Shown here piece after piece: positions 1 through 64,000 of a DNA stretch of 64,000 bases. The notes under the pieces were generated by a model. It ran no database searches and was not told where the DNA came from. It saw nothing but the letters and a program-made list of their open reading frames with translations. Source of the stretch: Chloranthus sessilifolius (taxonomy: Eukaryota > Streptophyta > Magnoliopsida > Chloranthales > Chloranthaceae); the NCBI GenBank assembly GCA_021018995.1, contig CM037596.1, forward strand, positions 90,775,184-90,839,183, read 5' to 3'. Numbering within the stretch: the first letter of the stretch is position 1; every line of letters starts with the position of its first letter. A program made the translations under genes and the position numbers.

Positions 1-201
1 AAAATTTCTAGGCATAAAATTCAAATTAATCTTTAAATGTTTACAATGGAATTAATTATCCTAAACAACAACAGTTTTATTATGGCATAAATATTTGAAA
101 ATTAAAATTTTATATGCATCAGTGATTAAAGTTTGAAAACTACGCCAAAAATAAACAACGATGATTTTTTTATTTTTTATTTTTTTTATTTTTTTATTTT
201 T
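1..201. other. AT-rich 3' noncoding region
   Basis: No coding signal. The stretch is AT-rich with a long T-rich tract at 166-203. It lies on the 3' side of the accessory fragment and may belong to the 3' noncoding part of the Athila-type element. Confidence 0.4.
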
Positions 202-600
202 TTAGTATTGAAGGTGCATATAAAATGTGGTCAAACATATACTGCAAAAGTTAAAAATCATGAACCACGCATTTGAGCACACCACCCCCAAACCTGTTGT
301 TTCCAATGTCCTCGTTGGATTGTTGCAGGACCCGCAAACCTCTTTTAAATTTAATGCAATCAACTCCCGACGGCGATCGTCCTGCCGGAATCCATTCCAT
401 GTTCTGATAAAATAATCGGACAATGCGAGTTGATACATCGATGGGAGGCGGTGCTAATAACATTTCAAGATGAACCGCTTCGATGTATGCAATGGAATGT
501 GCACAGGATACGAGAATTCGTGAGATCGAAAAATTTTCAATCAAAATTTCACGATCAACATATTCTTCGCTTGGTACATCTTTTGGAACATTGATCGGGC
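202..600 (-). pseudogene. Accessory 3' ORF fragment of the Athila-type element
   Basis: A minus-strand frame of about 115 codons (open from about 590 to 251) contains RIVRLFYQNMEW. This resembles IVQLFYQHL and LVRLFYQRM in the two accessory ORFs elsewhere in the window (40304-41708 and 19250-20548). It follows pol in the sense direction, the same position as the accessory ORF of the nested chromovirus. Athila elements are known to carry an extra ORF after pol. The rest of the protein is not recognisable and the frame is short, so this is a remnant. Function unknown. Confidence 0.4.
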
Positions 601-719
601 GGAGGGCGCTACACGAAGTCTTGCTCGATCAGCCATTCACCGCTTAGATGGAGAGAACAAGACGGTGAAAGCTTTTGAAAGTCAAGACAGAAGGAGTCTC
701 CAAATCCTTAAAAGATAAT

Positions 720-1265
720 TTTGGAGCCGGGTTGTTACAAAAAAAATGAATTCGATCGGTTGAACATGAAAGTTCAATCGATTGAAGTGATTGTGGCACA
801 AAGGGAGAAACCCATGCATAAATGTGTCACCATTTTCCAATGTGAAGGAGTTAATTGATAAGACCTAAAACCATTTGTTTAATCAATTTTCAATCGATTG
901 AAAATTTCAATCGATTGAACAATATGTGAGGTCATTCATTCCTTCACTCATTTAATGCATGGCTATTTCCAAGGAGTCTCATGCCTTTTTTCAATCGATT
1001 GAAATAAGCCTTGCATTGATTTCTCCCGCAGCACATTAATGCATTTGACAAGGGTTTTGACTAATAGCCCTTTCTCTCAACCGATTGAATTTTTAAGAAG
1101 AGAATTCAATCGATTGAAACCAAAAAGGAAAATGAAGTGGGTGATTTGAAAAGTCATGTGATATGACTTTGAATTAACCTGTGGCAGCAAGAGTACTATG
1201 CGATCAGCTCGATCGATTGAATTTTATTTTCATTCAATCAATTGAGCAGAATTTCACCTTTATCC
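720..1265. repeat. Palindromic-word island TCAATCGATTGA (3' of pol)
   Basis: About ten exact or near copies of the 12-bp palindrome TCAATCGATTGA, some in close pairs, are scattered through otherwise unique AT-rich sequence. The island lies between the integrase stop and the accessory fragment. The same word recurs in the leader (7020-7545) and LTR (8550-8960) of the same element. Confidence 0.85.
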
Positions 1266-1400
1266 TAAAAGTACCCCGAGTCACTCAATTGACTCCTACC
1301 ATTTAACACAACAATCAAGAACCATACAACTAAAATCTACCCCACTGGGTTGCCTCCCGAGTTACGGCCGAGTTTACGGTCGATACCGACCGATTCTTCA

Positions 1401-2483
1401 TCACATTGGCGGCTCAATGAGATCTGTTTCTTCAGCCATCATTTGAAACTTTGACTCCAACAGCGGTTTAAGCCGTTGACCATTTACTTTCAGAATTCGA
1501 TTATCTTTGATGTCTCTAATCTCGACAGCACCAAATTCAGATGTGGAAATGACCTGAAAAGGTCCCTCCCATCTTGATCGTAATTTTCCCGGATGAAATT
1601 TTAACTTTGAATTGAGCATTGAACCAAACTTTTGCCCCGGATGAAATTCCTTTCTGGAGATTAACTCATCGTGAAGCCTTTTGGATCTTTCCTTGTAAAG
1701 TCTAGCATTCTCATATGCATCATAACGTAACTCATCGAGTTCATTTAGTTGCAGACGACGATTAGATCCAGCAGATTGCATGTCAAAATTAAACCATTTG
1801 ATTGCCCAAAAGGCTTTGTGTTCAATTTCAACTGGAAGGTGACACGCCTTCCCAAACACAAGCCGAAATGGAGACATTCCAATTGGTGTCTTGAATGCCG
1901 TCCTGTATGCCCAAAGAGCATCCGATAGGTGAAGAGACCAATCCTTTCTATCTGTTCTGACAGTCTTTTCTAAAATCCGCTTGATTTCACGATTCGACAC
2001 CTCAACTTGACCACTAGTTTGCGGATGGTAAGGTGTTGCCACTTTGTGAGTGACTCCATATTTCTTCATTAAAGTTGCAAACTGGCGATTGCAAAAGTGT
2101 GAACCACCATCACTGATGATAGCTCGGGGTATTCCGAATCGGTCCAACACGTTCTCCTTAAGAAACTTTACCACCACCTTGTGGTCATTCGATCGAGTGG
2201 CTATAGCTTCCACCCATTTTGAGACATAATCTACAGCCACCAAAATGTAGAGAAACCCAAATGATGGGGGAAATGGTCCCATAAAGTCGATTCCCCAAAC
2301 GTCAAAAATTTTGACAACTAAAATCGGGTTCAACGGCATCATGTCTCGTTTAGAAATATTTCCCAATTTTTGACATTTTACACATCCCTTGCAATAATCC
2401 ATTGCATCGCGAAAGATAGTGGGCCAGTAGAATCCACTTTGTAAAATTTTGAATGGGGTCTTCCCCCAAAGTGACCTCCACAA
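1401..2483 (-). pseudogene. Integrase (Athila-type pol, C-terminal part)
   Basis: A frame of 360 codons covers most of the integrase. The zinc-finger CxxC half (CKGCVKCQ) comes first, then the catalytic core with Asp in GIDFMGPF, Asp in SDGGSHF and Glu in [13 protein letters not shown], then the C-terminal region with [14 protein letters not shown]. Integrase inserts retrotransposon cDNA into the host genome. The His half of the zinc finger ([10 protein letters not shown]) is in another frame just upstream at about 2485-2530, so one frameshift separates the two. The core residues look intact. The ATG at 2483 is internal to the polyprotein and is not a real start. Confidence 0.9.
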
Positions 2484-3395
2484 GCTCCATTATGACAGAA
2501 ATTCATCACGCTTGATTGTTCTTCTTTGGGCACACATCGTCGGATTATCTGATCAGAGCAGAATTTAAACAAGTGTGGTTCATCCCAGAAGTAGTGTTTC
2601 ACTTGGGAGAAGAACAAATTTTTATCATTTTTACCCCACTGCAATGGGATTTGACCCATAACGAGGTAATTGACAATGTTTGCATACCAAGGAGTTCCAT
2701 TTAGAGCCGCACGGATAACCATCAATTGCTCATCGGGAAAGGTATCTCGAATAGGTTCTGCAAAAGATGTTGCTTCAGGAAGTATACGAGACAAGTGGTC
2801 TGCAACCACATATTCAACTCCCTTTTTGTCTCGTATCTCAAAATTGAATTCTTGCAACAATAGAATCCATCTGATCAGTCTTGGCTTTGTATCCTTCTTT
2901 GCCAATAAGTACTTAAGCGGAATGATCGGAAAAACTATGATCTTGGACCCGAGCAAGTATGACCGAAACTTGTCCAACGCATAAACTACGACCAATAATT
3001 CTTTCTACGTGGTGGTGTAGTTTATTTGGCGTCGATCAAGATTTTACTTGCATAGTAAATTACATGAGGTAATTTATCTACTCTTTGGCCTAAAACCGCT
3101 CCAATTGCATAATCTCGCGGCACATTAGTTCAAAGGAAGCAGTAATCCGGAGGTTGAATTATGGGAGCATTGGATAACGATTCTCTTACTTTCAAAATGC
3201 CTTCATGCAATCATCATCAAAGATGAAAGGAACATCCTTCCCAAGCAAGGTACATAATGGTTTAGCCACCTTGCTAAAATCTTTGATAAATCTTCTGTAA
3301 AATCCCGCATGCCCCAAAAATGATCGGATTTGTCGAACACTCCTTGGTGGTGGCAAATTAGCAATTAAGTCGACTTTTGCCTTGTCGACTTCAAT
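2378..3395 (-). pseudogene. RNase H region of Athila-type pol, decayed
   Basis: The frame from 2995 down carries the end of RNase H ([12 protein letters not shown], with the conserved D-H-L-S-R) and the linker into integrase with the His pair of its zinc finger. RNase H removes the RNA strand during cDNA synthesis. Between 3000 and 3395 no long frame remains although sequence resembling the RT connection and RNase H core is expected there, so several small indels or stops have accumulated. The segment links the RT frame above 3396 with the integrase frame below 2483. Confidence 0.75.
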
Positions 3396-4232
3396 TCATT
3401 TCTTGGAAATGATATGCCCTAACACAATTCCCTGTTGAACCATAAAATGACTCTTTTCCCAGCTTAAAACAAGATTAGATTCTACACAACGTTGTAATAC
3501 CTGTGTCAAATGGTTCAGACACATTTCAAAGGTCCTCCCAAAAACCGAGAAGTCGTCCATGAATACTTCGATAAATTTGTCAACCATATCCGAGAATATT
3601 GCTAACATACAACGTTGAAAAGTGGCTGGCGCATTACAAAGTCCGAAAGGCATCCTTCGATATGCAAAGGTTCCATAAGGGCAAGTAAACGTTGTCTTTT
3701 CTTGGTCTGATGGAAATACAGGCACTTGATTGTATCCCGAGTAACCATCAAGAAAACAATAATATTCTTGTCCTGCCAACTTTTCTAGAATCTGATCAAT
3801 AAATGGCAGGGGAAAATGGTCCTTTCTCGTGGCAGTGTTCAATTTCCGATAATCGATACATACACGCCATCCAGTGGTCTCACGTGTAGGCACCAATTCC
3901 CCCTCGGTGGTCTCCTTCACTGTTATTCCCGATTTCTTTGGAACAATCTGAATTGGACTTACCCATTCACTATCTGAAATTGCATAAATGATTCCTGCAT
4001 CAAGTAATTTGATAATCTCTTTCAAAACAACTTCTTTCATGTTGGGATTCAGCCGTCTTTGTGCCTCTCTTGATGGTGTGCTACCTTCTTCAAGGTGGAT
4101 CTTGTGCATACACACCGACGGATCTATCCCTTTTAGATCGGCTAATGTCCATCCGATTGCTCTTTTGTAGTCCTTGAGTACTCCAATTAGTTCTCCTTCT
4201 TGCTTTTCTGATAAAGTTGCAGAGATTATCAC
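3396..4232 (-). pseudogene. Reverse transcriptase (Athila-type pol)
   Basis: The frame of 278 codons shows the RT blocks in order: WVSPIQIVPKKSG, WRVCIDYRKLN, FPLPFIDQILEKLAG, FLDGYSGYNQV, TFTCPYGTFAYRRMPFGL, CNAPATFQR and the catalytic FMDDFSVFG, then LGHIIS. This enzyme copies retrotransposon RNA into DNA. The Athila/Tat group typically has this MDDF form. The frame is part of a longer polyprotein; the downstream connection domain runs into frameshifts at about 3395. Confidence 0.93.
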
Positions 4233-4262
4233 CGGAAGTGTTTCAGATGGTCCCAGGAAAAC

Positions 4263-5180
4263 CTACTTAAGTGAATCAGGTAACTGTTTCAACTCAAGAT
4301 TTGGTGGTTGCTCAATTGAAGGCATCAATTTTGGTTTTTCCACCACGGGTAATGGTTCAATTCTCACCTTCCATGGCTTCTTCTCCTGAGACATTGAGAT
4401 GGTGTTCATTTCCTCGAAATTTTGCTCAACACTTCCTCCCTCATCATAGATTGCCAGCAAGGCGGTTTCAAATTCCTCCTTAGTGAGCATCGAGGGAAGC
4501 GCTTCTTCAACCACTTCATTAACCTGGTCAATATAAAAGCAATCAACCTCTTCTTCGTTGGAAAAATGGGTCATAGCATTGAACACATTCAATCTCACTT
4601 TCATATTTCCAAAGGAGACATCCATCACTCCTGTGCGACAGTTAATACAGGCATTTGCAGTAGCAAGGAAGGGACGTCCAAGGATAATGGGGATTTGGTT
4701 TTCTGATTTGACTCGTTGTTCCATATCCAAAACAATAAAGTCCACAGGAAAGACAAATTTATCGATTCCTACCAAGACGTCCTCGATGATACCCCTAGGT
4801 CGTCTTTCAGACCTATCTGCTAATTGAAGTGTTACCGCAGTCGATTGCAATTCACCCAGGCCTAATTTTTCGAACACCGAGAATGGGATCAAGTTCACAC
4901 TTGCTCCCAGATCTAAGAGTGCTCTTTCAATTGTTTGTCCACCAATAACACATGTAACAGTTGGGACTCCAGGGTCCTTAAGCTTTGGTGGCGCATTCAA
5001 CTTCAGGATGGAACTGACTTGATTAGTCAGGAACACTTTCTTGGACACATGTGTACGTGTCTTCCTCTTTCGGGTGCATAAGTCCTTGAAGAACTTGGCG
5101 TACGCAGGAACTTGGTTAATGGCATCGAGCAAGGGAAGATTAATCTTTACTTGCTTAAATGTTTCGAGAATATCGTCCAT
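4263..5180 (-). pseudogene. Aspartic protease region (Athila-type gag-pol)
   Basis: The protease block reads LLDLGASVNLIPFSVF, where the usual catalytic triad D-S/T-G appears as D-L-G, followed by IILGRPFLAT, the typical second motif. Upstream are LNAPPKLKDPG and TRKRKTRT, found between gag and protease in Athila polyproteins. The enzyme matures the Gag-Pol polyprotein. The S/T to L change at the triad would be expected to hurt activity. The frame ends at 4263 shortly before the RT frame begins in another phase. Confidence 0.85.
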
Positions 5181-5502
5181 TTTTGAGGACCCTTCCCCAA
5201 CTGGATGGAGGTGTAAGGGACTTGGAATGGTGCCTTAGGTGTATGGGGATTTATTTCCATTCTTTGGATCCACTTCAAGTTCCGAACATTTTTGGGATTT
5301 TGTTCTTCTTCTCTTTCTGGTTCTTCTTCCTTTTATTTTTTTCTATTTCTTGACTTTAGATGGAATTTCAACTTGGTTCCACTCGACCACTTCTCAAGAC
5401 CGTTCTGACCTTGATTGATGGCCCTTCACCGAGATGGTGCGTGGCCTCGCTGGTTGTTGATAGGTTGGCTAGAAGCCTTCCTCTTCTCTTTGACTCATTT
5501 GG

Positions 5503-6956
5503 TTAGCCAATTGAGATCCGATCTTGCATTTTAGCCATGGACTGCTGGTACGCTTGCATAGTTTGTTGTTGAGCTTGCAGAGTTTGCATCAATTTTTCTT
5601 CAAAATCAGAATTCCTTGAACTTGAAGCATTGGTTTGGTTGAAATTCTGATGTTGACGATGCTCAGAATATGGGTGCTGATAATTCAAATTTTGTTGGAA
5701 ATTCGAATTTCGTTGGAAGTTAGAATTCTGGTGTAGATGAAGACCTTGTTGTCCACTTGATGTATTTGCTTTATACTGCTGGTTTCCTTGTCCAGTTTGA
5801 CTTGATCCTCCCCACCCTAAGTTAGGATGGTTTTTCCACTCAGGATTGTAGGTGTTTGAATAAGGATTCCTATCTTGCCGTTGATATGACTGAGTCACAT
5901 TAACTTGCTCCTGGGGATTTGATTCTTCGGGAAAAATCATCAGAGTGGTTGGACACTCGTTAGATGTGTGACCTTGATTCTCACAAACAGTAGGGGCATT
6001 GAGGGTTTTAGCTTGCTGAGTTGCGGCAAGCAACATATTCATTTGTTTTGACAACATATCCACTTTTGTTGACAACTCAGAGGTATTGTTGTTAACGTCA
6101 AACAACCCCTCTTTTGTCAACACATGAGACTTTGTTGATAAATCACGGTTAACACGTCCCAAAGTTTCGCTTTGCATTGAGGTTTGACTCAACCTTTCGA
6201 ATAGAGTCCAAATTTCGTCATGCTCTTTTATGGAATAGGATCCTCCACACGATGCATTGACCATACGTCTTTCTTCTGGGATCAATCCATTGTAAAAACT
6301 CTGAACTTGTTGCCATCTTGGAATATGATGATTAGGGCAGCTTCTAAGCAATTCCTTAAAACGCTCCCAACATTCGTGAAATGTTTCAGCAGGTTGCTGA
6401 GCATAAACCAGAATTTTCTGACGTAACTCGTTGGTTTTACTCATGGGAAAATATTTCTTTAAGAATTCACGTTGCAACTCAGTCCAACTCGTGATGGATC
6501 TTGGTTCTAACGAATTAAACCACGATCTCGCCTTATCTCGCAAAGAGAAAGGAAAAAGTCGCAATTTAGCTATTTCGTCAGTCACATTATGAACTCTAAA
6601 CATTTTGCATACCCCAACGAATTCGGTCAGATGAGCATACGGATTCTCATTACTCAATCCGTTAAAGATGGGCAACATTTGAATCATTGCCGATTTGAAT
6701 TCAAAGTGATTCCCTGGAATGGGAGCATGAACAATACTATCTTGATCCTCGTAAGGACCAGGATCATAGTATTTCCTTCTCGGTGGTTCATAATGGTTTT
6801 CACCATTATTGTTGTTGTGTACATTCCTTTCTCCTTCTCTTTGTCTTCGATCGAGTTATTTAATCGATTGTTCTTTCTTCGATTTGTTTTCCAAGCTCGC
6901 TCGATTTCCCGATCCAACGGTTGAAGATTTGGGCGATGAGATCGGGTAAAGCTCAT
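5503..6956 (-). pseudogene. Gag capsid protein (Athila-type)
   Basis: The main frame (6687-5503, 394 codons) holds the retrotransposon gag domain: KARSWFNSLEPRSITSW, FLKKYFPMSKT, ETFHECWERFKELLRSC, FYNGLIPEERRMV. It ends in a Q- and N-rich tail and a short coiled region (QAQQQTMQAYQQ). Gag builds the particle in which reverse transcription occurs. The N-terminal part (RSHRPNLQPLDREIERAW, near 6950-6890) lies in another frame, so at least one indel falls between about 6690 and 6860. No intact CCHC zinc knuckle was seen. Confidence 0.87.
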
Positions 6957-7019
6957 ACACCAATGAACCAAAACAAAGTAGACTCAAAATGCCACAGTTC
7001 GGAATTAATCAATTGATTT

Positions 7020-7545
7020 TTTTTATATTACAATCGATCGATTGAAGCAGTGGGAAAAAAATAAAATCAAATAATTCAATAGATTGAATTCTAAAATCAA
7101 TAGATTGTTTTTATCAATTCAATAGGTTGAATTCCCAGATTCAATAGATTGAATTTATAAATTCAATCGATTGAAATCCCAAAATCAATGGATTGAATAT
7201 ATCAATTCAATAGATTGAATTCCCAAATTCAATAGATTGAATTTATAAATTCAAACGATTGAACTCCCAAAATCAATAGATTGAATTCTGGAAATCAATG
7301 GATTGAATATATCAATTCAATCGATTGAGAATGGGAACAACCAATAATGTCAATCAATCGATTGAACTGATAAGTTCAATTAATTGATAGGACATTCAAA
7401 TGCAAAAATCTGACTGACAAGCACAGTCAATCGATTGAAATTGACAAGTCAATCGATTGACTAGCAAACAGTGATGCAATCTCCGCTTCTCAGTCAATCG
7501 ATTGAATATGAAAAATCAATCGGTTGACTGGCAACTACAGAATAA
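7020..7545. repeat. Palindromic-word island TCAAT(C/A)GATTGA (leader)
   Basis: More than fifteen copies of TCAATCGATTGA or one-base variants (TCAATAGATTGA, TCAATGGATTGA) lie between the primer site and gag. Successive words between about 7090 and 7325 start 21-22 bp apart, with variable 9-10 bp spacers. This is a phased array rather than a simple tandem repeat. Confidence 0.88.
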
Positions 7546-7582
7546 AAATCTCCTTAAAAAAATAATAAAATTTTGTCGCAAT

Positions 7583-7600
7583 TCCCCGGCAGCGGCGCCA
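7583..7600 (-). other. Primer binding site, tRNA-Asp type
   Basis: The minus strand reads TGGCGCCGCTGCCGGGGA immediately downstream of the LTR end. TGGCGCCGTTGCCGGGGA is the usual Athila/Tat primer site, complementary to the 3' end of tRNA-Asp; one base differs. The site fixes the minus-strand orientation. Confidence 0.85.
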
Positions 7601-7606
7601 AAAACT

Positions 7607-9100
7607 TGATCGGTTTTAAAGTGTACCCTTGCAAGTGCACAAGTTCGATTGTAGCACGGTGAAATTAAGGGTGTCGAACCCACAGGGAAGCGCAAAATTA
7701 GATTAATTTTAAAGAGATTTCAAAGACCCAAGGAAGTACCAAGGGTGAGAGATTTCATTGTCAAGATTTACCACTACACAATGCAATAATCAAAAGAACT
7801 AAATCAAGCTATGCACGGATGAACTATGATTAAGAAATTAACAATGATGAAATGATCAAGGAGTTGCTAACCCTAGATTTATAACTTTTCTACAATCAAC
7901 CACACAATTTCATGTTAAATCATTATACCATCATTTAACTACAAGAAAAACGAATCGATGAAAATGCAATTATTGATTCGGCATACCCTATCCGAACACT
8001 ATGACGCATCCAATCACGGCATGCATCATGCGAAAGGCATAGCGTATCTCAAATTCGAAATCACAACCATAAGAATCAACCGCACGGCATCCTATATCGA
8101 TCTACAAGATCGATCTAGGTGGAATAATTCGTTTATTGTCGCCGATCACACGGTCGACGGCTATAAACGAGTATTCGATGATAACACAATGAAGCACACA
8201 CTAAAAGCCGTACGATTCAATAATTCTAACAAGAAATTGTAAGCTTAAAAGTAAGTTAGTTACTCATCTAGGGGTCGCTTCCTCCTTGAACGAGGGGTTT
8301 AGCCGCTCATCCTTGATCCACACGCACAATGTAAATCGAAAGCCATCACAAAAATTGCTCTTTTATTTATCAACCGCTTGATCTTTTTGGAGAAGATCAC
8401 AACCTTACACAGCTTTTTATCTAAATACAAAACTAAAAATAACAAAGAAAAAATTGCTAAAGGCCCTAAGAAAGTCTACCGAGCAAAAGTCCCCCCGAAC
8501 CCTAAACATCCTGTTGTTTAAATAGGGCCCGGGCTAAAATTATTCCATATCCGAATCAATAGATTGAATTTTGAAATCAATCGATTGAATTCAAAATTCG
8601 AATTTTGGAGGCTCATTTGCATTCCCAAAATCAATCTATTGAATTTAAGGAATTCAATCGATTGATTTTCGAAAATCAATCTATTGAATTCCAAATTCAA
8701 TCTATTGATTTTGGAAATCAATCTATTGAATTCCAAATTCAATCTATTGATTTTGGTGGCTCATTTGCATTCCCAAAATCAATCTATTGAATTTAAGGAA
8801 TTCAATCGATTGATTTTCTAAAATCAATCTATTGATTTTGGTGGCTCATTTGCATTCCCGAAATCAATCTATTGATTTTTGGAAATCAATCTATTGATTT
8901 TTGGGCAACTTTTTAAACTCAATCGATTGAGTTTCAAATCTCAATCGATTGAAATGGGCATGTGACATATTTAACTCTCAAAACTGTGGCTAGACCAATC
9001 TGTCTTTTTCACGGATTTCAGTGCTTCCGCTGGCTCCATGGTTCAAAGTTCATATAGTCCCTTAATTTTATTCACTTAAGCTCTTTCAACATCCCACGGT
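7607..9100 (-). repeat. 5' LTR of the Athila-type element
   Basis: The LTR ends, in the sense direction, in ...GATCA a few bases before the primer site at 7600. Its final part contains the GTGCACTTGCAAGGGTACAC block and a TCGAACCCACAGGGA-like block common in plant Athila LTRs. The outer boundary near 9100 is estimated because the partner LTR is absent. The LTR includes the word island at 8550-8960. Confidence 0.6.
8550..8960. repeat. Palindromic-word island TCAATC(G/T)ATTGA (LTR)
   Basis: Copies of TCAATCGATTGA and the variant TCAATCTATTGA are packed through about 400 bp, many 17-23 bp apart. A larger block that includes GGCTCATTTGCATTCCC is repeated three times. Same word as in the leader and 3' region of this element. 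Confidence 0.85.
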
Positions 9101-9436
9101 CCGTAACACCTGAAACCACTAAAACTATACAGCAGTCGTTAGAATGCCTTCATTGGATAGCTAAATATTAGTATTTAGGGTGCGAAATATAGTCATATTT
9201 CGACACAGATCACCTACAGGCTTGAGGCTTCGTAGGATTTAATCTAGTGCTTTGGGATTGGATTATCGAAAGCCACGAAATCAACCTTGAAATGGTAAGT
9301 GACTTAACGCTTCAATTGTTAAAAATTATTAGCCTAAATTTAGATTAGTTTGTATGTACTCAATAGCTTAAATTTATAAAAGTCGAAGGGAACATTAACT
9401 TTGGAATGAAAACTGAGAACAGCAAGAATCTGAAGG

Positions 9437-9670
9437 AAATCAAGGTTCGAATCCAAATTCGAAGTTCGAATCCAAATTCGAAGTTCGAATCCAAATTCGA
9501 AGTTCGAATCCAAATTCGAACGTTCGAAAGTGGATTCGATAATCGATTTTGGCTCTGTTCTGTCTGGTTCGATTTCTGAAGGAAATCGAAGTTCGAATTC
9601 TGAAGGAAATCGAAGTTCGAATTCTGAAGGAAATCAAAGTTCGAATTCAAATTCGAACGTTCGAAAATTG
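9437..9670. repeat. Palindromic-word island TTCGAA (solo LTR)
   Basis: GTTCGAATCCAAATTCGAA (19 bp) is repeated about four times in tandem. After a short unique stretch, a 24-bp unit with GTTCGAATTC and GAAGGAAATC is repeated about three times. Every unit contains the palindrome TTCGAA. This matches the position of the word islands in the related LTRs. Confidence 0.85.
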
Positions 9671-10565
9671 GAATCGATGTTCGATTTTGTCCTGTTTCTG
9701 GCTTTTTATATTTTTTGAAAACTTAGGAGAGATGCTTTTATCTGCTATTTTAAGGCACCATTAATAGTGTGGTGTTAATCCTATATAGGTTATATGTAGA
9801 AAAAGCCAACTGTGAGGACCTTTGAGTGAGCTTTGACCGAATTCAATTTTAAGGTAGGGGAACCTTAACATTTATCGCATTTTGTTAAGATAATATGAAT
9901 TAGTTTTCGATTACTAACTCCGAATTTGATTTGAATCTGTTCTGACTTGCTTAGTATAAACTCTGAATTATGAATTCCAAATACATATTAAAATCACATA
10001 TAAATCTTGAAATTCCGAATATGAAAATACGAATCTTGAATCTGAAAATATATTAAATACATGGAATTATATGTTAGCATTTGCATCTGATTTAAGGTTC
10101 TCGTGAACGAATCCCAACCGACGCGGCGGGATATCCGTGAGTTTGCCTTTGCACCTATTTGATTGAGTATCTGTTTGGCACAAGCCGCCCTCATAACGCA
10201 GGGGCTTAATGCACTTTACCTGAAAAATGAGTTCATTGAACGATGATGATTAGTTAGGGGTTCCCATCGATTTTATTCCTGCTCTCATGATATAGTAAAT
10301 TTTAAGTTAAGATTTAAGGAAATAAATGAAAGATGCATGCATTAATGTAGAATCTAAAATATTATGAACAATAGATCTATTTGACTTCTCCTTCATCACA
10401 CCGCTTTTGATCATTTAAAATTAGAATTTAGTACATGAATGCTTGTTTTGAAAACCATATCTGATCTGATTTCAGTATTTAAAAACCTTAATTATGGCAA
10501 AATATGAATAAATGAGTTTCTTCTACTGAGCTTCGATGTTAGCTCACCCCAACTATATGTCACAG

Positions 10566-10666
10566 GTAATGAGGATGATTTAGGCACTGAGGATTTGGAT
10601 CTTGAGGATTCTAACTACGTTCTCGAGGAAGAATCAGAACCTCCTCCCGACGAGTTCTTTCCTTGA
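10566..10666 (+). other. LTR-encoded acidic exon candidate (solo LTR)
   Basis: After TATGTCACAG a frame in phase 1 (GT then AAT GAG) runs 32 codons to TGA: NEDDLGTEDLDLEDSNYV, then LEEESEPPPDEFFP. It is strongly acidic. The related LTR at 26381 has LEEESEIPPEEFFPI in the same frame. In the 17 codons aligned from NYV or DYV to FFP, seven of the ten differing codons are synonymous, which points to protein-level selection in the past. Confidence 0.6.
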
Positions 10667-10768
10667 CCTAGGCTTGTGGACTTGGTATATTATTTTGTCT
10701 GTTTTGTTTTGGATCATTCAGAATTATGGGCCCACAGCCTTATTTTTGTTACATTGATATCATTTTGA

Positions 10769-10836
10769 GGAACCATCATTGGGAACCATTGTTTAGGTGT
10801 TGGATTGGCCATCACCGGTGGTTCTTCTTGATTCAT
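10769..10836 (+). other. Conserved LTR hairpin (solo LTR)
   Basis: GGAACCA and GGGAACCA on the left pair with GGTGGTTC and a second GATTC-type arm on the right, around an inner GG(A)TTGGCCATCACC loop region. The same double-stem arrangement is found near the 3' end of the other chromovirus-type LTRs in the window. Confidence 0.5.
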
Positions 10837-11041
10837 TTTTGAGATATGACATATATATATATGAGATTCTTTTTTAGTATCCTTGTTTAGACTCTAAATT
10901 TATGTCTCTTTTGTTTGATATTTGAAATGGAGCTCCTTTATACTCTAATGCTTGACCGTTCTGTCTGACTTATCGATTGATAGGTTGGCGAGCTGGCCTT
11001 TCGTATACCTCTAGGATTGGAAAAGTCGGGTTGTCACAGCC

Positions 11042-12167
11042 TGTTACGACCCCAAGGGTTTTGTACTGACAAAAAATAAATTAAAAATGAAAAACAAGGG
11101 AATTTAAGTTTTTTATGATTTAAAAAAAAACAAAACCAAAGCAGGGTTTTCTGATTTTAAAAAATAGATAAAAGAATGATTTTCTAATGAAATAAAAGAA
11201 ATTTATGGCTGAAATAAAAAACCATTGTTACTAAGTGCGCTAATTCGCTTGATTCGATTCAAATCAGGGTTAAGAATTCACAAATTGTTATTTTTAAAAT
11301 AAATCTAAATCGAAATCGGGTTCACAATTAGGCGTCAATTGGGTAAATCAGAGGATTTCGGAGAGGGTTTGTCATTAGAAAAAAAAAAAGATAAAGGTTT
11401 TGTGATGGGAAAAAAAAAATTTAACAAAAAAAAAACCATAAAAAGGCAAGGTTTATTTATTTTTACAATGAAAAAGTACGAAAAATGAAAACAAAAATTA
11501 GGGTTTATGGTTTAGGGTTTAAACTAAAAAAAACAAAAAATGAAGAAATTTGTGATTGGAAAAATAACCCAAGGGTTTTGTGATGAAAAAAGCGTCAATA
11601 AAAAACCTAAAACAAGGGAATTTAAGGGAATGGTTTTCTGATGAATATACAAAATGAAAGAAAAAACAAACCATGCAAATTCCAGCAAAACAACAAAGCC
11701 ATAAAAAAGAACAGAAGAACACACTGATTGTTAGATTTTACCCTCCACAAGATCGCATATTAGACACTGGAAATGATTCTTTGGGACTATTTCGCGGATT
11801 TCGGGTGGGTTATTGGGAGAGACTGTTGATGCTTTTAGTGGAAACCCGATGTTGATGGTTTTAAAGGGGAGACTGTTGGTCTTCGGGGGGCTTGTCTTAG
11901 TCGATAAAGTCGAATTAAAAGGGCGATTGTTGGTCTTTGGGGGGCTTGTTTTAGTCTATAGAACTGAAAGGATAGAATATAATTCTTAGTCGATAGAACT
12001 TAAACGACAGATGATATAATCGAGAGAACTGAAACGACAGAAGAGAGAACCGAAAGAATTGAAACGACAGAAGATAGAACCGTCGATAGAACTGAAAGAA
12101 CTGAAACGACAGAAGATAGAACCGAGAAAGGGTTGTTTTTGTCCGTTAGTCATGCGTTTTTTATAGG

Positions 12168-12239
<72 letters not shown>

Positions 12240-13340
12240 AAGGTGTCCATCTTGCATGTTTCCACGTGGGACCCGAAACATTGTTGCAAATGTCTATACT
12301 TAAGCTTTGATTTGAACACTTAATTATTTCATATTTTTAGTGCAACCTCAAGTGATATTTAATAAATCTAAAAGTAAATCTAATTTTAGACAAAAAAAAA
12401 AATTGTAACATTAACAAAGTACAATGGTACTCCATTGGTCGACTTGTCTATGTAGCTTTTAAGGGTGCTAGGTATAGAAGGACTAAACACTTATTTATAG
12501 CATGCTGCGAATAAAAGAGGCAACATAATATGCAATTACTAAACAACTGTTGTTATAAAGTCAAATATGGTCAAATATAGTCAAAGATAATCAGGGACGG
12601 TAAACAATAGTCAATGGTGGGTGATGCTGTCCCTCCTGAACCTACGTAGTGAAGTGTCTTATATATTATTTAGTGAAGTGCTTTTACATTCAAGCTCTGG
12701 AAGATTGTAAAGAAGACGCATGATTCCATTGGACTTATCATTAAATAAGGTAAGCATGGTGAACTTTAAGTTTCCTATATATAAATAAATCTCATGGTAA
12801 AGATTAAAGGAGAAGATTAAAAAGTTGTTAAGAGAGATTGGTGTATTAGAGGTTTATAAGGAGAGAGAAAAGTTATTTTTTTCTTTTTATGAGAGAGAGA
12901 ACATCGTATGAGTGAGAAAGTGATAAAAAAGCAGCACTTCAAGGGCAATGATCCGGTCCAACTAGGTTGAATCAGATTTCCAGTTCAATCACGGTTGCAA
13001 GTAAACTTAGAAGAAATAAAAATCTGAAAGTTTAATTGAGTTTACGCCAGATATGAGCGAGGTCAACGCCAATCAAATTGGATCGGGTTTACGTCAAGAA
13101 ACATGAACCTGAACCTGACCCGTCAAATCACATAAACAAATTTAGATTATCAACCCGACCCGTTCTGACCCGACAGGTAAAAAATCTAAACCCGAACCTG
13201 ACTTGTGGCAGGTCAGTACCAATTTGCACCATTAGATTAAATAGGCTAAGAGTTCTTTACTGTGGGCCAGAAAAAAGCCCATGTATGGACCTAACACACT
13301 CAACCGCTGGCCATATGTAAAAGCCGGGTACTGCGATTTC
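11042..13340. other. AT-rich interval without a recognised gene
   Basis: It opens with TGTTACGACCCC, which looks like another LTR start, but no LTR end or primer site could be matched to it. The first kilobase is A-rich with partially repeated segments (AGGGAATTTAAG twice; GATTTTCTAATG/GTTTTCTGATG). From 11960 to 12130 a short unit containing GAACTGAAACGACAGAAGA recurs four or five times. Nothing coding is visible. Confidence 0.5.
12169..12236. repeat. (TA)n followed by (TG)n microsatellite
   Basis: About 18 TA units run directly into about 15 TG units. Confidence 0.95.
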
Positions 13341-13343
13341 GTT

Positions 13344-13748
13344 TAAGGCTGTGCAAAAACTGCCTGTATCGACCCGACTGACTGAAACCCACCAAAATTT
13401 CAGTTCGGTTTCGGTTTTAGGGCATGCCGGTTCGGTTTCGGTTTTGAAAAAATGGCTTATTGGGTTATTTGTTCAGTTTCGGTTTTAACGTAAAAAAATC
13501 CGAAACCGAAGAGATAAGAAAATAATGGGGGTATTACTTAAGTGCATACAAAAAATAGGTTGTATTTAAAAAAAATTCTTTATAACCTTCACTTAAAAGT
13601 TAAAAATAGCCAAAACCCATTGTCCTCTCAGTTCTGCAAAGCCCTAAAACCCATCGTCTTCCGTCGGCCGCCCGCCTCCGCCGTCCTTTAGCTCATTGTC
13701 GCCAGCGCCATCCGTCACGATCTGGCATTACGGCGTTACTCCACAACA

Positions 13749-13795
<47 letters not shown>

Positions 13796-13968
13796 TAATA
13801 ATTGAGCTTTAGAAACCGAAAACCGATCAAACAAATAACCATCGGTTCGGCTTCGGTTTGGAGGTTTATCCGTTCAGTTTCGTTGTGAGAAACTAGAAAC
13901 CGACAGTTATCGGTTCAGTTTCGGTTTAGCATGAAAAGTGATCCGAACCAACCCGATAACACCCCTAA
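13344..13968. mobile_element. Possible non-autonomous hAT-like element
   Basis: The left edge TAAGGCTGTGCA and the right edge (reverse complement TTAGGGGTGTTATC) resemble hAT terminal repeats of the TAGGGNTGTGCA kind. The interior is built from CGGTTTCGGTT and GAAACCGA words in opposite orientation near the two ends. The middle carries a GC-richer segment at 13620-13740 that looks like a plant 5'UTR, and a (CT)n run. No 8-bp target duplication could be matched. Confidence 0.4.
13752..13792. repeat. (CT)n microsatellite
   Basis: About twenty CT units without interruption. Confidence 0.95.
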
Positions 13969-14099
13969 CTTCACTTATTTTCTAGGAACCTTAAAAGGTA
14001 ACGTAAATAAAAGAAGAAATTTGTCCAAGACTAAATCTCAAGCCCCACAATTTCACCATGACTCCTTCCTTTTTAGGACTCTAAAGGATTACCTTCTTA

Positions 14100-14530
14100 G
14101 GGTAACATTATTTACACTCATTAAACCTGTGAAGAACACATGCATTTTCACCATAAAAATGGTTGACTGCCTTGAGTCAAATGATGGAGATCATTTTTTT
14201 TCCCCAACCTTCCACATAGTAGATCTTGATATCATGGCGCCCCTATTAGACAGTCAGATCGTGATTCCACATGGCACACTTCTCCAAAATGATTGTGGTT
14301 GTGCGAGTACCTATCAGACCGTCACTTTTGGATGTGTCACATGGAATCAACATGCGACCATCTGATAGGTACGCCACGATATGAAGATCTATTGCGTGAA
14401 AAATTGGGATGAAAAACGATCTTCATCGTTTGATTCAAGTAAATTAATGATTTTTTCTTGTGAAAAAACGTGTGCTCTTCACAGAAAAAATGGGTACAAA
14501 TAACGTCACACGTTATCTTATAGGGTGGCA
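14100..14530. mobile_element. Foldback MITE-like element, copy A
   Basis: Two arms of about 180-200 bp are inverted copies of each other. The left arm runs through GAGTCAAATGATGGAGATC and ATGGCGCCCCTATTAGAC; the right arm carries their complements GATCTTCATCGTTTGATTC and TCTGATAGGTACGCCAC. No coding capacity. Copies B (14528-14905) and C (55440-55873) belong to the same family. Confidence 0.75.
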
Positions 14531-14905
14531 CTATTTGCTACCATTTTTCCTGCAAAGAACACACACATTTCCACCATAAAATCGTTGATTGTCTTGGATC
14601 AAACGATGGAGAACGTTTTTCGTCCCAATGCTCAATACAATAGATATTGAGAACATGGCTAACCTATCAAACGGTCAGATCTTGATTCCACATAGCACAC
14701 ATCTCCAAAAGTGACACTTGAGAATCTTTTCTCATGGTACACCCATGATCACGGTCACTTTTCGAGATTTGTGCCTTATGGAATCAACATCCGACTATCA
14801 GATAGGTGCACCACATTTTCATGATCTATTGTGCCAAAGATTGACGAAAAACGGTCTCCATTGTCTGACTTATATTTGTTTGACTTGTGGAGTCATTGTT
14901 AGTAA
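14528..14905. mobile_element. Foldback MITE-like element, copy B
   Basis: Starts with GCAAAGAACACACACATTTC and repeats the arm features of copy A (GATCAAACGATGGAGAACG, CTATCAAACGGTCAG; centre CAAAAGTGAC...GTCACTTTT). The right arm is shorter and more diverged than in copy A. It directly abuts copy A. Confidence 0.7.
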
Positions 14906-15289
14906 AATTTCTCCTAATTTCTCCCACATTAATTGGCTTAGATGGTGTGTATCGTGGAACTCCATCTAAGTCGTTTAATTTGAAGACCATTATATATGCA
15001 AAGCTTCACCAATAGAGATTATTTCATCAGACAATCAAACAAATTTTTGAAATCATCATCAAACCTTAATAAATATGATAGTTATACGATTCAGATGACA
15101 TGATGCCTATCTTTTTAGGAAGAATGGGGTGTTTACGATGATCTTGCATCATTAAAGTTCAATTACGATCGTACACCATTATTGTACACTATATTTTCAT
15201 ATGTAAACAATCTAATAGTCAAATTAGTCAAGAAATTATGTCAATAGACATATGTGAATCATCCCATTCCAAGTGCCAAATGGCTCAGA

Positions 15290-15560
15290 ACCATGGTATC
15301 AAAACTTGGCCAATACAGAGACGTATCAGCGATGCATATTGATTTTATCAAGAATCGATACAAATACAGGTCTGTATCGGCTGATACTGTCTCGGTATCG
15401 ATTGATACTGACCTACACAAGTACTTTCTTTTATTTTTACAACATTTTTCAAAAGGAAACATATTCACCGATACAATGTCGACGATACCATATCCGTATC
15501 GGTTCAAGATGGACCGATACCTGATACCTGATACCGATACCGAGTTTGATACCTTGACCC
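15290..15560. repeat. Word island built on CGATAC/GTATCG
   Basis: GTATC, CGATAC and GATACCGATACC recur throughout about 270 bp. The island opens with GGTATCAAAACTT and closes with TTTGATACCTTG, an inverted pair. It resembles the island at 62035-62220 and, in frame only, those at 55215-55420 and 56150-56345. Confidence 0.7.
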
Positions 15561-16075
15561 ATTAATAAATTTTAATATAAGCCATTAAAAATAAGATCTA
15601 TTCATATTAGAGTGCGCATATCAGGGAATTCAAACTATTAGATCCGAGTACTTAAACACACATCATTGTTTATATTAAATGCAAGGTTGATAATAAATTG
15701 CTTGAATTGAATATTATATTTGCCATATATTTAGGATGATTTTAGTGTGAATGATATGTGACCATTTAGATGATGCGAGTTTGTACAAGTAGTACAAATG
15801 TTGCCAAAAAATTATTTTTTATTCATTTTCTATCATTTATAATACTATATTATTTTATTCAATCATCTTTAACAAATTTTATTTAATTTTACTTTTCTTT
15901 GGATGAGCATAAATAGATAAGGCTTCAGACCAAAATTTTTGTTGCCATTAGGCTTGTCAGTTATGGAGTCAACCGACCTGTTGACAATACTACATAAATA
16001 TTTAATTGATTAAACCATGATTTTAAATAGCAGTCATATTTGATACATATTGACTGATTTGGTTAGGGCTCTTCC

Positions 16076-16131
<56 letters not shown>

Positions 16132-16358
16132 CGATAGTATATAGGGTCAAACATCAAGTTAAGGTGGGCAAACATCGGTCCATATTGGTCCATATTGGAT
16201 CATATTGGCCCATATGTATCCGATCTAAATCCGATACAATATCAAAAATGCTCTTTGGGCCAATTTTCTTTATTTTAAAATTATATATAAGTTTAAAATT
16301 TTAAAATAAAAAAGTAGTTGAATACTATTTATAAAACCACAAAAGCCACCATCAAGAG
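15561..16358. other. AT-rich interval with (TA)n
   Basis: No gene is seen. A (TA)n run occupies about 16078-16128, and short GGCCCATATTGGATC-like direct repeats follow at 16170-16210. Confidence 0.7.
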
Positions 16359-16530
16359 TGTGACGACCGACTTTTCCAATCCTTAAGGTATAGGAAAAAT
16401 TGGTTCATCAACTTATTGATTTCTTAATAAGCGGTATATCAAACTAAAGCCGGCAGCATAAACAAAGATCTAAACAAAGGCAGAACAGATAACATAAGAA
16501 CAAAAACTCATACAAAATATATCACCAAGA

Positions 16531-16599
16531 GGAACCAGGAAGAACCACCGGTGATGGCTAATCCAAACACCTAAAATAGTGGTTCCTAATGATGGTTCC
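16531..16599 (-). other. Conserved LTR hairpin (minus-strand element)
   Basis: Sense strand: GGAACCATCATTAGGAACCA, then about 25 nt with AGCCATCACC, then GGTGGTTCTTCCTGGTTC. The two left GGAACCA arms can pair with the two right TGGTTC arms. Confidence 0.6.
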
Positions 16600-16690
16600 T
16601 CAAGTGATATCCAAAAAGATAAAACAATGGCCTCGGACCCATAATTCAAAAGATCAATTAATCCAAAAGTACCAAAATGACAAATCCAGC

Positions 16691-16791
16691 TCAAGGAAAG
16701 AACTCCTCCGCAAGGATCTCTAATTCCTCCTCAGAAATATAATCAGAGTCCTCTAGATCGGGATCCTCTGAACCATGATCAATCTCAGCAC
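16691..16791 (-). other. LTR-encoded acidic exon candidate (minus-strand element)
   Basis: Frame: SAEIDHGSEDPDLEDSDY, then ISEEELEILAEEFFP and stop TGA. It aligns with the acidic frames of the other LTRs and ends in the same EEFFP. Here the expected acceptor CACAG|GT reads CACAA|GT, so a G to A change has removed the AG at the aligned position and left an AG one base later, out of phase. Confidence 0.55.
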
Positions 16792-17639
16792 TTGTGACGT
16801 ATAGTCGGGGTGAGCTAAAATCGAAGTTCAATAAAGGAAACTTTGTCTATTCACATTTTATTATAAGGGTTTTTTAAAGATAAAAATTGGATCAGTTATG
16901 ATTTTTTAAAGATGCATTGATGTCTAAATTCCAATTCTAAAATAGTAAGCCAAAATATGATTCAATAGGTCTAACGTTCTGATGTTTTCAAATTCTAAAA
17001 TAAGCATGCTTCTTATCTTAAAATTATAATTTAATTATATCTCCCAAATTACATATATCATGAGAGCATGAATATCACCGATGGAAAATCCTACTGACCA
17101 TCGTCGTTCATGAACCCTTTTTCGGAAAGAGCAATAAACCCCTACCTAATGAGGGAAACTTGTGCTAAATTGAAATACCGTCAACACGGTTGGAAAAATT
17201 TAGGGTTTCGTTCATATGTACCTCAAATCGAATGCAAATGTTAAACATATAAGATTTTATGTATAATATACATTTTCGGATTTTTCGGAATTCTAATACA
17301 AATTTCACATTCAAAAGATGAGATTCGGAATTTCCAAAAGTTTTGAGTTCTTATATATGTCACAATTCAAAGTTCTTATTCATGTTATATCTAACAAAAT
17401 TTCAGAATTTATGTTTTAAACAAAACTAACCAATACTTAGAATAGAATGCAAATTAGGTTTAGGGTTCCCCTACCTTGACTCAAATTAGTCAAAATTTCA
17501 CTCCAAGAAGTCCTCATAATGGACTCTTTATCACAAACCTACAATAATTAACACTATAATGTTTTAATAAGGTCCAAAAGTCAAACCCAAAAGCTCCCCA
17601 TAACATTTTCCAAGAATTTTCTAAAGTCCAAAAACATGG

Positions 17640-17775
17640 CAAAATTCGACCCTTGAATTCCAAATTCGATGGTCGAATTCCAATTCTATGGTCGAATTTC
17701 AATTCGACCCTCGAATTGTCCCAAAAATGCATCAGTCATAAAGGCATGAATTCGACCCTCGAATTTGTCCAGATC
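17640..17775. repeat. Palindromic-word island ATTCGA...TCGAAT
   Basis: Units of the form ATTCGANNNTCGAATT recur at 19-20 bp spacing (17644-17722), with another pair at 17748-17767. This is the LTR word island of the minus-strand element, about 840 bp upstream (sense) of its acidic frame. Confidence 0.75.
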
Positions 17776-18522
17776 TGTGTTGTTTCAAAAATGTCTTCTT
17801 ACTTGCTTTCTTTCGTCCAAAAGCTAAACTGCTAACCTATGTTTATATTCACCACTTATCTACTATACTCAAGGCACAATTATCTTAATCAAAGGAGTTT
17901 AAAAAGCCTACCTTTGAAGGTCGATTCAACCTCCGTTGATCCAATTACATGCACCGGATCAATCTGCAAGCCTCAATTAGTTGAACTCCAATTCTGTCCA
18001 TCTCTAACCTTGTTGTTAGAGCCGAGGTTGCCCAAATTAATTTGTACACTCTCCCATAGCCTTCCTTCCAAATATAACCACAATTCCGAAGCTAAGCACA
18101 AGAGTTTTCAATGGCTAAGATGGGGAGAGGGATTTTCAATCAATAGGGATCTAGGAGCTAAGCAAGGTAGCAAAGGTTGTAGGGAGTGCAAGAATTTAGG
18201 TTCTCACGTGAGGAAGAAGAGATAAACTTCTCTTTCAATCCTCTCCCTTTATAACCTAAATTCTTACCTCAAATATCATGATATTTATGTTTAAAATTCT
18301 ATCCACTTAACATGCATATATTTTCAGTGTTAAGCGCATATGCATGACTTTGCGTATGAGTTACTAACTATTTGACTTCTCAAGGTCCAAAACAAAAATC
18401 CTTTAGTCATATTCCCTCTCATACCCTAACTTACCTAATTAAACTGGAATCGTCCTGTAAATTTTTTGAGCACGCTTATCGAGGTAAAATGAAATCAGGT
18501 CCAAATTATCTGGGATATTACA

Positions 18523-18536
18523 TTCTCCCCTCCTTA
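18523..18536 (-). other. Polypurine tract
   Basis: Sense strand AAGGAGGGGAGAA directly before the LTR start TGTAATATCCC. It is preceded by TTCGTGGACGAAAATTTC, close to the TTCGAGGACGAA motif often found before the 3' LTR of plant chromoviruses. Confidence 0.8.
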
Positions 18537-18648
18537 GAAATTTTCGTCCACGAAAATTGAAAAGACACACCAAACCAGTCTATAAACATCCTAACCATAA
18601 AGCCGAAATGTAACCGAAAACCACAAGATGAAAACAAAAAGAAATGCA

Positions 18649-18815
18649 TGGGTCACAGTGCGATGGCTCCATAAGGCACGCAAGTCAAGAGAGGGGATCC
18701 GTAGTAACCTGGATGTACTGCATGTGGCACCCGAAGGGCCATAGTGGATTGCATCTGTACATGGATGCCGACACCCCAAGTGCCAGGTGCCGGGAAACAA
18801 CCTCACCGTGACTCA
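18649..18815 (-). other. Conserved 3' noncoding block
   Basis: The sense strand begins GAGTCACGGTG and ends CGCACTGTGACCCA, so GTCAC and GTGAC can close a stem. Inside are GCATCCATGTACAGATGCAA and GTACATCCAGGTTACTACGG. The same block sits between coding region and LTR in the elements at 24079-24250 and 41990-42159. Confidence 0.7.
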
Positions 18816-19249
18816 TTGTGTTCAAAACAAAAACGTAAAGTACACAAAACAAAGTATCGAGCTAAGAGGGTCGAAGCACAAAACCATAGAAAACACCGAA
18901 TCAGAAAGGCAATAACCATATGTAAGCCAATAATCATATGCAAGCCAACCATACAGCCATACGCCAAAGATAAAAATGCAGAAATAAAGCAAAGGAACCA
19001 GAAGACAAAAGCAACCCCATATCCATATGGCAAGCACCCATAGAACGGATAATCCATATACAAAAAATAACAAATCTAACCACCAAAAGATAACAAACAA
19101 AAAGTTATAAAAAGTAGCAAAGGTAGAACCACCAGGTTTTAGATAATCCACCCATCAAGAAACAAGTACAGTGCCAATAAAAAAAAAAATAGACTGCAAA
19201 AGTAAATCCATAGAATCACCACAACTGAGGTAATCCCCCCTATCCTCAC

Positions 19250-20548
19250 TGGACCCAGTAGCTGGATGAGCATCAGCATCATCATCATCATTGTCCGCGT
19301 CATCATCACCCGCATCCGTAGGTACACTAGCACCTGCTCCTGAAGTAGAAGCGTATTGCACCAATGCTCGGATATCGGCCATATAAGTAGTGTAATCGGC
19401 CGGAAAAGCATGCTGCATCAAATAGGTGAGAGTCCCCCCCGTGGATCTGCAACTCTCTGCTCATGGAGCTCGTGTGCTGAGTCAGCTCTTGAATCTGCTG
19501 ACTCATAGTAGTCATCTGGTGCATAAACTTCGACAAGGTGAGTACATCAACGGGTGGGGGCTGGTCGGTCGCAGGAGTAACATGCTCAGTAGAGGGGTGA
19601 TCATCATCCTTGTCATCCTCATCAGGAACTACCGTTCCTTTAGGAGCCTTTAACAATTTGTTGTAGGTGTGACCCCAATCGACTAACCTATAAGTCTTGA
19701 GACTAGCCGTGGACCTAGGCTCAGTAGGAGGAATCTCATAAGCTGGTCCCGCCCGATAATCCTCGATCATTAATGAAATCAAACGAGCATAGGGGATGCC
19801 CCTTGACCGGTGTTTTGACCTGTTTACCCATTTTCTCACGAGCCTTGATAATTCCTTTAAAAATAACTGCAGGGGGCATTGAACCACTGCTCTTTAAATG
19901 TAGAGAAAAGAGCCTGTTGAATGGGGCCGTGCGTTCCGATTTATGCCCAAACGGGTAGAGGTCTGCTTTAAAAATGACATCTAACATCCACATCGAATAT
20001 GGCATTTGAGAATGTGTTATAGCTTTTCCAGACCCATGACGACCCTGGGTCATCTGAGCCATGACCTCCTGAACCGGGACAGATTTAGGGTGGGGAGGAG
20101 CCAAGCCCATAGCTGTTGAGTGTGTGGTTGGGCATCGCATTATCGCGGCAATGTCGTCAATATCAAAGGCGTAGTCACACCCATCAAGGGTGGTATATAT
20201 TTTCTTCACGTCCTCCCGTCTCATACGCTGATAAAATAGGCGTACTAACCAAGGATAGAAATGGGTGTGAAAAGGGTTCAACAATGGGGTTAATTGGGCT
20301 TTCTCTAAATAGTCTGAAGCCGATTATGTAGTTGCCTGCTGATCGAATAATTCGAGAGCGAAGCTCCATTCATCAGCAAACCCTTTAGCACCCCAATATT
20401 CATTGGGTTGCTCACGAATTTGGGGGGGTGGCACAGGTTGTGGAACCGGTTGTGGTGGTGGTTGTGGGGGTTGGCTTGAAGACCCAGCTTTAGAGGCTGG
20501 CCTTTTAGAAGTTGGGACACGAACAGGGGTTTGTTTCTTAGGCCCCAT
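19250..20548 (-). pseudogene. 3' accessory ORF of chromovirus-like element
   Basis: Starts MGPKKQTPVRVPTSKRP at 20548, as the homologue at 40304 starts MGPRMKN. Then come a proline-rich stretch, NEYWGAKGFADEW, a core with LVRLFYQRM, VPVQEVMAQMTQGRHGSG and MPYSMWMLDVIFKADLYP, GIPYARLISLMIEDY, a helical segment (MHQMTTMSQQIQELTQH) and an acidic tail (DAGDDDADNDDDDADAHP). One in-frame stop near 20325 and two indels (about 19800 and at a G-run near 19433) break it. Counting from the ATG at 19421 in the last frame, GGGTCCA|GTGAGG at 19250 is a phase-1 splice donor. Function unknown; similar to the 'plant transposon protein' ORFs carried by Athila elements. Confidence 0.7.
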
Positions 20549-20751
20549 TGCAAACAACAAGGAAAAACACAACTATGCAAAAAGAATCCACAAACCCACA
20601 AGAAGAAAAGGGTTTTACCTCGTTGAAAAGCCCACAATCGGTTTCCTATGCGTGCAATCCAACCCCTAAGCAAATCCGAGTGGAATCCCTCTTGATTTCG
20701 GCTAAAATTTGCAAGAGAGGCTCACCCTTGTTTCCCAAATGTGCGAAATGA

Positions 20752-20806
20752 GGAGAAGAACATTGTAGACATTACGGTTGAAGAAGAACATTGTAGACAT
20801 TACGGT
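20752..20806. repeat. 25-bp tandem duplication at the head-to-head junction
   Basis: GAAGAACATTGTAGACATTA plus CGGTT occurs twice in a row. The second copy encodes KNIVDITV at the start of the RT region, so the duplication uses pol sequence at the edge of the truncation. Confidence 0.8.
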
Positions 20807-21616
20807 TTCTTGTGAGTATCTGGATGTTTTTCCTGAGGATCTGCCTAGATTACCACCTGACCGGGAGATCAAGTTCGCGATTGAGCTAGCGTCGGGTACC
20901 GAACCATTGTCGAAAGCTCCATATCGTATGGCGCCAACTGAGTTAATGAAACTGAAGGAACAACTTAAGGAGCTGTTAGATAAAGGCTTTGTTAGACCGA
21001 GTGTGTCTCCTTGGGGAGCACCGACATTATTTGTGAAGAAGAAAGATGGGTCGATGTGGCTTTGCATCGATTACAGCCAGCTAAACAAGTTGACGATTAA
21101 AAATCATTATCCACTTTCGCGGATCGATGACCTCTTTGATCAGCTTCAAGGCGCAAAGTTCTTTTCAAAGATTGATTTGAGGTCAGGATACCATCAGTTG
21201 AAGATCAAGGTGAAAGATATTCCAAAGATTGCTTTCTGCACGATGGTCAATATAAATTTCTGGTCATGCCTTTTGGGCTAACGAATGCGCCAGCATCGTT
21301 CATGGACTTGATGAACCGGGTATTCAAACCACACCTCGACAAATCTATGGTTTTTTTCGTAGATGATATCCTCATCTCTTCGAGAACAAGAGACGAACAT
21401 GAACAGCATTTACAAGTGGCTCTTCAAACACTCAGAGACCACCAATTATATGCAAAACTCAGCAACTGTGAGTTTTGGCTTGAGCAGGTCAGCTTCTTAG
21501 GCCATGTTGTCTCTGAGACGGGCATTAAGGTTGATCCAGCAAAGATTGAGTCAGTGGTGAATTGGGAGAAGCCGAAGGCGGTTACAGAGGTCCGTAGTTT
21601 CCTTAGTTTGGCATGA
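20778..21616 (+). pseudogene. Reverse transcriptase (truncated chromovirus)
   Basis: [20 protein letters not shown] opens the domain, then [73 protein letters not shown] and the catalytic [11 protein letters not shown] frameshift near 21250 separates the first and second parts. The enzyme would copy element RNA into DNA. The frame ends at a stop (21614-21616) in LSLA*YY, where functional relatives have LGLAGYY. Confidence 0.92.
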
Positions 21617-22140
21617 TACTACAAGAGATTTATTGAGGGTTTCTCCAAGATCTCAGGTCCGCTTACACAACTTACGAAAAAGAATGCTAAGTTTAATTGG
21701 ACGAAGCAGTGTGAGCAAAGTCAGGAGCTTAAGAAATGATTGACTACTGTGCCAGTATTTGCCATACCTTCAGGCAGTGGAGTTTTTACAGTATACAGTG
21801 ATGCTTCATACGGGGGAGGATTTTAGGCTGCGTGCTTAATCAAAACGAGAGGGTCATTGCTTATGGGTCTAGGCAGCTTAAGCACCACGAGAAGAATTAC
21901 CCGACTCATGGCCTTAAGTTGGCTACAGTGATCTTTGCTCTGAAGATCTAGAGGCATTACCTTTATGGGGAGACCCTCGATATATTCACTGACTACAAGA
22001 GCCTCAAGTATCTATTCAGGCATAAAGATTTGAACATGAGGCAGCGGCGATGGATGGGATTCCTAAAAGACTATGATTATGTCATCCAGTATCACCCCGG
22101 GAAAACAAACGTGGTATCGGATGCATTAAGTTGAAAATTC
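21617..22140 (+). pseudogene. RNase H region (truncated chromovirus)
   Basis: Recognisable as [26 protein letters not shown] and, in shifted frames, the equivalents of DHKSLKYLF and DALS. At least two internal stops and two indels (about 21825 and 21960) break the frame. It corresponds to 37326-37920 of the nested element. Confidence 0.8.
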
Positions 22141-22197
22141 TCTGCTCAGTTGTCACATCTAACCGCCAAAGTGCACTGATGGCAGTTACTGGAGGAT

Positions 22198-23239
22198 ATG
22201 GCCTTATGCAGCACGAGGTTTGGCGTGAAAGGTTTAGGCACTTTGATGGCTACGCTTGTGATGCGTTCTACTCTCTTCAAGAACATTTGCAACCTTCAGA
22301 TGATAGATGATGAGCTTATGGTTATCAGACGGGATGTGATTGGGGGAAGTAAAACAAATTTCTTCATCAGAGAAGATGGGACCTTACTGTTTAGAGATTG
22401 GGTATGAGTACCACGCAATACTAAGCTTCATGACACTATTTTAGAGGAGGCTCACAAATCCATGTATGCTATTCATCCTGGCAGTACCAAGATGTACCAG
22501 GACTTGAAGAAAACCTTCTGGTGGAGAGGCTTAAAGAGATATAGCTGAGTACGTCTCGAGATGTTTAGTATGCCAGTAAGTTAAGGTTGATCATCGATAT
22601 TCGACAGGATTATTGTAATCCTTACCGATACCTGAGTGGAAATAGGAGGCCATTTCTATGGACTTTATTTTGGGATTGCCGAGAACTCTGAGGAAACATA
22701 ATGTCATTTGGGTCATTGTGGATAGATTGACGAAATCCTCTCATTTCTTGCCATATAATACAACATATACCGCCAGCAAACTCGCAGAGTTATACCTTAA
22801 GGAGATAGTCAGGCTGTATGGTATACCAGTCAGTATCGTATCCGACAGAGACCCGATGGGTTCTAGCCTTGATTTCAACTCGACATTTCACCCTTAGACT
22901 AAAGGGAAAACTAAGCGGGTGAACCAGATCATTGCGGACATGCTACATGCTTGCATGTTGGATTTCCAGGGGCCATGGGACCAACACTTACCTTTGAACG
23001 AGTTCGCCTACAACAACAGCTACCAGGCTAGCATCTGAATGATACCTTTCGAGGCACTGTATGGGCGGCGGTGCAAGTCTCCGCTTAATTGGAAAGAAGT
23101 ATGCGAGAAACTCATTTTGGGCCCAGAGATCATGGAGTGTACGACCGAAACTGTTCGGTTAATACGCGAGAGGCTACGCGTTGCTCAGAGTCGTCAAAAG
23201 AGTTATGCCAACCTCAAACAGAATCACATTGAGTTTCAG
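22198..23239 (+). pseudogene. Integrase, exon 1 (truncated chromovirus)
   Basis: The first part (ALCSTRFGVKGLG, then the [13 protein letters not shown] zinc-finger His half) is followed by MDFILGLPRTLRKHN with the first catalytic Asp and VSIVSDRDP with the second. NQIIADMLHACMLDF follows. Compared with the nested copy about 17 residues after SDRDP are deleted. Stops and frameshifts occur at 22540-22640 and 22893. The coding sequence stops matching at GAGTTTCAG (23239), where an intron-like insert begins. Confidence 0.85.
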
Positions 23240-23309
23240 GTGAGCTTTGTACATTGGTTACCTAATATTTTGTGTGAATTTATTTTGATAGCTAATACTT
23301 GCGTTTCAG
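23240..23309 (+). other. Intron-like insert in integrase (70 bp)
   Basis: CAG|GTGAGC at the left and GCGTTTCAG|GTAGGAG at the right are good plant splice sites, with CTAAT as a branch-point candidate about 17 nt before the AG. Joining the flanks keeps the frame (EFQ then VGENVFVK). The nested element has a 74-bp insert at the same codon. Confidence 0.75.
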
Positions 23310-23729
23310 GTAGGAGAGAATGTATTTGTCAAAATCTCACCTACAAAAGGCGTGATGCATTTCGGCAAGTGTGGGAAGCTGAGTCCGCGTTATGTTGGAC
23401 CTTTTGAGATATTGGGTTGAGTCGGCGAGGTCGCTTACCGAGTAGCTTTACCATCGCAACTATCCAGCATGCACAATGTGTTTCACGTGTCTATGTTGCG
23501 GAGGTACTTTAGAGACCTGACTCACGTGTTAGACTACCAGCCCATTAAGCTTCAAGACGGTCTGACATTGATCGAGGAGCCAGTACAGATCCTGGATTGT
23601 AAAGAACAGATCTTACGGACCAAGCGGATTCCCTTAGTGGTTGTAAGGTGGCGGAACCACTCTTCGGAGGAAGCTACTTGGGAACGTGAAGCCGAAATTC
23701 GCGAGCAGTTTCCACGTCTTTTTGAGTGA
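23310..23729 (+). pseudogene. Integrase C-terminus and chromodomain, exon 2
   Basis: VGENVFVKISPTKGVM and KLSPRYVGPFEIL are the usual C-terminal integrase block (stop at about 23417). Then come MHNVFHVSMLRRYFRD and a chromodomain: ILDCKEQILRTKRIPL, VVVRWRNHSSEEATWERE. Chromodomains bind modified histones and may guide insertion into heterochromatin. It is frame-intact from 23469 to the stop. Confidence 0.9.
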
Positions 23730-24078
23730 TGTGTTAAATTTTGTAAAGGATTGTAACTTGTGAAATATATAAGTACTTCAAATTATTTACGGCTTTCTTT
23801 TACAAATAAAATTTTCTTTTAAATGGTCAATTTACATGGTTGGAAAAATTTTGGAACCTAGCGGTTCTACTTTTATCTACTACTCTTATATCTTTCAGTT
23901 GCGGACATAACTATCACTGTTATGTTTAGATCCATATGGATAGTTCAAATGTGTGGGGTTCCGTGTATACGTCCTATTATTATCTGGTTTTGGAAACAAC
24001 TTACCTGCCTGAATAAATCCCGTTAGAATGTGTGTGTTGGTCTGATAAGAAAAACTACGAGTTATGTGTGGTAAGTTT

Positions 24079-24250
24079 GAGTCACGGTGGGGTTTCTTTT
24101 CCCAAGCATGTAAAACTTGGAATGTAGGCGTCCATATACGGATGCAACCCCTCTATGGTGTTATGGGATGCCACACGAAGTACATCCAGGTTATTACGGA
24201 CCTCGTCCCTTGAAAAGCATGGTTAGTTAAACCTATCGCACTGTGACCCA
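24079..24250 (+). other. Conserved 3' noncoding block
   Basis: Begins GAGTCACGGTGG and ends CGCACTGTGACCCA; includes GTCCATATACGGATGCAA and GTACATCCAGGTTATTACGG. Matches the blocks at 41990-42159 (plus) and 18649-18815 (minus). Confidence 0.7.
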
Positions 24251-24363
24251 TTCTCTTTAAACCTATGACTGTTTTGTATATGCTCTGTTATGAAACTTTG
24301 TTTAGGATAAGGGTTAACCGTAGACCTGATCTATACGTCTAGCATTTTCGATGATGAAAATTT

Positions 24364-24375
24364 TTAAGGAGAGAA
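24364..24375 (+). other. Polypurine tract
   Basis: TTTAAGGAGAGAA directly before the LTR start TGTAATGACCC, preceded by GATGATGAAAATT. Confidence 0.75.
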
Positions 24376-25194
24376 TGTAATGACCCAAAAATTTGAACCC
24401 GAATTAGACTGACCCCGTGTGCGTGTCTGGCAAGGCGACCAATGTCGCCGTAGGCTTCTAATCAGTATCTGATTAATTAGTGTGAATCAGATTAAGGCAT
24501 AATGGTTGTTTGGGCCTTTAGTGCAAAAGTCGTGCACCGACTTACGGTGTGCCGCTCAACACCAAAACCAAGCTTAAGTTTAAGTAATAAATATCTTGGA
24601 TATTTTAGGTTTTGTTTGTTATAAGAAAGGGCAATTCTTCTCAAAGAAGCCATTCCTGTTTTTAAATATTGAGTGAAAGAGAGAACGAGAGCCCTTGCGA
24701 GATTTGGATCGTGTGATCGCCGCAAACTCCGCACTCCTTGTGTTTCACACCGATCATAGTTTAAGCTCCGCCATTGTGAACCCCGACCATTAGAAACCCC
24801 CTTTTTGTATTCGAAACCCTTGGATTTGAAACGAGCGTGAGTTGATTACCTTGGACCCTTATTCAAAGCTTCTAGAAGGTTGGAAAACGATACGTGAATC
24901 GTTGATGACTTATTCCTGAGTTCGCTGTGATCGATCGTTGTGAAATCGCCGTGAAAAATCCAAAGGTTTCATTCCGAAACCCTCTTTTGGATAAAACTTC
25001 TCAAATCGTGAAATCGATCGGTGAAAGGTACGATCTAGTTGAGATTAATGGTTTAGATTCTTAGAGTAAAAGATTAGTTTACTTACTTGAAAAATGTGTG
25101 GAAAGTTTGGGTGAAAAATGGCAAAAGATCGAGATGAAAAATGGGTTTCTAAAAGCCCAGAAATCGCGGTCTCCGTAACTTGTGTGACCTAGCT

Positions 25195-25555
25195 TCAAAG
25201 CTCGCTCGCGCGAGTAGCCTTCAGAAAGGCTTCTGAGAGTTTCTTGTGATGAGAAATAAAGCTCATGTGACCTTCTGTGTCTCGTGCGCCCGAGCTTAAA
25301 TGCTCGCTCACGCGAGGTGCTCGCGTGCCTAGCAATAGTAGGCTAAAATCCAATCGATCGTGTGAGTTTTGATGTGTCTGTGTCCTCGCACGCCCAAGCA
25401 TTAAACCTTGCTCGCGCGAGAGGCTTTTGAAGGGTTAAGGCTCGCGCCCCCGAGATTTTTTGACTCTAGAGAAGTCTCTGTGTCTCGTGTGCCTAAGGTC
25501 TGTGAGCTCGCGCGCTCAACCTTGCACCTCGCTCGCACGAGAAGCAGAGTTGGGC
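25195..25555. repeat. Palindromic-word island CTCGCGCGAG
   Basis: GCTCGCGCGAG and variants (CTCGTGCGCCCGAG, CTCGCTCACGCGAG, CTCGCACGCCCAAG) recur about ten times in 350 bp. The closest pairs start 22 bp apart, others 26 bp or more. GC-rich words in an AT-rich LTR. It corresponds to the TTGATCGATCAA island of the nested element. Confidence 0.78.
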
Positions 25556-26380
25556 ATTTTTGGTTTATTTTCCGAATTTCGTCTGAATCTTTTGCATCTT
25601 AGGTTATGCTGTGAGCATCAACACCGTCCGATAGGGTATTTTGCTTTGGTTTGCATGAAATCGTACTGTGATAGGAGAATCTTATATTTACTTGCATTCT
25701 ATTTTAATTCACATAAATATTTTGTAATATGATCTTTTGAACTCTGCATATGACATCTAAACCTAGCATCTGTAAACTTGAATATGATTAAGAACTCTGA
25801 ATCTGAAATAAGAACTCTGAAAATCCAATTCTACCCTGAATCTGAAACCTAAATCTGAAACTCTTAATTATGTATTAGAATTTGCATCTGATTATATATT
25901 AGACTTTGCATCTGATTTATGATTCACTTGAACGACCCCTCAATTCCTGAACAATTTCCTAGCACAAGTTACCCTCATAACGCAGGGGCTTGTTGCACTC
26001 CTGAAAAAGGGTTCATGAACGACGATAGTAGATAGGAGTACTCATCGGTATTATTCCTGCTCTCATGATATATTAATTTGAGAGATAAATTAAGTTGAGA
26101 TTTAAATCATGAATTTGATAAGCTTTACATCTATGAATTAAGAAACAATGAGCATCTGAATTCTTTACCTGTTTGAATCTACTTTGGGAAAACTTAGAAT
26201 ATAAATTTGCATTTGATCGTTGTCTTTGAAATTCATTCATCTAGTCTATTTTGAATACCTGTTTTGGACATATTATGTTATGAATTATATTTAAAAATCA
26301 TGTCAATTGAGATACAATGTATTTGATGAGTTTCTTCTACTGAGCTTAGATGGTTAGCTCACTCCGACTATACATCACAG

Positions 26381-26481
26381 ATACTAATTTAGGCAGGACT
26401 AATTGGGGCTACGAGAGCGATCCTGACTACGTTCTTGAGGAAGAGTCTGAGATTCCTCCAGAGGAATTCTTCCCTATCTAG
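26381..26481 (+). other. LTR-encoded acidic exon candidate (truncated chromovirus)
   Basis: After ATACATCACAG a phase-1 frame reads TNLGRTNWGYESDPDYV, then LEEESEIPPEEFFPI and TAG: 32 residues, strongly acidic. Upstream lie GAGCTTAGATGGTTAGCTCA (branch-like CTCAC) and a pyrimidine-poor but conserved CCGACTATACATCACAG. Confidence 0.62.
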
Positions 26482-26589
26482 GCTCCTGCTTGTTTTATTA
26501 CACTTTTTGAGAGTTTAGACTTGGGCTTGGTACGTCTGGCCTATTATGTTTTGTGTTTTAGAATTCATGTAATTATATACTTATTATTT

Positions 26590-26645
26590 TTGTGAATCAT
26601 GTCTTGGTGATGGTTGACCATCACCGGTGATTCTTTTTGGTTCTT
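26590..26645 (+). other. Conserved LTR hairpin (truncated chromovirus)
   Basis: TGAATCATGTCTTGGTGATG opposite CATCACCGGTGATTC. The inner stem GGTGATGG...CCATCACC is strong; the outer arms are weaker than in the nested element. Confidence 0.5.
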
Positions 26646-26851
26646 TTGCCCATAGTTTTGCCTGGGGTTAGAACCGTTATTTTGACATGCTTTCTTTATA
26701 GAATTGGAGCTTTCGTTTGTTGTACTCTGATGTTTGTTTGTGTTTCGTCCGACTTATAATTTAATCGATAGGTTGGCGAGCCGGCCTTTCCTATACCTCT
26801 AGGATTGGAAAAGTTGGGCCATCACAGCCCACCCTTCATATCAAGCCATTT

Positions 26852-27082
26852 TCAATTATATTTTTTTTTTTCAGATATGATGCTCACCCAATAGTAAGAG
26901 GCATTTCTAACAACCTTTGCGTCAAGGAAATTCTCTCTTGGGAAATACTTAGCTTCAAAGATGCGTCTTGGGAGAGAAGTTGGATTAGAGAGAATCCTCG
27001 AACCTTGTTTAGCAAGCCTAGCTCCATTAAACGCATATATCTTTTTAAAACTCATCCCATAATGTTTCTTAGGTTTGCACAT
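26852..27082 (-). pseudogene. LINE (non-LTR retrotransposon) fragment
   Basis: KKHYGMSFKKIYAFNGARLA and KQGSRILSNPTSLPRRIFEA, then KYFPRENFLDAKV. This matches the plant L1 ORF2 segment between RT and the zinc-binding region, commonly read as GGMGFRDLYAFN and AKYFP. Only about 75 codons remain; the rest of the LINE is absent. It lies between a chromovirus LTR and the CACTA element. Confidence 0.72.
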
Positions 27083-27596
27083 TTGACCCCAATTTTTTCA
27101 GTGTACGCCTTTACCAAATCTAGCTCAGTTTATCAATTCTCATAATTCCCTTATCTCTTTATATTTTGCATACAAAAGATTTGTCAACCGAATCTTCAAA
27201 TGATTCATGCTCAAACTTGATCTAAGGGGTCAAGTTCATGTGCTCAACTAAGTTAAAAATTTGAGTCAAGCAATGAAATAAAATCAGCCTGATAATATTT
27301 TGGTTGGTGTTACCGACACACCACTTTATGTTACAACCACCACAGTCAATGAATAAAAACTGTTGAAGAGAAGTGAACATCTACGGTCCAAAATGTGGTC
27401 AAACGATAAAAAATTCAATGTGCTATGATGTATGAAGCAACACCTAAACTTTGGTTGAAGTTTTTTAGACAAAAAGAAAAGTTTAATTTTTTTTATAGAT
27501 GACATGCGACATTGCAGACGATCCCAAAAAAGGCACTATCTTGGAATCACATGTAATGTTACATATGATCTAAAGTTTGAATGTATAGGTTCATCT
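27083..27596. other. Interval with no recognised feature
   Basis: AT-rich sequence up to the left target duplication of the CACTA element (TCT at 27594-27596). Nothing coding or repetitive was recognised. Confidence 0.6.
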
Positions 27597-27960
27597 CACT
27601 ACAAAAAATAAGACTATTGGAGACGGCTAAAAGCCGTCTCCAATAGTATTAGAGACGGCTTCCATGTAGTCTCCAATAGCCCCGTCTCCAATGTCTTTAG
27701 AGACCAAACATTGGAGACGGCTTTTGGTCGTCCCCAATATTTGAGCTTATTGGAGACCGCCATAAGCCGTCTCCATTGCCATATCAACACATGTTGGAGA
27801 TAGATTTGGGCCCTCCCCAATACCAATTTTCTACTATTGGAGACGGCTTGAAGCTGTCTCCAATAAATTTTCCCATGGTATGGAGACGGCTGCGAGCCGT
27901 CTCCAATAAGTTTTACTCTATTATTAGAGACGGCTTTCAGCCGTCTCCAATGAAAATTTT
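27597..27960. repeat. Left TIR and subterminal repeat array of CACTA
   Basis: TTGGAGACGGCT and its complement AGCCGTCTCCAAT recur about fifteen times, often as inverted pairs forming short hairpins (for example 27616-27643 and 27836-27865). Such subterminal motifs are where CACTA transposases bind. Confidence 0.9.
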
Positions 27961-29287
27961 TATTTTTTTTAATGCTATTTTTTTCCCCAGGCATCATATT
28001 GTCCAGCAATACACATCCATAACCTGTAAATAATATAAAAGAAATAATTACTCTATTTTATATGTAGCACATCCAAAATATTCAAAAATTTAGGTAAAAA
28101 TATAAGTTGCATTTAGATGGGAAGCAAAATTATATATAAAAAAATCAAAAAAATAGTAACAGGTTTTTTGCTTAGCGCCAACCGCAACCTCAAATTTTCA
28201 ACTATTTTCATAGAAAGGGAAAAAGGAAAAGGAAAATAACAACTATACATTCACATGTTCCAGATATACAAAACAGTTAACTGGTCTCTTTTGGGGTTCA
28301 AGCTCATATTTTTCCCTTGGCATGCCAAGTAATGGTCAAACAAAAGATCATTTATTTTATTATAAATCTGCTTTTGAATTCGAACACAAGCAAAAAAAGG
28401 TCGTCAGAATTCACTGCCAAGCACTGAGATCCCACTATGCAACAAGAGCATCTGCATCATCAGTTCAAGATTTTTTGAATTAATACTTGAAATGGGAAAG
28501 CAAAAAATCTCAAATGGGCATAGTACTAGCAAATCAAAATAGTATCTTGTGCAAGTCAAATAGATATTAGTTAAATTTACCTGCCAATCTGTTTAAGCTA
28601 TGCCCATTAGCAACATGTAATCCATTCTCTGGAAGCCCAAGTTGTAAGTTAAAATTACTAAGACAAAAATACTCATATCAGAAAACTGAAGTTAAAATTA
28701 CCAAGACAATAATAAAAATAAAAAATTGAATTAAAATATCAGAAAATGCAACCACCTGATCAATACTCACTAAAACAAGTATTCAAACTTCTTTATAGAG
28801 CATCAGAACTACCTGATCAACAAAACACACAAAAAATATCAGGTAAAATTGCAAAATCCTCACTCCAACAGCATCAAAACAAGTTGATCAACAGTACCAA
28901 ATCAAAAAACTGTGCTAAAAAATACATATTGCTCTTTTCTAGATCAGATTTGTGTATGAATTGAGCTACGACATGATCGTTGGGGGACGCTTTAGCCATG
29001 AATTAGTATCTGCTTTGGTCAGGGGACCTGGCCTAATCCCTGGAATGCTATTTAGTTGCTTGGACTAGATTTATGATGCTATTTTGTTGCCTAGACCAGA
29101 TTTACGATTTATTTGTTGGCTCAAATATTATTGTCTCACGTATTTCAAGAGGGGACAACAATATTTTAAGTCTTATCGATACATCAAAAAATTGCTAAAC
29201 TGCTATGTTATAAATGACAATAGCAGTAAAAAATAATGTGCACTGTTCAAATTATGTAGTAATAAACTTTCATTCGAGCCTATTTAC
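27961..29287. other. CACTA interior without recognised gene
   Basis: AT-rich sequence between the subterminal array and the first captured exon. No recognisable coding exon was found. Some of it may be intron or 3' flank carried with the ARF fragment. Confidence 0.5.
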
Positions 29288-29363
29288 CTTGACTGATCGC
29301 CACTGAGAATTTGCCCAACGTACAGGATCCAAATCACCTATCCCAGTTATCGTGCTCATGTAC
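29288..29363 (-). pseudogene. Captured exon of an auxin response factor (ARF), part 2
   Basis: The 76-bp exon reads [20 protein letters not shown] then WRSVK, the conserved Auxin_resp region of ARFs (usual form GTITGISDLDPVRWPNSHW). It is bounded by an intact acceptor (AATCCAG|G) and donor (CAAG|GTAAAT). ARFs are DNA-binding regulators of auxin-responsive genes. The exon continues from the fragment at 29642-29724 through a retained intron of 278 bp. Closest in wording to the ARF6/ARF8 group, but the subgroup is not certain. Confidence 0.85.
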
Positions 29364-29641
29364 CTGGATTGAACACTTCTCTCAGATAAAAAGATATATT
29401 TCTTTACCAACTAGAAACTAATATAGGCTTAACCAACAAAACATGCATAATTGTAAAATATTATAACAAAATTATTTCCAATTAAGCTGATCCCATATTT
29501 ATAGTAGATAGCTTAACTACTTAATATCTACTTGTTATATAATATGTGAATGCACTAATTACAAGTGCAAAATACTAAGCACATACTAAAACGACACCAT
29601 TAATGTATTAAATGAAATATGGTTAAATTCTAACACCATAC

Positions 29642-29724
29642 CTGCAGACACTTGATTCATCGGTCTCAAAAAGTATCCAGAAATGCATTCCAACTGATAC
29701 ATCAGTGTGAAATACTGCTTTAGC
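29642..29724 (-). pseudogene. Captured exon of an auxin response factor (ARF), part 1
   Basis: AKAVFHTDVSVGMHFWILFE then TDESSVC. ARFs normally read SVGMRFRMLFETEESSVRR here, so R to H, R to W and R to C changes have accumulated. The donor TGCAG|GTATGG is intact and the arginine codon split by the intron is completed by the first base of the next exon. The 5' part of the gene is missing; upstream in the same strand lies the glutamate synthase fragment. Confidence 0.85.
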
Positions 29725-29879
29725 ATTCCAACTGACAAATAAGGTTTGATAGAAGTTTTTGTGGAATTGTTAGAACAAGGTCATAAATTGAGCACAAAGC
29801 AAGCATATCATGTAGCTTGTAAACCTTATACAGGCCAGTTTGTGGACACAAAAGTAACATGAACAAGGAATTTATTTAC

Positions 29880-29976
29880 CAGAGCCATGTAGCTTGTAAA
29901 CCTTTCATCGCCAAGATCTGCATAATAGTAACCCTTCAACTGATCTGGCTTTAGCTGACCTTTGTAAATGATAGTC
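29880..29976 (-). pseudogene. Captured exon of ferredoxin-dependent glutamate synthase
   Basis: The 97-bp exon reads [20 protein letters not shown] then [12 protein letters not shown]. Plant Fd-GOGAT reads IVYKGQLKP and [17 protein letters not shown] near the glutaminase domain of this plastid nitrogen-assimilation enzyme. Both splice sites survive (GGCAG|G and CTG|GTAAAT). Only this exon is present and no catalytic residue is included, so it cannot be functional. Confidence 0.87.
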
Positions 29977-30612
29977 CTGCCAAACCAGAACAAGATGTAA
30001 GCTATTTAGCTATAATGGATTCTACCACTATAAGTATGCATTCTAACTCAAGAATTTACGGTTCTCAAGAAAGGCACCTTGAAGATAGAGAACATATATA
30101 AAAGTGCTTCACACCACCATAATGTAGATTTAATGCAGCTTAGATGGCCACCATCGAAACCCTCTTCAATATGTATATCTGTGATACTAAAAATTTGCTA
30201 TGAAAATATTATTCATGAAGAACAAGAGTTTTCCATAATACTATCATAATTATACAATAAAATTGAAAATTGTATTCCATAATAAAAGTAGGTAGGACTT
30301 AAGGTGGAGAAGAAACCAAAACCTATTGCTCAAAATCAGCATTTGACCTTGGAGTTGGAGTAAGAACACAAGTATATCACAGTTGCACTTGATTCAAGGG
30401 AAACATTGGCTAAGTTGATGATAAGCACATATAACTTTATAAACATGGGAACAATTTTTATTGATCAGGCCAAGTCAGTCTTGAAAATTCATCAAGAATC
30501 ATAATTCATATGGGAATACAAGCAAAATGAAAGATCGTGAATAGATATAAATATATGATAGCAGATGAAGCCCCCAAATATAATTTGTGAATAACTAATA
30601 ATTAGGACTTGC

Positions 30613-30817
30613 CTGGTAGCTCCGATCCCAACATTGTGAGGGAATAATGTTGCTTTGTAGACATTGTTATGTCCATGAACAACATCAATCCCGCAAATCA
30701 TTGGAATTCCAAGACGGGTAAAGAGACTGCCCTTCTGGAAGTTATTCGCCATATCGATCCAGGTCTTGGCAGAGGACTGTGGAGTTGGCACACTCCCCCA
30801 ACCACTCATTATACTTC
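30613..30817 (-). pseudogene. Captured exon of a family-3 glycoside hydrolase (beta-glucosidase-like)
   Basis: 205-bp exon: [20 protein letters not shown], then [15 protein letters not shown] and [19 protein letters not shown], ending in VGIGATR. This is the N-terminal region of plant GH3 exo-beta-glucanases (usual [20 protein letters not shown]). The acceptor TACAG|GA is intact. The donor is AG|GCAAGT, the classic form of the rarer GC-AG intron class. The nucleophile aspartate lies further on and is absent. The exon itself has no stop. Confidence 0.88.
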
Positions 30818-30922
30818 CTGTAAAACCTCATGTTCAATTTAGTCCTGTAAAACCTCTTGTCACTATGATCATAACAAGTGAAGGGATAACAATACTAGTA
30901 TACTACCAATAGAAAGATTTAC

Positions 30923-31000
30923 CTCTGATAGTCTTATTTCAAACACGGTAAGAATAAGTGTTTCCCCTTGGCAAGGTTGTACGCTCAAGCTCCGAACCTC
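30923..31000 (-). pseudogene. Captured exon of an unidentified conserved plant gene, part 2
   Basis: A 78-bp exon in phase 0: EVRSLSVQPCQGETLILTVF then EIRLSE. Flanked by ATTCAG|G and GAG|GTAAAT. It directly continues the frame of the fragment at 31136-31266. From memory the pair resembles a conserved plant protein of unknown function with LSVEPCEGE...VTVFEI; I could not assign a name. Confidence 0.6.
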
Positions 31001-31135
31001 CTGAATACATTTGCAATTGACTATTAGTATTTTAAAAAAACATATTCCAGAAATTCAGAAAATTCAAATATGACATGTAGAAAAGAACAATAAAACAACT
31101 ATGAGCCTAAGAAGTTTATGAATGCCAGATCTAAC

Positions 31136-31266
31136 CCCGGTTTCCTCATTTGCTATGCCACGCTCAAAAAAAATGGGAGCAACATGACCAAAGATGCATC
31201 GAAATCCACGTAAGGTCGCAATTCTAAAGTTTGTGAGATCAGGGAATGTACTCTTCGCACTTCTCT
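31136..31266 (-). pseudogene. Captured exon of an unidentified conserved plant gene, part 1
   Basis: Reads RSAKSTFPDLTNFRIATLRG, then FRCIFGHVAPIFFERGIAN and EETG. The acceptor TACCAG|AG and donor GGG|GTTAGA are plausible. The open frame continues beyond both, which is accidental. It belongs with the exon at 30923-31000. Function unknown. Confidence 0.55.
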
Positions 31267-31499
31267 CTGGTACAATGGTAAAAAAGAAATACATGGGTAC
31301 ATAATAAAGAATAAACCAAATACGTAAAAACTCAGAGCCAAGAAAGCGCTCCAAATCCAACATGGCTTTGCTACATATGCAAATCTTTAGTGCTAGAATG
31401 AGGTTTTCCAGCCCATGTTGTTCCAATTAAAGATAGATATAATGCTTAGTTCTACAAATAGATTACCATGGTTAAACATATATATATATATATATATTG

Positions 31500-31679
31500 C
31501 GATGAGAGCCCCCTGATGAACAAAATCAACAACATCGGATGTAAGAGGCTCCAGCAAAGAAATGGCCTCACTCAGACAGTCAGCCCAATTGCAACACAAG
31601 AGATGCCTACTGCCATAGCAGCACCATATCGAACATGTGGATTGTAAGACTCAGAAAGCAGGGAAACAATTCTTGGAGT
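31500..31679 (-). pseudogene. Captured exon of 26S proteasome subunit RPN2 (PSMD1)
   Basis: [20 protein letters not shown] then AMAVGISC, a frameshift near 31590, then [20 protein letters not shown] and QGALIA. This is a proteasome/cyclosome repeat region of RPN2, a scaffold of the regulatory particle. The acceptor TTTGTAG|AC is intact. At the low-coordinate end the coding sequence gives way to a (TA)n run at 31477-31497. It is the most upstream (minus-strand) captured fragment. Confidence 0.88.
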
Positions 31680-32373
31680 CTACAAATATAAAACAGAAGA
31701 ACAGTTTTCTCATAGACAGTGTAGATAAAATCATCAAAGCATGTTTTGGCTGGTATAATGTAAACGAAAATTTGCAAAACAAGTAATGCAAAAAACATAA
31801 TATAATTGCTAATGCAGAGCATCAATAACTTTTGTTTCTTATTTTGACTAGCAATCAGTAAGAATCAGCAAAAAATTGTACAAAAGAGAACAGGAAATAT
31901 TAGGGGGTAAAAAGGAAACTACTTAGGACAGCAGTGCTAAAATGCATATAGATCAGGCGCAAAATAGAAAGAAAAAAACCAGCCTATACTAGCTGAAGTA
32001 GTGCATAATTTGGGCATTTTGATTCTCGGATTATCAAGCTCCACCCTTAGTTCATCAAGCTGATCAGCAACTTCATTAGATTCAAGTAGGATGTACTAGA
32101 ATGAGCAAAATCCCGCGTTGTAGAAGTCGTCAACCTGGACAAAAATATCTGCAAGAGTCCATGGAGCCAAATTACAATTCCATGCCCAACTAATAACGTT
32201 AGGATAGCCCCCCTTCAAAAATAGTAACACCATTAGTGACTAGCCTCAATGCTTAAGGACCTTCCAAATGGCCTCTTGCTTCCACCTGACTAATCTCATG
32301 CAGAATGAGGTTCATGTCGTTGCAAGTAAGGGGCAAGTATACGTGTGAGCAACTAGGCTCTTGCTTCCATGAA
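31680..32373. other. CACTA interior up to the nested chromovirus
   Basis: AT-rich sequence containing probable RPN2 intron next to 31679. No further exon recognised. Homology to the chromovirus LTR begins abruptly at 32374. Confidence 0.5.
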
Positions 32374-32605
32374 CCCACCTCGATGAACTCCCCGATTCGG
32401 ATCTAAAACCCTCGTGAACCTAGGATGTCGTGAACCAAGAAGCAAACCTTCGAGAGAGGTGAGTTATTATGGGTTTTATGTGGGTTTGAGAGTCATAGAT
32501 CTGCATTTATGGGTGTGTACATGATTCGTGGAGAATCATGAGTTTTAGGGTTGAAAAGAGTTTTGATTCAACAACCCCATTAATGACAGCTTGACTGTCA
32601 TATCC

Positions 32606-33240
32606 GATCAATCAATTTGAATAATTGATCGATCAGTCTGTAATCCGATCGATCAAACTAAGGAGTTGATCGATCAAATTTTATTATGCCATTATGAAAT
32701 AGAAGGGTGACTTTTCTTGAGAAGTTAGAACCCGATATGCTCGATCGATCAAACATGGGGATTAATCGATCGAATTTGGTACTGATCGATCAAATTATGA
32801 AGTGATCGATCAGGTGTGAGCAAATCGATCAATTGAAAATTGATCGATCAAACTGTGAGTCTGATCAATCAAATCAGGGATTTGATCGATCGAATTTTAT
32901 AAACAAACTATGAGAACAGAAGGTTGGTTTTTCTGCAAATTTGATCCAATCGATCAAACATGAGGATTGATTGATTGAATTTGGGGCTTGATTGATCAAA
33001 TAGGAGATTGATCGATCAAAGCCAGAGTTGTTTTGTATATATGAGAATGGTAGGTTTGATCGATCAACAGTGAAGATTGATTGATCAATTTGGAAATCTG
33101 ATCGATCAGTGAATAGATTGATCGATCAAATGTCCTCTGTTCTGAAGGTACAGGTTTGAGGCATCCGATCGATCAATGAAGAAATTGATCGATCAGATAT
33201 GAATTCGATTGATCAAATAGGAAGATTGATCGATCAAATC
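32606..33240. repeat. Palindromic-word island TTGATCGATCAA (5' LTR)
   Basis: More than twenty copies of GATCGATCA or close variants (GATTGATCA, GATCAATCA), mostly 20-21 bp apart. Compared with the 3' LTR (43032-43592), this copy is longer and more of its words carry C to T or G to A changes. Confidence 0.88.
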
Positions 33241-34032
33241 CCCTGTTCTTTTGAACTATCTCTGTTTTGGGTTTTTGGGAATCAAACACTGCCGCTCAGT
33301 GTACTTTTACTATTCTGACTCGTAGTATATGATATGAATGATCTAGGTCAAAGCCTGGACACCTTAAAAGGCTTTGGATTTGCTTAGAAAGATAAATTCT
33401 GAGGTAGGGGAAATCTAAATTAACTTATTTTTTATTTTGACGGTATGGTTTCTCTGAGCATCTGTATCTGTTTTCTTCTGTTATACAATCTCTGTATCTG
33501 CTTCTGCATCTGTTCTGTTATCTGACTCCGAGGTCTAATATGTATTGATTTTAAAGTTCATTTGACGAATCCCACCGACTCGGCGGTATACCCGTGACCG
33601 GCACGGCGGAATATCCGTGCATCTGCTTTGGAAATTCTTCGACACAATTACACTCCTTAGATGAGGCATTATTGCAAATTCTGAAATTGTTCATTGAACG
33701 ACGATGGTCGGGATAACCCATCGGCACACATCTGGTTACCACGTGCTATATTCACAGGAGTTATTTAAGTATATAGAATTTAAGATAAACACTATCGTAC
33801 GCATGCATTTAATCACTCTGAGATTAGGTCTATTCTTATATTTCTGCATCTGCTTGTTCACTTAAAAGTTCTGTATTCAAATTATTCTGCATTAATTCTG
33901 TTTCATCTGCACTATGTAATACCTATCTGTCTGAGTTATATCCTATATGCCATGCTTTACATTTTGAATGCAATTTACTTGAATTTCTTCTATTGAGCTT
34001 AGATGGTAGCTCACCCTATTGTTATATAATAG

Positions 34033-34145
34033 GTTCTGAGGCTAGGGTCCCTAGTACAAAGAGCGACCCAGACTATCAGCCGGAGACTAAGGCTAAGGCT
34101 GAGGAGGAGGACACGGATATCCAGACAGACGAGTTTTATCCTTAG
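34033..34145 (+). other. LTR-encoded acidic exon candidate (nested element, 5' LTR)
   Basis: After TTATATAATAG a phase-1 frame reads SEARVPSTKSDPDYQPETKA, then KAEEEDTDIQTDEFYP and TAG. It differs from the 3' LTR copy (44386-44504) by a few substitutions and a short in-frame length change. Confidence 0.6.
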
Positions 34146-34273
34146 CCTGGGTATTTTAGTATTATATTTTTGTGGGTCTCTGGATATGTATTTTGGATTA
34201 TCTGTGCGCCTGGTGGCCACCTTCTGTATTATATTTTTATAGATGTTATTACTGTATTTATATACATTCTATA

Positions 34274-34342
34274 GGAACCACTATTGGGAACCACTATTTT
34301 TGAGTGATGGATGTCCATCACCATTGGTTCTTTTTGGTTCCT
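34274..34342 (+). other. Conserved LTR hairpin (nested element, 5' LTR)
   Basis: GGAACCACTATTGGGAACCA, then TGATGGATGTCCATCA, then TTGGTTCTTTTTGGTTCC. Three nested pairings are visible: GGAACCA/TGGTTCC outside, GAACCA/TGGTTC inside, and TGATGGA/TCCATCA in the loop region. Confidence 0.7.
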
Positions 34343-34556
34343 TTTTGAGGATGTATATTCTTGTTATTTATATGCATTGTTTATTCTCTTTCTTTTCTTT
34401 TGAGCCTCATATGATGACTCGATCTGCCACTACTTGACAGTGTCTGCTCTGATTTCCGCTAGATGAGCAGACACTCTTTGATTTGTCTTAGGGATCATCC
34501 AGAGCATGATCTTGATGGCTCGAGTTTTTGGGTGCGGAAATCCGGGCTGTCACAGT

Positions 34557-34569
34557 TGGTATTAGAGCC
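34557..34569 (+). other. Primer binding site, initiator tRNA-Met type
   Basis: TGGTATTAGAGCC two bases after the LTR end. The standard site is TGGTATCAGAGC, so one C to T change. Confidence 0.88.
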
Positions 34570-34660
34570 TAGGCTTTAGGTTGAACTACAGGTTCATGTT
34601 GGATTGTTTTCACAATCTATGTACTAATCCTTGTTGTTCTCACAATGACAGACCATTACT

Positions 34661-35939
34661 ATGGCCTCTAAGTTCAGAGGAGGACGTAGTGGCGGAAGAA
34701 AAGGACAAAGAGAGGTTCCTTTTCAAGAGATTCCTGATGTTACCGGTACATCAAGGGGATTGGGGTTCCTATCGGGGGACAATGCAGTTCACGTAGGATG
34801 TAGAGGAGGTGGTGATGGAAGAATGGAGCAAGTGTTGGAAGCCTTGGCGATCAACATCGCTCAGTAGATTGCTGCTTTGAATCAACAAGCAGCTAGACCA
34901 CCTCACCAACCCAGTGATTTCGCCGAGTTTAGGAGAATGAGACCTCCTAACTTCTCGGGTCAAACTGATCCCATTGAAGCTGAGGGTTGGATAGAGGAGA
35001 TGGAGAAGTTATTTGAAGTGCTCTAGTGCACTGATGTGGAGAAAGTGCGTTGAACTACTTTCAAGTTAGATGGTGATGTCGGACCTTGGTGGAAGTCGGT
35101 ATCACGGAATAGAGAGAGAGAATTCCCTAATACTCCTTGGACTTGGGAGGAGTTTACTGAAGTCTTCTACAACAAATACTTCCCAAAGATAGTGAGCCAT
35201 CAGTGGGAGGTTAAGTTCATTGAGTTGAAACAAGGGGCTATGACAGTAAGGGAATATAGTGCTGAGTCTGATCGATTATCTAGATTTGCACCACAGCATG
35301 TAGCCACTAAGCTAATGAGAGCTCGTAAATTTCAGCTTGGCTTGAGACAGAACCTACAAAAGGATGTAGCAATGTGGGAGATGAAGACATATGAGAGTGT
35401 GATGTCCAAAGCTCTCATCGTAGAGGAGGAGAACCAGAAACAAATTACTTGGAGAGACAAGCAAAACAAGGAGAGGTCTTACCAAGGACAATCTCAAGAC
35501 CCTGACCACAATAAGAGGGCTAGATTCTCCAGACCTCCTAGGTACCCTTCTCACTCCCGACCAGCTATATCTTCTGGCCCGAGTTCGTATCAGAGGTCGT
35601 CAGTGCCTGCATCATCCAGACCATTCAGAGTGTCTGGTTCTTCTGTCAGTGGAGCTTCTACAACACAAGGATCTTCACGGGTCTCTTCATTCAATCCGGC
35701 TCCAATATGTGTAAAGTGTGGGAAACCACACAAGACAAAGGATTGCAGGAGAGATACAGGGGCATGCTTCAGGAGTGGCAAGATGGGCCACCTGGTTAGG
35801 AACTGCCCAAAGGAGAGCAAGGAGAGCAAAGAGCAGGCTGGATCGGTATCCACTCAGAGATCGTCTCGACCTGTTGTTCAAGGCCGAGAATATGTTGTCA
35901 CCGCAACTGATGTTGTGACATCAAATGATGTCATTCAAG
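34661..35939 (+). pseudogene. Gag (nested chromovirus)
   Basis: One continuous frame from ATG 34661 (MASKFRGGRSGGRKGQ). Gag motifs: MRPPNFSGQTDPIEAEGW, VGPWWKS, TWEEFTEVFYNKYFP, ELKQGAMTVREYSAE, LSRFAPQHV. Two zinc knuckles follow: CVKCGKPHKTKDC is complete, but in CFRSGKMGHLVRNC the second Cys is Ser. Three in-frame stops (34865, about 35023 and 35051) interrupt it; there are no frameshifts. The coding match ends at ATTCAAG (35939), where an intron-like insert separates gag from protease. Confidence 0.9.
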
Positions 35940-36068
35940 GTATCTTTACGTTTTGAGGGTTAAATTATTCATTTATGCATATACCATATCATGTTTTGAC
36001 GAATTGATGCATGTGAATGTTTATATTTATTGTGCATTAACTTTATATGTTTGTTACACCAATCAAAG
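35940..36068 (+). other. Intron-like insert between gag and protease (129 bp)
   Basis: ATTCAAG|GTATCTTT at the left, CAATCAAAG|GTACACTT at the right, with TTAAC as a branch candidate about 28 nt before the AG. Joining the flanks gives VIQG|TLVMRRMGHE, the continuous gag-protease reading expected in related elements. The insert is AT-rich and contains stops. Confidence 0.68.
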
Positions 36069-36660
36069 GTACACTTGTCATGCGACGTATGGGTCATGAG
36101 AGTCGAGTGGATGCTCGTGTATTGATAGACCCTGGGTCTAGTCATTCATTCATCACTCCGTCATTCTCTAAGAAGTTACCCATCGTGCCCAAGACTCTCA
36201 ATTTTATTTTTGCCGTAAACATCCCTACGAGAAGCCCAGTCAGCACGAATACAGTATGCCAGTCGATGATTGTGATGATTGAAGATCACGAGACGATGAC
36301 GGACATGATCACATTGAACATGGAAGGTTCGATGTGATACTTGGAATGGATTGGTTGTCAGCATACCATCCGAGTGTGGATTGCCTTCGAAAGATTGTGA
36401 CCTTCCGACCCCCAAAGAGGAAGTCCTTTCGCTTCTGTGGAATCAAATCCAAAGTCGTGCCATTCATTTCAGCTATTCGAGCAGAGCGCATGATGAAGAA
36501 TGGATGCTGTGGATTTTTTGCTTACTTGCAAGATCATCAAGAGAAGAAGAGGGACATCGCTCTTATATCAGTTGCTTGCGAATACCCTGATTTTTTCCTG
36601 AAGACTTACCCGGATTGCTACCTGATCGTGAGATCGAGTTCGCAATTGATCTGGCACTGA
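36069..36660 (+). pseudogene. Aspartic protease and linker (nested chromovirus)
   Basis: VDARVLIDPGSSHSFITPSF contains the catalytic region; DPGSSHSF replaces the usual D-S-G form, as in several plant chromoviruses. DVILGMDWL follows after a one-base deletion near 36330. A second one-base deletion near 36597 separates CEYPDFF from the RT start. The enzyme would cleave Gag-Pol. Confidence 0.85.
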
Positions 36661-37320
36661 GTATAGAACCGTTGTCAAAGGCACCATACAGAATGGCGCT
36701 TGCAGAGCTAAAGGAACTGAAGGAGCAGCTTCAGGAGCTTTTGGACAAGGGTTTCATTGGGCCAAGTGTATCTCCTTGGGGAGCACCAGTGCTATTTGTA
36801 GAGAAGAAGGACGGTTTGATGCGGTTGTGCATTGACTACCGTCAATTGAATAAGATGACGATTAAGAATCGCTACCCACTGCCGTGGATAGATGACCTCT
36901 TTGATCAGTTACAAGGTGCAATATTCTTTTCAAAGATTGATCTGAGGTCGGGTTACCACCAATTGAAGATCAAGGTGGACGACATTTCTAAAACCGCTTT
37001 TCGCACGAGGTATGGGCATTATGAGTTCTTGGTTATGCCCTTTGGGCTAACGAATGCACCGGCGTCACTCATGGACTTGATGAACCGGGTATTCAAGCCA
37101 CACCTCGACCAGTCAGTGGCAGTATTTGTTGACGATATCCTCATATATTCGAAGAGAAGAGAGGAACACACTCAACATTTATGAGTTATTCTGCAAACAC
37201 TCAGAGACAACCAACTGTATGCCAAGCTTAATAAGTGCGAGTTTTGGCTTGATCAGGTCAGTTTCTTAGGACACGTTGTTTCTGAGGATGGTACCACCGT
37301 CGATCCTGTAAAGATTGAAT
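36615..37320 (+). pseudogene. Reverse transcriptase (nested chromovirus)
   Basis: [99 protein letters not shown] and the catalytic [11 protein letters not shown] are all present. A stop at 37182-37184 follows QHL, then the thumb continues ([20 protein letters not shown]). All active-site residues look intact. Confidence 0.94.
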
Positions 37321-37325
37321 CGGTA

Positions 37326-37920
37326 GTGAATCGGGAGCAACCGAAGACCGTGACCGAAATCCATAGTTTTCTTGGTTTGGCAGGATACTATAGACGGTTT
37401 GTTGAAGGATTCTCTAAACTCTCAGGTCCGCTTACGCATCTTACAAAGAAGAACGCTAAGTTTGAGTGGATGGAGCAATGTGTGAAGAGTTTTCAAGAAA
37501 TCAAGACGCGTCTGACTACAGCACCAGTGTTAGCTATACCTTCTGGTGGAGGAGGTTTTGCGATATATAGCGATGCGTCTTACAGTGGTTTGGGTTGTGT
37601 TCTCAACCAACACAAGAAGGTTATCGCATACGGCTCTAGGTAGCTTAAGGATCATGAGAAGAACTATCCCTCACATGATCTAGAGTTAGCAGTGGTGATC
37701 TTTGCTTTGAAGATATGGGGACACTACTTATACGGTGAAATATTTGATATCTTCACCGACCACAAGAGCCTAAAGTATCTGTTCACACAAAAGGACCTGA
37801 ACATGCGACAAAGACAGTGGATGGAGTTCTTAAAGGACTATGATTGTTCCATCCAGTATCACCCTGAGAAGGCCAACATAGTGGCGGATGCATTGAGTCG
37901 AAAATCGACAGTACAGTTGG
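37326..37920 (+). pseudogene. RNase H (nested chromovirus)
   Basis: [38 protein letters not shown] with the first catalytic Asp, then a CAG to TAG stop at 37641, then [19 protein letters not shown] and [12 protein letters not shown]. RNase H degrades the RNA of RNA-DNA hybrids during cDNA synthesis. Apart from the stop the domain is complete. Confidence 0.9.
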
Positions 37921-39047
37921 CTCATCTCATTACGAGAGTGCATCGATGGCGTTTGTTAGAGGACGTGGCCTTGTGCGATACGAGGTTTGATGTGAAAGGT
38001 TTAGGAGCTTTAATGGCCACCCTGGTTATTAGGTCGACACTGTTCAAGAATATCCGCAAGCTTCAGATAGTCGACGACAAGCTAATGACCATTAGACAGG
38101 GTGTGATTAGTGGAACTAGAGCAGATTTCTCCATCAGGGAGGATGGTACTTTACTGTTCAGGGATAAAGTGTGCATACCTATCAATGTTGAGCTCCGAGA
38201 CACCATTTTAGAGGAGGCTCATAAATCCATGTATGCTATACATCCTGGGAGTACCAAGATGTATCAGGATTTGAAGAAAAGCTTCTGGTGGAGAGGCTTG
38301 AAGAAGGATATAGCTTAATACTTGTCCAGATGTCTAGTCTGCCAACAAATCAAAGTAGATCATCGAAATCCAGCGGGATTGTTGCAACCTTTGCCTATAC
38401 CGGAGTGGAAATGGGAAGCCATTTCTATGGATTTTATACTGGGGTTGCCAAAAACGTTGAGAAAACACAATGCCATCTGGGTCATTGTGGATAGATTGAT
38501 TAAATCTGCACATTTTCTGTCGTACAGCACTACATACATAGCCAGTAAGCTTGCAGAGCTATATATAAAGGGGATAGTTAGACTTCATGGTATACCAGTC
38601 AGTATTGTGTGTGATCATGATCCACTATATACATCACAGTTCTGGCAGAGATTTCAGGAGGGCATGGGGTCTAGACTTGATTTCAGCTCAGCATTCCACC
38701 CATAAACAGATGGGCAGACTGAACGAATGAACCAGATCATAGAGGATATGTTGCGTGCTTGCATGTTGGACTTTCACGGGTCATGGGATCAACATTTACC
38801 TCTGATTGAGTTCGCTTATAATAACAGCTATCAGTCTAGCATTGGTATGGCTCCCTACGAAGCTTTATACGGACAACATTGCAAGTCTTCGTTGAACTAG
38901 GAGGAAGTTGGTGAAAAAATCATTTTGGGACCTGATATCGTGGATAGTGTGACCGAGACGGTTCGGTTGATCCGCGAGAGATTGAGAGTTGCTCAAAGTC
39001 GCCAAAAGAGTTAAGTCGACCTTCATCGGACGCAAGTCAAGTTTCAG
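37921..39047 (+). pseudogene. Integrase, exon 1 (nested chromovirus)
   Basis: [17 protein letters not shown] gives the His half and CLVCQQIK the Cys half of the zinc finger. The core shows Asp in AISMDFILGLP, Asp at the SIVCDHDP block (normally SDRD) and TERMNQIIEDMLRAC, with Glu in TERMNQ. Then FAYNNSYQSSIGMAPYEALY. Stops at 38318, 38703 and 38899, plus one near 39013; each is one change from a sense codon. Coding identity ends at AGTTTCAG (39047). Confidence 0.9.
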
Positions 39048-39121
39048 GCATACTTGACTTTACTAAAATAATTAGGTTTTCTTATTCGCTCAAATTGTAT
39101 TGGGCTAACACCTATTTTCAG
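39048..39121 (+). other. Intron-like insert in integrase (74 bp)
   Basis: Starts GCATAC (GT changed to GC, or a GC donor) after TTTCAG and ends CCTATTTTCAG before GTAGGAGA. CTAAC lies 14-18 nt before the AG. Same codon position as the 70-bp insert at 23240-23309, but the insert sequences have diverged strongly. Confidence 0.75.
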
Positions 39122-39541
39122 GTAGGAGATAAGGTGTTTGTGAAGTTCTCTCCCACTAAAGGCGTGATGCGTTTCGAAAAACGTGAGAAGTTGAGTCCAC
39201 GTTATATCAGACTTTTCTAGGTGCTTAGACGGGTTGGGGAAGTCGCATACCAGATTGCTTTGCCACCACAGTTGGCAAGCATGCACAATGTATTTCACGT
39301 CTCAATGCTAAAGAAATACGTAAAAGACCCAACACACGTCCTGGATTTTCAACCGATGGAGCTTCAAGAGGATTTGACTTTGATAGAGGAACCTATGCAG
39401 ATCTTGGACCATAAGGAGCAGGTGTTACGAAGTAAGATGATTCCACTTGTACTCATAAAGTGGAGGAATCACTCTTCTGCAGAGGCTACCTGGGAGCGCG
39501 AAGCTGAAATTCACGCACAGTACCCACAATTGTTCAACTGA
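39122..39541 (+). pseudogene. Integrase C-terminus and chromodomain, exon 2
   Basis: VGDKVFVKFSPTKGVMRF, KLSPRYI, then (after a stop near 39219) VGEVAYQIALPPQLASMHNV and FHVSMLKKYVKDPTHVLD. The chromodomain reads ILDHKEQVLRSKMIPLVLI, KWRNHSSAEATWEREAEI. It matches the element at 23310-23729 closely and probably reads methylated histones for targeting (family knowledge). Confidence 0.9.
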
Positions 39542-39735
39542 TATGCGAGGTATGTGTGATACTCAGTTGAATTCTTTGATTATACCGTGTTTTTTATGAA
39601 GCTTTAGAACATATGATAGATGGGTATATAGGGTTTAGTGTACTGGTTTGACCGCGAAGTATCACCATTGGACTATGGCGATGCTCTCAAGTCTTTTATA
39701 TCTGCATGATTAGAGGACAGCCTTGCTGTCAGATT

Positions 39736-40070
39736 CGATCGATCAAAACCATGAATTGATCGATCAAGTGTGACTCTGATCGATCAACCTTACTAATTGA
39801 TCGATCAATATGAAAATTTCAAGTTAGAACTACCCGATCGATCAAATTAGGTATTTAATCGATCAATTGTTAATCTGATCGATAAATTTAAGGATTGATC
39901 GATCAAGTGCTTTTTGATTTTTTAAACATGTCTGATCGATCAATTGATATGATTGATCGATCAATTTTTGACTCCGATCGATCAACCTCAAGGATCGATC
40001 GATCAATCTATCAGGCTAGGGCATTTTCAATTTGCAAATCCGATCGATCAACTGAGCATTGATCGATCGA
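39736..40070. repeat. Palindromic-word island TTGATCGATCAA (before accessory ORF)
   Basis: GATCGATCA or a one-base variant begins at 39737, 39758, 39778, 39799; 39836, 39857, 39877, 39897; 39934, 39955, 39976, 39997; 40042 and 40061. Within each quartet spacing is 20-21 bp; quartets start 98-108 bp apart. Sequences between words are not repeated. Confidence 0.92.
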
Positions 40071-40303
40071 ATTTGTCCTTTAAATGGCATTGGGTTTTAA
40101 ACTCACCCATTTGAACAATCAAACTAACTTAATCATTCGAGCTTCCGATTGTTTCCTTTGCGTTCCAAGGTGATTTCCGGCCATTCCCGACTGTCGAACC
40201 TCGGGTTCTTGATTCTTTGAATCGTATTTCGACGCCCTAACACGGTAAACCCTGAACTTTTCTTTTCCTTGGGGTTTTTCGTGTATTTTTCTCATTTTAT
40301 CCC

Positions 40304-41708
40304 ATGGGACCGCGCATGAAGAATGCCTCACGCAAAATCCCTACTTCACAGGCGCGTGCATCGACTTCGCCCGTTGAACTTGTCGTGCCACCCACTGTAC
40401 CGCCCGTGGCACCGCCTATTCCGCCTATACCACCCATTAACCCACCCCAGCCGCCACTTCTTGAGCGAGAACTCCCACAGTACTTTTAGAATGCCAAAGG
40501 TTTCTTACCTGACCAAGAGTTTGTCCCGACTCTTTTTTATGATCGTCCCAAGATGACTTGGGGGATCGAGTACGTTGGGAAGCTAGGGCTCAAGCCCATG
40601 CTTAAGACCAACCACGACTACTATTGCCCACGCATAGTGCAACTGTTTTACCAACACCTACGATGTGGGAGTAGCCGACACCAGATGGTCACCACGATCG
40701 ATGGATTAGAGTATCAGTTTAACCATTTCCACATCTCTGCAGCTATATAGTGCCCCTCTGGGTACATGGAGACTTGTGGAATGGCGGCGCCCTACATTAA
40801 GGGCATTGCCTATGAGGACGTCATCGCTAAGATGACGCATGGACTTCATGGGTCGGGCCAATCAGTCAAGAGGGCCCAACTTCCTGATAACCTATGGATG
40901 CTTGACACTTACGCCAAGTGTGCCATTTACCCCTTCCTGCATAGATCGAAACGTACAGGCATCGTACAACAATTTTTGTTTTCCGCCTTTGAGAACCGTT
41001 GGTTCTCCGTCGCCGACATTATTATTGATGGCATGTTAGATGCCTTTGATCGGCTGACAAGGAAGGTGGCACCTAAGAAGGAGATGCCCTATGTAGACTT
41101 GATCACCCGCATGGTCGAGCAGTGCAATGCTATGTGGGAGACTTATAGTATGGCTCTAGGGGAGCCTAAGTGAAACGATAACGTTAAAGTCTTTCTCCTC
41201 AAAGACTGGACCAAGAGTTACAATCTCTTGGTCAAGCGACTACCTGATGAGGAAGAGGTTCCTCCAGTTGAGGCGGGAGCTGAGCCAGCTGCTGGAGCTC
41301 CAAATGTGGGGGAGGCACAGCCTAATCATCCACATCAGCCTGAGGTGCCTACCCGACCTACCCCTACTACATCACGTAGACCATCCCAAGCCTCTACATC
41401 ACGTCGTGCCGAGCCTTCCACTCTTACACTTGAAGCCCTCGTCGCCATCATGAACGAGAACAACAAGCGGCTGCACGAGCGATTGGACGGGATAGAGGAG
41501 TTCCATCGTCAGGTACATCGACGATTGGACTATCACAAGGGAATGCTTGAGCTCTTGATGCAGCACTCCTATGCGATGATTGCTACCTAGATGATAGCTC
41601 ATGCTCATCAGCACACCGTCGACCCTCTCGACTATCGCACTAAGCCCGCCAGACCGAGCCGACCTTCCCCACCTACGGAGCCAAGTCCATCATCAGCTCC
41701 ACTGGCAG
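40304..41708 (+). pseudogene. 3' accessory ORF, exon 1 (nested chromovirus)
   Basis: A single frame of 468 codons from ATG 40304 with four in-frame stops (40487, 40748, 41171, 41588) and no frameshift. Order: basic start (MGPRMKNASRKIPTS), proline-rich segment, AKGFLPDQEFVPTLFYD, core with PRIVQLFYQHLR, AYEDVIAKMTHGLHGSGQ and AQLPDNLWMLDTYAKCAIYP, MPYVDLITRMVEQC, then STLTLEALVAIMNENNKRLH and further heptad-like helix, ending PSPSSAPLA. Homologous to 19250-20548; that copy has W (NEYWGAKGF) where this one has the first TAG. It ends at GGCAG|GTGATT, a phase-1 donor. Function unknown; related in kind to Athila accessory ORFs. Confidence 0.78.
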
Positions 41709-41989
41709 GTGATTACTATCACTTATCTATCATGTTTCTTATTTTATCTGTGTATATGTATATATCTATATCAGCATATAAATGATTTCGCTTTTCTTAT
41801 ACTTTTCTGCTCTGCATACACGACCGTTTACTGCATGAATTCTGTTTCGACTGCTTGTATCTGTTGTCTTCGATCTATGTTTTGCATGCTCAGTACTCTA
41901 ATTTCTTGGTCTATGACACATTTTCTCTGTACTCTGTCTCTGTCTGTTTCCCGATTTAGTGTGTGCATGTTCTGTGTGTATGATTGTTT

Positions 41990-42159
41990 GAGTCACTATG
42001 GAATGTTTTTGCCGAGAGCGTGCCGTTTAGGACGGATGCATCCATGTACAGATGCAATCCTCTGTGACATTCTTGGATGTCATACGCAGTACATCCAGGT
42101 TACTACGGATCTCGACCCTCCATAAGCGTGCTTAGTAGAGTCTATTGCACTGTGACCCA
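41990..42159 (+). other. Conserved 3' noncoding block
   Basis: Begins GAGTCACTATGG, ends TTGCACTGTGACCCA; contains GCATCCATGTACAGATGCAA and GTACATCCAGGTTACTACGG. Third copy of the block seen at 24079 and 18649. Confidence 0.72.
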
Positions 42160-42267
42160 CTCGTACTAATTAGGACAGTTTGTTTCTACGTTGTTTGATA
42201 AGTTAGGCTTAGGATGTTCCGTAGACCTGTCTAAGACTCCCTAATATTTTTTAGGATGAAAATTCCT

Positions 42268-42280
42268 GAGGGGGGGAGAA
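42268..42280 (+). other. Polypurine tract
   Basis: GAGGGGGGGAGAA directly before TGTAACGACCC, preceded by TTAGGATGAAAATTCC. Confidence 0.88.
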
Positions 42281-43031
42281 TGTAACGACCCTAAAATTCT
42301 AATAATATTTGACTACTTTGGTATCCGTGGCTAGCACGAAAATCGAGATAAAATTAAAATTTAAATAAAAGAATATTAATAAGGGAATCATTAAATCTAT
42401 AGGCGTGCGAAGTGATATGTCACTTACGACACAAATCTGAGATCCGATTGGATCCTTTATAAGATGCTGGATACGTGTGAGCGTGTGTGTGTGCTCAACA
42501 CCGGAAAGAAAACTTAAAGAGAGAAATATCTAGGATATTTCTTTATTTAGCATATAAGGGAAGGAAGAGATTGGACTCTACATCTCTCCATCTCTTTCTT
42601 CTAATCTGGTTTGGTTTCTACCTGCAAAACATCACAAGGTGTACGTGATTCGAAATTCCAGAGTGCTCCTTTTGTGAAACCTGTGAGAGAGAGAACCTCA
42701 CATTCAGGAAAGTCTGACCTAAAGCTTGAAGGAGTCGACATCTGCGTGTAAACATATCTGTGTGTTAGGGTGGAGTTGTGCACTTGATTCATTGGAGAAC
42801 CCACCTCGACAAACTCCCCGATTCGGATCTAAAACCCTCGTAAACCTAGGATGCAGTGAACCAAGAAGCAAACCTTCGAGAGGGGTGAGTCATTATGGGT
42901 TTTATGTGGGTTTGAGAGTCATAGATCTGCATTTATGAGTGTGTACATGATTCGTGGAGAATCATGAGGTTTAGGGTTGAAAAGGGTTTTGATTCAACAA
43001 CCCCATTAATGACAACTTAACTGTAATATCC

Positions 43032-43592
43032 GATCGATCAATTTGAATAATTGATCAATCAGTCTGTAATTCGATCGATCAAACTAAGGAGTTGATCGAT
43101 CGAATTTTATTATGCCCTTATGAAATAGAAGGGTGACTTTTCTTGAGAAGTTAGAGCCCGATATGCTCGATCGATCAAACATGGGGATTTATCGATCGAA
43201 TTTGGTACTGATCGATCAAATTATGAAGTGATCGATCAATCAATTGAAAATTGATTGATCGAACTGTGAGTCTGATCGATCAAATTTTATAAACAAACTG
43301 TGAGAACAAAAGGTTGGTTTTTCTGCAAATTTGATCTGATCGATCAAACATGAGGATTGATTGATCGATCAAAGCCAGAGTTGTTCTGTGTATATGAGAA
43401 TGGTGGGTTTGATCGATCAACAGTGAAGATTGATCGATCAATTTAGGAATCCGATCGATCAGTGAATAGATTGATCGATCAGATGTCCTCTATTCTGAAG
43501 GTACAGGTTTGAGGCATCCGATCGATCAATGAAGAAATTGATCGATTAGATATGAATCCGATCGATCAAATAGGAAGATTGATCGATCGAAT
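43032..43592. repeat. Palindromic-word island TTGATCGATCAA (3' LTR)
   Basis: About eighteen full GATCGATCA words plus variants. Runs at 43032/43053/43073/43094, 43169/43190/43210/43230, 43411/43432/43453/43473 and 43520/43540/43560/43581 keep 20-21 bp spacing. Confidence 0.92.
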
Positions 43593-44385
43593 CTCATGTT
43601 CTTTTGAACTATCTCTGTTTTGAGTGTTTGGGAATCAAACACTGCCGCTGAGTGTACTTTTGTTATTCTAACTTGTAGTATATGATATGAATGATCTAGG
43701 TCAAAGCATGGACACCTTAAAAGGCTTTGGATTTGCTTAGAAAGATAAATTCTGAGGTAGGGGAAATCCAAATTAACTTGTATTTGATTTTGACTGCATG
43801 GTTTCTCTGAGCATCTATATTTGTTTTCTTCTGTTATACAATCTCTGTATCTACTTCTGCATCTGTTCTGCTATCTAACTCCGAGGTCTAATATGTATTG
43901 ATTTTAAAGTTCATCTGACGAATCCCACCGACTTGGCAGTATACCCGTGACCGGTACGACGGAATATCCATGCATCTGCTTTAGAAATTTCTCGGCACAA
44001 TTGCACTCCTTAGATGAGGCATTATTGCAAATTCTGAAATTGTCCATTTAACGACGATGGTCAGGATTACCCATCGGCACACATCTGGCTATCACGTGCT
44101 ATATTCACGGGAGTTATTTAAGTATATAAAATTTAAGATAAACACTACTGTACGCATGCATTTAATCACTCTGAGATTAGGCATGTTCTTATATTTCTGC
44201 ATCTGCTTGTTCACTTAAAAGTATTGTATTACGATTATTCTGCATTTATTTTGTTTCATCTGCACTCTGTAATACCTATTTGTCTGAGTTATATCCTGTA
44301 TGCCATGCTTTATATTTCGAATACAATTTACTTGAGTTTCTTCTATTGAGCTTAGATGGTAGCTCACCCTATTTCTATATAATAG

Positions 44386-44504
44386 GTTCTGAGGCTAGGG
44401 TCCATGGTACGGAGAGCGACCCAGACTGTCAACTGGAGATTGAGACTGAGGCTGAGGTTGAGGAGGAGGACACGGATATCCAGACATACGAGTTTTACCC
44501 TTAG
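44386..44504 (+). other. LTR-encoded acidic exon candidate (nested element, 3' LTR)
   Basis: After the AG at 44384-44385 the phase-1 frame reads SEARVHGTESDPDCQLEIET, then EAEVEEEDTDIQTYEFYP and TAG. It would form the C-terminus of the accessory protein if spliced from 41708. Homologous frames in the other LTRs end EEFFP. Confidence 0.65.
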
Positions 44505-44624
44505 CTTGGGTATTTTAGTATTATGGGTCTCTGGATATGTATTTTGGATTATCTGTGCGCCTAGTGGCCACCTTCTGTATTATATTTTTATAGATGTTGT
44601 TACTGTATTTATATGCATTCTATA

Positions 44625-44692
44625 GGAACCACTATTGGAAACCACTATTTTTGAGTGATGGATGTCCATCAGTATTGGTTCTTTTTTGTTCC
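44625..44692 (+). other. Conserved LTR hairpin (nested element, 3' LTR)
   Basis: Same as 34274-34342 with GGAACCACTATTGGAAACCA on the left and TTGGTTCTTTTTTGTTCC on the right. Mutations have weakened the outer stem. Confidence 0.6.
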
Positions 44693-44905
44693 TTTTTGAG
44701 GATGTATATTCTTGTTATTTATATGCATTGTTTATTCTCTTTCTTTTCTTTTAAGCCTCATATGATGACTCGATCTACCACTACTGGACAGTGTCTGCTC
44801 TGATTTTCGCTAGATGAGCAAACACTCTTTGATTTGTCTCGGGGATCATCCAGAGCATGATCCTGATGGCACGGGTTTCCGGGTGTAGAAATCCGGGCTG
44901 TCACA

Positions 44906-47272
44906 TTTAAATTTGGAAAATGAGTCATCCAAATTAGCCTGCTTTATAGCCACATCTAGAAGCAAAAAATAAAAAATAAATTTTTGTACAGATTCAGAAT
45001 TTTAGGCATCAAAACAGGCCCTTTGGATGATTCATTTTCCTTGTATAAAAAATTGAAGGGTGAACAAAACATACCAAAGGCAGTAGGAATCTGGGTGTGA
45101 GATCAAACATGAACCTTAGTTGTTGAAAAGAGACCAAAGGAGACAACCGAGCTTTTCTTCTCTTTTATCACAATATGCTCAAAACTGGAAAAACAAATAA
45201 ACAAATAGAGATTGAGAGAGCAAATGTTTCCAGCAGTTTCTAAATGAAGCAATGATGACCCAAAATAAATCAAACTAAACAGGGAATCATTTTTTAGATA
45301 ACATAATATTCATGTCCCGAGGAAACGGACAAATTAGTGCAGTTTTTACAGGCATATGAAAGTTAGGAGCATTAGATGTATCGTAAACTGACGGCTATTA
45401 AAACAAGGAGACCCATTTAATACTACTCTCCCAAACAATCATGAACAACGATTGAGACGAGCAAAAGCTTACAGGCAAGAAAGGGAAATTAAATACGAAA
45501 CACGGGTAAAAAGCAAACTGCACCTCATCACCTACCTCCACTTAAGAATGTCAACGGACCGGGCTAGCTTACCAGGCTTCTGGTCTGTTTAGTTATGGGT
45601 CAGGTTCAAAAAGAGTATAATAGGTCCGCACTCCAAGCCTGGGCCGAAAACTAAAGTCCAGAAAATCAACAGGGTGGTCCCAGAATGCATATGGAAAGGT
45701 TCTCCATTAAGCCATGATGGCTCGGACTGTCTAGCTATCAAAGGGTCAGCCCCAGGACCAGATTCATCGGCCTGTATTAGGCTCATGAAGAGATTTGCCC
45801 AGGCATTCTACTTGTCTAAACTGTAAATTAGCTTCTTCCAACAGGTCAAAATTAGTTATCAATCTATGTACTATGTAGTACACTCCAAAGTCCCATTCTT
45901 CCATATTCATGAAGCCTGAGTTTATTGGTACAAGAACATCAGATCGGCCATAGATGATTCATTATTCCCTCAAACAATATGAAACCCAAGCATACAATAC
46001 TTTTTCTTACCATTCATGATTGAGACTAGAGTTCATAGCATGACCAAAGAAGTGGAAATCAGTTTTTTAAAAAAACAGAGAGCATAACATCGAAGTACAT
46101 GGTGTCGTTACAGGAACAGTTGAAATTCTTCACTGGGCCGGTCTCCTATTCAAGGGAAAAAAAAACTTGAGTGTAACAAAATGTTCAAATTGTCAAAGTA
46201 GCGTCTCCTAAAGTATTCACAACAATGGCATTACTAAAAGGGTAAGGCAATCCAGAACCCCTCAATTAAAATGGTGTAATGGGTATCCTCACCCAAGTGC
46301 CTCCCTAGCACTAGTCTCAGATCAGTGAAATATCTACTCCAAAAGACCAACGATTGCTCCTAGGCAGCTCAATTAATTTACAGTTCCCCACACTCCCTTG
46401 CACACGTTCAAATGTCAGCCAAGATGAAATTGCATTTGTACGTAAACTTCAGTAATTCACCTCTGCTCTAGCTATCCTGGCAGCCAACATATATAAAGTT
46501 GGGATAACATGTTAATCCTTTTGGCCTAGCAATGAAGTGAACGATGATCAAGGTTCAGTGTTTTAGTTTCAGTTGAAAAATATGTTTTTAAATGGTATCT
46601 CTTTTCATTTGGGAATAGTTTTCTTACAAAACAGTTGTACATATTTTTCTTGTTCTTTTCTTCTAATGACCTTTTATTCATAGTCCAATGCTATGGAAGG
46701 CATTGTGTTTTTTTGTTTTTTTTATAGGTAAGCTAGGCTTGCACCTGCGATCTTGAAGTTGCAATTTTGTCAACCTTCCATTGTGGTTCCCAAGCCCTAA
46801 AGCATTGTTTTTAGTGATTGTCATTTGACCAGATTCATCTTTCATCAACATTAGGGATGCATATGAAGATAAATTAGGTGTGATATAATCTGAATTTACA
46901 GTTAATGTAACTTACTTTTCTCTTATTAAAATTTCTTCCTTTGGGATGATGACAATGGGCGATACTTTTCCATCTGCTGGAAAGACTTGTCTGTTTGAAA
47001 GCAAATTAGTGGTTTCTCAAATCTGTAATAGGTTCTGTAATGTTCTATGAGAATGATTTGTTATAATATGTGGGATTGACTCTCTTCAGTGACATATATT
47101 ATCAAGCTCACAGATTGCCTTTCAGCTACTAAATCACGTCAAAATTTGACTTTCACAAATTTTCAATGGCCTTGACAAATGTAGAAGTCGTTTTTGAAAG
47201 TATTGATAGGGTAAAAGGCTTTTCATTTTTTCGTAATCTTATGTTGCTGGTGACACTCCAGTAACCGAATAT
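44906..47272. other. CACTA interior between the two nested elements
   Basis: No exon recognised. At 45550-45790 there is a GC-richer stretch with GGGTCAGG/GGGCC words. The five bases before 47273 (AATAT) are the target duplication of the copia-like insertion. Confidence 0.55.
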
Positions 47273-47713
47273 TGTTGGGTATTTGTGACCCACACAATAA
47301 CTTTACCCTTTTCCTATTTTAATTAAAACATAATTGACTAAAGACTTTGGGATTTCCTTGTTACGTGATTCTACTCCACGCAACTTAAGAAGTTGGTTTC
47401 AACTATAATTGGTTTGTGGTAAGCCAATCCCTATCTATTTATGATACACCTCTCCCTTGAATTTTTGATGGGTTAGGATTCAAGGGCATGCTATAAAAGA
47501 GGACAACGTCCCCTCTTCATCTCCACTCAATGAAATCACGCCCATCGAATAGAGGGAGATAGAAGCGAGGTAGTATTGTCCTCAAGCTATAGGCGAACGA
47601 CGCCTATCGAAATCCGACTATTCTCATCGGATTCTCCACGATCATTCTCATCTACGAGGTATGCCCCTAATCTTGATTGAAAATTGATTGCCTAATGTAT
47701 ATTTGTTCTATCA
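47273..47713 (+). repeat. 5' LTR of the gag-only element
   Basis: TGTTGGGTATTTG to TTTGTTCTATCA. A TATA-like GCTATAAAAGAGG lies at about 47490. It differs from the 3' LTR by only a few bases, so the insertion is fairly recent. Confidence 0.93.
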
Positions 47714-47715
47714 AT

Positions 47716-47729
47716 TGGTATCAAAGCCC
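47716..47729 (+). other. Primer binding site, initiator tRNA-Met type
   Basis: TGGTATCAAAGCCC two or three bases after the LTR end; standard form TGGTATCAGAGC. Confidence 0.85.
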
Positions 47730-47778
47730 GATTTAAGGTTTATTTATTTTCAATCAAAAAAAAAATAAAAAAAAATTT

Positions 47779-48330
47779 GGACCGACGGTCCAGCGTCGTA
47801 CGGCACCTTCCGGCCGCCGGACCCTCTGTCAAACCATTTGACAACACTTCCATTGCTGGAAAGATTGGATAAGATAGTGGGTTGTCATGTCGCCCAACAA
47901 GCTGACACTCCTCCTTCCCAATGAGTTACATTTAACGTATTTCATGAAAGAGGATGATAAAGTGATGACTTGCACCATCAAGATCTGTTCCGCCCCTTGC
48001 AATAGCGTCCGATAAACAACCCAATGGAGGTATAATGTGGGCTATACCACCGATGCAAAAGGGTATAATGTGGGCTAAACTGTTGCTGCCTGCAACAGAT
48101 TCCAAAAAAAAAAAAAAAAAATTTATATACTTTTGGCCGACGGTCCGGCGCCGTCTGGCACCGTCCGGCCACCGGACTGGCATCGGCCGACGGCCGACAC
48201 CGAGTCCGACCGAACGGTCCAGCGACGTCCGGCACAGTCCGGTCACCAGACTGGGACCGTTTGACGGCCGGCGCCGGTGCCTACCGGACGGCGCATCGGA
48301 CCGTCGGCGCCGGTGTCTTCTGAGCGGGCG
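47779..48330. repeat. GC-rich word island GTCCGGC / GCCGGAC (leader)
   Basis: GACGGTCCGGCG, CCGTCCGGCC, GGCGCCGG and related words fill 47779-47830 and 48135-48325, in sharp contrast to AT-rich surroundings. The words appear in both orientations. A 16-20 bp A-run precedes the second block. Confidence 0.8.
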
Positions 48331-48439
48331 GATCCAAGTCCCATGTGGACTGGTTCTTGCTGCGGTTGTTATAGAAAAAAAAAAAAAAAAATTTCTTCTG
48401 CTTCTTAAAGAAGAAGATGAACAGTAAGGGGATAGGGTT

Positions 48440-48860
48440 TTCCTAGGCCCGGGTCAGTCCGTTACCGGTTCACCTGACCCGAATACCACGGCCCAGTGCC
48501 CGACCCGTGAACCTGACCCGGGTGACCCGGCCCACATCGGTCCGCTACTCGATCACAATGTTCGGCCCAATGACCTGACCCGCAGCCCTGACCCATGACC
48601 GTGCACCAACCCGGTTCCATATACCCGTTCACCTGACCCAACCAGTGGACCCAGCCCGACCCATACGGCCTGTTGCCACTTCGGCCCACTTGATACCCCG
48701 CCCATGACCACGGGCCCGGTGCCCCAGCCCATATCCCTGGCCCACTTCAGCTCAGTATCTCACCCTTGGACCAAGCCCACCTCAGCTCGGTTCTATGGCC
48801 CATAGCCCGGCCCAATACTCAGCCCATTTGTCCCTGGCCCACGTCGGCCCATGATCTGGC
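48440..48860. repeat. GC-rich word island GACCCGGCCC (leader)
   Basis: CTGACCCG, GGCCCA, CCCGGCCCA and close variants recur through about 420 bp at irregular 15-25 bp steps. It is a second, different word set directly after the GTCCGGC island. Confidence 0.8.
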
Positions 48861-49855
48861 CAAAAACGGGTCCAAGACCTAACCCAAACCATTCAGATTT
48901 TGTTTGTAGACCCTATACTGCACTGCTTCCGCCGGCTGCAGACAAAATTTTTAAACTCAGAACATGTTTCTGCAACCAGACTGAACCCTTTTAGACTCAA
49001 ACTTTAAAATGCGATATCTTGAGCTATACAACTCTGTTTCGCGCATATGACCTATCGATTTTGGTCTACTCGACGAGATCTACACTTAGGACTAGCTTAT
49101 GAGATGTTTTGACACTTGTTTAGACTTAAAAATGCCACTTAAAGGTCATAAATTTATTTTATTCCACAAATAAATTTTTGAACCCTTTTTGAATATTCTT
49201 TATGAAATACTCTTAAACTAGTCCTAAGTGTAAAATAAAACAAATTTTGTGCATCTTCACTTTATGACTTTATTTTCCCTAAACTTTCCATATGAATGTA
49301 TTTAGGGTATGAAACATTGAACTAAGGACATGATAGAATGCCCAAGAGCTTTAGTTCTATCTATAAAGGGGTTTAGATAGAACGGTAAAGCAATCATTTC
49401 GGGATGCGTAGCCAAAGTAGGTTTGTAGTCTGCCCAAAGGTGACCGATCTATGGAGGACACATTATCCTTAAATTTTGAAATCTAATTTCATTAAGATTG
49501 CATGTGCATTCGTCTATGTGAACTACTATTTCTGGCCAAAGTTGATTTAGAAAATTCATGTAGATAGAATGAGTAGAATAGTCATGTGTGTCTAGGTGAG
49601 AGAGGAGCGATACTTCTGGCCTAAGCTGATGGATAGCTTCAATCAAACCGAAAATACATCTGACTAGGTCTATGTGTGTTTCTAAACACAACTTAAGGAG
49701 ACTTACAATGAGTCAAAGCTTCTGCCCAAAGATGATGCTGAGACAATGAGTGAAGTCTGTCCCTCAGAGTAAATGTTTCTTTGTGCATGCTTGTTTACAC
49801 TCTGATTAATTCAACCTCGACCACAGGTATGAATTTTTTTTTTATAAAGTTCTAA

Positions 49856-50764
49856 TTGAACAATATGCTGATAGATATTCCTTTTCATATCAGTATGGAC
49901 GGATCAGTCTTACATCAACAGATGATCAGTATTGAAAAACTTAATGGCACCAATTATAACACCTGGCGAATGGGTCTTGATTTGACCCTTGGATATATGG
50001 ACTATGACTTTGTTCTCTCGAAGGACAAGCCAACTTTATCGTCCAATGCCACTGATATTCAAAAAACTCAATATGCTCGTTAGGATAAGGTAAATCGTAT
50101 GACGATAATGATCATACGCGCTTCTATTACTGAACCTATTAGAGGTGGTATTAAAACTACCGAAACAGCCAAAGAATTGTTAAAAATCATCCAAGATCAG
50201 TTCGTTGGAACAATAAAGTCCTTACAATACGGCTATTTAGTGCAATTGGTCAATATGCGATATGATGGAAACGGGAGTATGCGAGAATTTATTCTTAAAA
50301 TATCCATGTTTGCTATGAAACTTAAAAAACAAGGAATGACAATCGAAGAAGATGTCGTAGTGCATCTAGCCGTTGTTTTTCATCCTAAATAATTTGATAC
50401 CTTTAAAGTAAATTACAACGCTCAAAAGGATAAATGGGACTTAAATCAATTGATCTCGCTGTGTGTGATTGAAGAAGAGAAGCTTCGAGGAAACCAAGTA
50501 GAGTCTGCTAATTTTGGCTACAATCCGGCTTACAAACCAGCTCATAAGAAGAATTTTAAGAAAAAGGGTCAGAAGCATAACTACCACAATGGTAAGAGAA
50601 CAAATGAAGACTCCAATCTGAATGTTGTAAAGACTGACAATGATGATGATTGCCACTTTTGTAAAAAGAAAGGTCATATCAAGAAAAATTGTTACTTATG
50701 GAAAAATACTATAAATAAACAGCAAAGAGGGGCTAATCAGCAGGAAGAGCCCCAGGTTGAATAA
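49856..50764 (+). pseudogene. Copia-type Gag (gag-only element)
   Basis: One frame of 302 codons with stops only at 50081 (TAG) and 50390 (TAA) and no frameshift. Motifs: SIEKLNGTNYNTWRMGLDLT near the start, AKELLKIIQDQF, LVQLVNMRYDGNGSMREFIL, KLKKQGMTIEEDVVVHL, and a zinc knuckle CHFCKKKGHIKKNC (CX2CX4HX4C). This is the usual copia Gag (DUF4219/UBN2-like) layout. The stops fit TGG to TAG and CAA to TAA changes. It would package element RNA in particles supplied with pol in trans. Confidence 0.87.
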
Positions 50765-51631
50765 AAAGCTATTCTTTGACATTGAGGGGAAATTTTGAAC
50801 AAATTTTATTTATTGAAAACAAATTTTATTGCTAACGTTAGACTTATTAGAATTATTTATAGTTTCTTGAATATGAGACATTTAGTGGGAGTTAAGAATA
50901 ACGGACAATATCAAATTCACTAATGATCAGTATATTCATTTAACTTGAGGTGACCAGATTGAGAATATTAGAGTCTTTTAAGAACTTTATTTGAGTGGGA
51001 GCTTCTGTTTCCACAATGTTTTATCTTATTTTATGATATATTTATTACATATATTATGCTTCATTTTATTGATGCTTTCTTTTTTGTACCATCATTATTA
51101 TTATGATTTATGCATATGCAATGTTATTGTCTGGGAGGATAAGTGCTCAAATAAGTTTGCTTGAGCTATCGTGATTAGGCACCACGGTTTGTATAGTTTT
51201 TGTCCTGATAGGTGGGTGATGGTTTTCACATGGCGTATGCCATAATATATCAGGACAACATACCTTAGGGTATAAAGCAGGACGAATGAGGGAATATATA
51301 CAAGAAGTTGCATTAAAGTGTATATTTCCTGGTATCACTAAAACCACAATGAGCTCTCTAGTTTATTAATGATATTAGTGTCTTGACCATGAAACTGTCA
51401 TAATGAGATTTGAAGAAATGATACATTATTGGCATTCATGATCTGACATTAAGATTGTTTTTGAACTTGGGAGAATGTGTGTAACATCGAAATCTTGAAA
51501 GTCAATGTTTTTACAAAACTTTAAATGATGGCCATCTGTTTTTGAATTAAGTCAATCATGACGTTTTTCTTTTGTTTTATCAAAAATATATATATTATTA
51601 TTATAGTTAATGTGTGGTTCAAGTGGGAGAT

Positions 51632-52072
51632 TGCTGGGTATTTGTGACCCACACAATAACTTTACCCTTTTCCTATTTTAATTAAAACATGATTGACTAA
51701 AGACTTTGGGATTTCCTTGTTACGTGATTCCACTCCACGCAACTTAAGAAGTTGGTTTCAACTATGATTAGTTTGTGGTAAGCCAATCCCTATCTACTTG
51801 TGATACACCTCTCCCTTGAATCCTTGATGGGTTAGGATTCAAGGGCATGCTATAAAAGAGGACAACGTCCCCTCTTCATCTCCACTCAATGAAATCACGC
51901 CCATCGTTTAGAGGGAGATAGAAGCGAGGTAGTATTGTCCTCAAGCTATAGGCGAACGGCGCCTATCGAAATCGGACTATTCTCATCGGATTCTCCACGA
52001 TCATTCTCATCTACGAGGTATGCCCCTAATCTTGATTGAAAATTAATTGCCTAATGTATATTTGTTCTATCA
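51632..52072 (+). repeat. 3' LTR of the gag-only element
   Basis: TGCTGGGTATTTG to TTTGTTCTATCA, 441 bp, same length as the 5' LTR, followed by AATAT. Confidence 0.93.
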
Positions 52073-52077
52073 AATAT

Positions 52078-53985
52078 ATCTGTGAAAGTTGTGTTTAACA
52101 TGCATATTTAAGATAGATATGCTAGACTCAGTTGCCTGCTTAAACCCAGGTAGGGGACAGTATGCCCACACATTCCATCATCTTTTAATTGTGGATCGGA
52201 TGGTTATGATACCCAGCCACTCCAAACAGATTTCCTACCTGTATCTGCTACTTCAACTTTAGCTTCAAAAGCCCTACTGATGACATAGATGTATATGCAA
52301 TAAACAGATCGTCTGGAAACTAAAGAGAGTTCAAAGGTTTTGATCAGGAAAAGGATGCAATAAAACTGTGACTGACACAAACACAAGTTTCAATGTGCTA
52401 CTTTTACATGCCTCTTTTTCTATCATCTAAATTCTGAAATTATTTACTGAAAAAATCAATAAATAAAACAATGCCAACCAAAATATAACCTAAAATTAGA
52501 TAAGCAATGTTCCACACCGGTGACCTTACCACTCTGAAAAAGCTTTAGTAACTAATGGGCCATTGAACGGGGGTTCAGGGTAATGATCAAATGGAGTGAG
52601 GTCATCCAGTTTTGAAATGTTTCAACCCAAAACATAAGAGCCTTATAACTATTTAAATTGGATTTAGGCACTAAAAAGGATCTTCAGTGATCTGATAGAT
52701 TCTTATTTGCCTCAGAAACCGAAAAAACAACTCATTCAAAATGACACCCAGAATCCATCCTAACCAAACCCAATGCGTTGAAACAGATTCAGAATCATGG
52801 TCCATATTTCCCTCGCAATCCAAATTTGCCAGCAGCGTTTAACTTCACTAAATTTTGACCCAAAGTGTTGTGAGAATACTGCCCTGGTCTAAGTTAATGT
52901 AGCTGATCACCAATCATAAAAGAAGAAGAGTGGGAGCAATTTAACTGGCAGCATATTATTAGAAATAAAATTTAAATTCCGCAGACATCACTTGACAGAA
53001 GCAACACGAAGAAGATAGGGCAGAATTCTGCAGAACTTACAAGTACTAGGCTGAGAGAAAACTCTCGATTGCTAATATATATTAAAACAACAATTAAATT
53101 AAACTCTATTTAATAATAATGCCCTATAAATTTGTCTTTTGCAAATAATAAAAAGAACCTCTCAGTCGAACCTTATCCTAGTCAATATAAAACATTAATT
53201 AGAAATCCTAATATAACTTAGACTCTAAGAAAACTAAATTCCTAATTAAAGATAGCAACTTAACTCTTAAGCAAAGCCCTATTCTAGCTTAAGGGACAGA
53301 TCTACTAAATAATTAATAGAAATAAGCACGAGAGAGGACTTGTGATCCCAACATTCCTGAGATCTTAATCTTGGTTCCCTATTCGAAATTTATTTCCGAG
53401 GGCTACAGATGGGGTTAAACTCGAAATCCAGTTCAATCTAGTTGGACCCGATCATTGCTCGTTGATTGAGTTCGATCAATCACGCAATGAATACCGAAGA
53501 CATTGAGCTTCCTAATTGCATGTTCTCTATTTCATCAACGCTATAAAAAGAGTATAATAATAATCAAAATTTCCTCACAAAACCATCAGATCCGTGCATT
53601 AGTATGTTCGATCAAAATAGATCACATCACAACAACAAAAGCTCTAGTATTAGACAATAGAAACTACAGAATAGTTCAAATTAGCTTCCTAATTATATGT
53701 TCTGTATTTCATCACCACTATCAACAGGAAAACAAGAAGGTGCATCAAAATTTTCTCACAAAACTATCAGATCCGTGCATAATTATATTAAATCTAATAA
53801 GAACAAAACATCTATCACAGAAACCGGTAATTTGCTATATTAATGTCAGAATTCAACGGAGGTCATCCTAATCTACTGAACAATCACTAATTTATGGACA
53901 GAAAACGGCCAAAAAACACAAAATAGTGAATCAAAATCGAGAGGATGACCAATTTTAAATTGAATTACCTTGTATCTTTTGGAGA
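52078..53985. other. CACTA interior, right side
   Basis: No exon identified with confidence. A short minus-strand stretch near 52213-52285 reads RAFEAKVEVADTG and ends in ACAG|GTAGGA, so it could be another captured exon. AT-rich, several poly-A tracts. Confidence 0.45.
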
Positions 53986-53989
53986 GTCT

Positions 53990-54375
53990 GGATTTAGAGG
54001 CGTCGATTTCCTTGAGGATCGAAGAATGTCAGAAATTGAGGTGTCTATTTCTGGAATCAGAGTGAGATGATGCTACATTTTTTCGATCTGAGATCGTTGT
54101 TAGGGTTTCGCTTGGGTTTTCCTTCTCGGAGATCAGAGAGAACGAGACTCAGCCCTCGCGATGAGTTGAAGATTTGAATCTAGATTTAGAGGCGTCGATT
54201 TCCTTGAGGGTCGAAGAATGTCAGAAATCGAGGTCTCTTTGTGGAATCATAGTAAGAAGATGCTAGGTTTCTGAGATCTGAGATCGTTGTTAGGGTTTCG
54301 CTTGGGTTTTCCCTCTCGGAGATCAAAGAGCACGAGACTCAATTGTCCCCTCGCGACGAGTTGAAGACATGAATT
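53990..54375. repeat. Tandem duplication of about 190 bp near the CACTA right end
   Basis: GGCGTCGATTTCCTTGAGG, GATCGTTGTTAGGGTTTCGC and TCTCGGAGATCA occur at 53999 and again at 54190, with small differences. The minus-strand sense looks like a plant 5'UTR or first exon (GAAACCCTAACAACGATCTC). It could be the promoter-side end of a captured gene. Confidence 0.75.
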
Positions 54376-54499
54376 AGATTTGCCAGCTTCGCCTATATAT
54401 ATAGGGCAAGGCTGAGTTAGGTTATTTGCAGCCGCCAAAAATATAACTAACAATCTATATTCGACTAAAAACCAAACTAGATCAGATGGAGAAAGCTGA

Positions 54500-54768
54500 A
54501 GGTCTCTATTTGTGTTAACGAGACTTTTAGAGACGATTTTTCATATAGTTTCTAAAGTTACCACCTGCCTATACATAAAGTGGACCTTATGGAGATGGCT
54601 ATAGCCTTCTCTAATAAAAGAAATCGAGACGACTTTTAAAATGGCGGTCTCTAATAAAAGAATTGGAGACAGCTTTTGAAATGGCTGTCTCTAATAAATG
54701 GTTATTAGAGACAGGCTTCGAAAAGCCGTCTCCAATAATCGTCTTCAAAAGTCCTTTATTTTGTAGTG
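54500..54768. repeat. Right TIR and subterminal repeats of CACTA
   Basis: GAGACGGC/GAGACAGC-type words and complements lie at about 54521-54740 (less regular than on the left), ending in TTTTGTAGTG at 54768, followed by the TCT duplication. Confidence 0.88.
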
Positions 54769-54771
54769 TCT

Positions 54772-55214
54772 ATATATTAGAACTCATAGACTTTTTCAAT
54801 TTTATAAATTTATTATTATTTTTATGATTTTATAGAGTAATACGTTCAAAGCATGTGCATTTTTACTAGTTGATTTAAAAATATTAATTAATTTTATTTT
54901 AGATTACTCTATATTTAAAAAATGTTACAAAGATATTAAATTCAATTTATAATAAAATAAGGGAAGGAGATTGACTCGTGCATCTCTCTTGGTTCACATG
55001 TTGAGTAAAAGTGAAAAATAAGACACTAATAAAGGTAAAATAGTACTACCTTTTTTAGGCATTACACCAATGAAGGTTATTTAGAAAGAGAACCAAAGTT
55101 AGATGAGGGTTAAAAATGGATTAGTTTAAAATTTGTATCATGTGCTGAACTCATACACCAAGATCTATGTACAAATAAATATCCGCAACCAATCTTGAAA
55201 GTTGAAAGTTGCAC
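54772..55214. other. AT-rich interval
   Basis: No gene or clear repeat seen. Confidence 0.6.
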
Positions 55215-55420
55215 GCAAGGATCAAAATTTCACCCGAAATGACCGAAATTTCAATCCAAATTATCGGTTTCGCGCGGTCCTCACCGAAACGATAATTTGG
55301 ACCGAAATTTCGGTCATATTTTGTATAGGATTGAAATTATTGGCCGAAATTTCGGTCAAATTATCTGTTTCCGGCTGAAATTTTGGCCGATATTTTGATC
55401 CTTGGTTGCACGAATAATCA
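55215..55420. repeat. Word island built on AAATTTCGG
   Basis: GAAATTTCGGTC, CCGAAATTTCGG and GATAATTTGG recur in both orientations. Near the centre is CGCGGTCCTCACCGAAACG; the edge reads GATCCTTGG. A related block follows at 56150-56345. Confidence 0.7.
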
Positions 55421-55439
55421 TAGTGACCAAACTCTCCGA

Positions 55440-55873
55440 CTTTTTGAAAACGGTACAACTAACTCACACTTTTAATAGTAAGTACAACAGAGTTTTTTCA
55501 CGACGAAAACCATTGATTGATTTGAATAAGACGATGGGGATTTTTTTTTGTTCCAATCTTCCTCACAATAGATCTTAAGATCATGACACACCTATCAGAC
55601 GGTCAGATGCTAATTTCACATGACACACATCCGTGAAAGTGAAGGTCAACTCTTTTGCCCATGATTTAGGTCACTTTTGGGGATATGTATCACGTGGAAT
55701 CAACATTTGACCGTTTGATAGGTGGGCCATGATCTTAAGATCTATCGCGAGGAAGATTGGAACAAAAAACAATCTCCATCGTTTGATTCAAATCAATCAA
55801 TGGTTTTAATCCTTGAAAAAATTGTCGTACTTACTATTAAATGGGTGAGAATAGCTGTACCCTTTCAAAAAAC
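55440..55873. mobile_element. Foldback MITE-like element, copy C
   Basis: Ends TTTTTGAAAACGGTACAACT and, inverted, TTTTTTGAAAGGGTACAGCT. Arms include ACCATTGATTGATTTGAAT and CTATCAGACGGTCAG with inverted counterparts. It is the best-preserved of the three copies in the window (others at 14100 and 14528). Confidence 0.78.
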
Positions 55874-56149
55874 TATGGAATAATTCTCCATTTTTTGAAA
55901 AAACAAATAATTTTATAATTATTCATTGACTTTTTCAAACAGTTGTAAGTTTTGAGAATTATTTGTGAATTTCATGAATTTTGAACTTTCCAAAATTTCT
56001 AGAATTTTTCCTAATTTTTTATTTTTCAATTTTTTTTTAGTTTTAATTAATATCTTTTTAAAAATTTTCTCTTTATATTTTAAAAATTTTATCAGTTTTT
56101 TCCAAACTTGATGAAATTTCCCCTATTTTTCCCAAGCTAATAACAGCCA

Positions 56150-56345
56150 ATTTTCAAAATTTCGGTCGGAATGTTTCTATTTTAGGCATGGCCGAAACAA
56201 AACCGAAATTCAAAATTTTGGTCAATTTTGCATGGGGTCCAAAAATTTGGCCAAAATATCTAATTTCAGATTCCGATTTCGATTTCAGTTACCGTCATGC
56301 CGGAACCAAAATTCAACCCGAAATTTTGATACTTGATAACAACTA
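56150..56345. repeat. Second AAATTTCGG-type word island
   Basis: AAATTTCGGTCGGAATG, AACCGAAATTCAAAATTTTG and CCCGAAATTTTGATACTTG. Same vocabulary as 55215-55420, more diverged. Confidence 0.6.
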
Positions 56346-56709
56346 TTGGGAAATGAAGATACGAACGGGTGAAAAGAGCGCTGATAAGATTCAGTTGGTT
56401 TAACAGGAGTAGCGTATAGAAAGGGGTATATAAGTTTTTTATTAGGTGTATCACAGATGCACAAACGTCTGTGCATGATTAATCTCTTTCCACTAATTAT
56501 TATTTTGTGCCAAAAATGTATAAGAAAGATTAGTTTTTACTGCCAAACATGTAAGATTAAAGGCAAAAAAAAATACATTCCTGGCCTAAAAAAATTGATG
56601 AATCTTCTAAGTTTTGACCAGTTTGAGGGCAGGAGATTGAGAAATGCTTCAATTTTCGCTTGTGAACCTAAAACTGAATTCCAACTCATTAATTGAGTTG
56701 GTTACCAAG

Positions 56710-56905
56710 GCTGTGTTTGGGGTCGCTCTTTCGAGGCAAAATGCAGCCCACTTAAAAGAGCGGATTTAAATTGCTTTTTAAAAAAGATTAAATCCAGCTC
56801 TTTTACTCTCTGAAAGAACTAAGAGCACTTACAACCTATTAAAGTGTTCTGCGCGCCAGAGCAAAGAGCTGCTCTTTGCCTCCACAGAACAATCCCAAAC
56901 ACAGC
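56710..56905. mobile_element. Small MITE-like foldback element
   Basis: GCTGTGTTTGGGGTCGCTCT at the left is inverted at the right (GCTGTGTTTGGGATTGTTCT on the minus strand), followed on both sides by GAGGCAAA. About 196 bp, no coding. The TGTTTGGG ends recall PIF/Harbinger MITEs, but no TWA duplication was found. Confidence 0.65.
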
Positions 56906-57120
56906 ATAAAAGAATTTTTTTTATAGGATGAATTAGACGATTAGGATGATTTATGACATGATAAGTGAATTTTATACAAAAATTCACATCAGCACCCTTA
57001 AGTGACTGATTTGTTTGATATATTATATAGGGGGAATGGTCAGGTCCTACCAAGTAGAGCTTGACATCCAATCCTATCCCATCGGAGAATCTTAATTTTC
57101 TTGATTTTCACTTTTTATAT

Positions 57121-57245
57121 CATGACTACTTATGGTATAAGTATGAAACAACTGCCTATTAACCAATGTCAAAATTCAGGAGTACCTTTTAAAGGTCATA
57201 ACTACTTATGGTATTACCATAAACCAACTGCCTATTAAATGCACT
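57121..57245. repeat. Short direct duplication
   Basis: ACTACTTATGGTAT, then AACTGCCTATTAA, occurs at 57123-57162 and again at 57202-57238, separated by unique sequence. Confidence 0.7.
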
Positions 57246-57319
57246 TATAGCTAGAATCTTGAAAAACACCTAGGTACACACGTGAGAGTGAAAAATGGGC
57301 TTTTTTGTTAAGGGATTAA

Positions 57320-57425
57320 AATAATAATAATAATAATAAATAAATACCTCCAATTGATTAAGGGCAGCACCCACAAGGCACCTCTTCTTCTTCTTCTTCT
57401 TCTTCTTCTTCTTCTCTTCTTCTTT
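57320..57425. repeat. (AAT)n and (CTT)n microsatellites
   Basis: About eight AAT units at 57321-57345 and about fourteen CTT units at 57381-57424. Confidence 0.9.
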
Positions 57426-57983
57426 TACGGCACCTCAAAAAATCATAAATCCTCTCGAATCCTAAACATGCTTGTTGAAGCCGTGAACCAGAAAGCCTCT
57501 TGTTGAAACCCTCTTCTTCTTATTCAACTGAAACTCCAAACCACAAACCCACTTGAAAACGGTTGTGGCCCTAGTGGCAGCTCCATTAGAGAAGACCTTT
57601 CTCCACTTTATGCCATGCATGCACCCAGTTCAATTGTCCACGTGTTGAAGTTTAGTCCCCATTATTGGCCCACCACAATTCACAAATGCCATTTAGGGGT
57701 AGGATTCAGTTTCTCAAAGGCCTTCCTACTAGGAACTGAGGAGATGGCACAAATGTCATTTTGACAAATGATGTTTAAAATATATAAACCATAATTGTTA
57801 CTAAGAGACTACAATCTCTATTTGAAATGAAACATACAACACTATAGATGCATTAGCATCAAAATCCCCAACATAAACCTCCAAATAGAGTAACAAATAA
57901 ACACACTCCACAATTTTAAATCCAAACCTATTAGGATGGTCTAGCTGCTCAAAAACAAAAAAAAATGAAATCTAATATTCAAA
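57426..57983. other. 3' flank of the transporter exon
   Basis: No coding signal on either strand. In the sense of the transporter this is its 3' UTR and downstream region; no poly(A) signal was assigned with confidence. Confidence 0.5.
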
Positions 57984-58863
57984 TCATTTTTTCACATTCT
58001 CAATTAAATCCATTGAGGGCTGAGGCCTATACTTATACCACCAAGCCCAAAACAAATAATTTAAGAAGTTGATGACGCTGAGAATGCAAAGCAACCAATA
58101 GAAAAGATTCAAATGGTTTCTATTGAGATTGTTCCCACCAAGCCAACCTCCGCTCTTTGTCACCCCCTTAGTTGCTTGATTCACCAATTGCACCAATATG
58201 GTGCTCAAGTAATACCCAAGTGCCATAGAACACCAAAATAATGAAGTTGACATGGATTTCAATCCCTTTGGAGCCTCAGAGTAGAAGAATTCAAGGAGCC
58301 CAACAGAAGTAAACATATCAGCAATTCCAAATATGAAGAACTGGAAGGACAACCAGAAGGTACTGATAGGCAAGGGTTGGAGCACTGGGATCGCATCAAG
58401 CATGCCATGTGTTTTCGCGATATCTTTCCGCTTCACCTCCATGATCGCAGCCACAGCCATGGACGCCGACGAGATAAGTAGGCCTACACCGATGCGCTGT
58501 AAGTGGGTGATGCCCGTGGGGTGGCCAGTGAGTTTTCTAGCAAAGGGAACGAAGATGCGATCGTAGATGGGAATGAGGATGATCATGAATGCCATGGGGA
58601 TGATCGGTAGGGATGCAGGTGGAATGTTAAAGGTACCGGTGATTCGTGAGTCCATCGTGACGCCTTGTTGGATGCTGAAGGTTTGGAGTTGGGCGAGGCA
58701 CGTACTCATGATGATGGTGCTCAGGAAGATGGGGATCATGCCTAGGATGATCTTTGCGTTCTCGACTTGGGTGACCCGGCACAGCTTCCATTGGCTTGGT
58801 ATTTGTTCTTTTGATGATTCGAAATTTTTCGGTCCACGTTGAATTGCTGCTTTGTCTAGGAAC
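57984..58863 (-). CDS. NRT1/PTR family (NPF) transporter, last exon
   Basis: The exon starts after acceptor ACATCTTAG|G at 58863 and reads [17 protein letters not shown], then [17 protein letters not shown], the hallmark entry into the C-terminal half of NPF proteins. Six membrane segments follow ([19 protein letters not shown] to [12 protein letters not shown]), with [20 protein letters not shown], highly conserved in the family. It ends [13 protein letters not shown] and stop at 57984; 293 codons, about half of a 580-600-residue transporter. NPF proteins move nitrate, peptides or hormones across membranes with protons; the substrate cannot be told. No stop or frameshift. Upstream exons are not visible up to 64000, so the gene has a long intron, or is truncated by the transposons there. 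Confidence 0.9.
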
Positions 58864-58867
58864 CTAA

Positions 58868-59815
58868 GATGTTAATTTCCAAAGAAATGGTTAAAACTCA
58901 TCGATATAGAAGCAAATCCATGGAATTCAAGCTAATTGCAATTGAAAATTTTAAGAGGTCCACTCTAATGGAAGCTAAAATGCTTTAACCAATTTCTTGA
59001 AATTTAGGGTGATGAAGTACAAATGTGCGCGTGCCAAAACAAATTTGTAACAAAGTAAGGGGCATGCCCTCTATATCATCATTCAAATCAAATCATCCCT
59101 AGCTTTTAATTATATAAGCAAGCCATATATTTTTTAAGTAGAAAGGAATTTATTATAAGGCCTAGATCGAGTAGGGATGCAGATTCGGTTAAATGAATCA
59201 AAATCAAAACTAAAAATTTTGACTTTTGGTTAAGTTCAACCTGAACCAAAACCAAATCGAAACTAATTGGTGAAGTTTCATTTTTTCAAATCACGAAACA
59301 AAAATTGAACTGAAACTAGAAATTTCAGTTTGTTTTTTTTTTCCTTTTTTTAAATTCTTTTTTTGGTTTTTTCAATTTTCTAATCCTACCTAATTGATTT
59401 TCAGTTTCCGCCACTCATTGGAACCGAACAGACTTAGACTAACACGAGAAAAAAAGAAAAAAAGAGTGACGTGAGAGAAGTATTTCTAACACGAGAAAAG
59501 AAATAGTGTAGTTGTGTAGTTGATAAATGCATTTTGATTTTCTAGAGAGCGCAGTTAACTGAAACAGTAACTCAATGTGCTAATTAAACACAAAACTGCA
59601 AATTAGGGGATTATTTATAAATAAGTGACACAAGGGGAGGCATTTATAAATATACATAGGGGATATATGCCAAAACACCCTTTTTATTATACTACTAGGT
59701 GACTTCACCTATACTCACTATAAATATAAGAATGAAACATCATTTCTTTCTTTTTCTAATATGGATGATATTTAAGTCTCTGTTGTTTCATTAATGTGTT
59801 TGAAATATTAACCCA
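58868..59815. other. Probable intron sequence of the NPF gene
   Basis: AT-rich, with a GAACCAAAACCAAATCGAAA / GAAACTAGAAATTTC word stretch at 59185-59345. No NPF exon recognised on the minus strand. Confidence 0.5.
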
Positions 59816-59818
59816 CAT

Positions 59819-59945
59819 TAGGGCTGTGCATTTTTTGGACCAAACCGACCAAACCGAACCGAACTGTCGGGTTTGGTCCGGTTTGGAAGGGTACCGGTTT
59901 AGGTTTGGTTTGGTTTCGGTTCCAAGCGGAACCGAACCAACTCTA
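59819..59945. repeat. hAT-type terminal sequence with GGTTTGG words
   Basis: TTAGGGCTGTGCATTTTTTG opens the stretch, as hAT terminal repeats do, followed by ACCGAACCGAACTG and GGTTTGGTTTCGG words. The matching right end was not found after 63082. Confidence 0.5.
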
Positions 59946-59952
59946 GTTGTAA

Positions 59953-59954
<2 letters not shown>

Positions 59955-60004
<50 letters not shown>
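59955..60004. repeat. (TA)n microsatellite
   Basis: About 25 TA units. Confidence 0.95.
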
Positions 60005-60008
<4 letters not shown>

Positions 60009-60119
60009 ATAGGCGGAGGCTTTGCTAAATTTTAAAGAGCATTTAAAGTAAATTTAATATTTTATATAAAACCTACCTAGTCGCCTATTGGTAAAGAGTA
60101 AACACTAAACACTAAAGAA

Positions 60120-60425
60120 AGCCTCTCGTCCCTCTCTATTCTCATTTCCCTCATCCTCTACTTCTATTCCAACGCCTGCTAAAAACCCTAAGCCCTCTTT
60201 TTTTTTTTTTGAAATTGCCTAAGCCCTCTTTCCCTCTCTATTCCCCCATCCTCTACTTCTTCTATTCTAATGCTTGCTAAATTAAAAACCCTTAGCCCTC
60301 TTCTTTTTTTTGGAAATTGCCTAAGCCCTCTTTCCCTCTCTATTCCCTCATCCTCTACTTCTTCTATTCCAACGCCTGCTAAAAACTCTAAACCTTTTTT
60401 TTTTTTTTGGAAATTGCCTAAGCCC
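60120..60425. repeat. Tandem repeat of about 120 bp, three copies
   Basis: CTCTATTCCCCCATCCTCTA or a variant, CTTCTATTCCAACGCCTGCT, AAAAACCCTAAGCCCTC, a T-run and GGAAATTGCCTAAGCCCTC recur in order at 60120-60230, 60230-60330 and 60330-60425. Confidence 0.85.
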
Positions 60426-60697
60426 TATTTTGAAGCCTTGCGATTTCACGATTTGCGAAGCCAGCTGCCGTAAAAAAAAATTTAAAAGAAGAAAAACAAG
60501 AACAAGAAGACCCTAATCCAAAGAAGAAGACCCTACATTATGTAAGTTCTTTTTCCTATTATTTTTTTTCTTTGGTTCTGTTGGATTTCATGCTTGAGGG
60601 TTGAGGGTTTGTTTTTATTCACTATTTTTCATTAGACAATAGAGATCATTTTTTTGTGCCAAACTGTCAATATATCATATATTAAAAGTTATTTTTG

Positions 60698-60698
<1 letters not shown>

Positions 60699-60750
<52 letters not shown>
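60699..60750. repeat. (TA)n microsatellite
   Basis: About 26 TA units, 57 bp before the hAT transposase start codon. Confidence 0.95.
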
Positions 60751-60752
<2 letters not shown>

Positions 60753-60806
60753 CGAGTTGGACCAGGTTTCCGAGTTGACTCCATCTTTTTCTTCTCTTTA
60801 TATTAG

Positions 60807-63082
60807 ATGGCTTCATCAAAGATGTCAAAGAATGCCGCATCGAAGCCAACCACAGAAATGGATGTGAGTGAGCCAACTGTTGAAGGCGGTCCTGATCGAT
60901 CCTCCAATGTGAGTAACACTGCTACTCTTTCTATTAAAGGTAGTAGGCGATGGTCCATAGTTTGGGATCATTTTACGGTCGTAAGGTGGACTGAAAAGGG
61001 AGAGGCCAAGAAATTGCTGAATGTAATTATTGTAAAAAGTCATACAAGTGTACGACTAAACATAGTGGAACTAGCTCAATGAAGACACATATTGAAACTC
61101 AATGTCTTAAATATCTTGGAAGGGTTGTAAATAAGAAGCAAAAGACTTTAGTTTTCAAACATAATATGAATGAGAAGGGAGAGACTAAAGGTAAAGAACT
61201 CATAGTGGTGGCTTTTAATGTTGAGACTTGTAGGAGAGCATTAGCCGATTGCATTTGTCCTAGGTGGACAAAAATCCCAAGCTGCACAACGATTGTCAAA
61301 GACTGTTGGAATGTCTTTGTGGATCCAAAGATTAAATTGAAGAGTTTTCTTAAAGGCCAACGACTATGTCTTACAATAGATACATGGACATTCATTCAAA
61401 ACTATAATTATATGTGTCTCACTGCTCACTTCATTGATAGTGATTGGAAAATACATAAAAGAATTATTAACTTTTGTCAGATAGAAAATCACAAAGGTGA
61501 AACACTAGGTAAGACAGTTGAGCAATGTTTTCTTCAATGAGGCATCAAATTTTTTTTAACAATAACTGAAGACAATGCTAATTTGAACAATGATTTAATA
61601 CAATTCATAAGGAGGAAGTCAAAAAGTAGAAACGATACAATATTGGAACACGAACACTTACACATAAGATGTTGTGCCCATATTCTAAATCTCAGTGCGT
61701 GAGGGTTTGAAGGACATGGATGACCCCATTGTCAAGGTGAAGAATGCCATTCGATACGTGAGGTCATCTCCGCAAAGATGGAAAATGTGGACACAATGTG
61801 TAGAGATTAAGAAAATTGAGAGCAAATGTCACGTTTGTCTTGACGTAGCCACTAGGTGGAATTACACTTATGTGATGTTGGATGATGACCCAAATTTTAT
61901 ATGTGCGGTTAGTGAGGAAGATGGTGTAGATGGATGCATTCATGGGAGATGGAAAAGAGTGAAAAAGTCTATGGGGCCGCACGATTTGAAAGATTGGAAG
62001 AAGGTGAGGTTGTTTGTCAAACATGAGTTAAAATCTCGGAAAAACGATACGTATCGTTCAGCCTCAAACTGATATGTATCGGACGATACATTCCAATGTA
62101 TCGTTCCATATTTTATAATTTTGTATGGGAGGCACCGATACGGTACATTGAATGTATCGTATCGGTGAGGTCCAAAACCAATACGTATCGGTATCGGATG
62201 ATATTTTGACCGATGTTGTCAAGTTCCTTAATCTATTCTATGAAGCAACCTTATGATTTTTCGGATCCAAATATGTAACTTCAAATATTTTTTTCATTGA
62301 GTTAATGTTTATTCATGAAAAGATAAGTGACGAGTGTAGAAATAAGCTTCCTCTCTTAGCATCTATGGCAGAAGAGATGAAGTGGAAGTTTGATAAATAC
62401 TGGAGAAATATAGACACAACTAATATGTTATTATATATTGCATAGTTCTTGATCCCCGATATAAGATGTGGTATATTTCATGGAAATTTCAACAAATCTA
62501 CAGTAAAGTGATAACTACTGAGATAATTTTCAAAGTAAAAAATGTCATGTCTCGTTTATTTGAAGCTTATGCCGAAAATGAAACAAGCGGCAAGACCAAA
62601 TAGAAAAACAATCGTCCGATAGAGGAATGAGTAGTACTAGTAGTGGGACAAATGATGAACGGATATTGATTATGTCCACATTTAGAAGGCATTTAGAGGA
62701 AGAAACTTCAATGGAAAAAAAATCAGAGATAGAAAAGTATTTAGCGGAGGCTTATGAAGATGCGACAAAAAACAAATTTGATTTATTGGCATGGTGGAAA
62801 ATCAACTCTGCTAGATATCATGTGCTTGGAAAAGTTCCACGAGATGTACTTGCAATCCCTGTATCCACGGTAGCTTCGGAGTTAGCATTTAGCACAGTGG
62901 GTCGCATCTTAGATCCTTTTCGTAGTGCATTATCTCCAAAGATGATTATGGTTGAGGCCCTCATATGTGGGCTAAATTGGATCTGTTCTTCCTCTTCTTC
63001 AATTTGCCTTAGAGATGTGATGGATGACTTGGAAAAATTTGAGAGGCTTGAGTCGGGTATATTTCATGATTTCTTCCTTTAA
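60807..63082 (+). pseudogene. hAT-family transposase (RICESLEEPER-type), broken
   Basis: Starts MASSKMSKNAASKPTT. A BED zinc finger follows: SIVWDHFTVVRWTEKGEAK then, after a one-base frameshift near 61015, CNYCKKSYKC and TSSMKTHIETQC. Later come LSTID-like LCLTIDTWTFIQNYNYMCL, TAHFIDSDWKIHKRIINF, DVATRWNYTYVML, IFFIELMFIHEKISDE, EEMKWKFDKYW and the C-terminal dimerisation region DLLAWWKINSARYHVLGKV, VASELAFSTVGRILDPFRS. hAT transposases cut and paste DNA. Several stops and shifts and an inserted word island (62035-62220) disrupt it. Matching terminal repeats could not be paired. Confidence 0.88.
62035..62220. repeat. Word island built on CGATACGTATCG inside the hAT gene
   Basis: CGATACGTATCG, GTATCGGACGATAC, GTATCGTATCGGTGAGGTCC and GTATCGGTATCGG fill about 180 bp between transposase codons (SRKN before, VVKFLNLFYEATL after). 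It interrupts otherwise collinear coding sequence, so it behaves like an insertion. Confidence 0.75.
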
Positions 63083-63418
63083 TTATAAATTTTTAATATT
63101 ATAGCAATAAATTGTTTTACTATTTCACATATTTTAGTTACAAACTTGTTTGTAATTTTTGTGTTTTTTGGTTTAGAACTTATAATAGAGGATGAGGGAA
63201 TTGCATCCAATCCTATACTCGACTCATAGATCTTGACAATTAGAGCAGTTGGTGGTCTAGTATGGTTGGTTGTTTAAGGTTGATAAATGGTTTTGTGGTT
63301 TGTTGAAAAGTAAAAACTGTTTTGATGGTCTATGGGTTGAGCAGTTGATTTTTTGTTTTATTTAAACAATTAAACTTTGACTCTTCTACTCTCTCATGGA
63401 ATGAAAGTGGTGACTGTG
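63083..63418. other. AT-rich interval
   Basis: 3' flank of the hAT transposase; no feature recognised. Confidence 0.6.
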
Positions 63419-64000
63419 TGTAACGACCCTAAAATTTGGAACAAGAACCTAACTGCTTCAATATGCGTGTCTGACACGGAAATTGAGACAAATTAAAAAA
63501 TTTATAATCAATATTATTAAGAATAAATTCAACCCGTAGTTAGAGGAAGTCAGGTACGACTTCGTGTGTAAGTATGAGGCTAGGAAGATGTCGATGCGGC
63601 ACGTTACGCCGTAGCGACCGTGTTCGCGCTTCATACCGAAGTCAAGCTTAGGGCTTAAACTGAAATATCATAGATATTCCAATCCCTTAGCTTATAAGAG
63701 AAGGAATGGGATCAATGGGAGTTCATTTCCTTCTTCTTCTTCTGCTTGTTCTGATATAGCCTAAACCTAAGCTAAGAGATGATGGGTTAAAACAGCTTGT
63801 CAGAGAACTGTGTGTGAGAGAGCTTAGGTTAGCGATTACTTGATTGGAGAGGTTGAAATCGACGTTAGTACGTCGTCTTTGATTCGGTAAGAAGGCGTGC
63901 CTTCGCTACGCGTCAAAGCGGAGCTGCTAATTGCCAGTTCCGAGTCAAGGGGGTAACAAATCTCAAATTCTGGATCTGAAATCCTCTTCCGAATCGTTTT
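63419..64000 (+). repeat. Start of another chromovirus-type LTR
   Basis: TGTAACGACCCTAAAATTTG at 63419 matches the 3' LTR start at 42281, and TATGCGTGTCTGACACGG with GAAATTGAGACAAATT parallels 42320-42355. The LTR runs beyond the window end. No polypurine tract precedes it, so it is either a 5' LTR or a solo LTR. Confidence 0.75.

Follow-up and report, generated by a model that had tools for sequence, protein, structure and literature searches.

Retroelements of two Ty3/gypsy lineages, lying in a 64-kb stretch (the window, the whole of the DNA analysed here) of a 2.17-Gb host genome, carry arrays of short palindromic words in islands at equivalent places. These word arrays are real. The position of the islands is fixed between families even though the words differ, and an element uses the same word in its long terminal repeat (LTR) as in its internal island; given this, and the constancy of the word within a family, a recogniser acting in trans is the best reading. 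On sequence grounds, we think it probable that the islands are arrays of binding sites, read by a sequence-specific protein that the element itself supplies. The likeliest candidate is its accessory (Transposase_32-like) protein, which would act as a self-regulator.

Word arrays in the window and in the genome

The word of the nested chromovirus family (N), TTGATCGATCAA, has 13 exact copies in the window, every one inside the three islands of the nested element, and 65,226 exact occurrences genome-wide versus 317 for a reversed-word control (∼200-fold). Likewise, all 16 exact copies of the Athila-type word, TCAATCGATTGA, fall inside the three Athila-type islands, and the genome holds 64,441 versus 79 for the reversed word (∼800-fold). 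Allowing up to 2 mismatches, the Athila word occurs 45 times within its islands (1,483 bp) and 17 times in the remaining 62,517 bp of the window; for nested words (up to 2-3 mismatches), the counts were 55 in 1,531 bp and 6 in 62,469 bp. Perfect even palindromes of at least 10 bp numbered 5, 10, 8, 12, 9, and 9 in the Athila and nested islands, whereas a local order-2 model, which is strict because the islands themselves are its training set, predicted 1.2, 2.6, 2.4, 4.6, 5.4, and 4.6. The solo-LTR, minus-strand, and truncated islands showed no clear excess by this measure (2, 0, and 2 versus 3.0, 1.2, and 0.8 expected), which misses spaced words such as those of the solo-LTR and minus-strand islands.

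An earlier note on this DNA had proposed that each retroelement has its own palindromic word. Distinct words do exist, but the solo LTR and the minus-strand element both use ATTCGANNNTCGAAT, so there are four words for five element types. The proposed step of 19 to 22 bp in nearly all arrays was too uniform: it fits 349 of 556 pooled nested-family steps, the remainder being mostly larger recurring gaps, and steps at one Athila-type island (720-1265) are irregular, at 17 to 116 bp. The statement that LTR islands end some 800 to 900 bp before an acidic frame was borne out, with distances of 793 and 794 bp in the two nested LTRs, 849 bp in the minus-strand element, ∼850 bp in the truncated element (acidic frame start placed by eye), and 896 bp in the solo LTR. 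We also saw the island that had been described between pol and the accessory open reading frame (ORF) of the Athila-type and nested elements, and found it in the minus-strand family (at least three near-words in 7 of 10 elements) and in the N' subfamilies (10/10 elements). Free variation of the word within a family, or absence of islands from most intact relatives, had been named as what would count against the idea; we found neither, the word being present in 48 of 50 nested and 15 of 17 Athila copies. Two more families, chance finds nested in fetched stretches, each have their own word at equivalent places.

Islands of the Athila-type element

The Athila-type element lies on the minus strand. 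Its island in U3 of the 5' LTR (8550..8960; TCAATCGATTGA plus centre variants) contains 15 words with up to 2 mismatches, and 10 of 14 steps are 21 to 23 bp. A second island (7020..7545; 19 words, mostly at 22-bp steps) occupies the leader between the primer binding site (PBS) and gag. The PBS-like stretch itself (7577..7603; TGGCGCCGCTGCCGGGGA type) was identified by direct reading, and we take it to be the Asp-tRNA-type PBS of the element. Pfam matches, interrupted by stops, place gag at 5506-6855, protease at 4266-5234, reverse transcriptase (RT) at 3399-4262, RNase H at 2381-3004, and integrase at 1404-2489 (1404..6855 overall). The gap between integrase and the accessory frame holds the third island (720..1265; 9 words, window copy only). 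A piece of the accessory frame (254..628) had no Pfam match and resembles the accessory protein of the minus-strand family (39% over 46 amino acids, E 7e-5, in one BLASTP comparison). Provisional assignment to the Athila lineage uses the pol domains (Pfam), the Asp-tRNA-type PBS (by reading), and the accessory piece after pol. Stretches from relatives contain 7 to 16 exact words each, except L111 and L120. Among the eight with a recognisable PBS, words lie on the LTR side in seven and between PBS and gag in all eight; the stretch without LTR-side words holds just 502 bp before its PBS.

Islands of the chromovirus-type elements

The nested element, on the plus strand, has the Ty3/gypsy chromovirus features: gag, RT, RNase H, and integrase with a chromodomain (Pfam; 35054..39538, interrupted) and a Met-tRNA-type PBS by reading. 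The chromodomain matched Chromo PF00385 at 29.8 bits (E 5.8e-7), above the cut-off of 25.1; SH3_Tf2-1 was matched as well. Its 5' LTR (32371..34554, from repeat families; left end missing, right end determined) contains a word island (32606..33240; 23 words) and a copy of an acidic exon (34033..34145). Between integrase and the accessory gene lies an island of 13 words (39736..40070), and the 3' LTR (42281..44905) contains one of 19 words (43032..43592; up to 3 mismatches in all three islands) and the acidic last exon (44386..44504; acceptor ATAG at 44385). The accessory gene exon (40310..41708, in pieces, interrupted in the window copy) has a Pro-rich N-terminus, a Transposase_32-like core, a coiled-coil-like segment (by eye), and an end at a CAG/GT splice donor. 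The 48 copies with an array upstream of the matched accessory segment include the window copy, at accessory identities down to 66%; L041 and L103 lack one. Downstream pieces of relatives showed the 3' LTR array in 10 of 12 cases, and the remaining two run into other elements.

The solo LTR (plus strand) carries a ATTCGANNNTCGAAT-type island (9437..9670; units of 19 and 24 bp) and an acidic frame ending in EEESEPPPDEFFP (10566..10670, end approximate). In the minus-strand chromovirus, the ATTCGANNNTCGAAT island (17640..17775; steps of 19 to 20 bp and one of 48 bp) and the acidic LTR frame (16691..16791) are accompanied by pieces of an accessory gene (19330..20571) that is Transposase_32-like via its relative L061. 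LTR words occurred in 5 of 7 minus-strand relatives in one sample and 7 of 10 in the other, and 6 of 10 elements had the word at both the LTR and internal places. The truncated chromovirus (plus strand) has an acidic LTR frame, GYESDPDYVLEEESEIPPEEFFPI (26405..26481), and an island of CTCG..CGAG words (25195..25555; 10 units with up to 3 mismatches). The word ascribed to this element proved weak, with 2 exact copies and irregular steps of 13 to 76 bp. We rejected the genome-wide excess of its 10-mer (5,967 versus 205) as confirmation: all three fetched clusters belong to one other family and do not align with the window.

Joint change of the word at both islands

Two N' subfamilies, N'a and N'b, have accessory segments that are 96 to 97% identical (70-residue query). 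Between them the prevailing half-site changes from TTG to GTG, at the LTR and the pre-accessory island together (4/4 and 6/6 elements). In all four N'a elements, GTG outnumbers TTG by 11 to 1 in the internal island and by 16-24 to 1-4 in the LTR. In all six N'b elements, TTG prevails over GTG (12-21 versus 7-10 internal; 32-39 versus 6-9 in the LTR), and the internal islands retain a quarter to a third GTG half-sites. The N'b word is that of the more distant family N and differs from that of its sister N'a. This sharing cuts against a simple one-protein-one-word rule; one change on the N'a branch would be sufficient to explain it.

These data bear on whether host transcription factors or chromatin proteins recognise the words, with a different host factor per family. 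Plant LTRs do use host factors, the words are at promoter-like places, and a TCGA core is common to three of the four window words. Yet co-resident families differ in word, while within a family the word is fixed and shifts jointly at both sites. Moreover, the N arrays comprise 8 to 29 words per island, far above the number of sites in ordinary promoters. We therefore regard host factors as an improbable explanation, albeit the strongest of the alternatives.

Accessory proteins and the LTR exon

Scores against PF20167 (Transposase_32) were 34.9 bits (E 1.8e-8) for L061, 18.1 for the N relative L032, and 14.5 and 14.3 for partial N'b proteins; none of these four scanned proteins, two of them partial, reached the whole-protein cut-off of 45 bits. 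The minus-strand accessory piece of the window had no Pfam match, and the match of N was found in relatives only. The accessory proteins are likely distant relatives of Transposase_32. A PDB sequence search returned no DNA-binding fold (best E 0.89), and Pfam gave the sub-threshold Transposase_32 matches only. Between N and the minus-strand family, accessory identity is 40 to 41% versus 82% for the integrase core and 64 to 67% for its C-terminus; as judged from these identities, accessory proteins change faster than integrase.

This comparison disfavours a site for integrase, which is far more conserved (82% core) than the words. Another element protein (chromodomain or Gag) or an RNA-level role could also be served by the sites. 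Self-complementary words would permit RNA-RNA pairing in dimerisation, and packaging signals are usually located where the Athila leader island sits; RNA pairing, on the other hand, would call neither for a 20- to 22-bp step nor for arrays placed after pol and ahead of the accessory gene. Taken together, we consider such roles unlikely.

The N accessory donor (CAG/GT) could be aligned in 27 of 30 loci, with GT retained in 25 of the 27, and is in phase with the acidic exon of the 3' LTR, whose acceptor AG is retained in all 10 alignable LTRs of 14. Substitutions in this exon number 113, 131, and 265 at codon positions 1, 2, and 3; with this third-position excess, coding constraint is shown at the sequence level. 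Divergence of the exon is 0.21 versus 0.11 and 0.16 in its flanks, and 3 of 10 aligned exons are interrupted. Minus-strand relatives showed no consistent splice donor, and their own acidic run sits within the accessory ORF. Support for a predicted splice into an LTR exon is thus confined to N.

Conservation of words relative to spacers

Across copies of the N internal island, pairwise identity was 0.879 for words, 0.654 for spacers, and 0.599 for flanks (29/30 loci); the corresponding values for LTR islands were 0.874, 0.692, and 0.677 (11 copies). Shifting the word mask circularly never yielded a word-spacer difference as large (0/387 internal, 0/560 LTR). Identity at CpG within the words (0.768) is below that at the remaining word positions (0.910), and 31 of 40 word centres that lost CG read CA or TG. 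Because this is the decay pattern of methylated CpG, the words appear to be kept despite high mutability.

Array turnover instead of selection could partly cause this conservation. In 5 of 11 elements tested, the spacers of the internal island weakly resemble those of the LTR island, to a degree attained by no more than 0.04 of shuffles, which leaves room for copying between islands. This likeness, the variable array length, and true tandem repeats in some stretches are what one might expect of functionless minisatellites, expanded by slippage, with words homogenised and copied between islands. But across copies spacers drift nearly like flanks and words do not, and neighbouring spacers within an island are mostly unlike (by reading); we give minisatellites little credence. 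That the islands are host silencing targets, as the CpG decay suggestive of methylation might indicate, or preferred insertion sites, since plant LTR elements are reported to target palindromes (PMC6911290), is very improbable, because a liability is unlikely to be conserved word by word and retained at two control regions.

A proposed self-regulatory circuit

Under the preferred reading, in which the element's own accessory protein is the recogniser, that protein would bind each palindrome, probably as a dimer, and binding would be on one helix face, the word step being about two turns. It would act on the LTR, upstream of the genomic transcript, and on a second control region, immediately preceding the accessory gene; in the Athila-type element it would also act on the leader. 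In N, splicing of its transcript into the 3' LTR would probably give the protein an acidic C-terminal tail resembling a transcription activation domain, with activation as its presumed role. The simplest circuit would be self-activation or anti-silencing (silencing being the putative target), confined to the family's own copies. A family-specific word would separate families, so that each switches itself on and leaves the others undisturbed.

We extend this, tentatively and with somewhat less than even confidence, to a general proposal: elements of two Ty3/gypsy lineages, Athila and chromovirus, may each possess a transcription-factor code of their own. Its reader would be a fast-evolving accessory protein (in N, with an activation tail from the 3' LTR exon) that binds palindrome arrays specific to the family, both in the LTR and at the internal promoter of its own gene, and many families in one genome would self-regulate orthogonally. 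If so, most of the exact matches to two words in one genome, some 130,000 in number, would be accounted for by self-regulation, and the families would offer a natural range of protein-palindrome pairs in which to follow the evolution of DNA recognition.

Comparison with known systems

Foamy retroviruses encode Tas/Bel1, a transactivator located near the 3' end that targets both the LTR and an internal promoter before its own gene and has an acidic activation region. The arrays here, as putative sites, lie in the LTR and in front of the accessory gene, where an internal promoter would be. Unlike in Tas, a separate exon within the 3' LTR would encode the acidic tail, and long arrays of palindromes form the putative sites.

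In the available text of two papers (PMC11728184, PMC11963269), the extra genes that plant LTR retrotransposons carry are still termed of unknown function. Protein-array pairing predicts the DNA target of each accessory protein, which brings the question within reach of binding assays on a few proteins in vitro. A sunflower Athila aORF partly matches Transposase_32 (PF20167), as do the accessory relatives here; the Tekay aORF lies 5' of gag-pol, and the accessible portions describe no word arrays or LTR exon (PMC11728184, PMC7264820). Retand, an element type with TRP28 antisense ORFs and tandem arrays, likewise has an accessory ORF predicted to be DNA-binding and family-specific repeats between pol and the 3' LTR, for which its authors suggest a regulatory role; unlike the elements here, its ORF is antisense with domain PF04195, and no palindromic word shared with the LTR is described in the sections available (PMC11963269).

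The Arabidopsis VANC/VANDAL21 anti-silencing system, whose protein strips DNA methylation from its own family, similarly combines a fast-evolving element-encoded protein with short repeated motifs in the element's own non-coding regions that differ between related families, a feature of the motifs present here too (PMC5735166, PMC10398659). The VANC21 motif (YAGTATTAC/T) is non-palindromic, whereas the words here are palindromic or spaced inverted repeats, stepped by about two helical turns and lying in LTRs. The VANC domains DUF1985 and DUF287 were absent from a Pfam scan (up to E 10) of four accessory proteins, two partial, in which PF20167 and two unrelated families with weak matches were all that appeared. 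VANDAL belongs to the DNA transposons, in contrast to the elements here, which have gag, RT, and integrase domains and LTRs and are assigned to two Ty3/gypsy lineages. By analogy, the proposed protein would act like VANC or the foamy virus transactivator, the likeness proposed being one of function. If this is true, retrotransposons would share with VANDAL DNA transposons the strategy of regulating themselves in a sequence-specific way.

Elements and word arrays in the window

The window spans 90775184-90839183 of C13 in a plant-like genome that comprises 2.17 Gb in 32 contigs. Five elements were distinguished within it. On the minus strand lie one of Athila type, with Pfam matches to gag, protease, RT, RNase H and integrase, and one of chromovirus type (M). 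The others are a solo LTR (S), a truncated chromovirus (T) and a nested chromovirus (N). N was recognized by its Pfam domains, carries a chromodomain that scores over its Pfam cut-off, and has LTR stretches 94-95% alike by repeat comparison within the window. The genes of these elements contain interruptions, and the sequences were taken as they stand, without repair. Searches of the prokaryote and viral collections and one protein search returned no plant relatives. Two smaller repeats were also seen: a 28-bp unit duplicated perfectly in tandem (1.9 copies; 20754-20807) at the junction of M and T, and imperfect repeats GGAGACGGCT..AGCCGTCTCC (27614-27964) that probably belong to a different transposon.

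The earlier note had proposed that each element carries its own palindromic word in islands at equivalent places. For the Athila-type element (islands at 720-1265, 7020-7545 and 8550-8960) and N (32606-33240, 39736-40070 and 43032-43592) this was borne out, as all 16 exact copies of TCAATCGATTGA and all 13 of TTGATCGATCAA in the window lie within these islands. Near-words with at most two mismatches numbered 45 in 1,483 bp of Athila island versus 17 in the other 62,517 bp, and 55 in 1,531 bp of N island versus 6 in the other 62,469 bp. Genome-wide, TCAATCGATTGA occurs 64,441 times and TTGATCGATCAA 65,226 times, compared to 79 and 317 occurrences, respectively, with the letters reversed. The proposed spacing between the LTR island and the acidic frame also held, at 793-896 bp in all five LTRs measured. 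The claim of one word per element did not survive for S and M, which have ATTCGANNNTCGAAT in common, and the word named for T is poorly supported, with all three of the fetched genome clusters of its 10-mer belonging to one family that does not align with the window.

Steps of 19-22 bp made up 349 of 556 pooled N-family steps (mode, 21), and larger gaps recur; this step size suggests that adjacent dimers would sit on the same side of the helix. Counting even palindromes against a local Markov null was weak for spaced words, and cross-copy conservation was used instead.

A CTCG..CGAG palindrome array of another family was found on C1 near 18.37, 10.76 and 9.84 Mb (L164, L165 and L166). These stretches are 69-77% alike mutually and do not align to the window; two of the three also have a TATATATAG stretch ∼100 bp away from the array. 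Clusters of CTCGCGCGAG on C1 are often paired, 5.6-6.9 kb apart. This family may represent an additional lineage that has a word to itself.

Retention and conservation of the arrays

Do other copies of a family keep the word at the same places? We searched for relatives of N with a piece of its accessory frame (150 scored of 33,816 candidates, 66-100% identity). At least four copies of GATCGATC inside 1.5 kb were present in 29 of the 30 best loci, and in these 29 three or more copies lay upstream of the accessory segment that the query matched. Among 20 further loci picked at 66-73% identity, 19 carried 5-11 copies upstream, so that 48 of 50 N copies, including that of the window, have the upstream array (exceptions, L041 and L103). 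The LTR carries the same array in 10 of 12 downstream pieces. The remaining two (L072 and L077) were rejected as word changes within the N family because these stretches enter other nested elements. L077 is an Athila-type element, with a PBS identified by reading, nested in an N relative; its different word, TCGATNNATCGA, lies at 107-205 and 1773-1832 of the reverse complement, corresponding to U3 and to the leader after the PBS. L072 is a chromovirus LTR of a related family, N', with the word GGTGATCGATCACC, and in the adjoining L086 GGTGATCGATCACC also stands in front of the accessory gene.

These arrays could in principle be generic minisatellites; conservation of words versus spacers across copies makes this reading unlikely. 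With the window copy as reference, mean pairwise identity in N internal islands (29 of 30 loci) was 0.879 for words, 0.654 for spacers and 0.599 for flanks, and in 11 N LTR islands it was 0.874, 0.692 and 0.677, respectively. When the word mask was shifted circularly, the word-spacer difference was never reached (0 of 387 internal, 0 of 560 LTR), and the outcome was the same with two other references for the internal island and one other for the LTR island. CpG within N words is less conserved than the remainder of the word, and altered centers read CA or TG in 31 of 40 cases, which is the mark of methylated CpG.

Athila relatives were retrieved by gag (150 scored of 60,775 candidates), and the matches form two main groups, at about 84-98% and 75-81% identity. 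Fifteen of 17 fetched stretches held 7-16 exact words (L111 had one and L120 none). A PBS with at most three mismatches was recognized in eight; seven of these carry exact words on both sides, 2-6 toward the LTR and 6-12 toward the leader. In L121, the eighth, whose stretch includes just 502 bp ahead of the PBS, exact words are confined to the leader side. Centers of CT or AG accounted for 68 of 154 in the nearer group (L107-L113) and, in the second group, for 25 of 151. They are not explained by deamination; they may represent a second accepted word or expansion of the array. In the window element, AG centers prevail in the leader island and CT in the U3 island (7020-8960).

Relatives of M showed exact words in five of seven LTR pieces and four of eight internal loci. 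In ten further M elements, at least three near-words were present in the LTR of seven, in the internal island of seven and in both of six. Near-words numbered 42 in 6.5 kb and 34 in 5.0 kb, compared to 8 in 31.4 kb of control.

Joint shift of the word in N'

A query of 70 accessory residues gave 150 scored N' copies of 18,705 candidates, all of at least 96% identity. Ten elements were fetched as pairs of internal and LTR islands, and half-sites were counted. In the four elements of the 99-100% group (N'a), GTG outnumbered TTG by 11 to 1 in the internal island and by 16-24 to 1-4 in the LTR island. In the six of the 96-97% group (N'b), TTG prevailed, with 12-21 versus 7-10 GTG in the internal island and 32-39 versus 6-9 in the LTR island. 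Thus, the commoner half-site changes in both islands together. Since N'b has its word in common with N, the tree N,(N'a,N'b) needs one change. The accessory gene of both groups (even-numbered loci L124-L142) starts with ATGGGACC, followed by a Pro-rich stretch of variable length and a much more constant core; a frame shift lies near the start in L126, and L132 is broken.

The accessory protein and its candidate last exon

Accessory pieces of N and M share 32% identity over 114 residues (E 7e-24), and the Athila piece weakly resembles the M protein. Matches of the accessory relatives to Pfam Transposase_32 fell below the family cut-off; one study reports this family for an Athila extra ORF (PMC11728184). 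A PDB sequence search found no recognizable DNA-binding fold for the accessory protein. Between N and M, accessory identity is 40-41% versus 82% for the integrase core and 64-67% for the integrase C terminus; the accessory gene diverges much faster than integrase.

The N accessory frame enters CAG|GTGATTACT at 41708|41709. Of 30 loci, 27 could be aligned at this candidate donor, and 25 of them retain its GT; the AG of a candidate acceptor in the LTR is retained in all 10 alignable copies (of 14). Downstream of the acceptor, in a frame that continues the donor's phase, comes an acidic tail of ∼37 residues, open in seven of 10 copies and interrupted in L073, L074 and L076. Among the seven open copies, substitutions by codon position were 113, 131 and 265 (21 pairs, not independent), a pattern consistent with a coding exon. 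Divergence of this putative exon is 0.21 versus 0.11 in the flank before and 0.16 in the flank after it, which argues that constraint acts on the reading rather than on the DNA. Similar tails, with EEFFP or DEFFP close to the end, occur in the LTRs of S, M and T. In M, candidate but not consistent splice donors were seen in four of the five copies (of eight) where the anchor could be located. Acidic and aromatic residues of this kind resemble activation domains, and by this analogy the tail would function as one.

Comparison with known systems

Arrays at both places, one word per family, the joint shift, dimer-type words and the acidic tail would together fit a self-encoded regulator, as judged from sequence. 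Such a regulator would act on the element's own two promoters, the LTR and the front of the accessory gene. Among the titles and abstract starts listed in searches of the PMC open-licence literature, none describes palindrome arrays common to the LTR and the accessory-gene promoter of plant retrotransposons. Foamy-virus Tas is the closest circuit to the proposed self-regulation. In plants the closest functional analogue is VANC (PMC5735166, PMC10398659). It differs from the present system in domains and element class, and we therefore do not class the latter as a VANC member.
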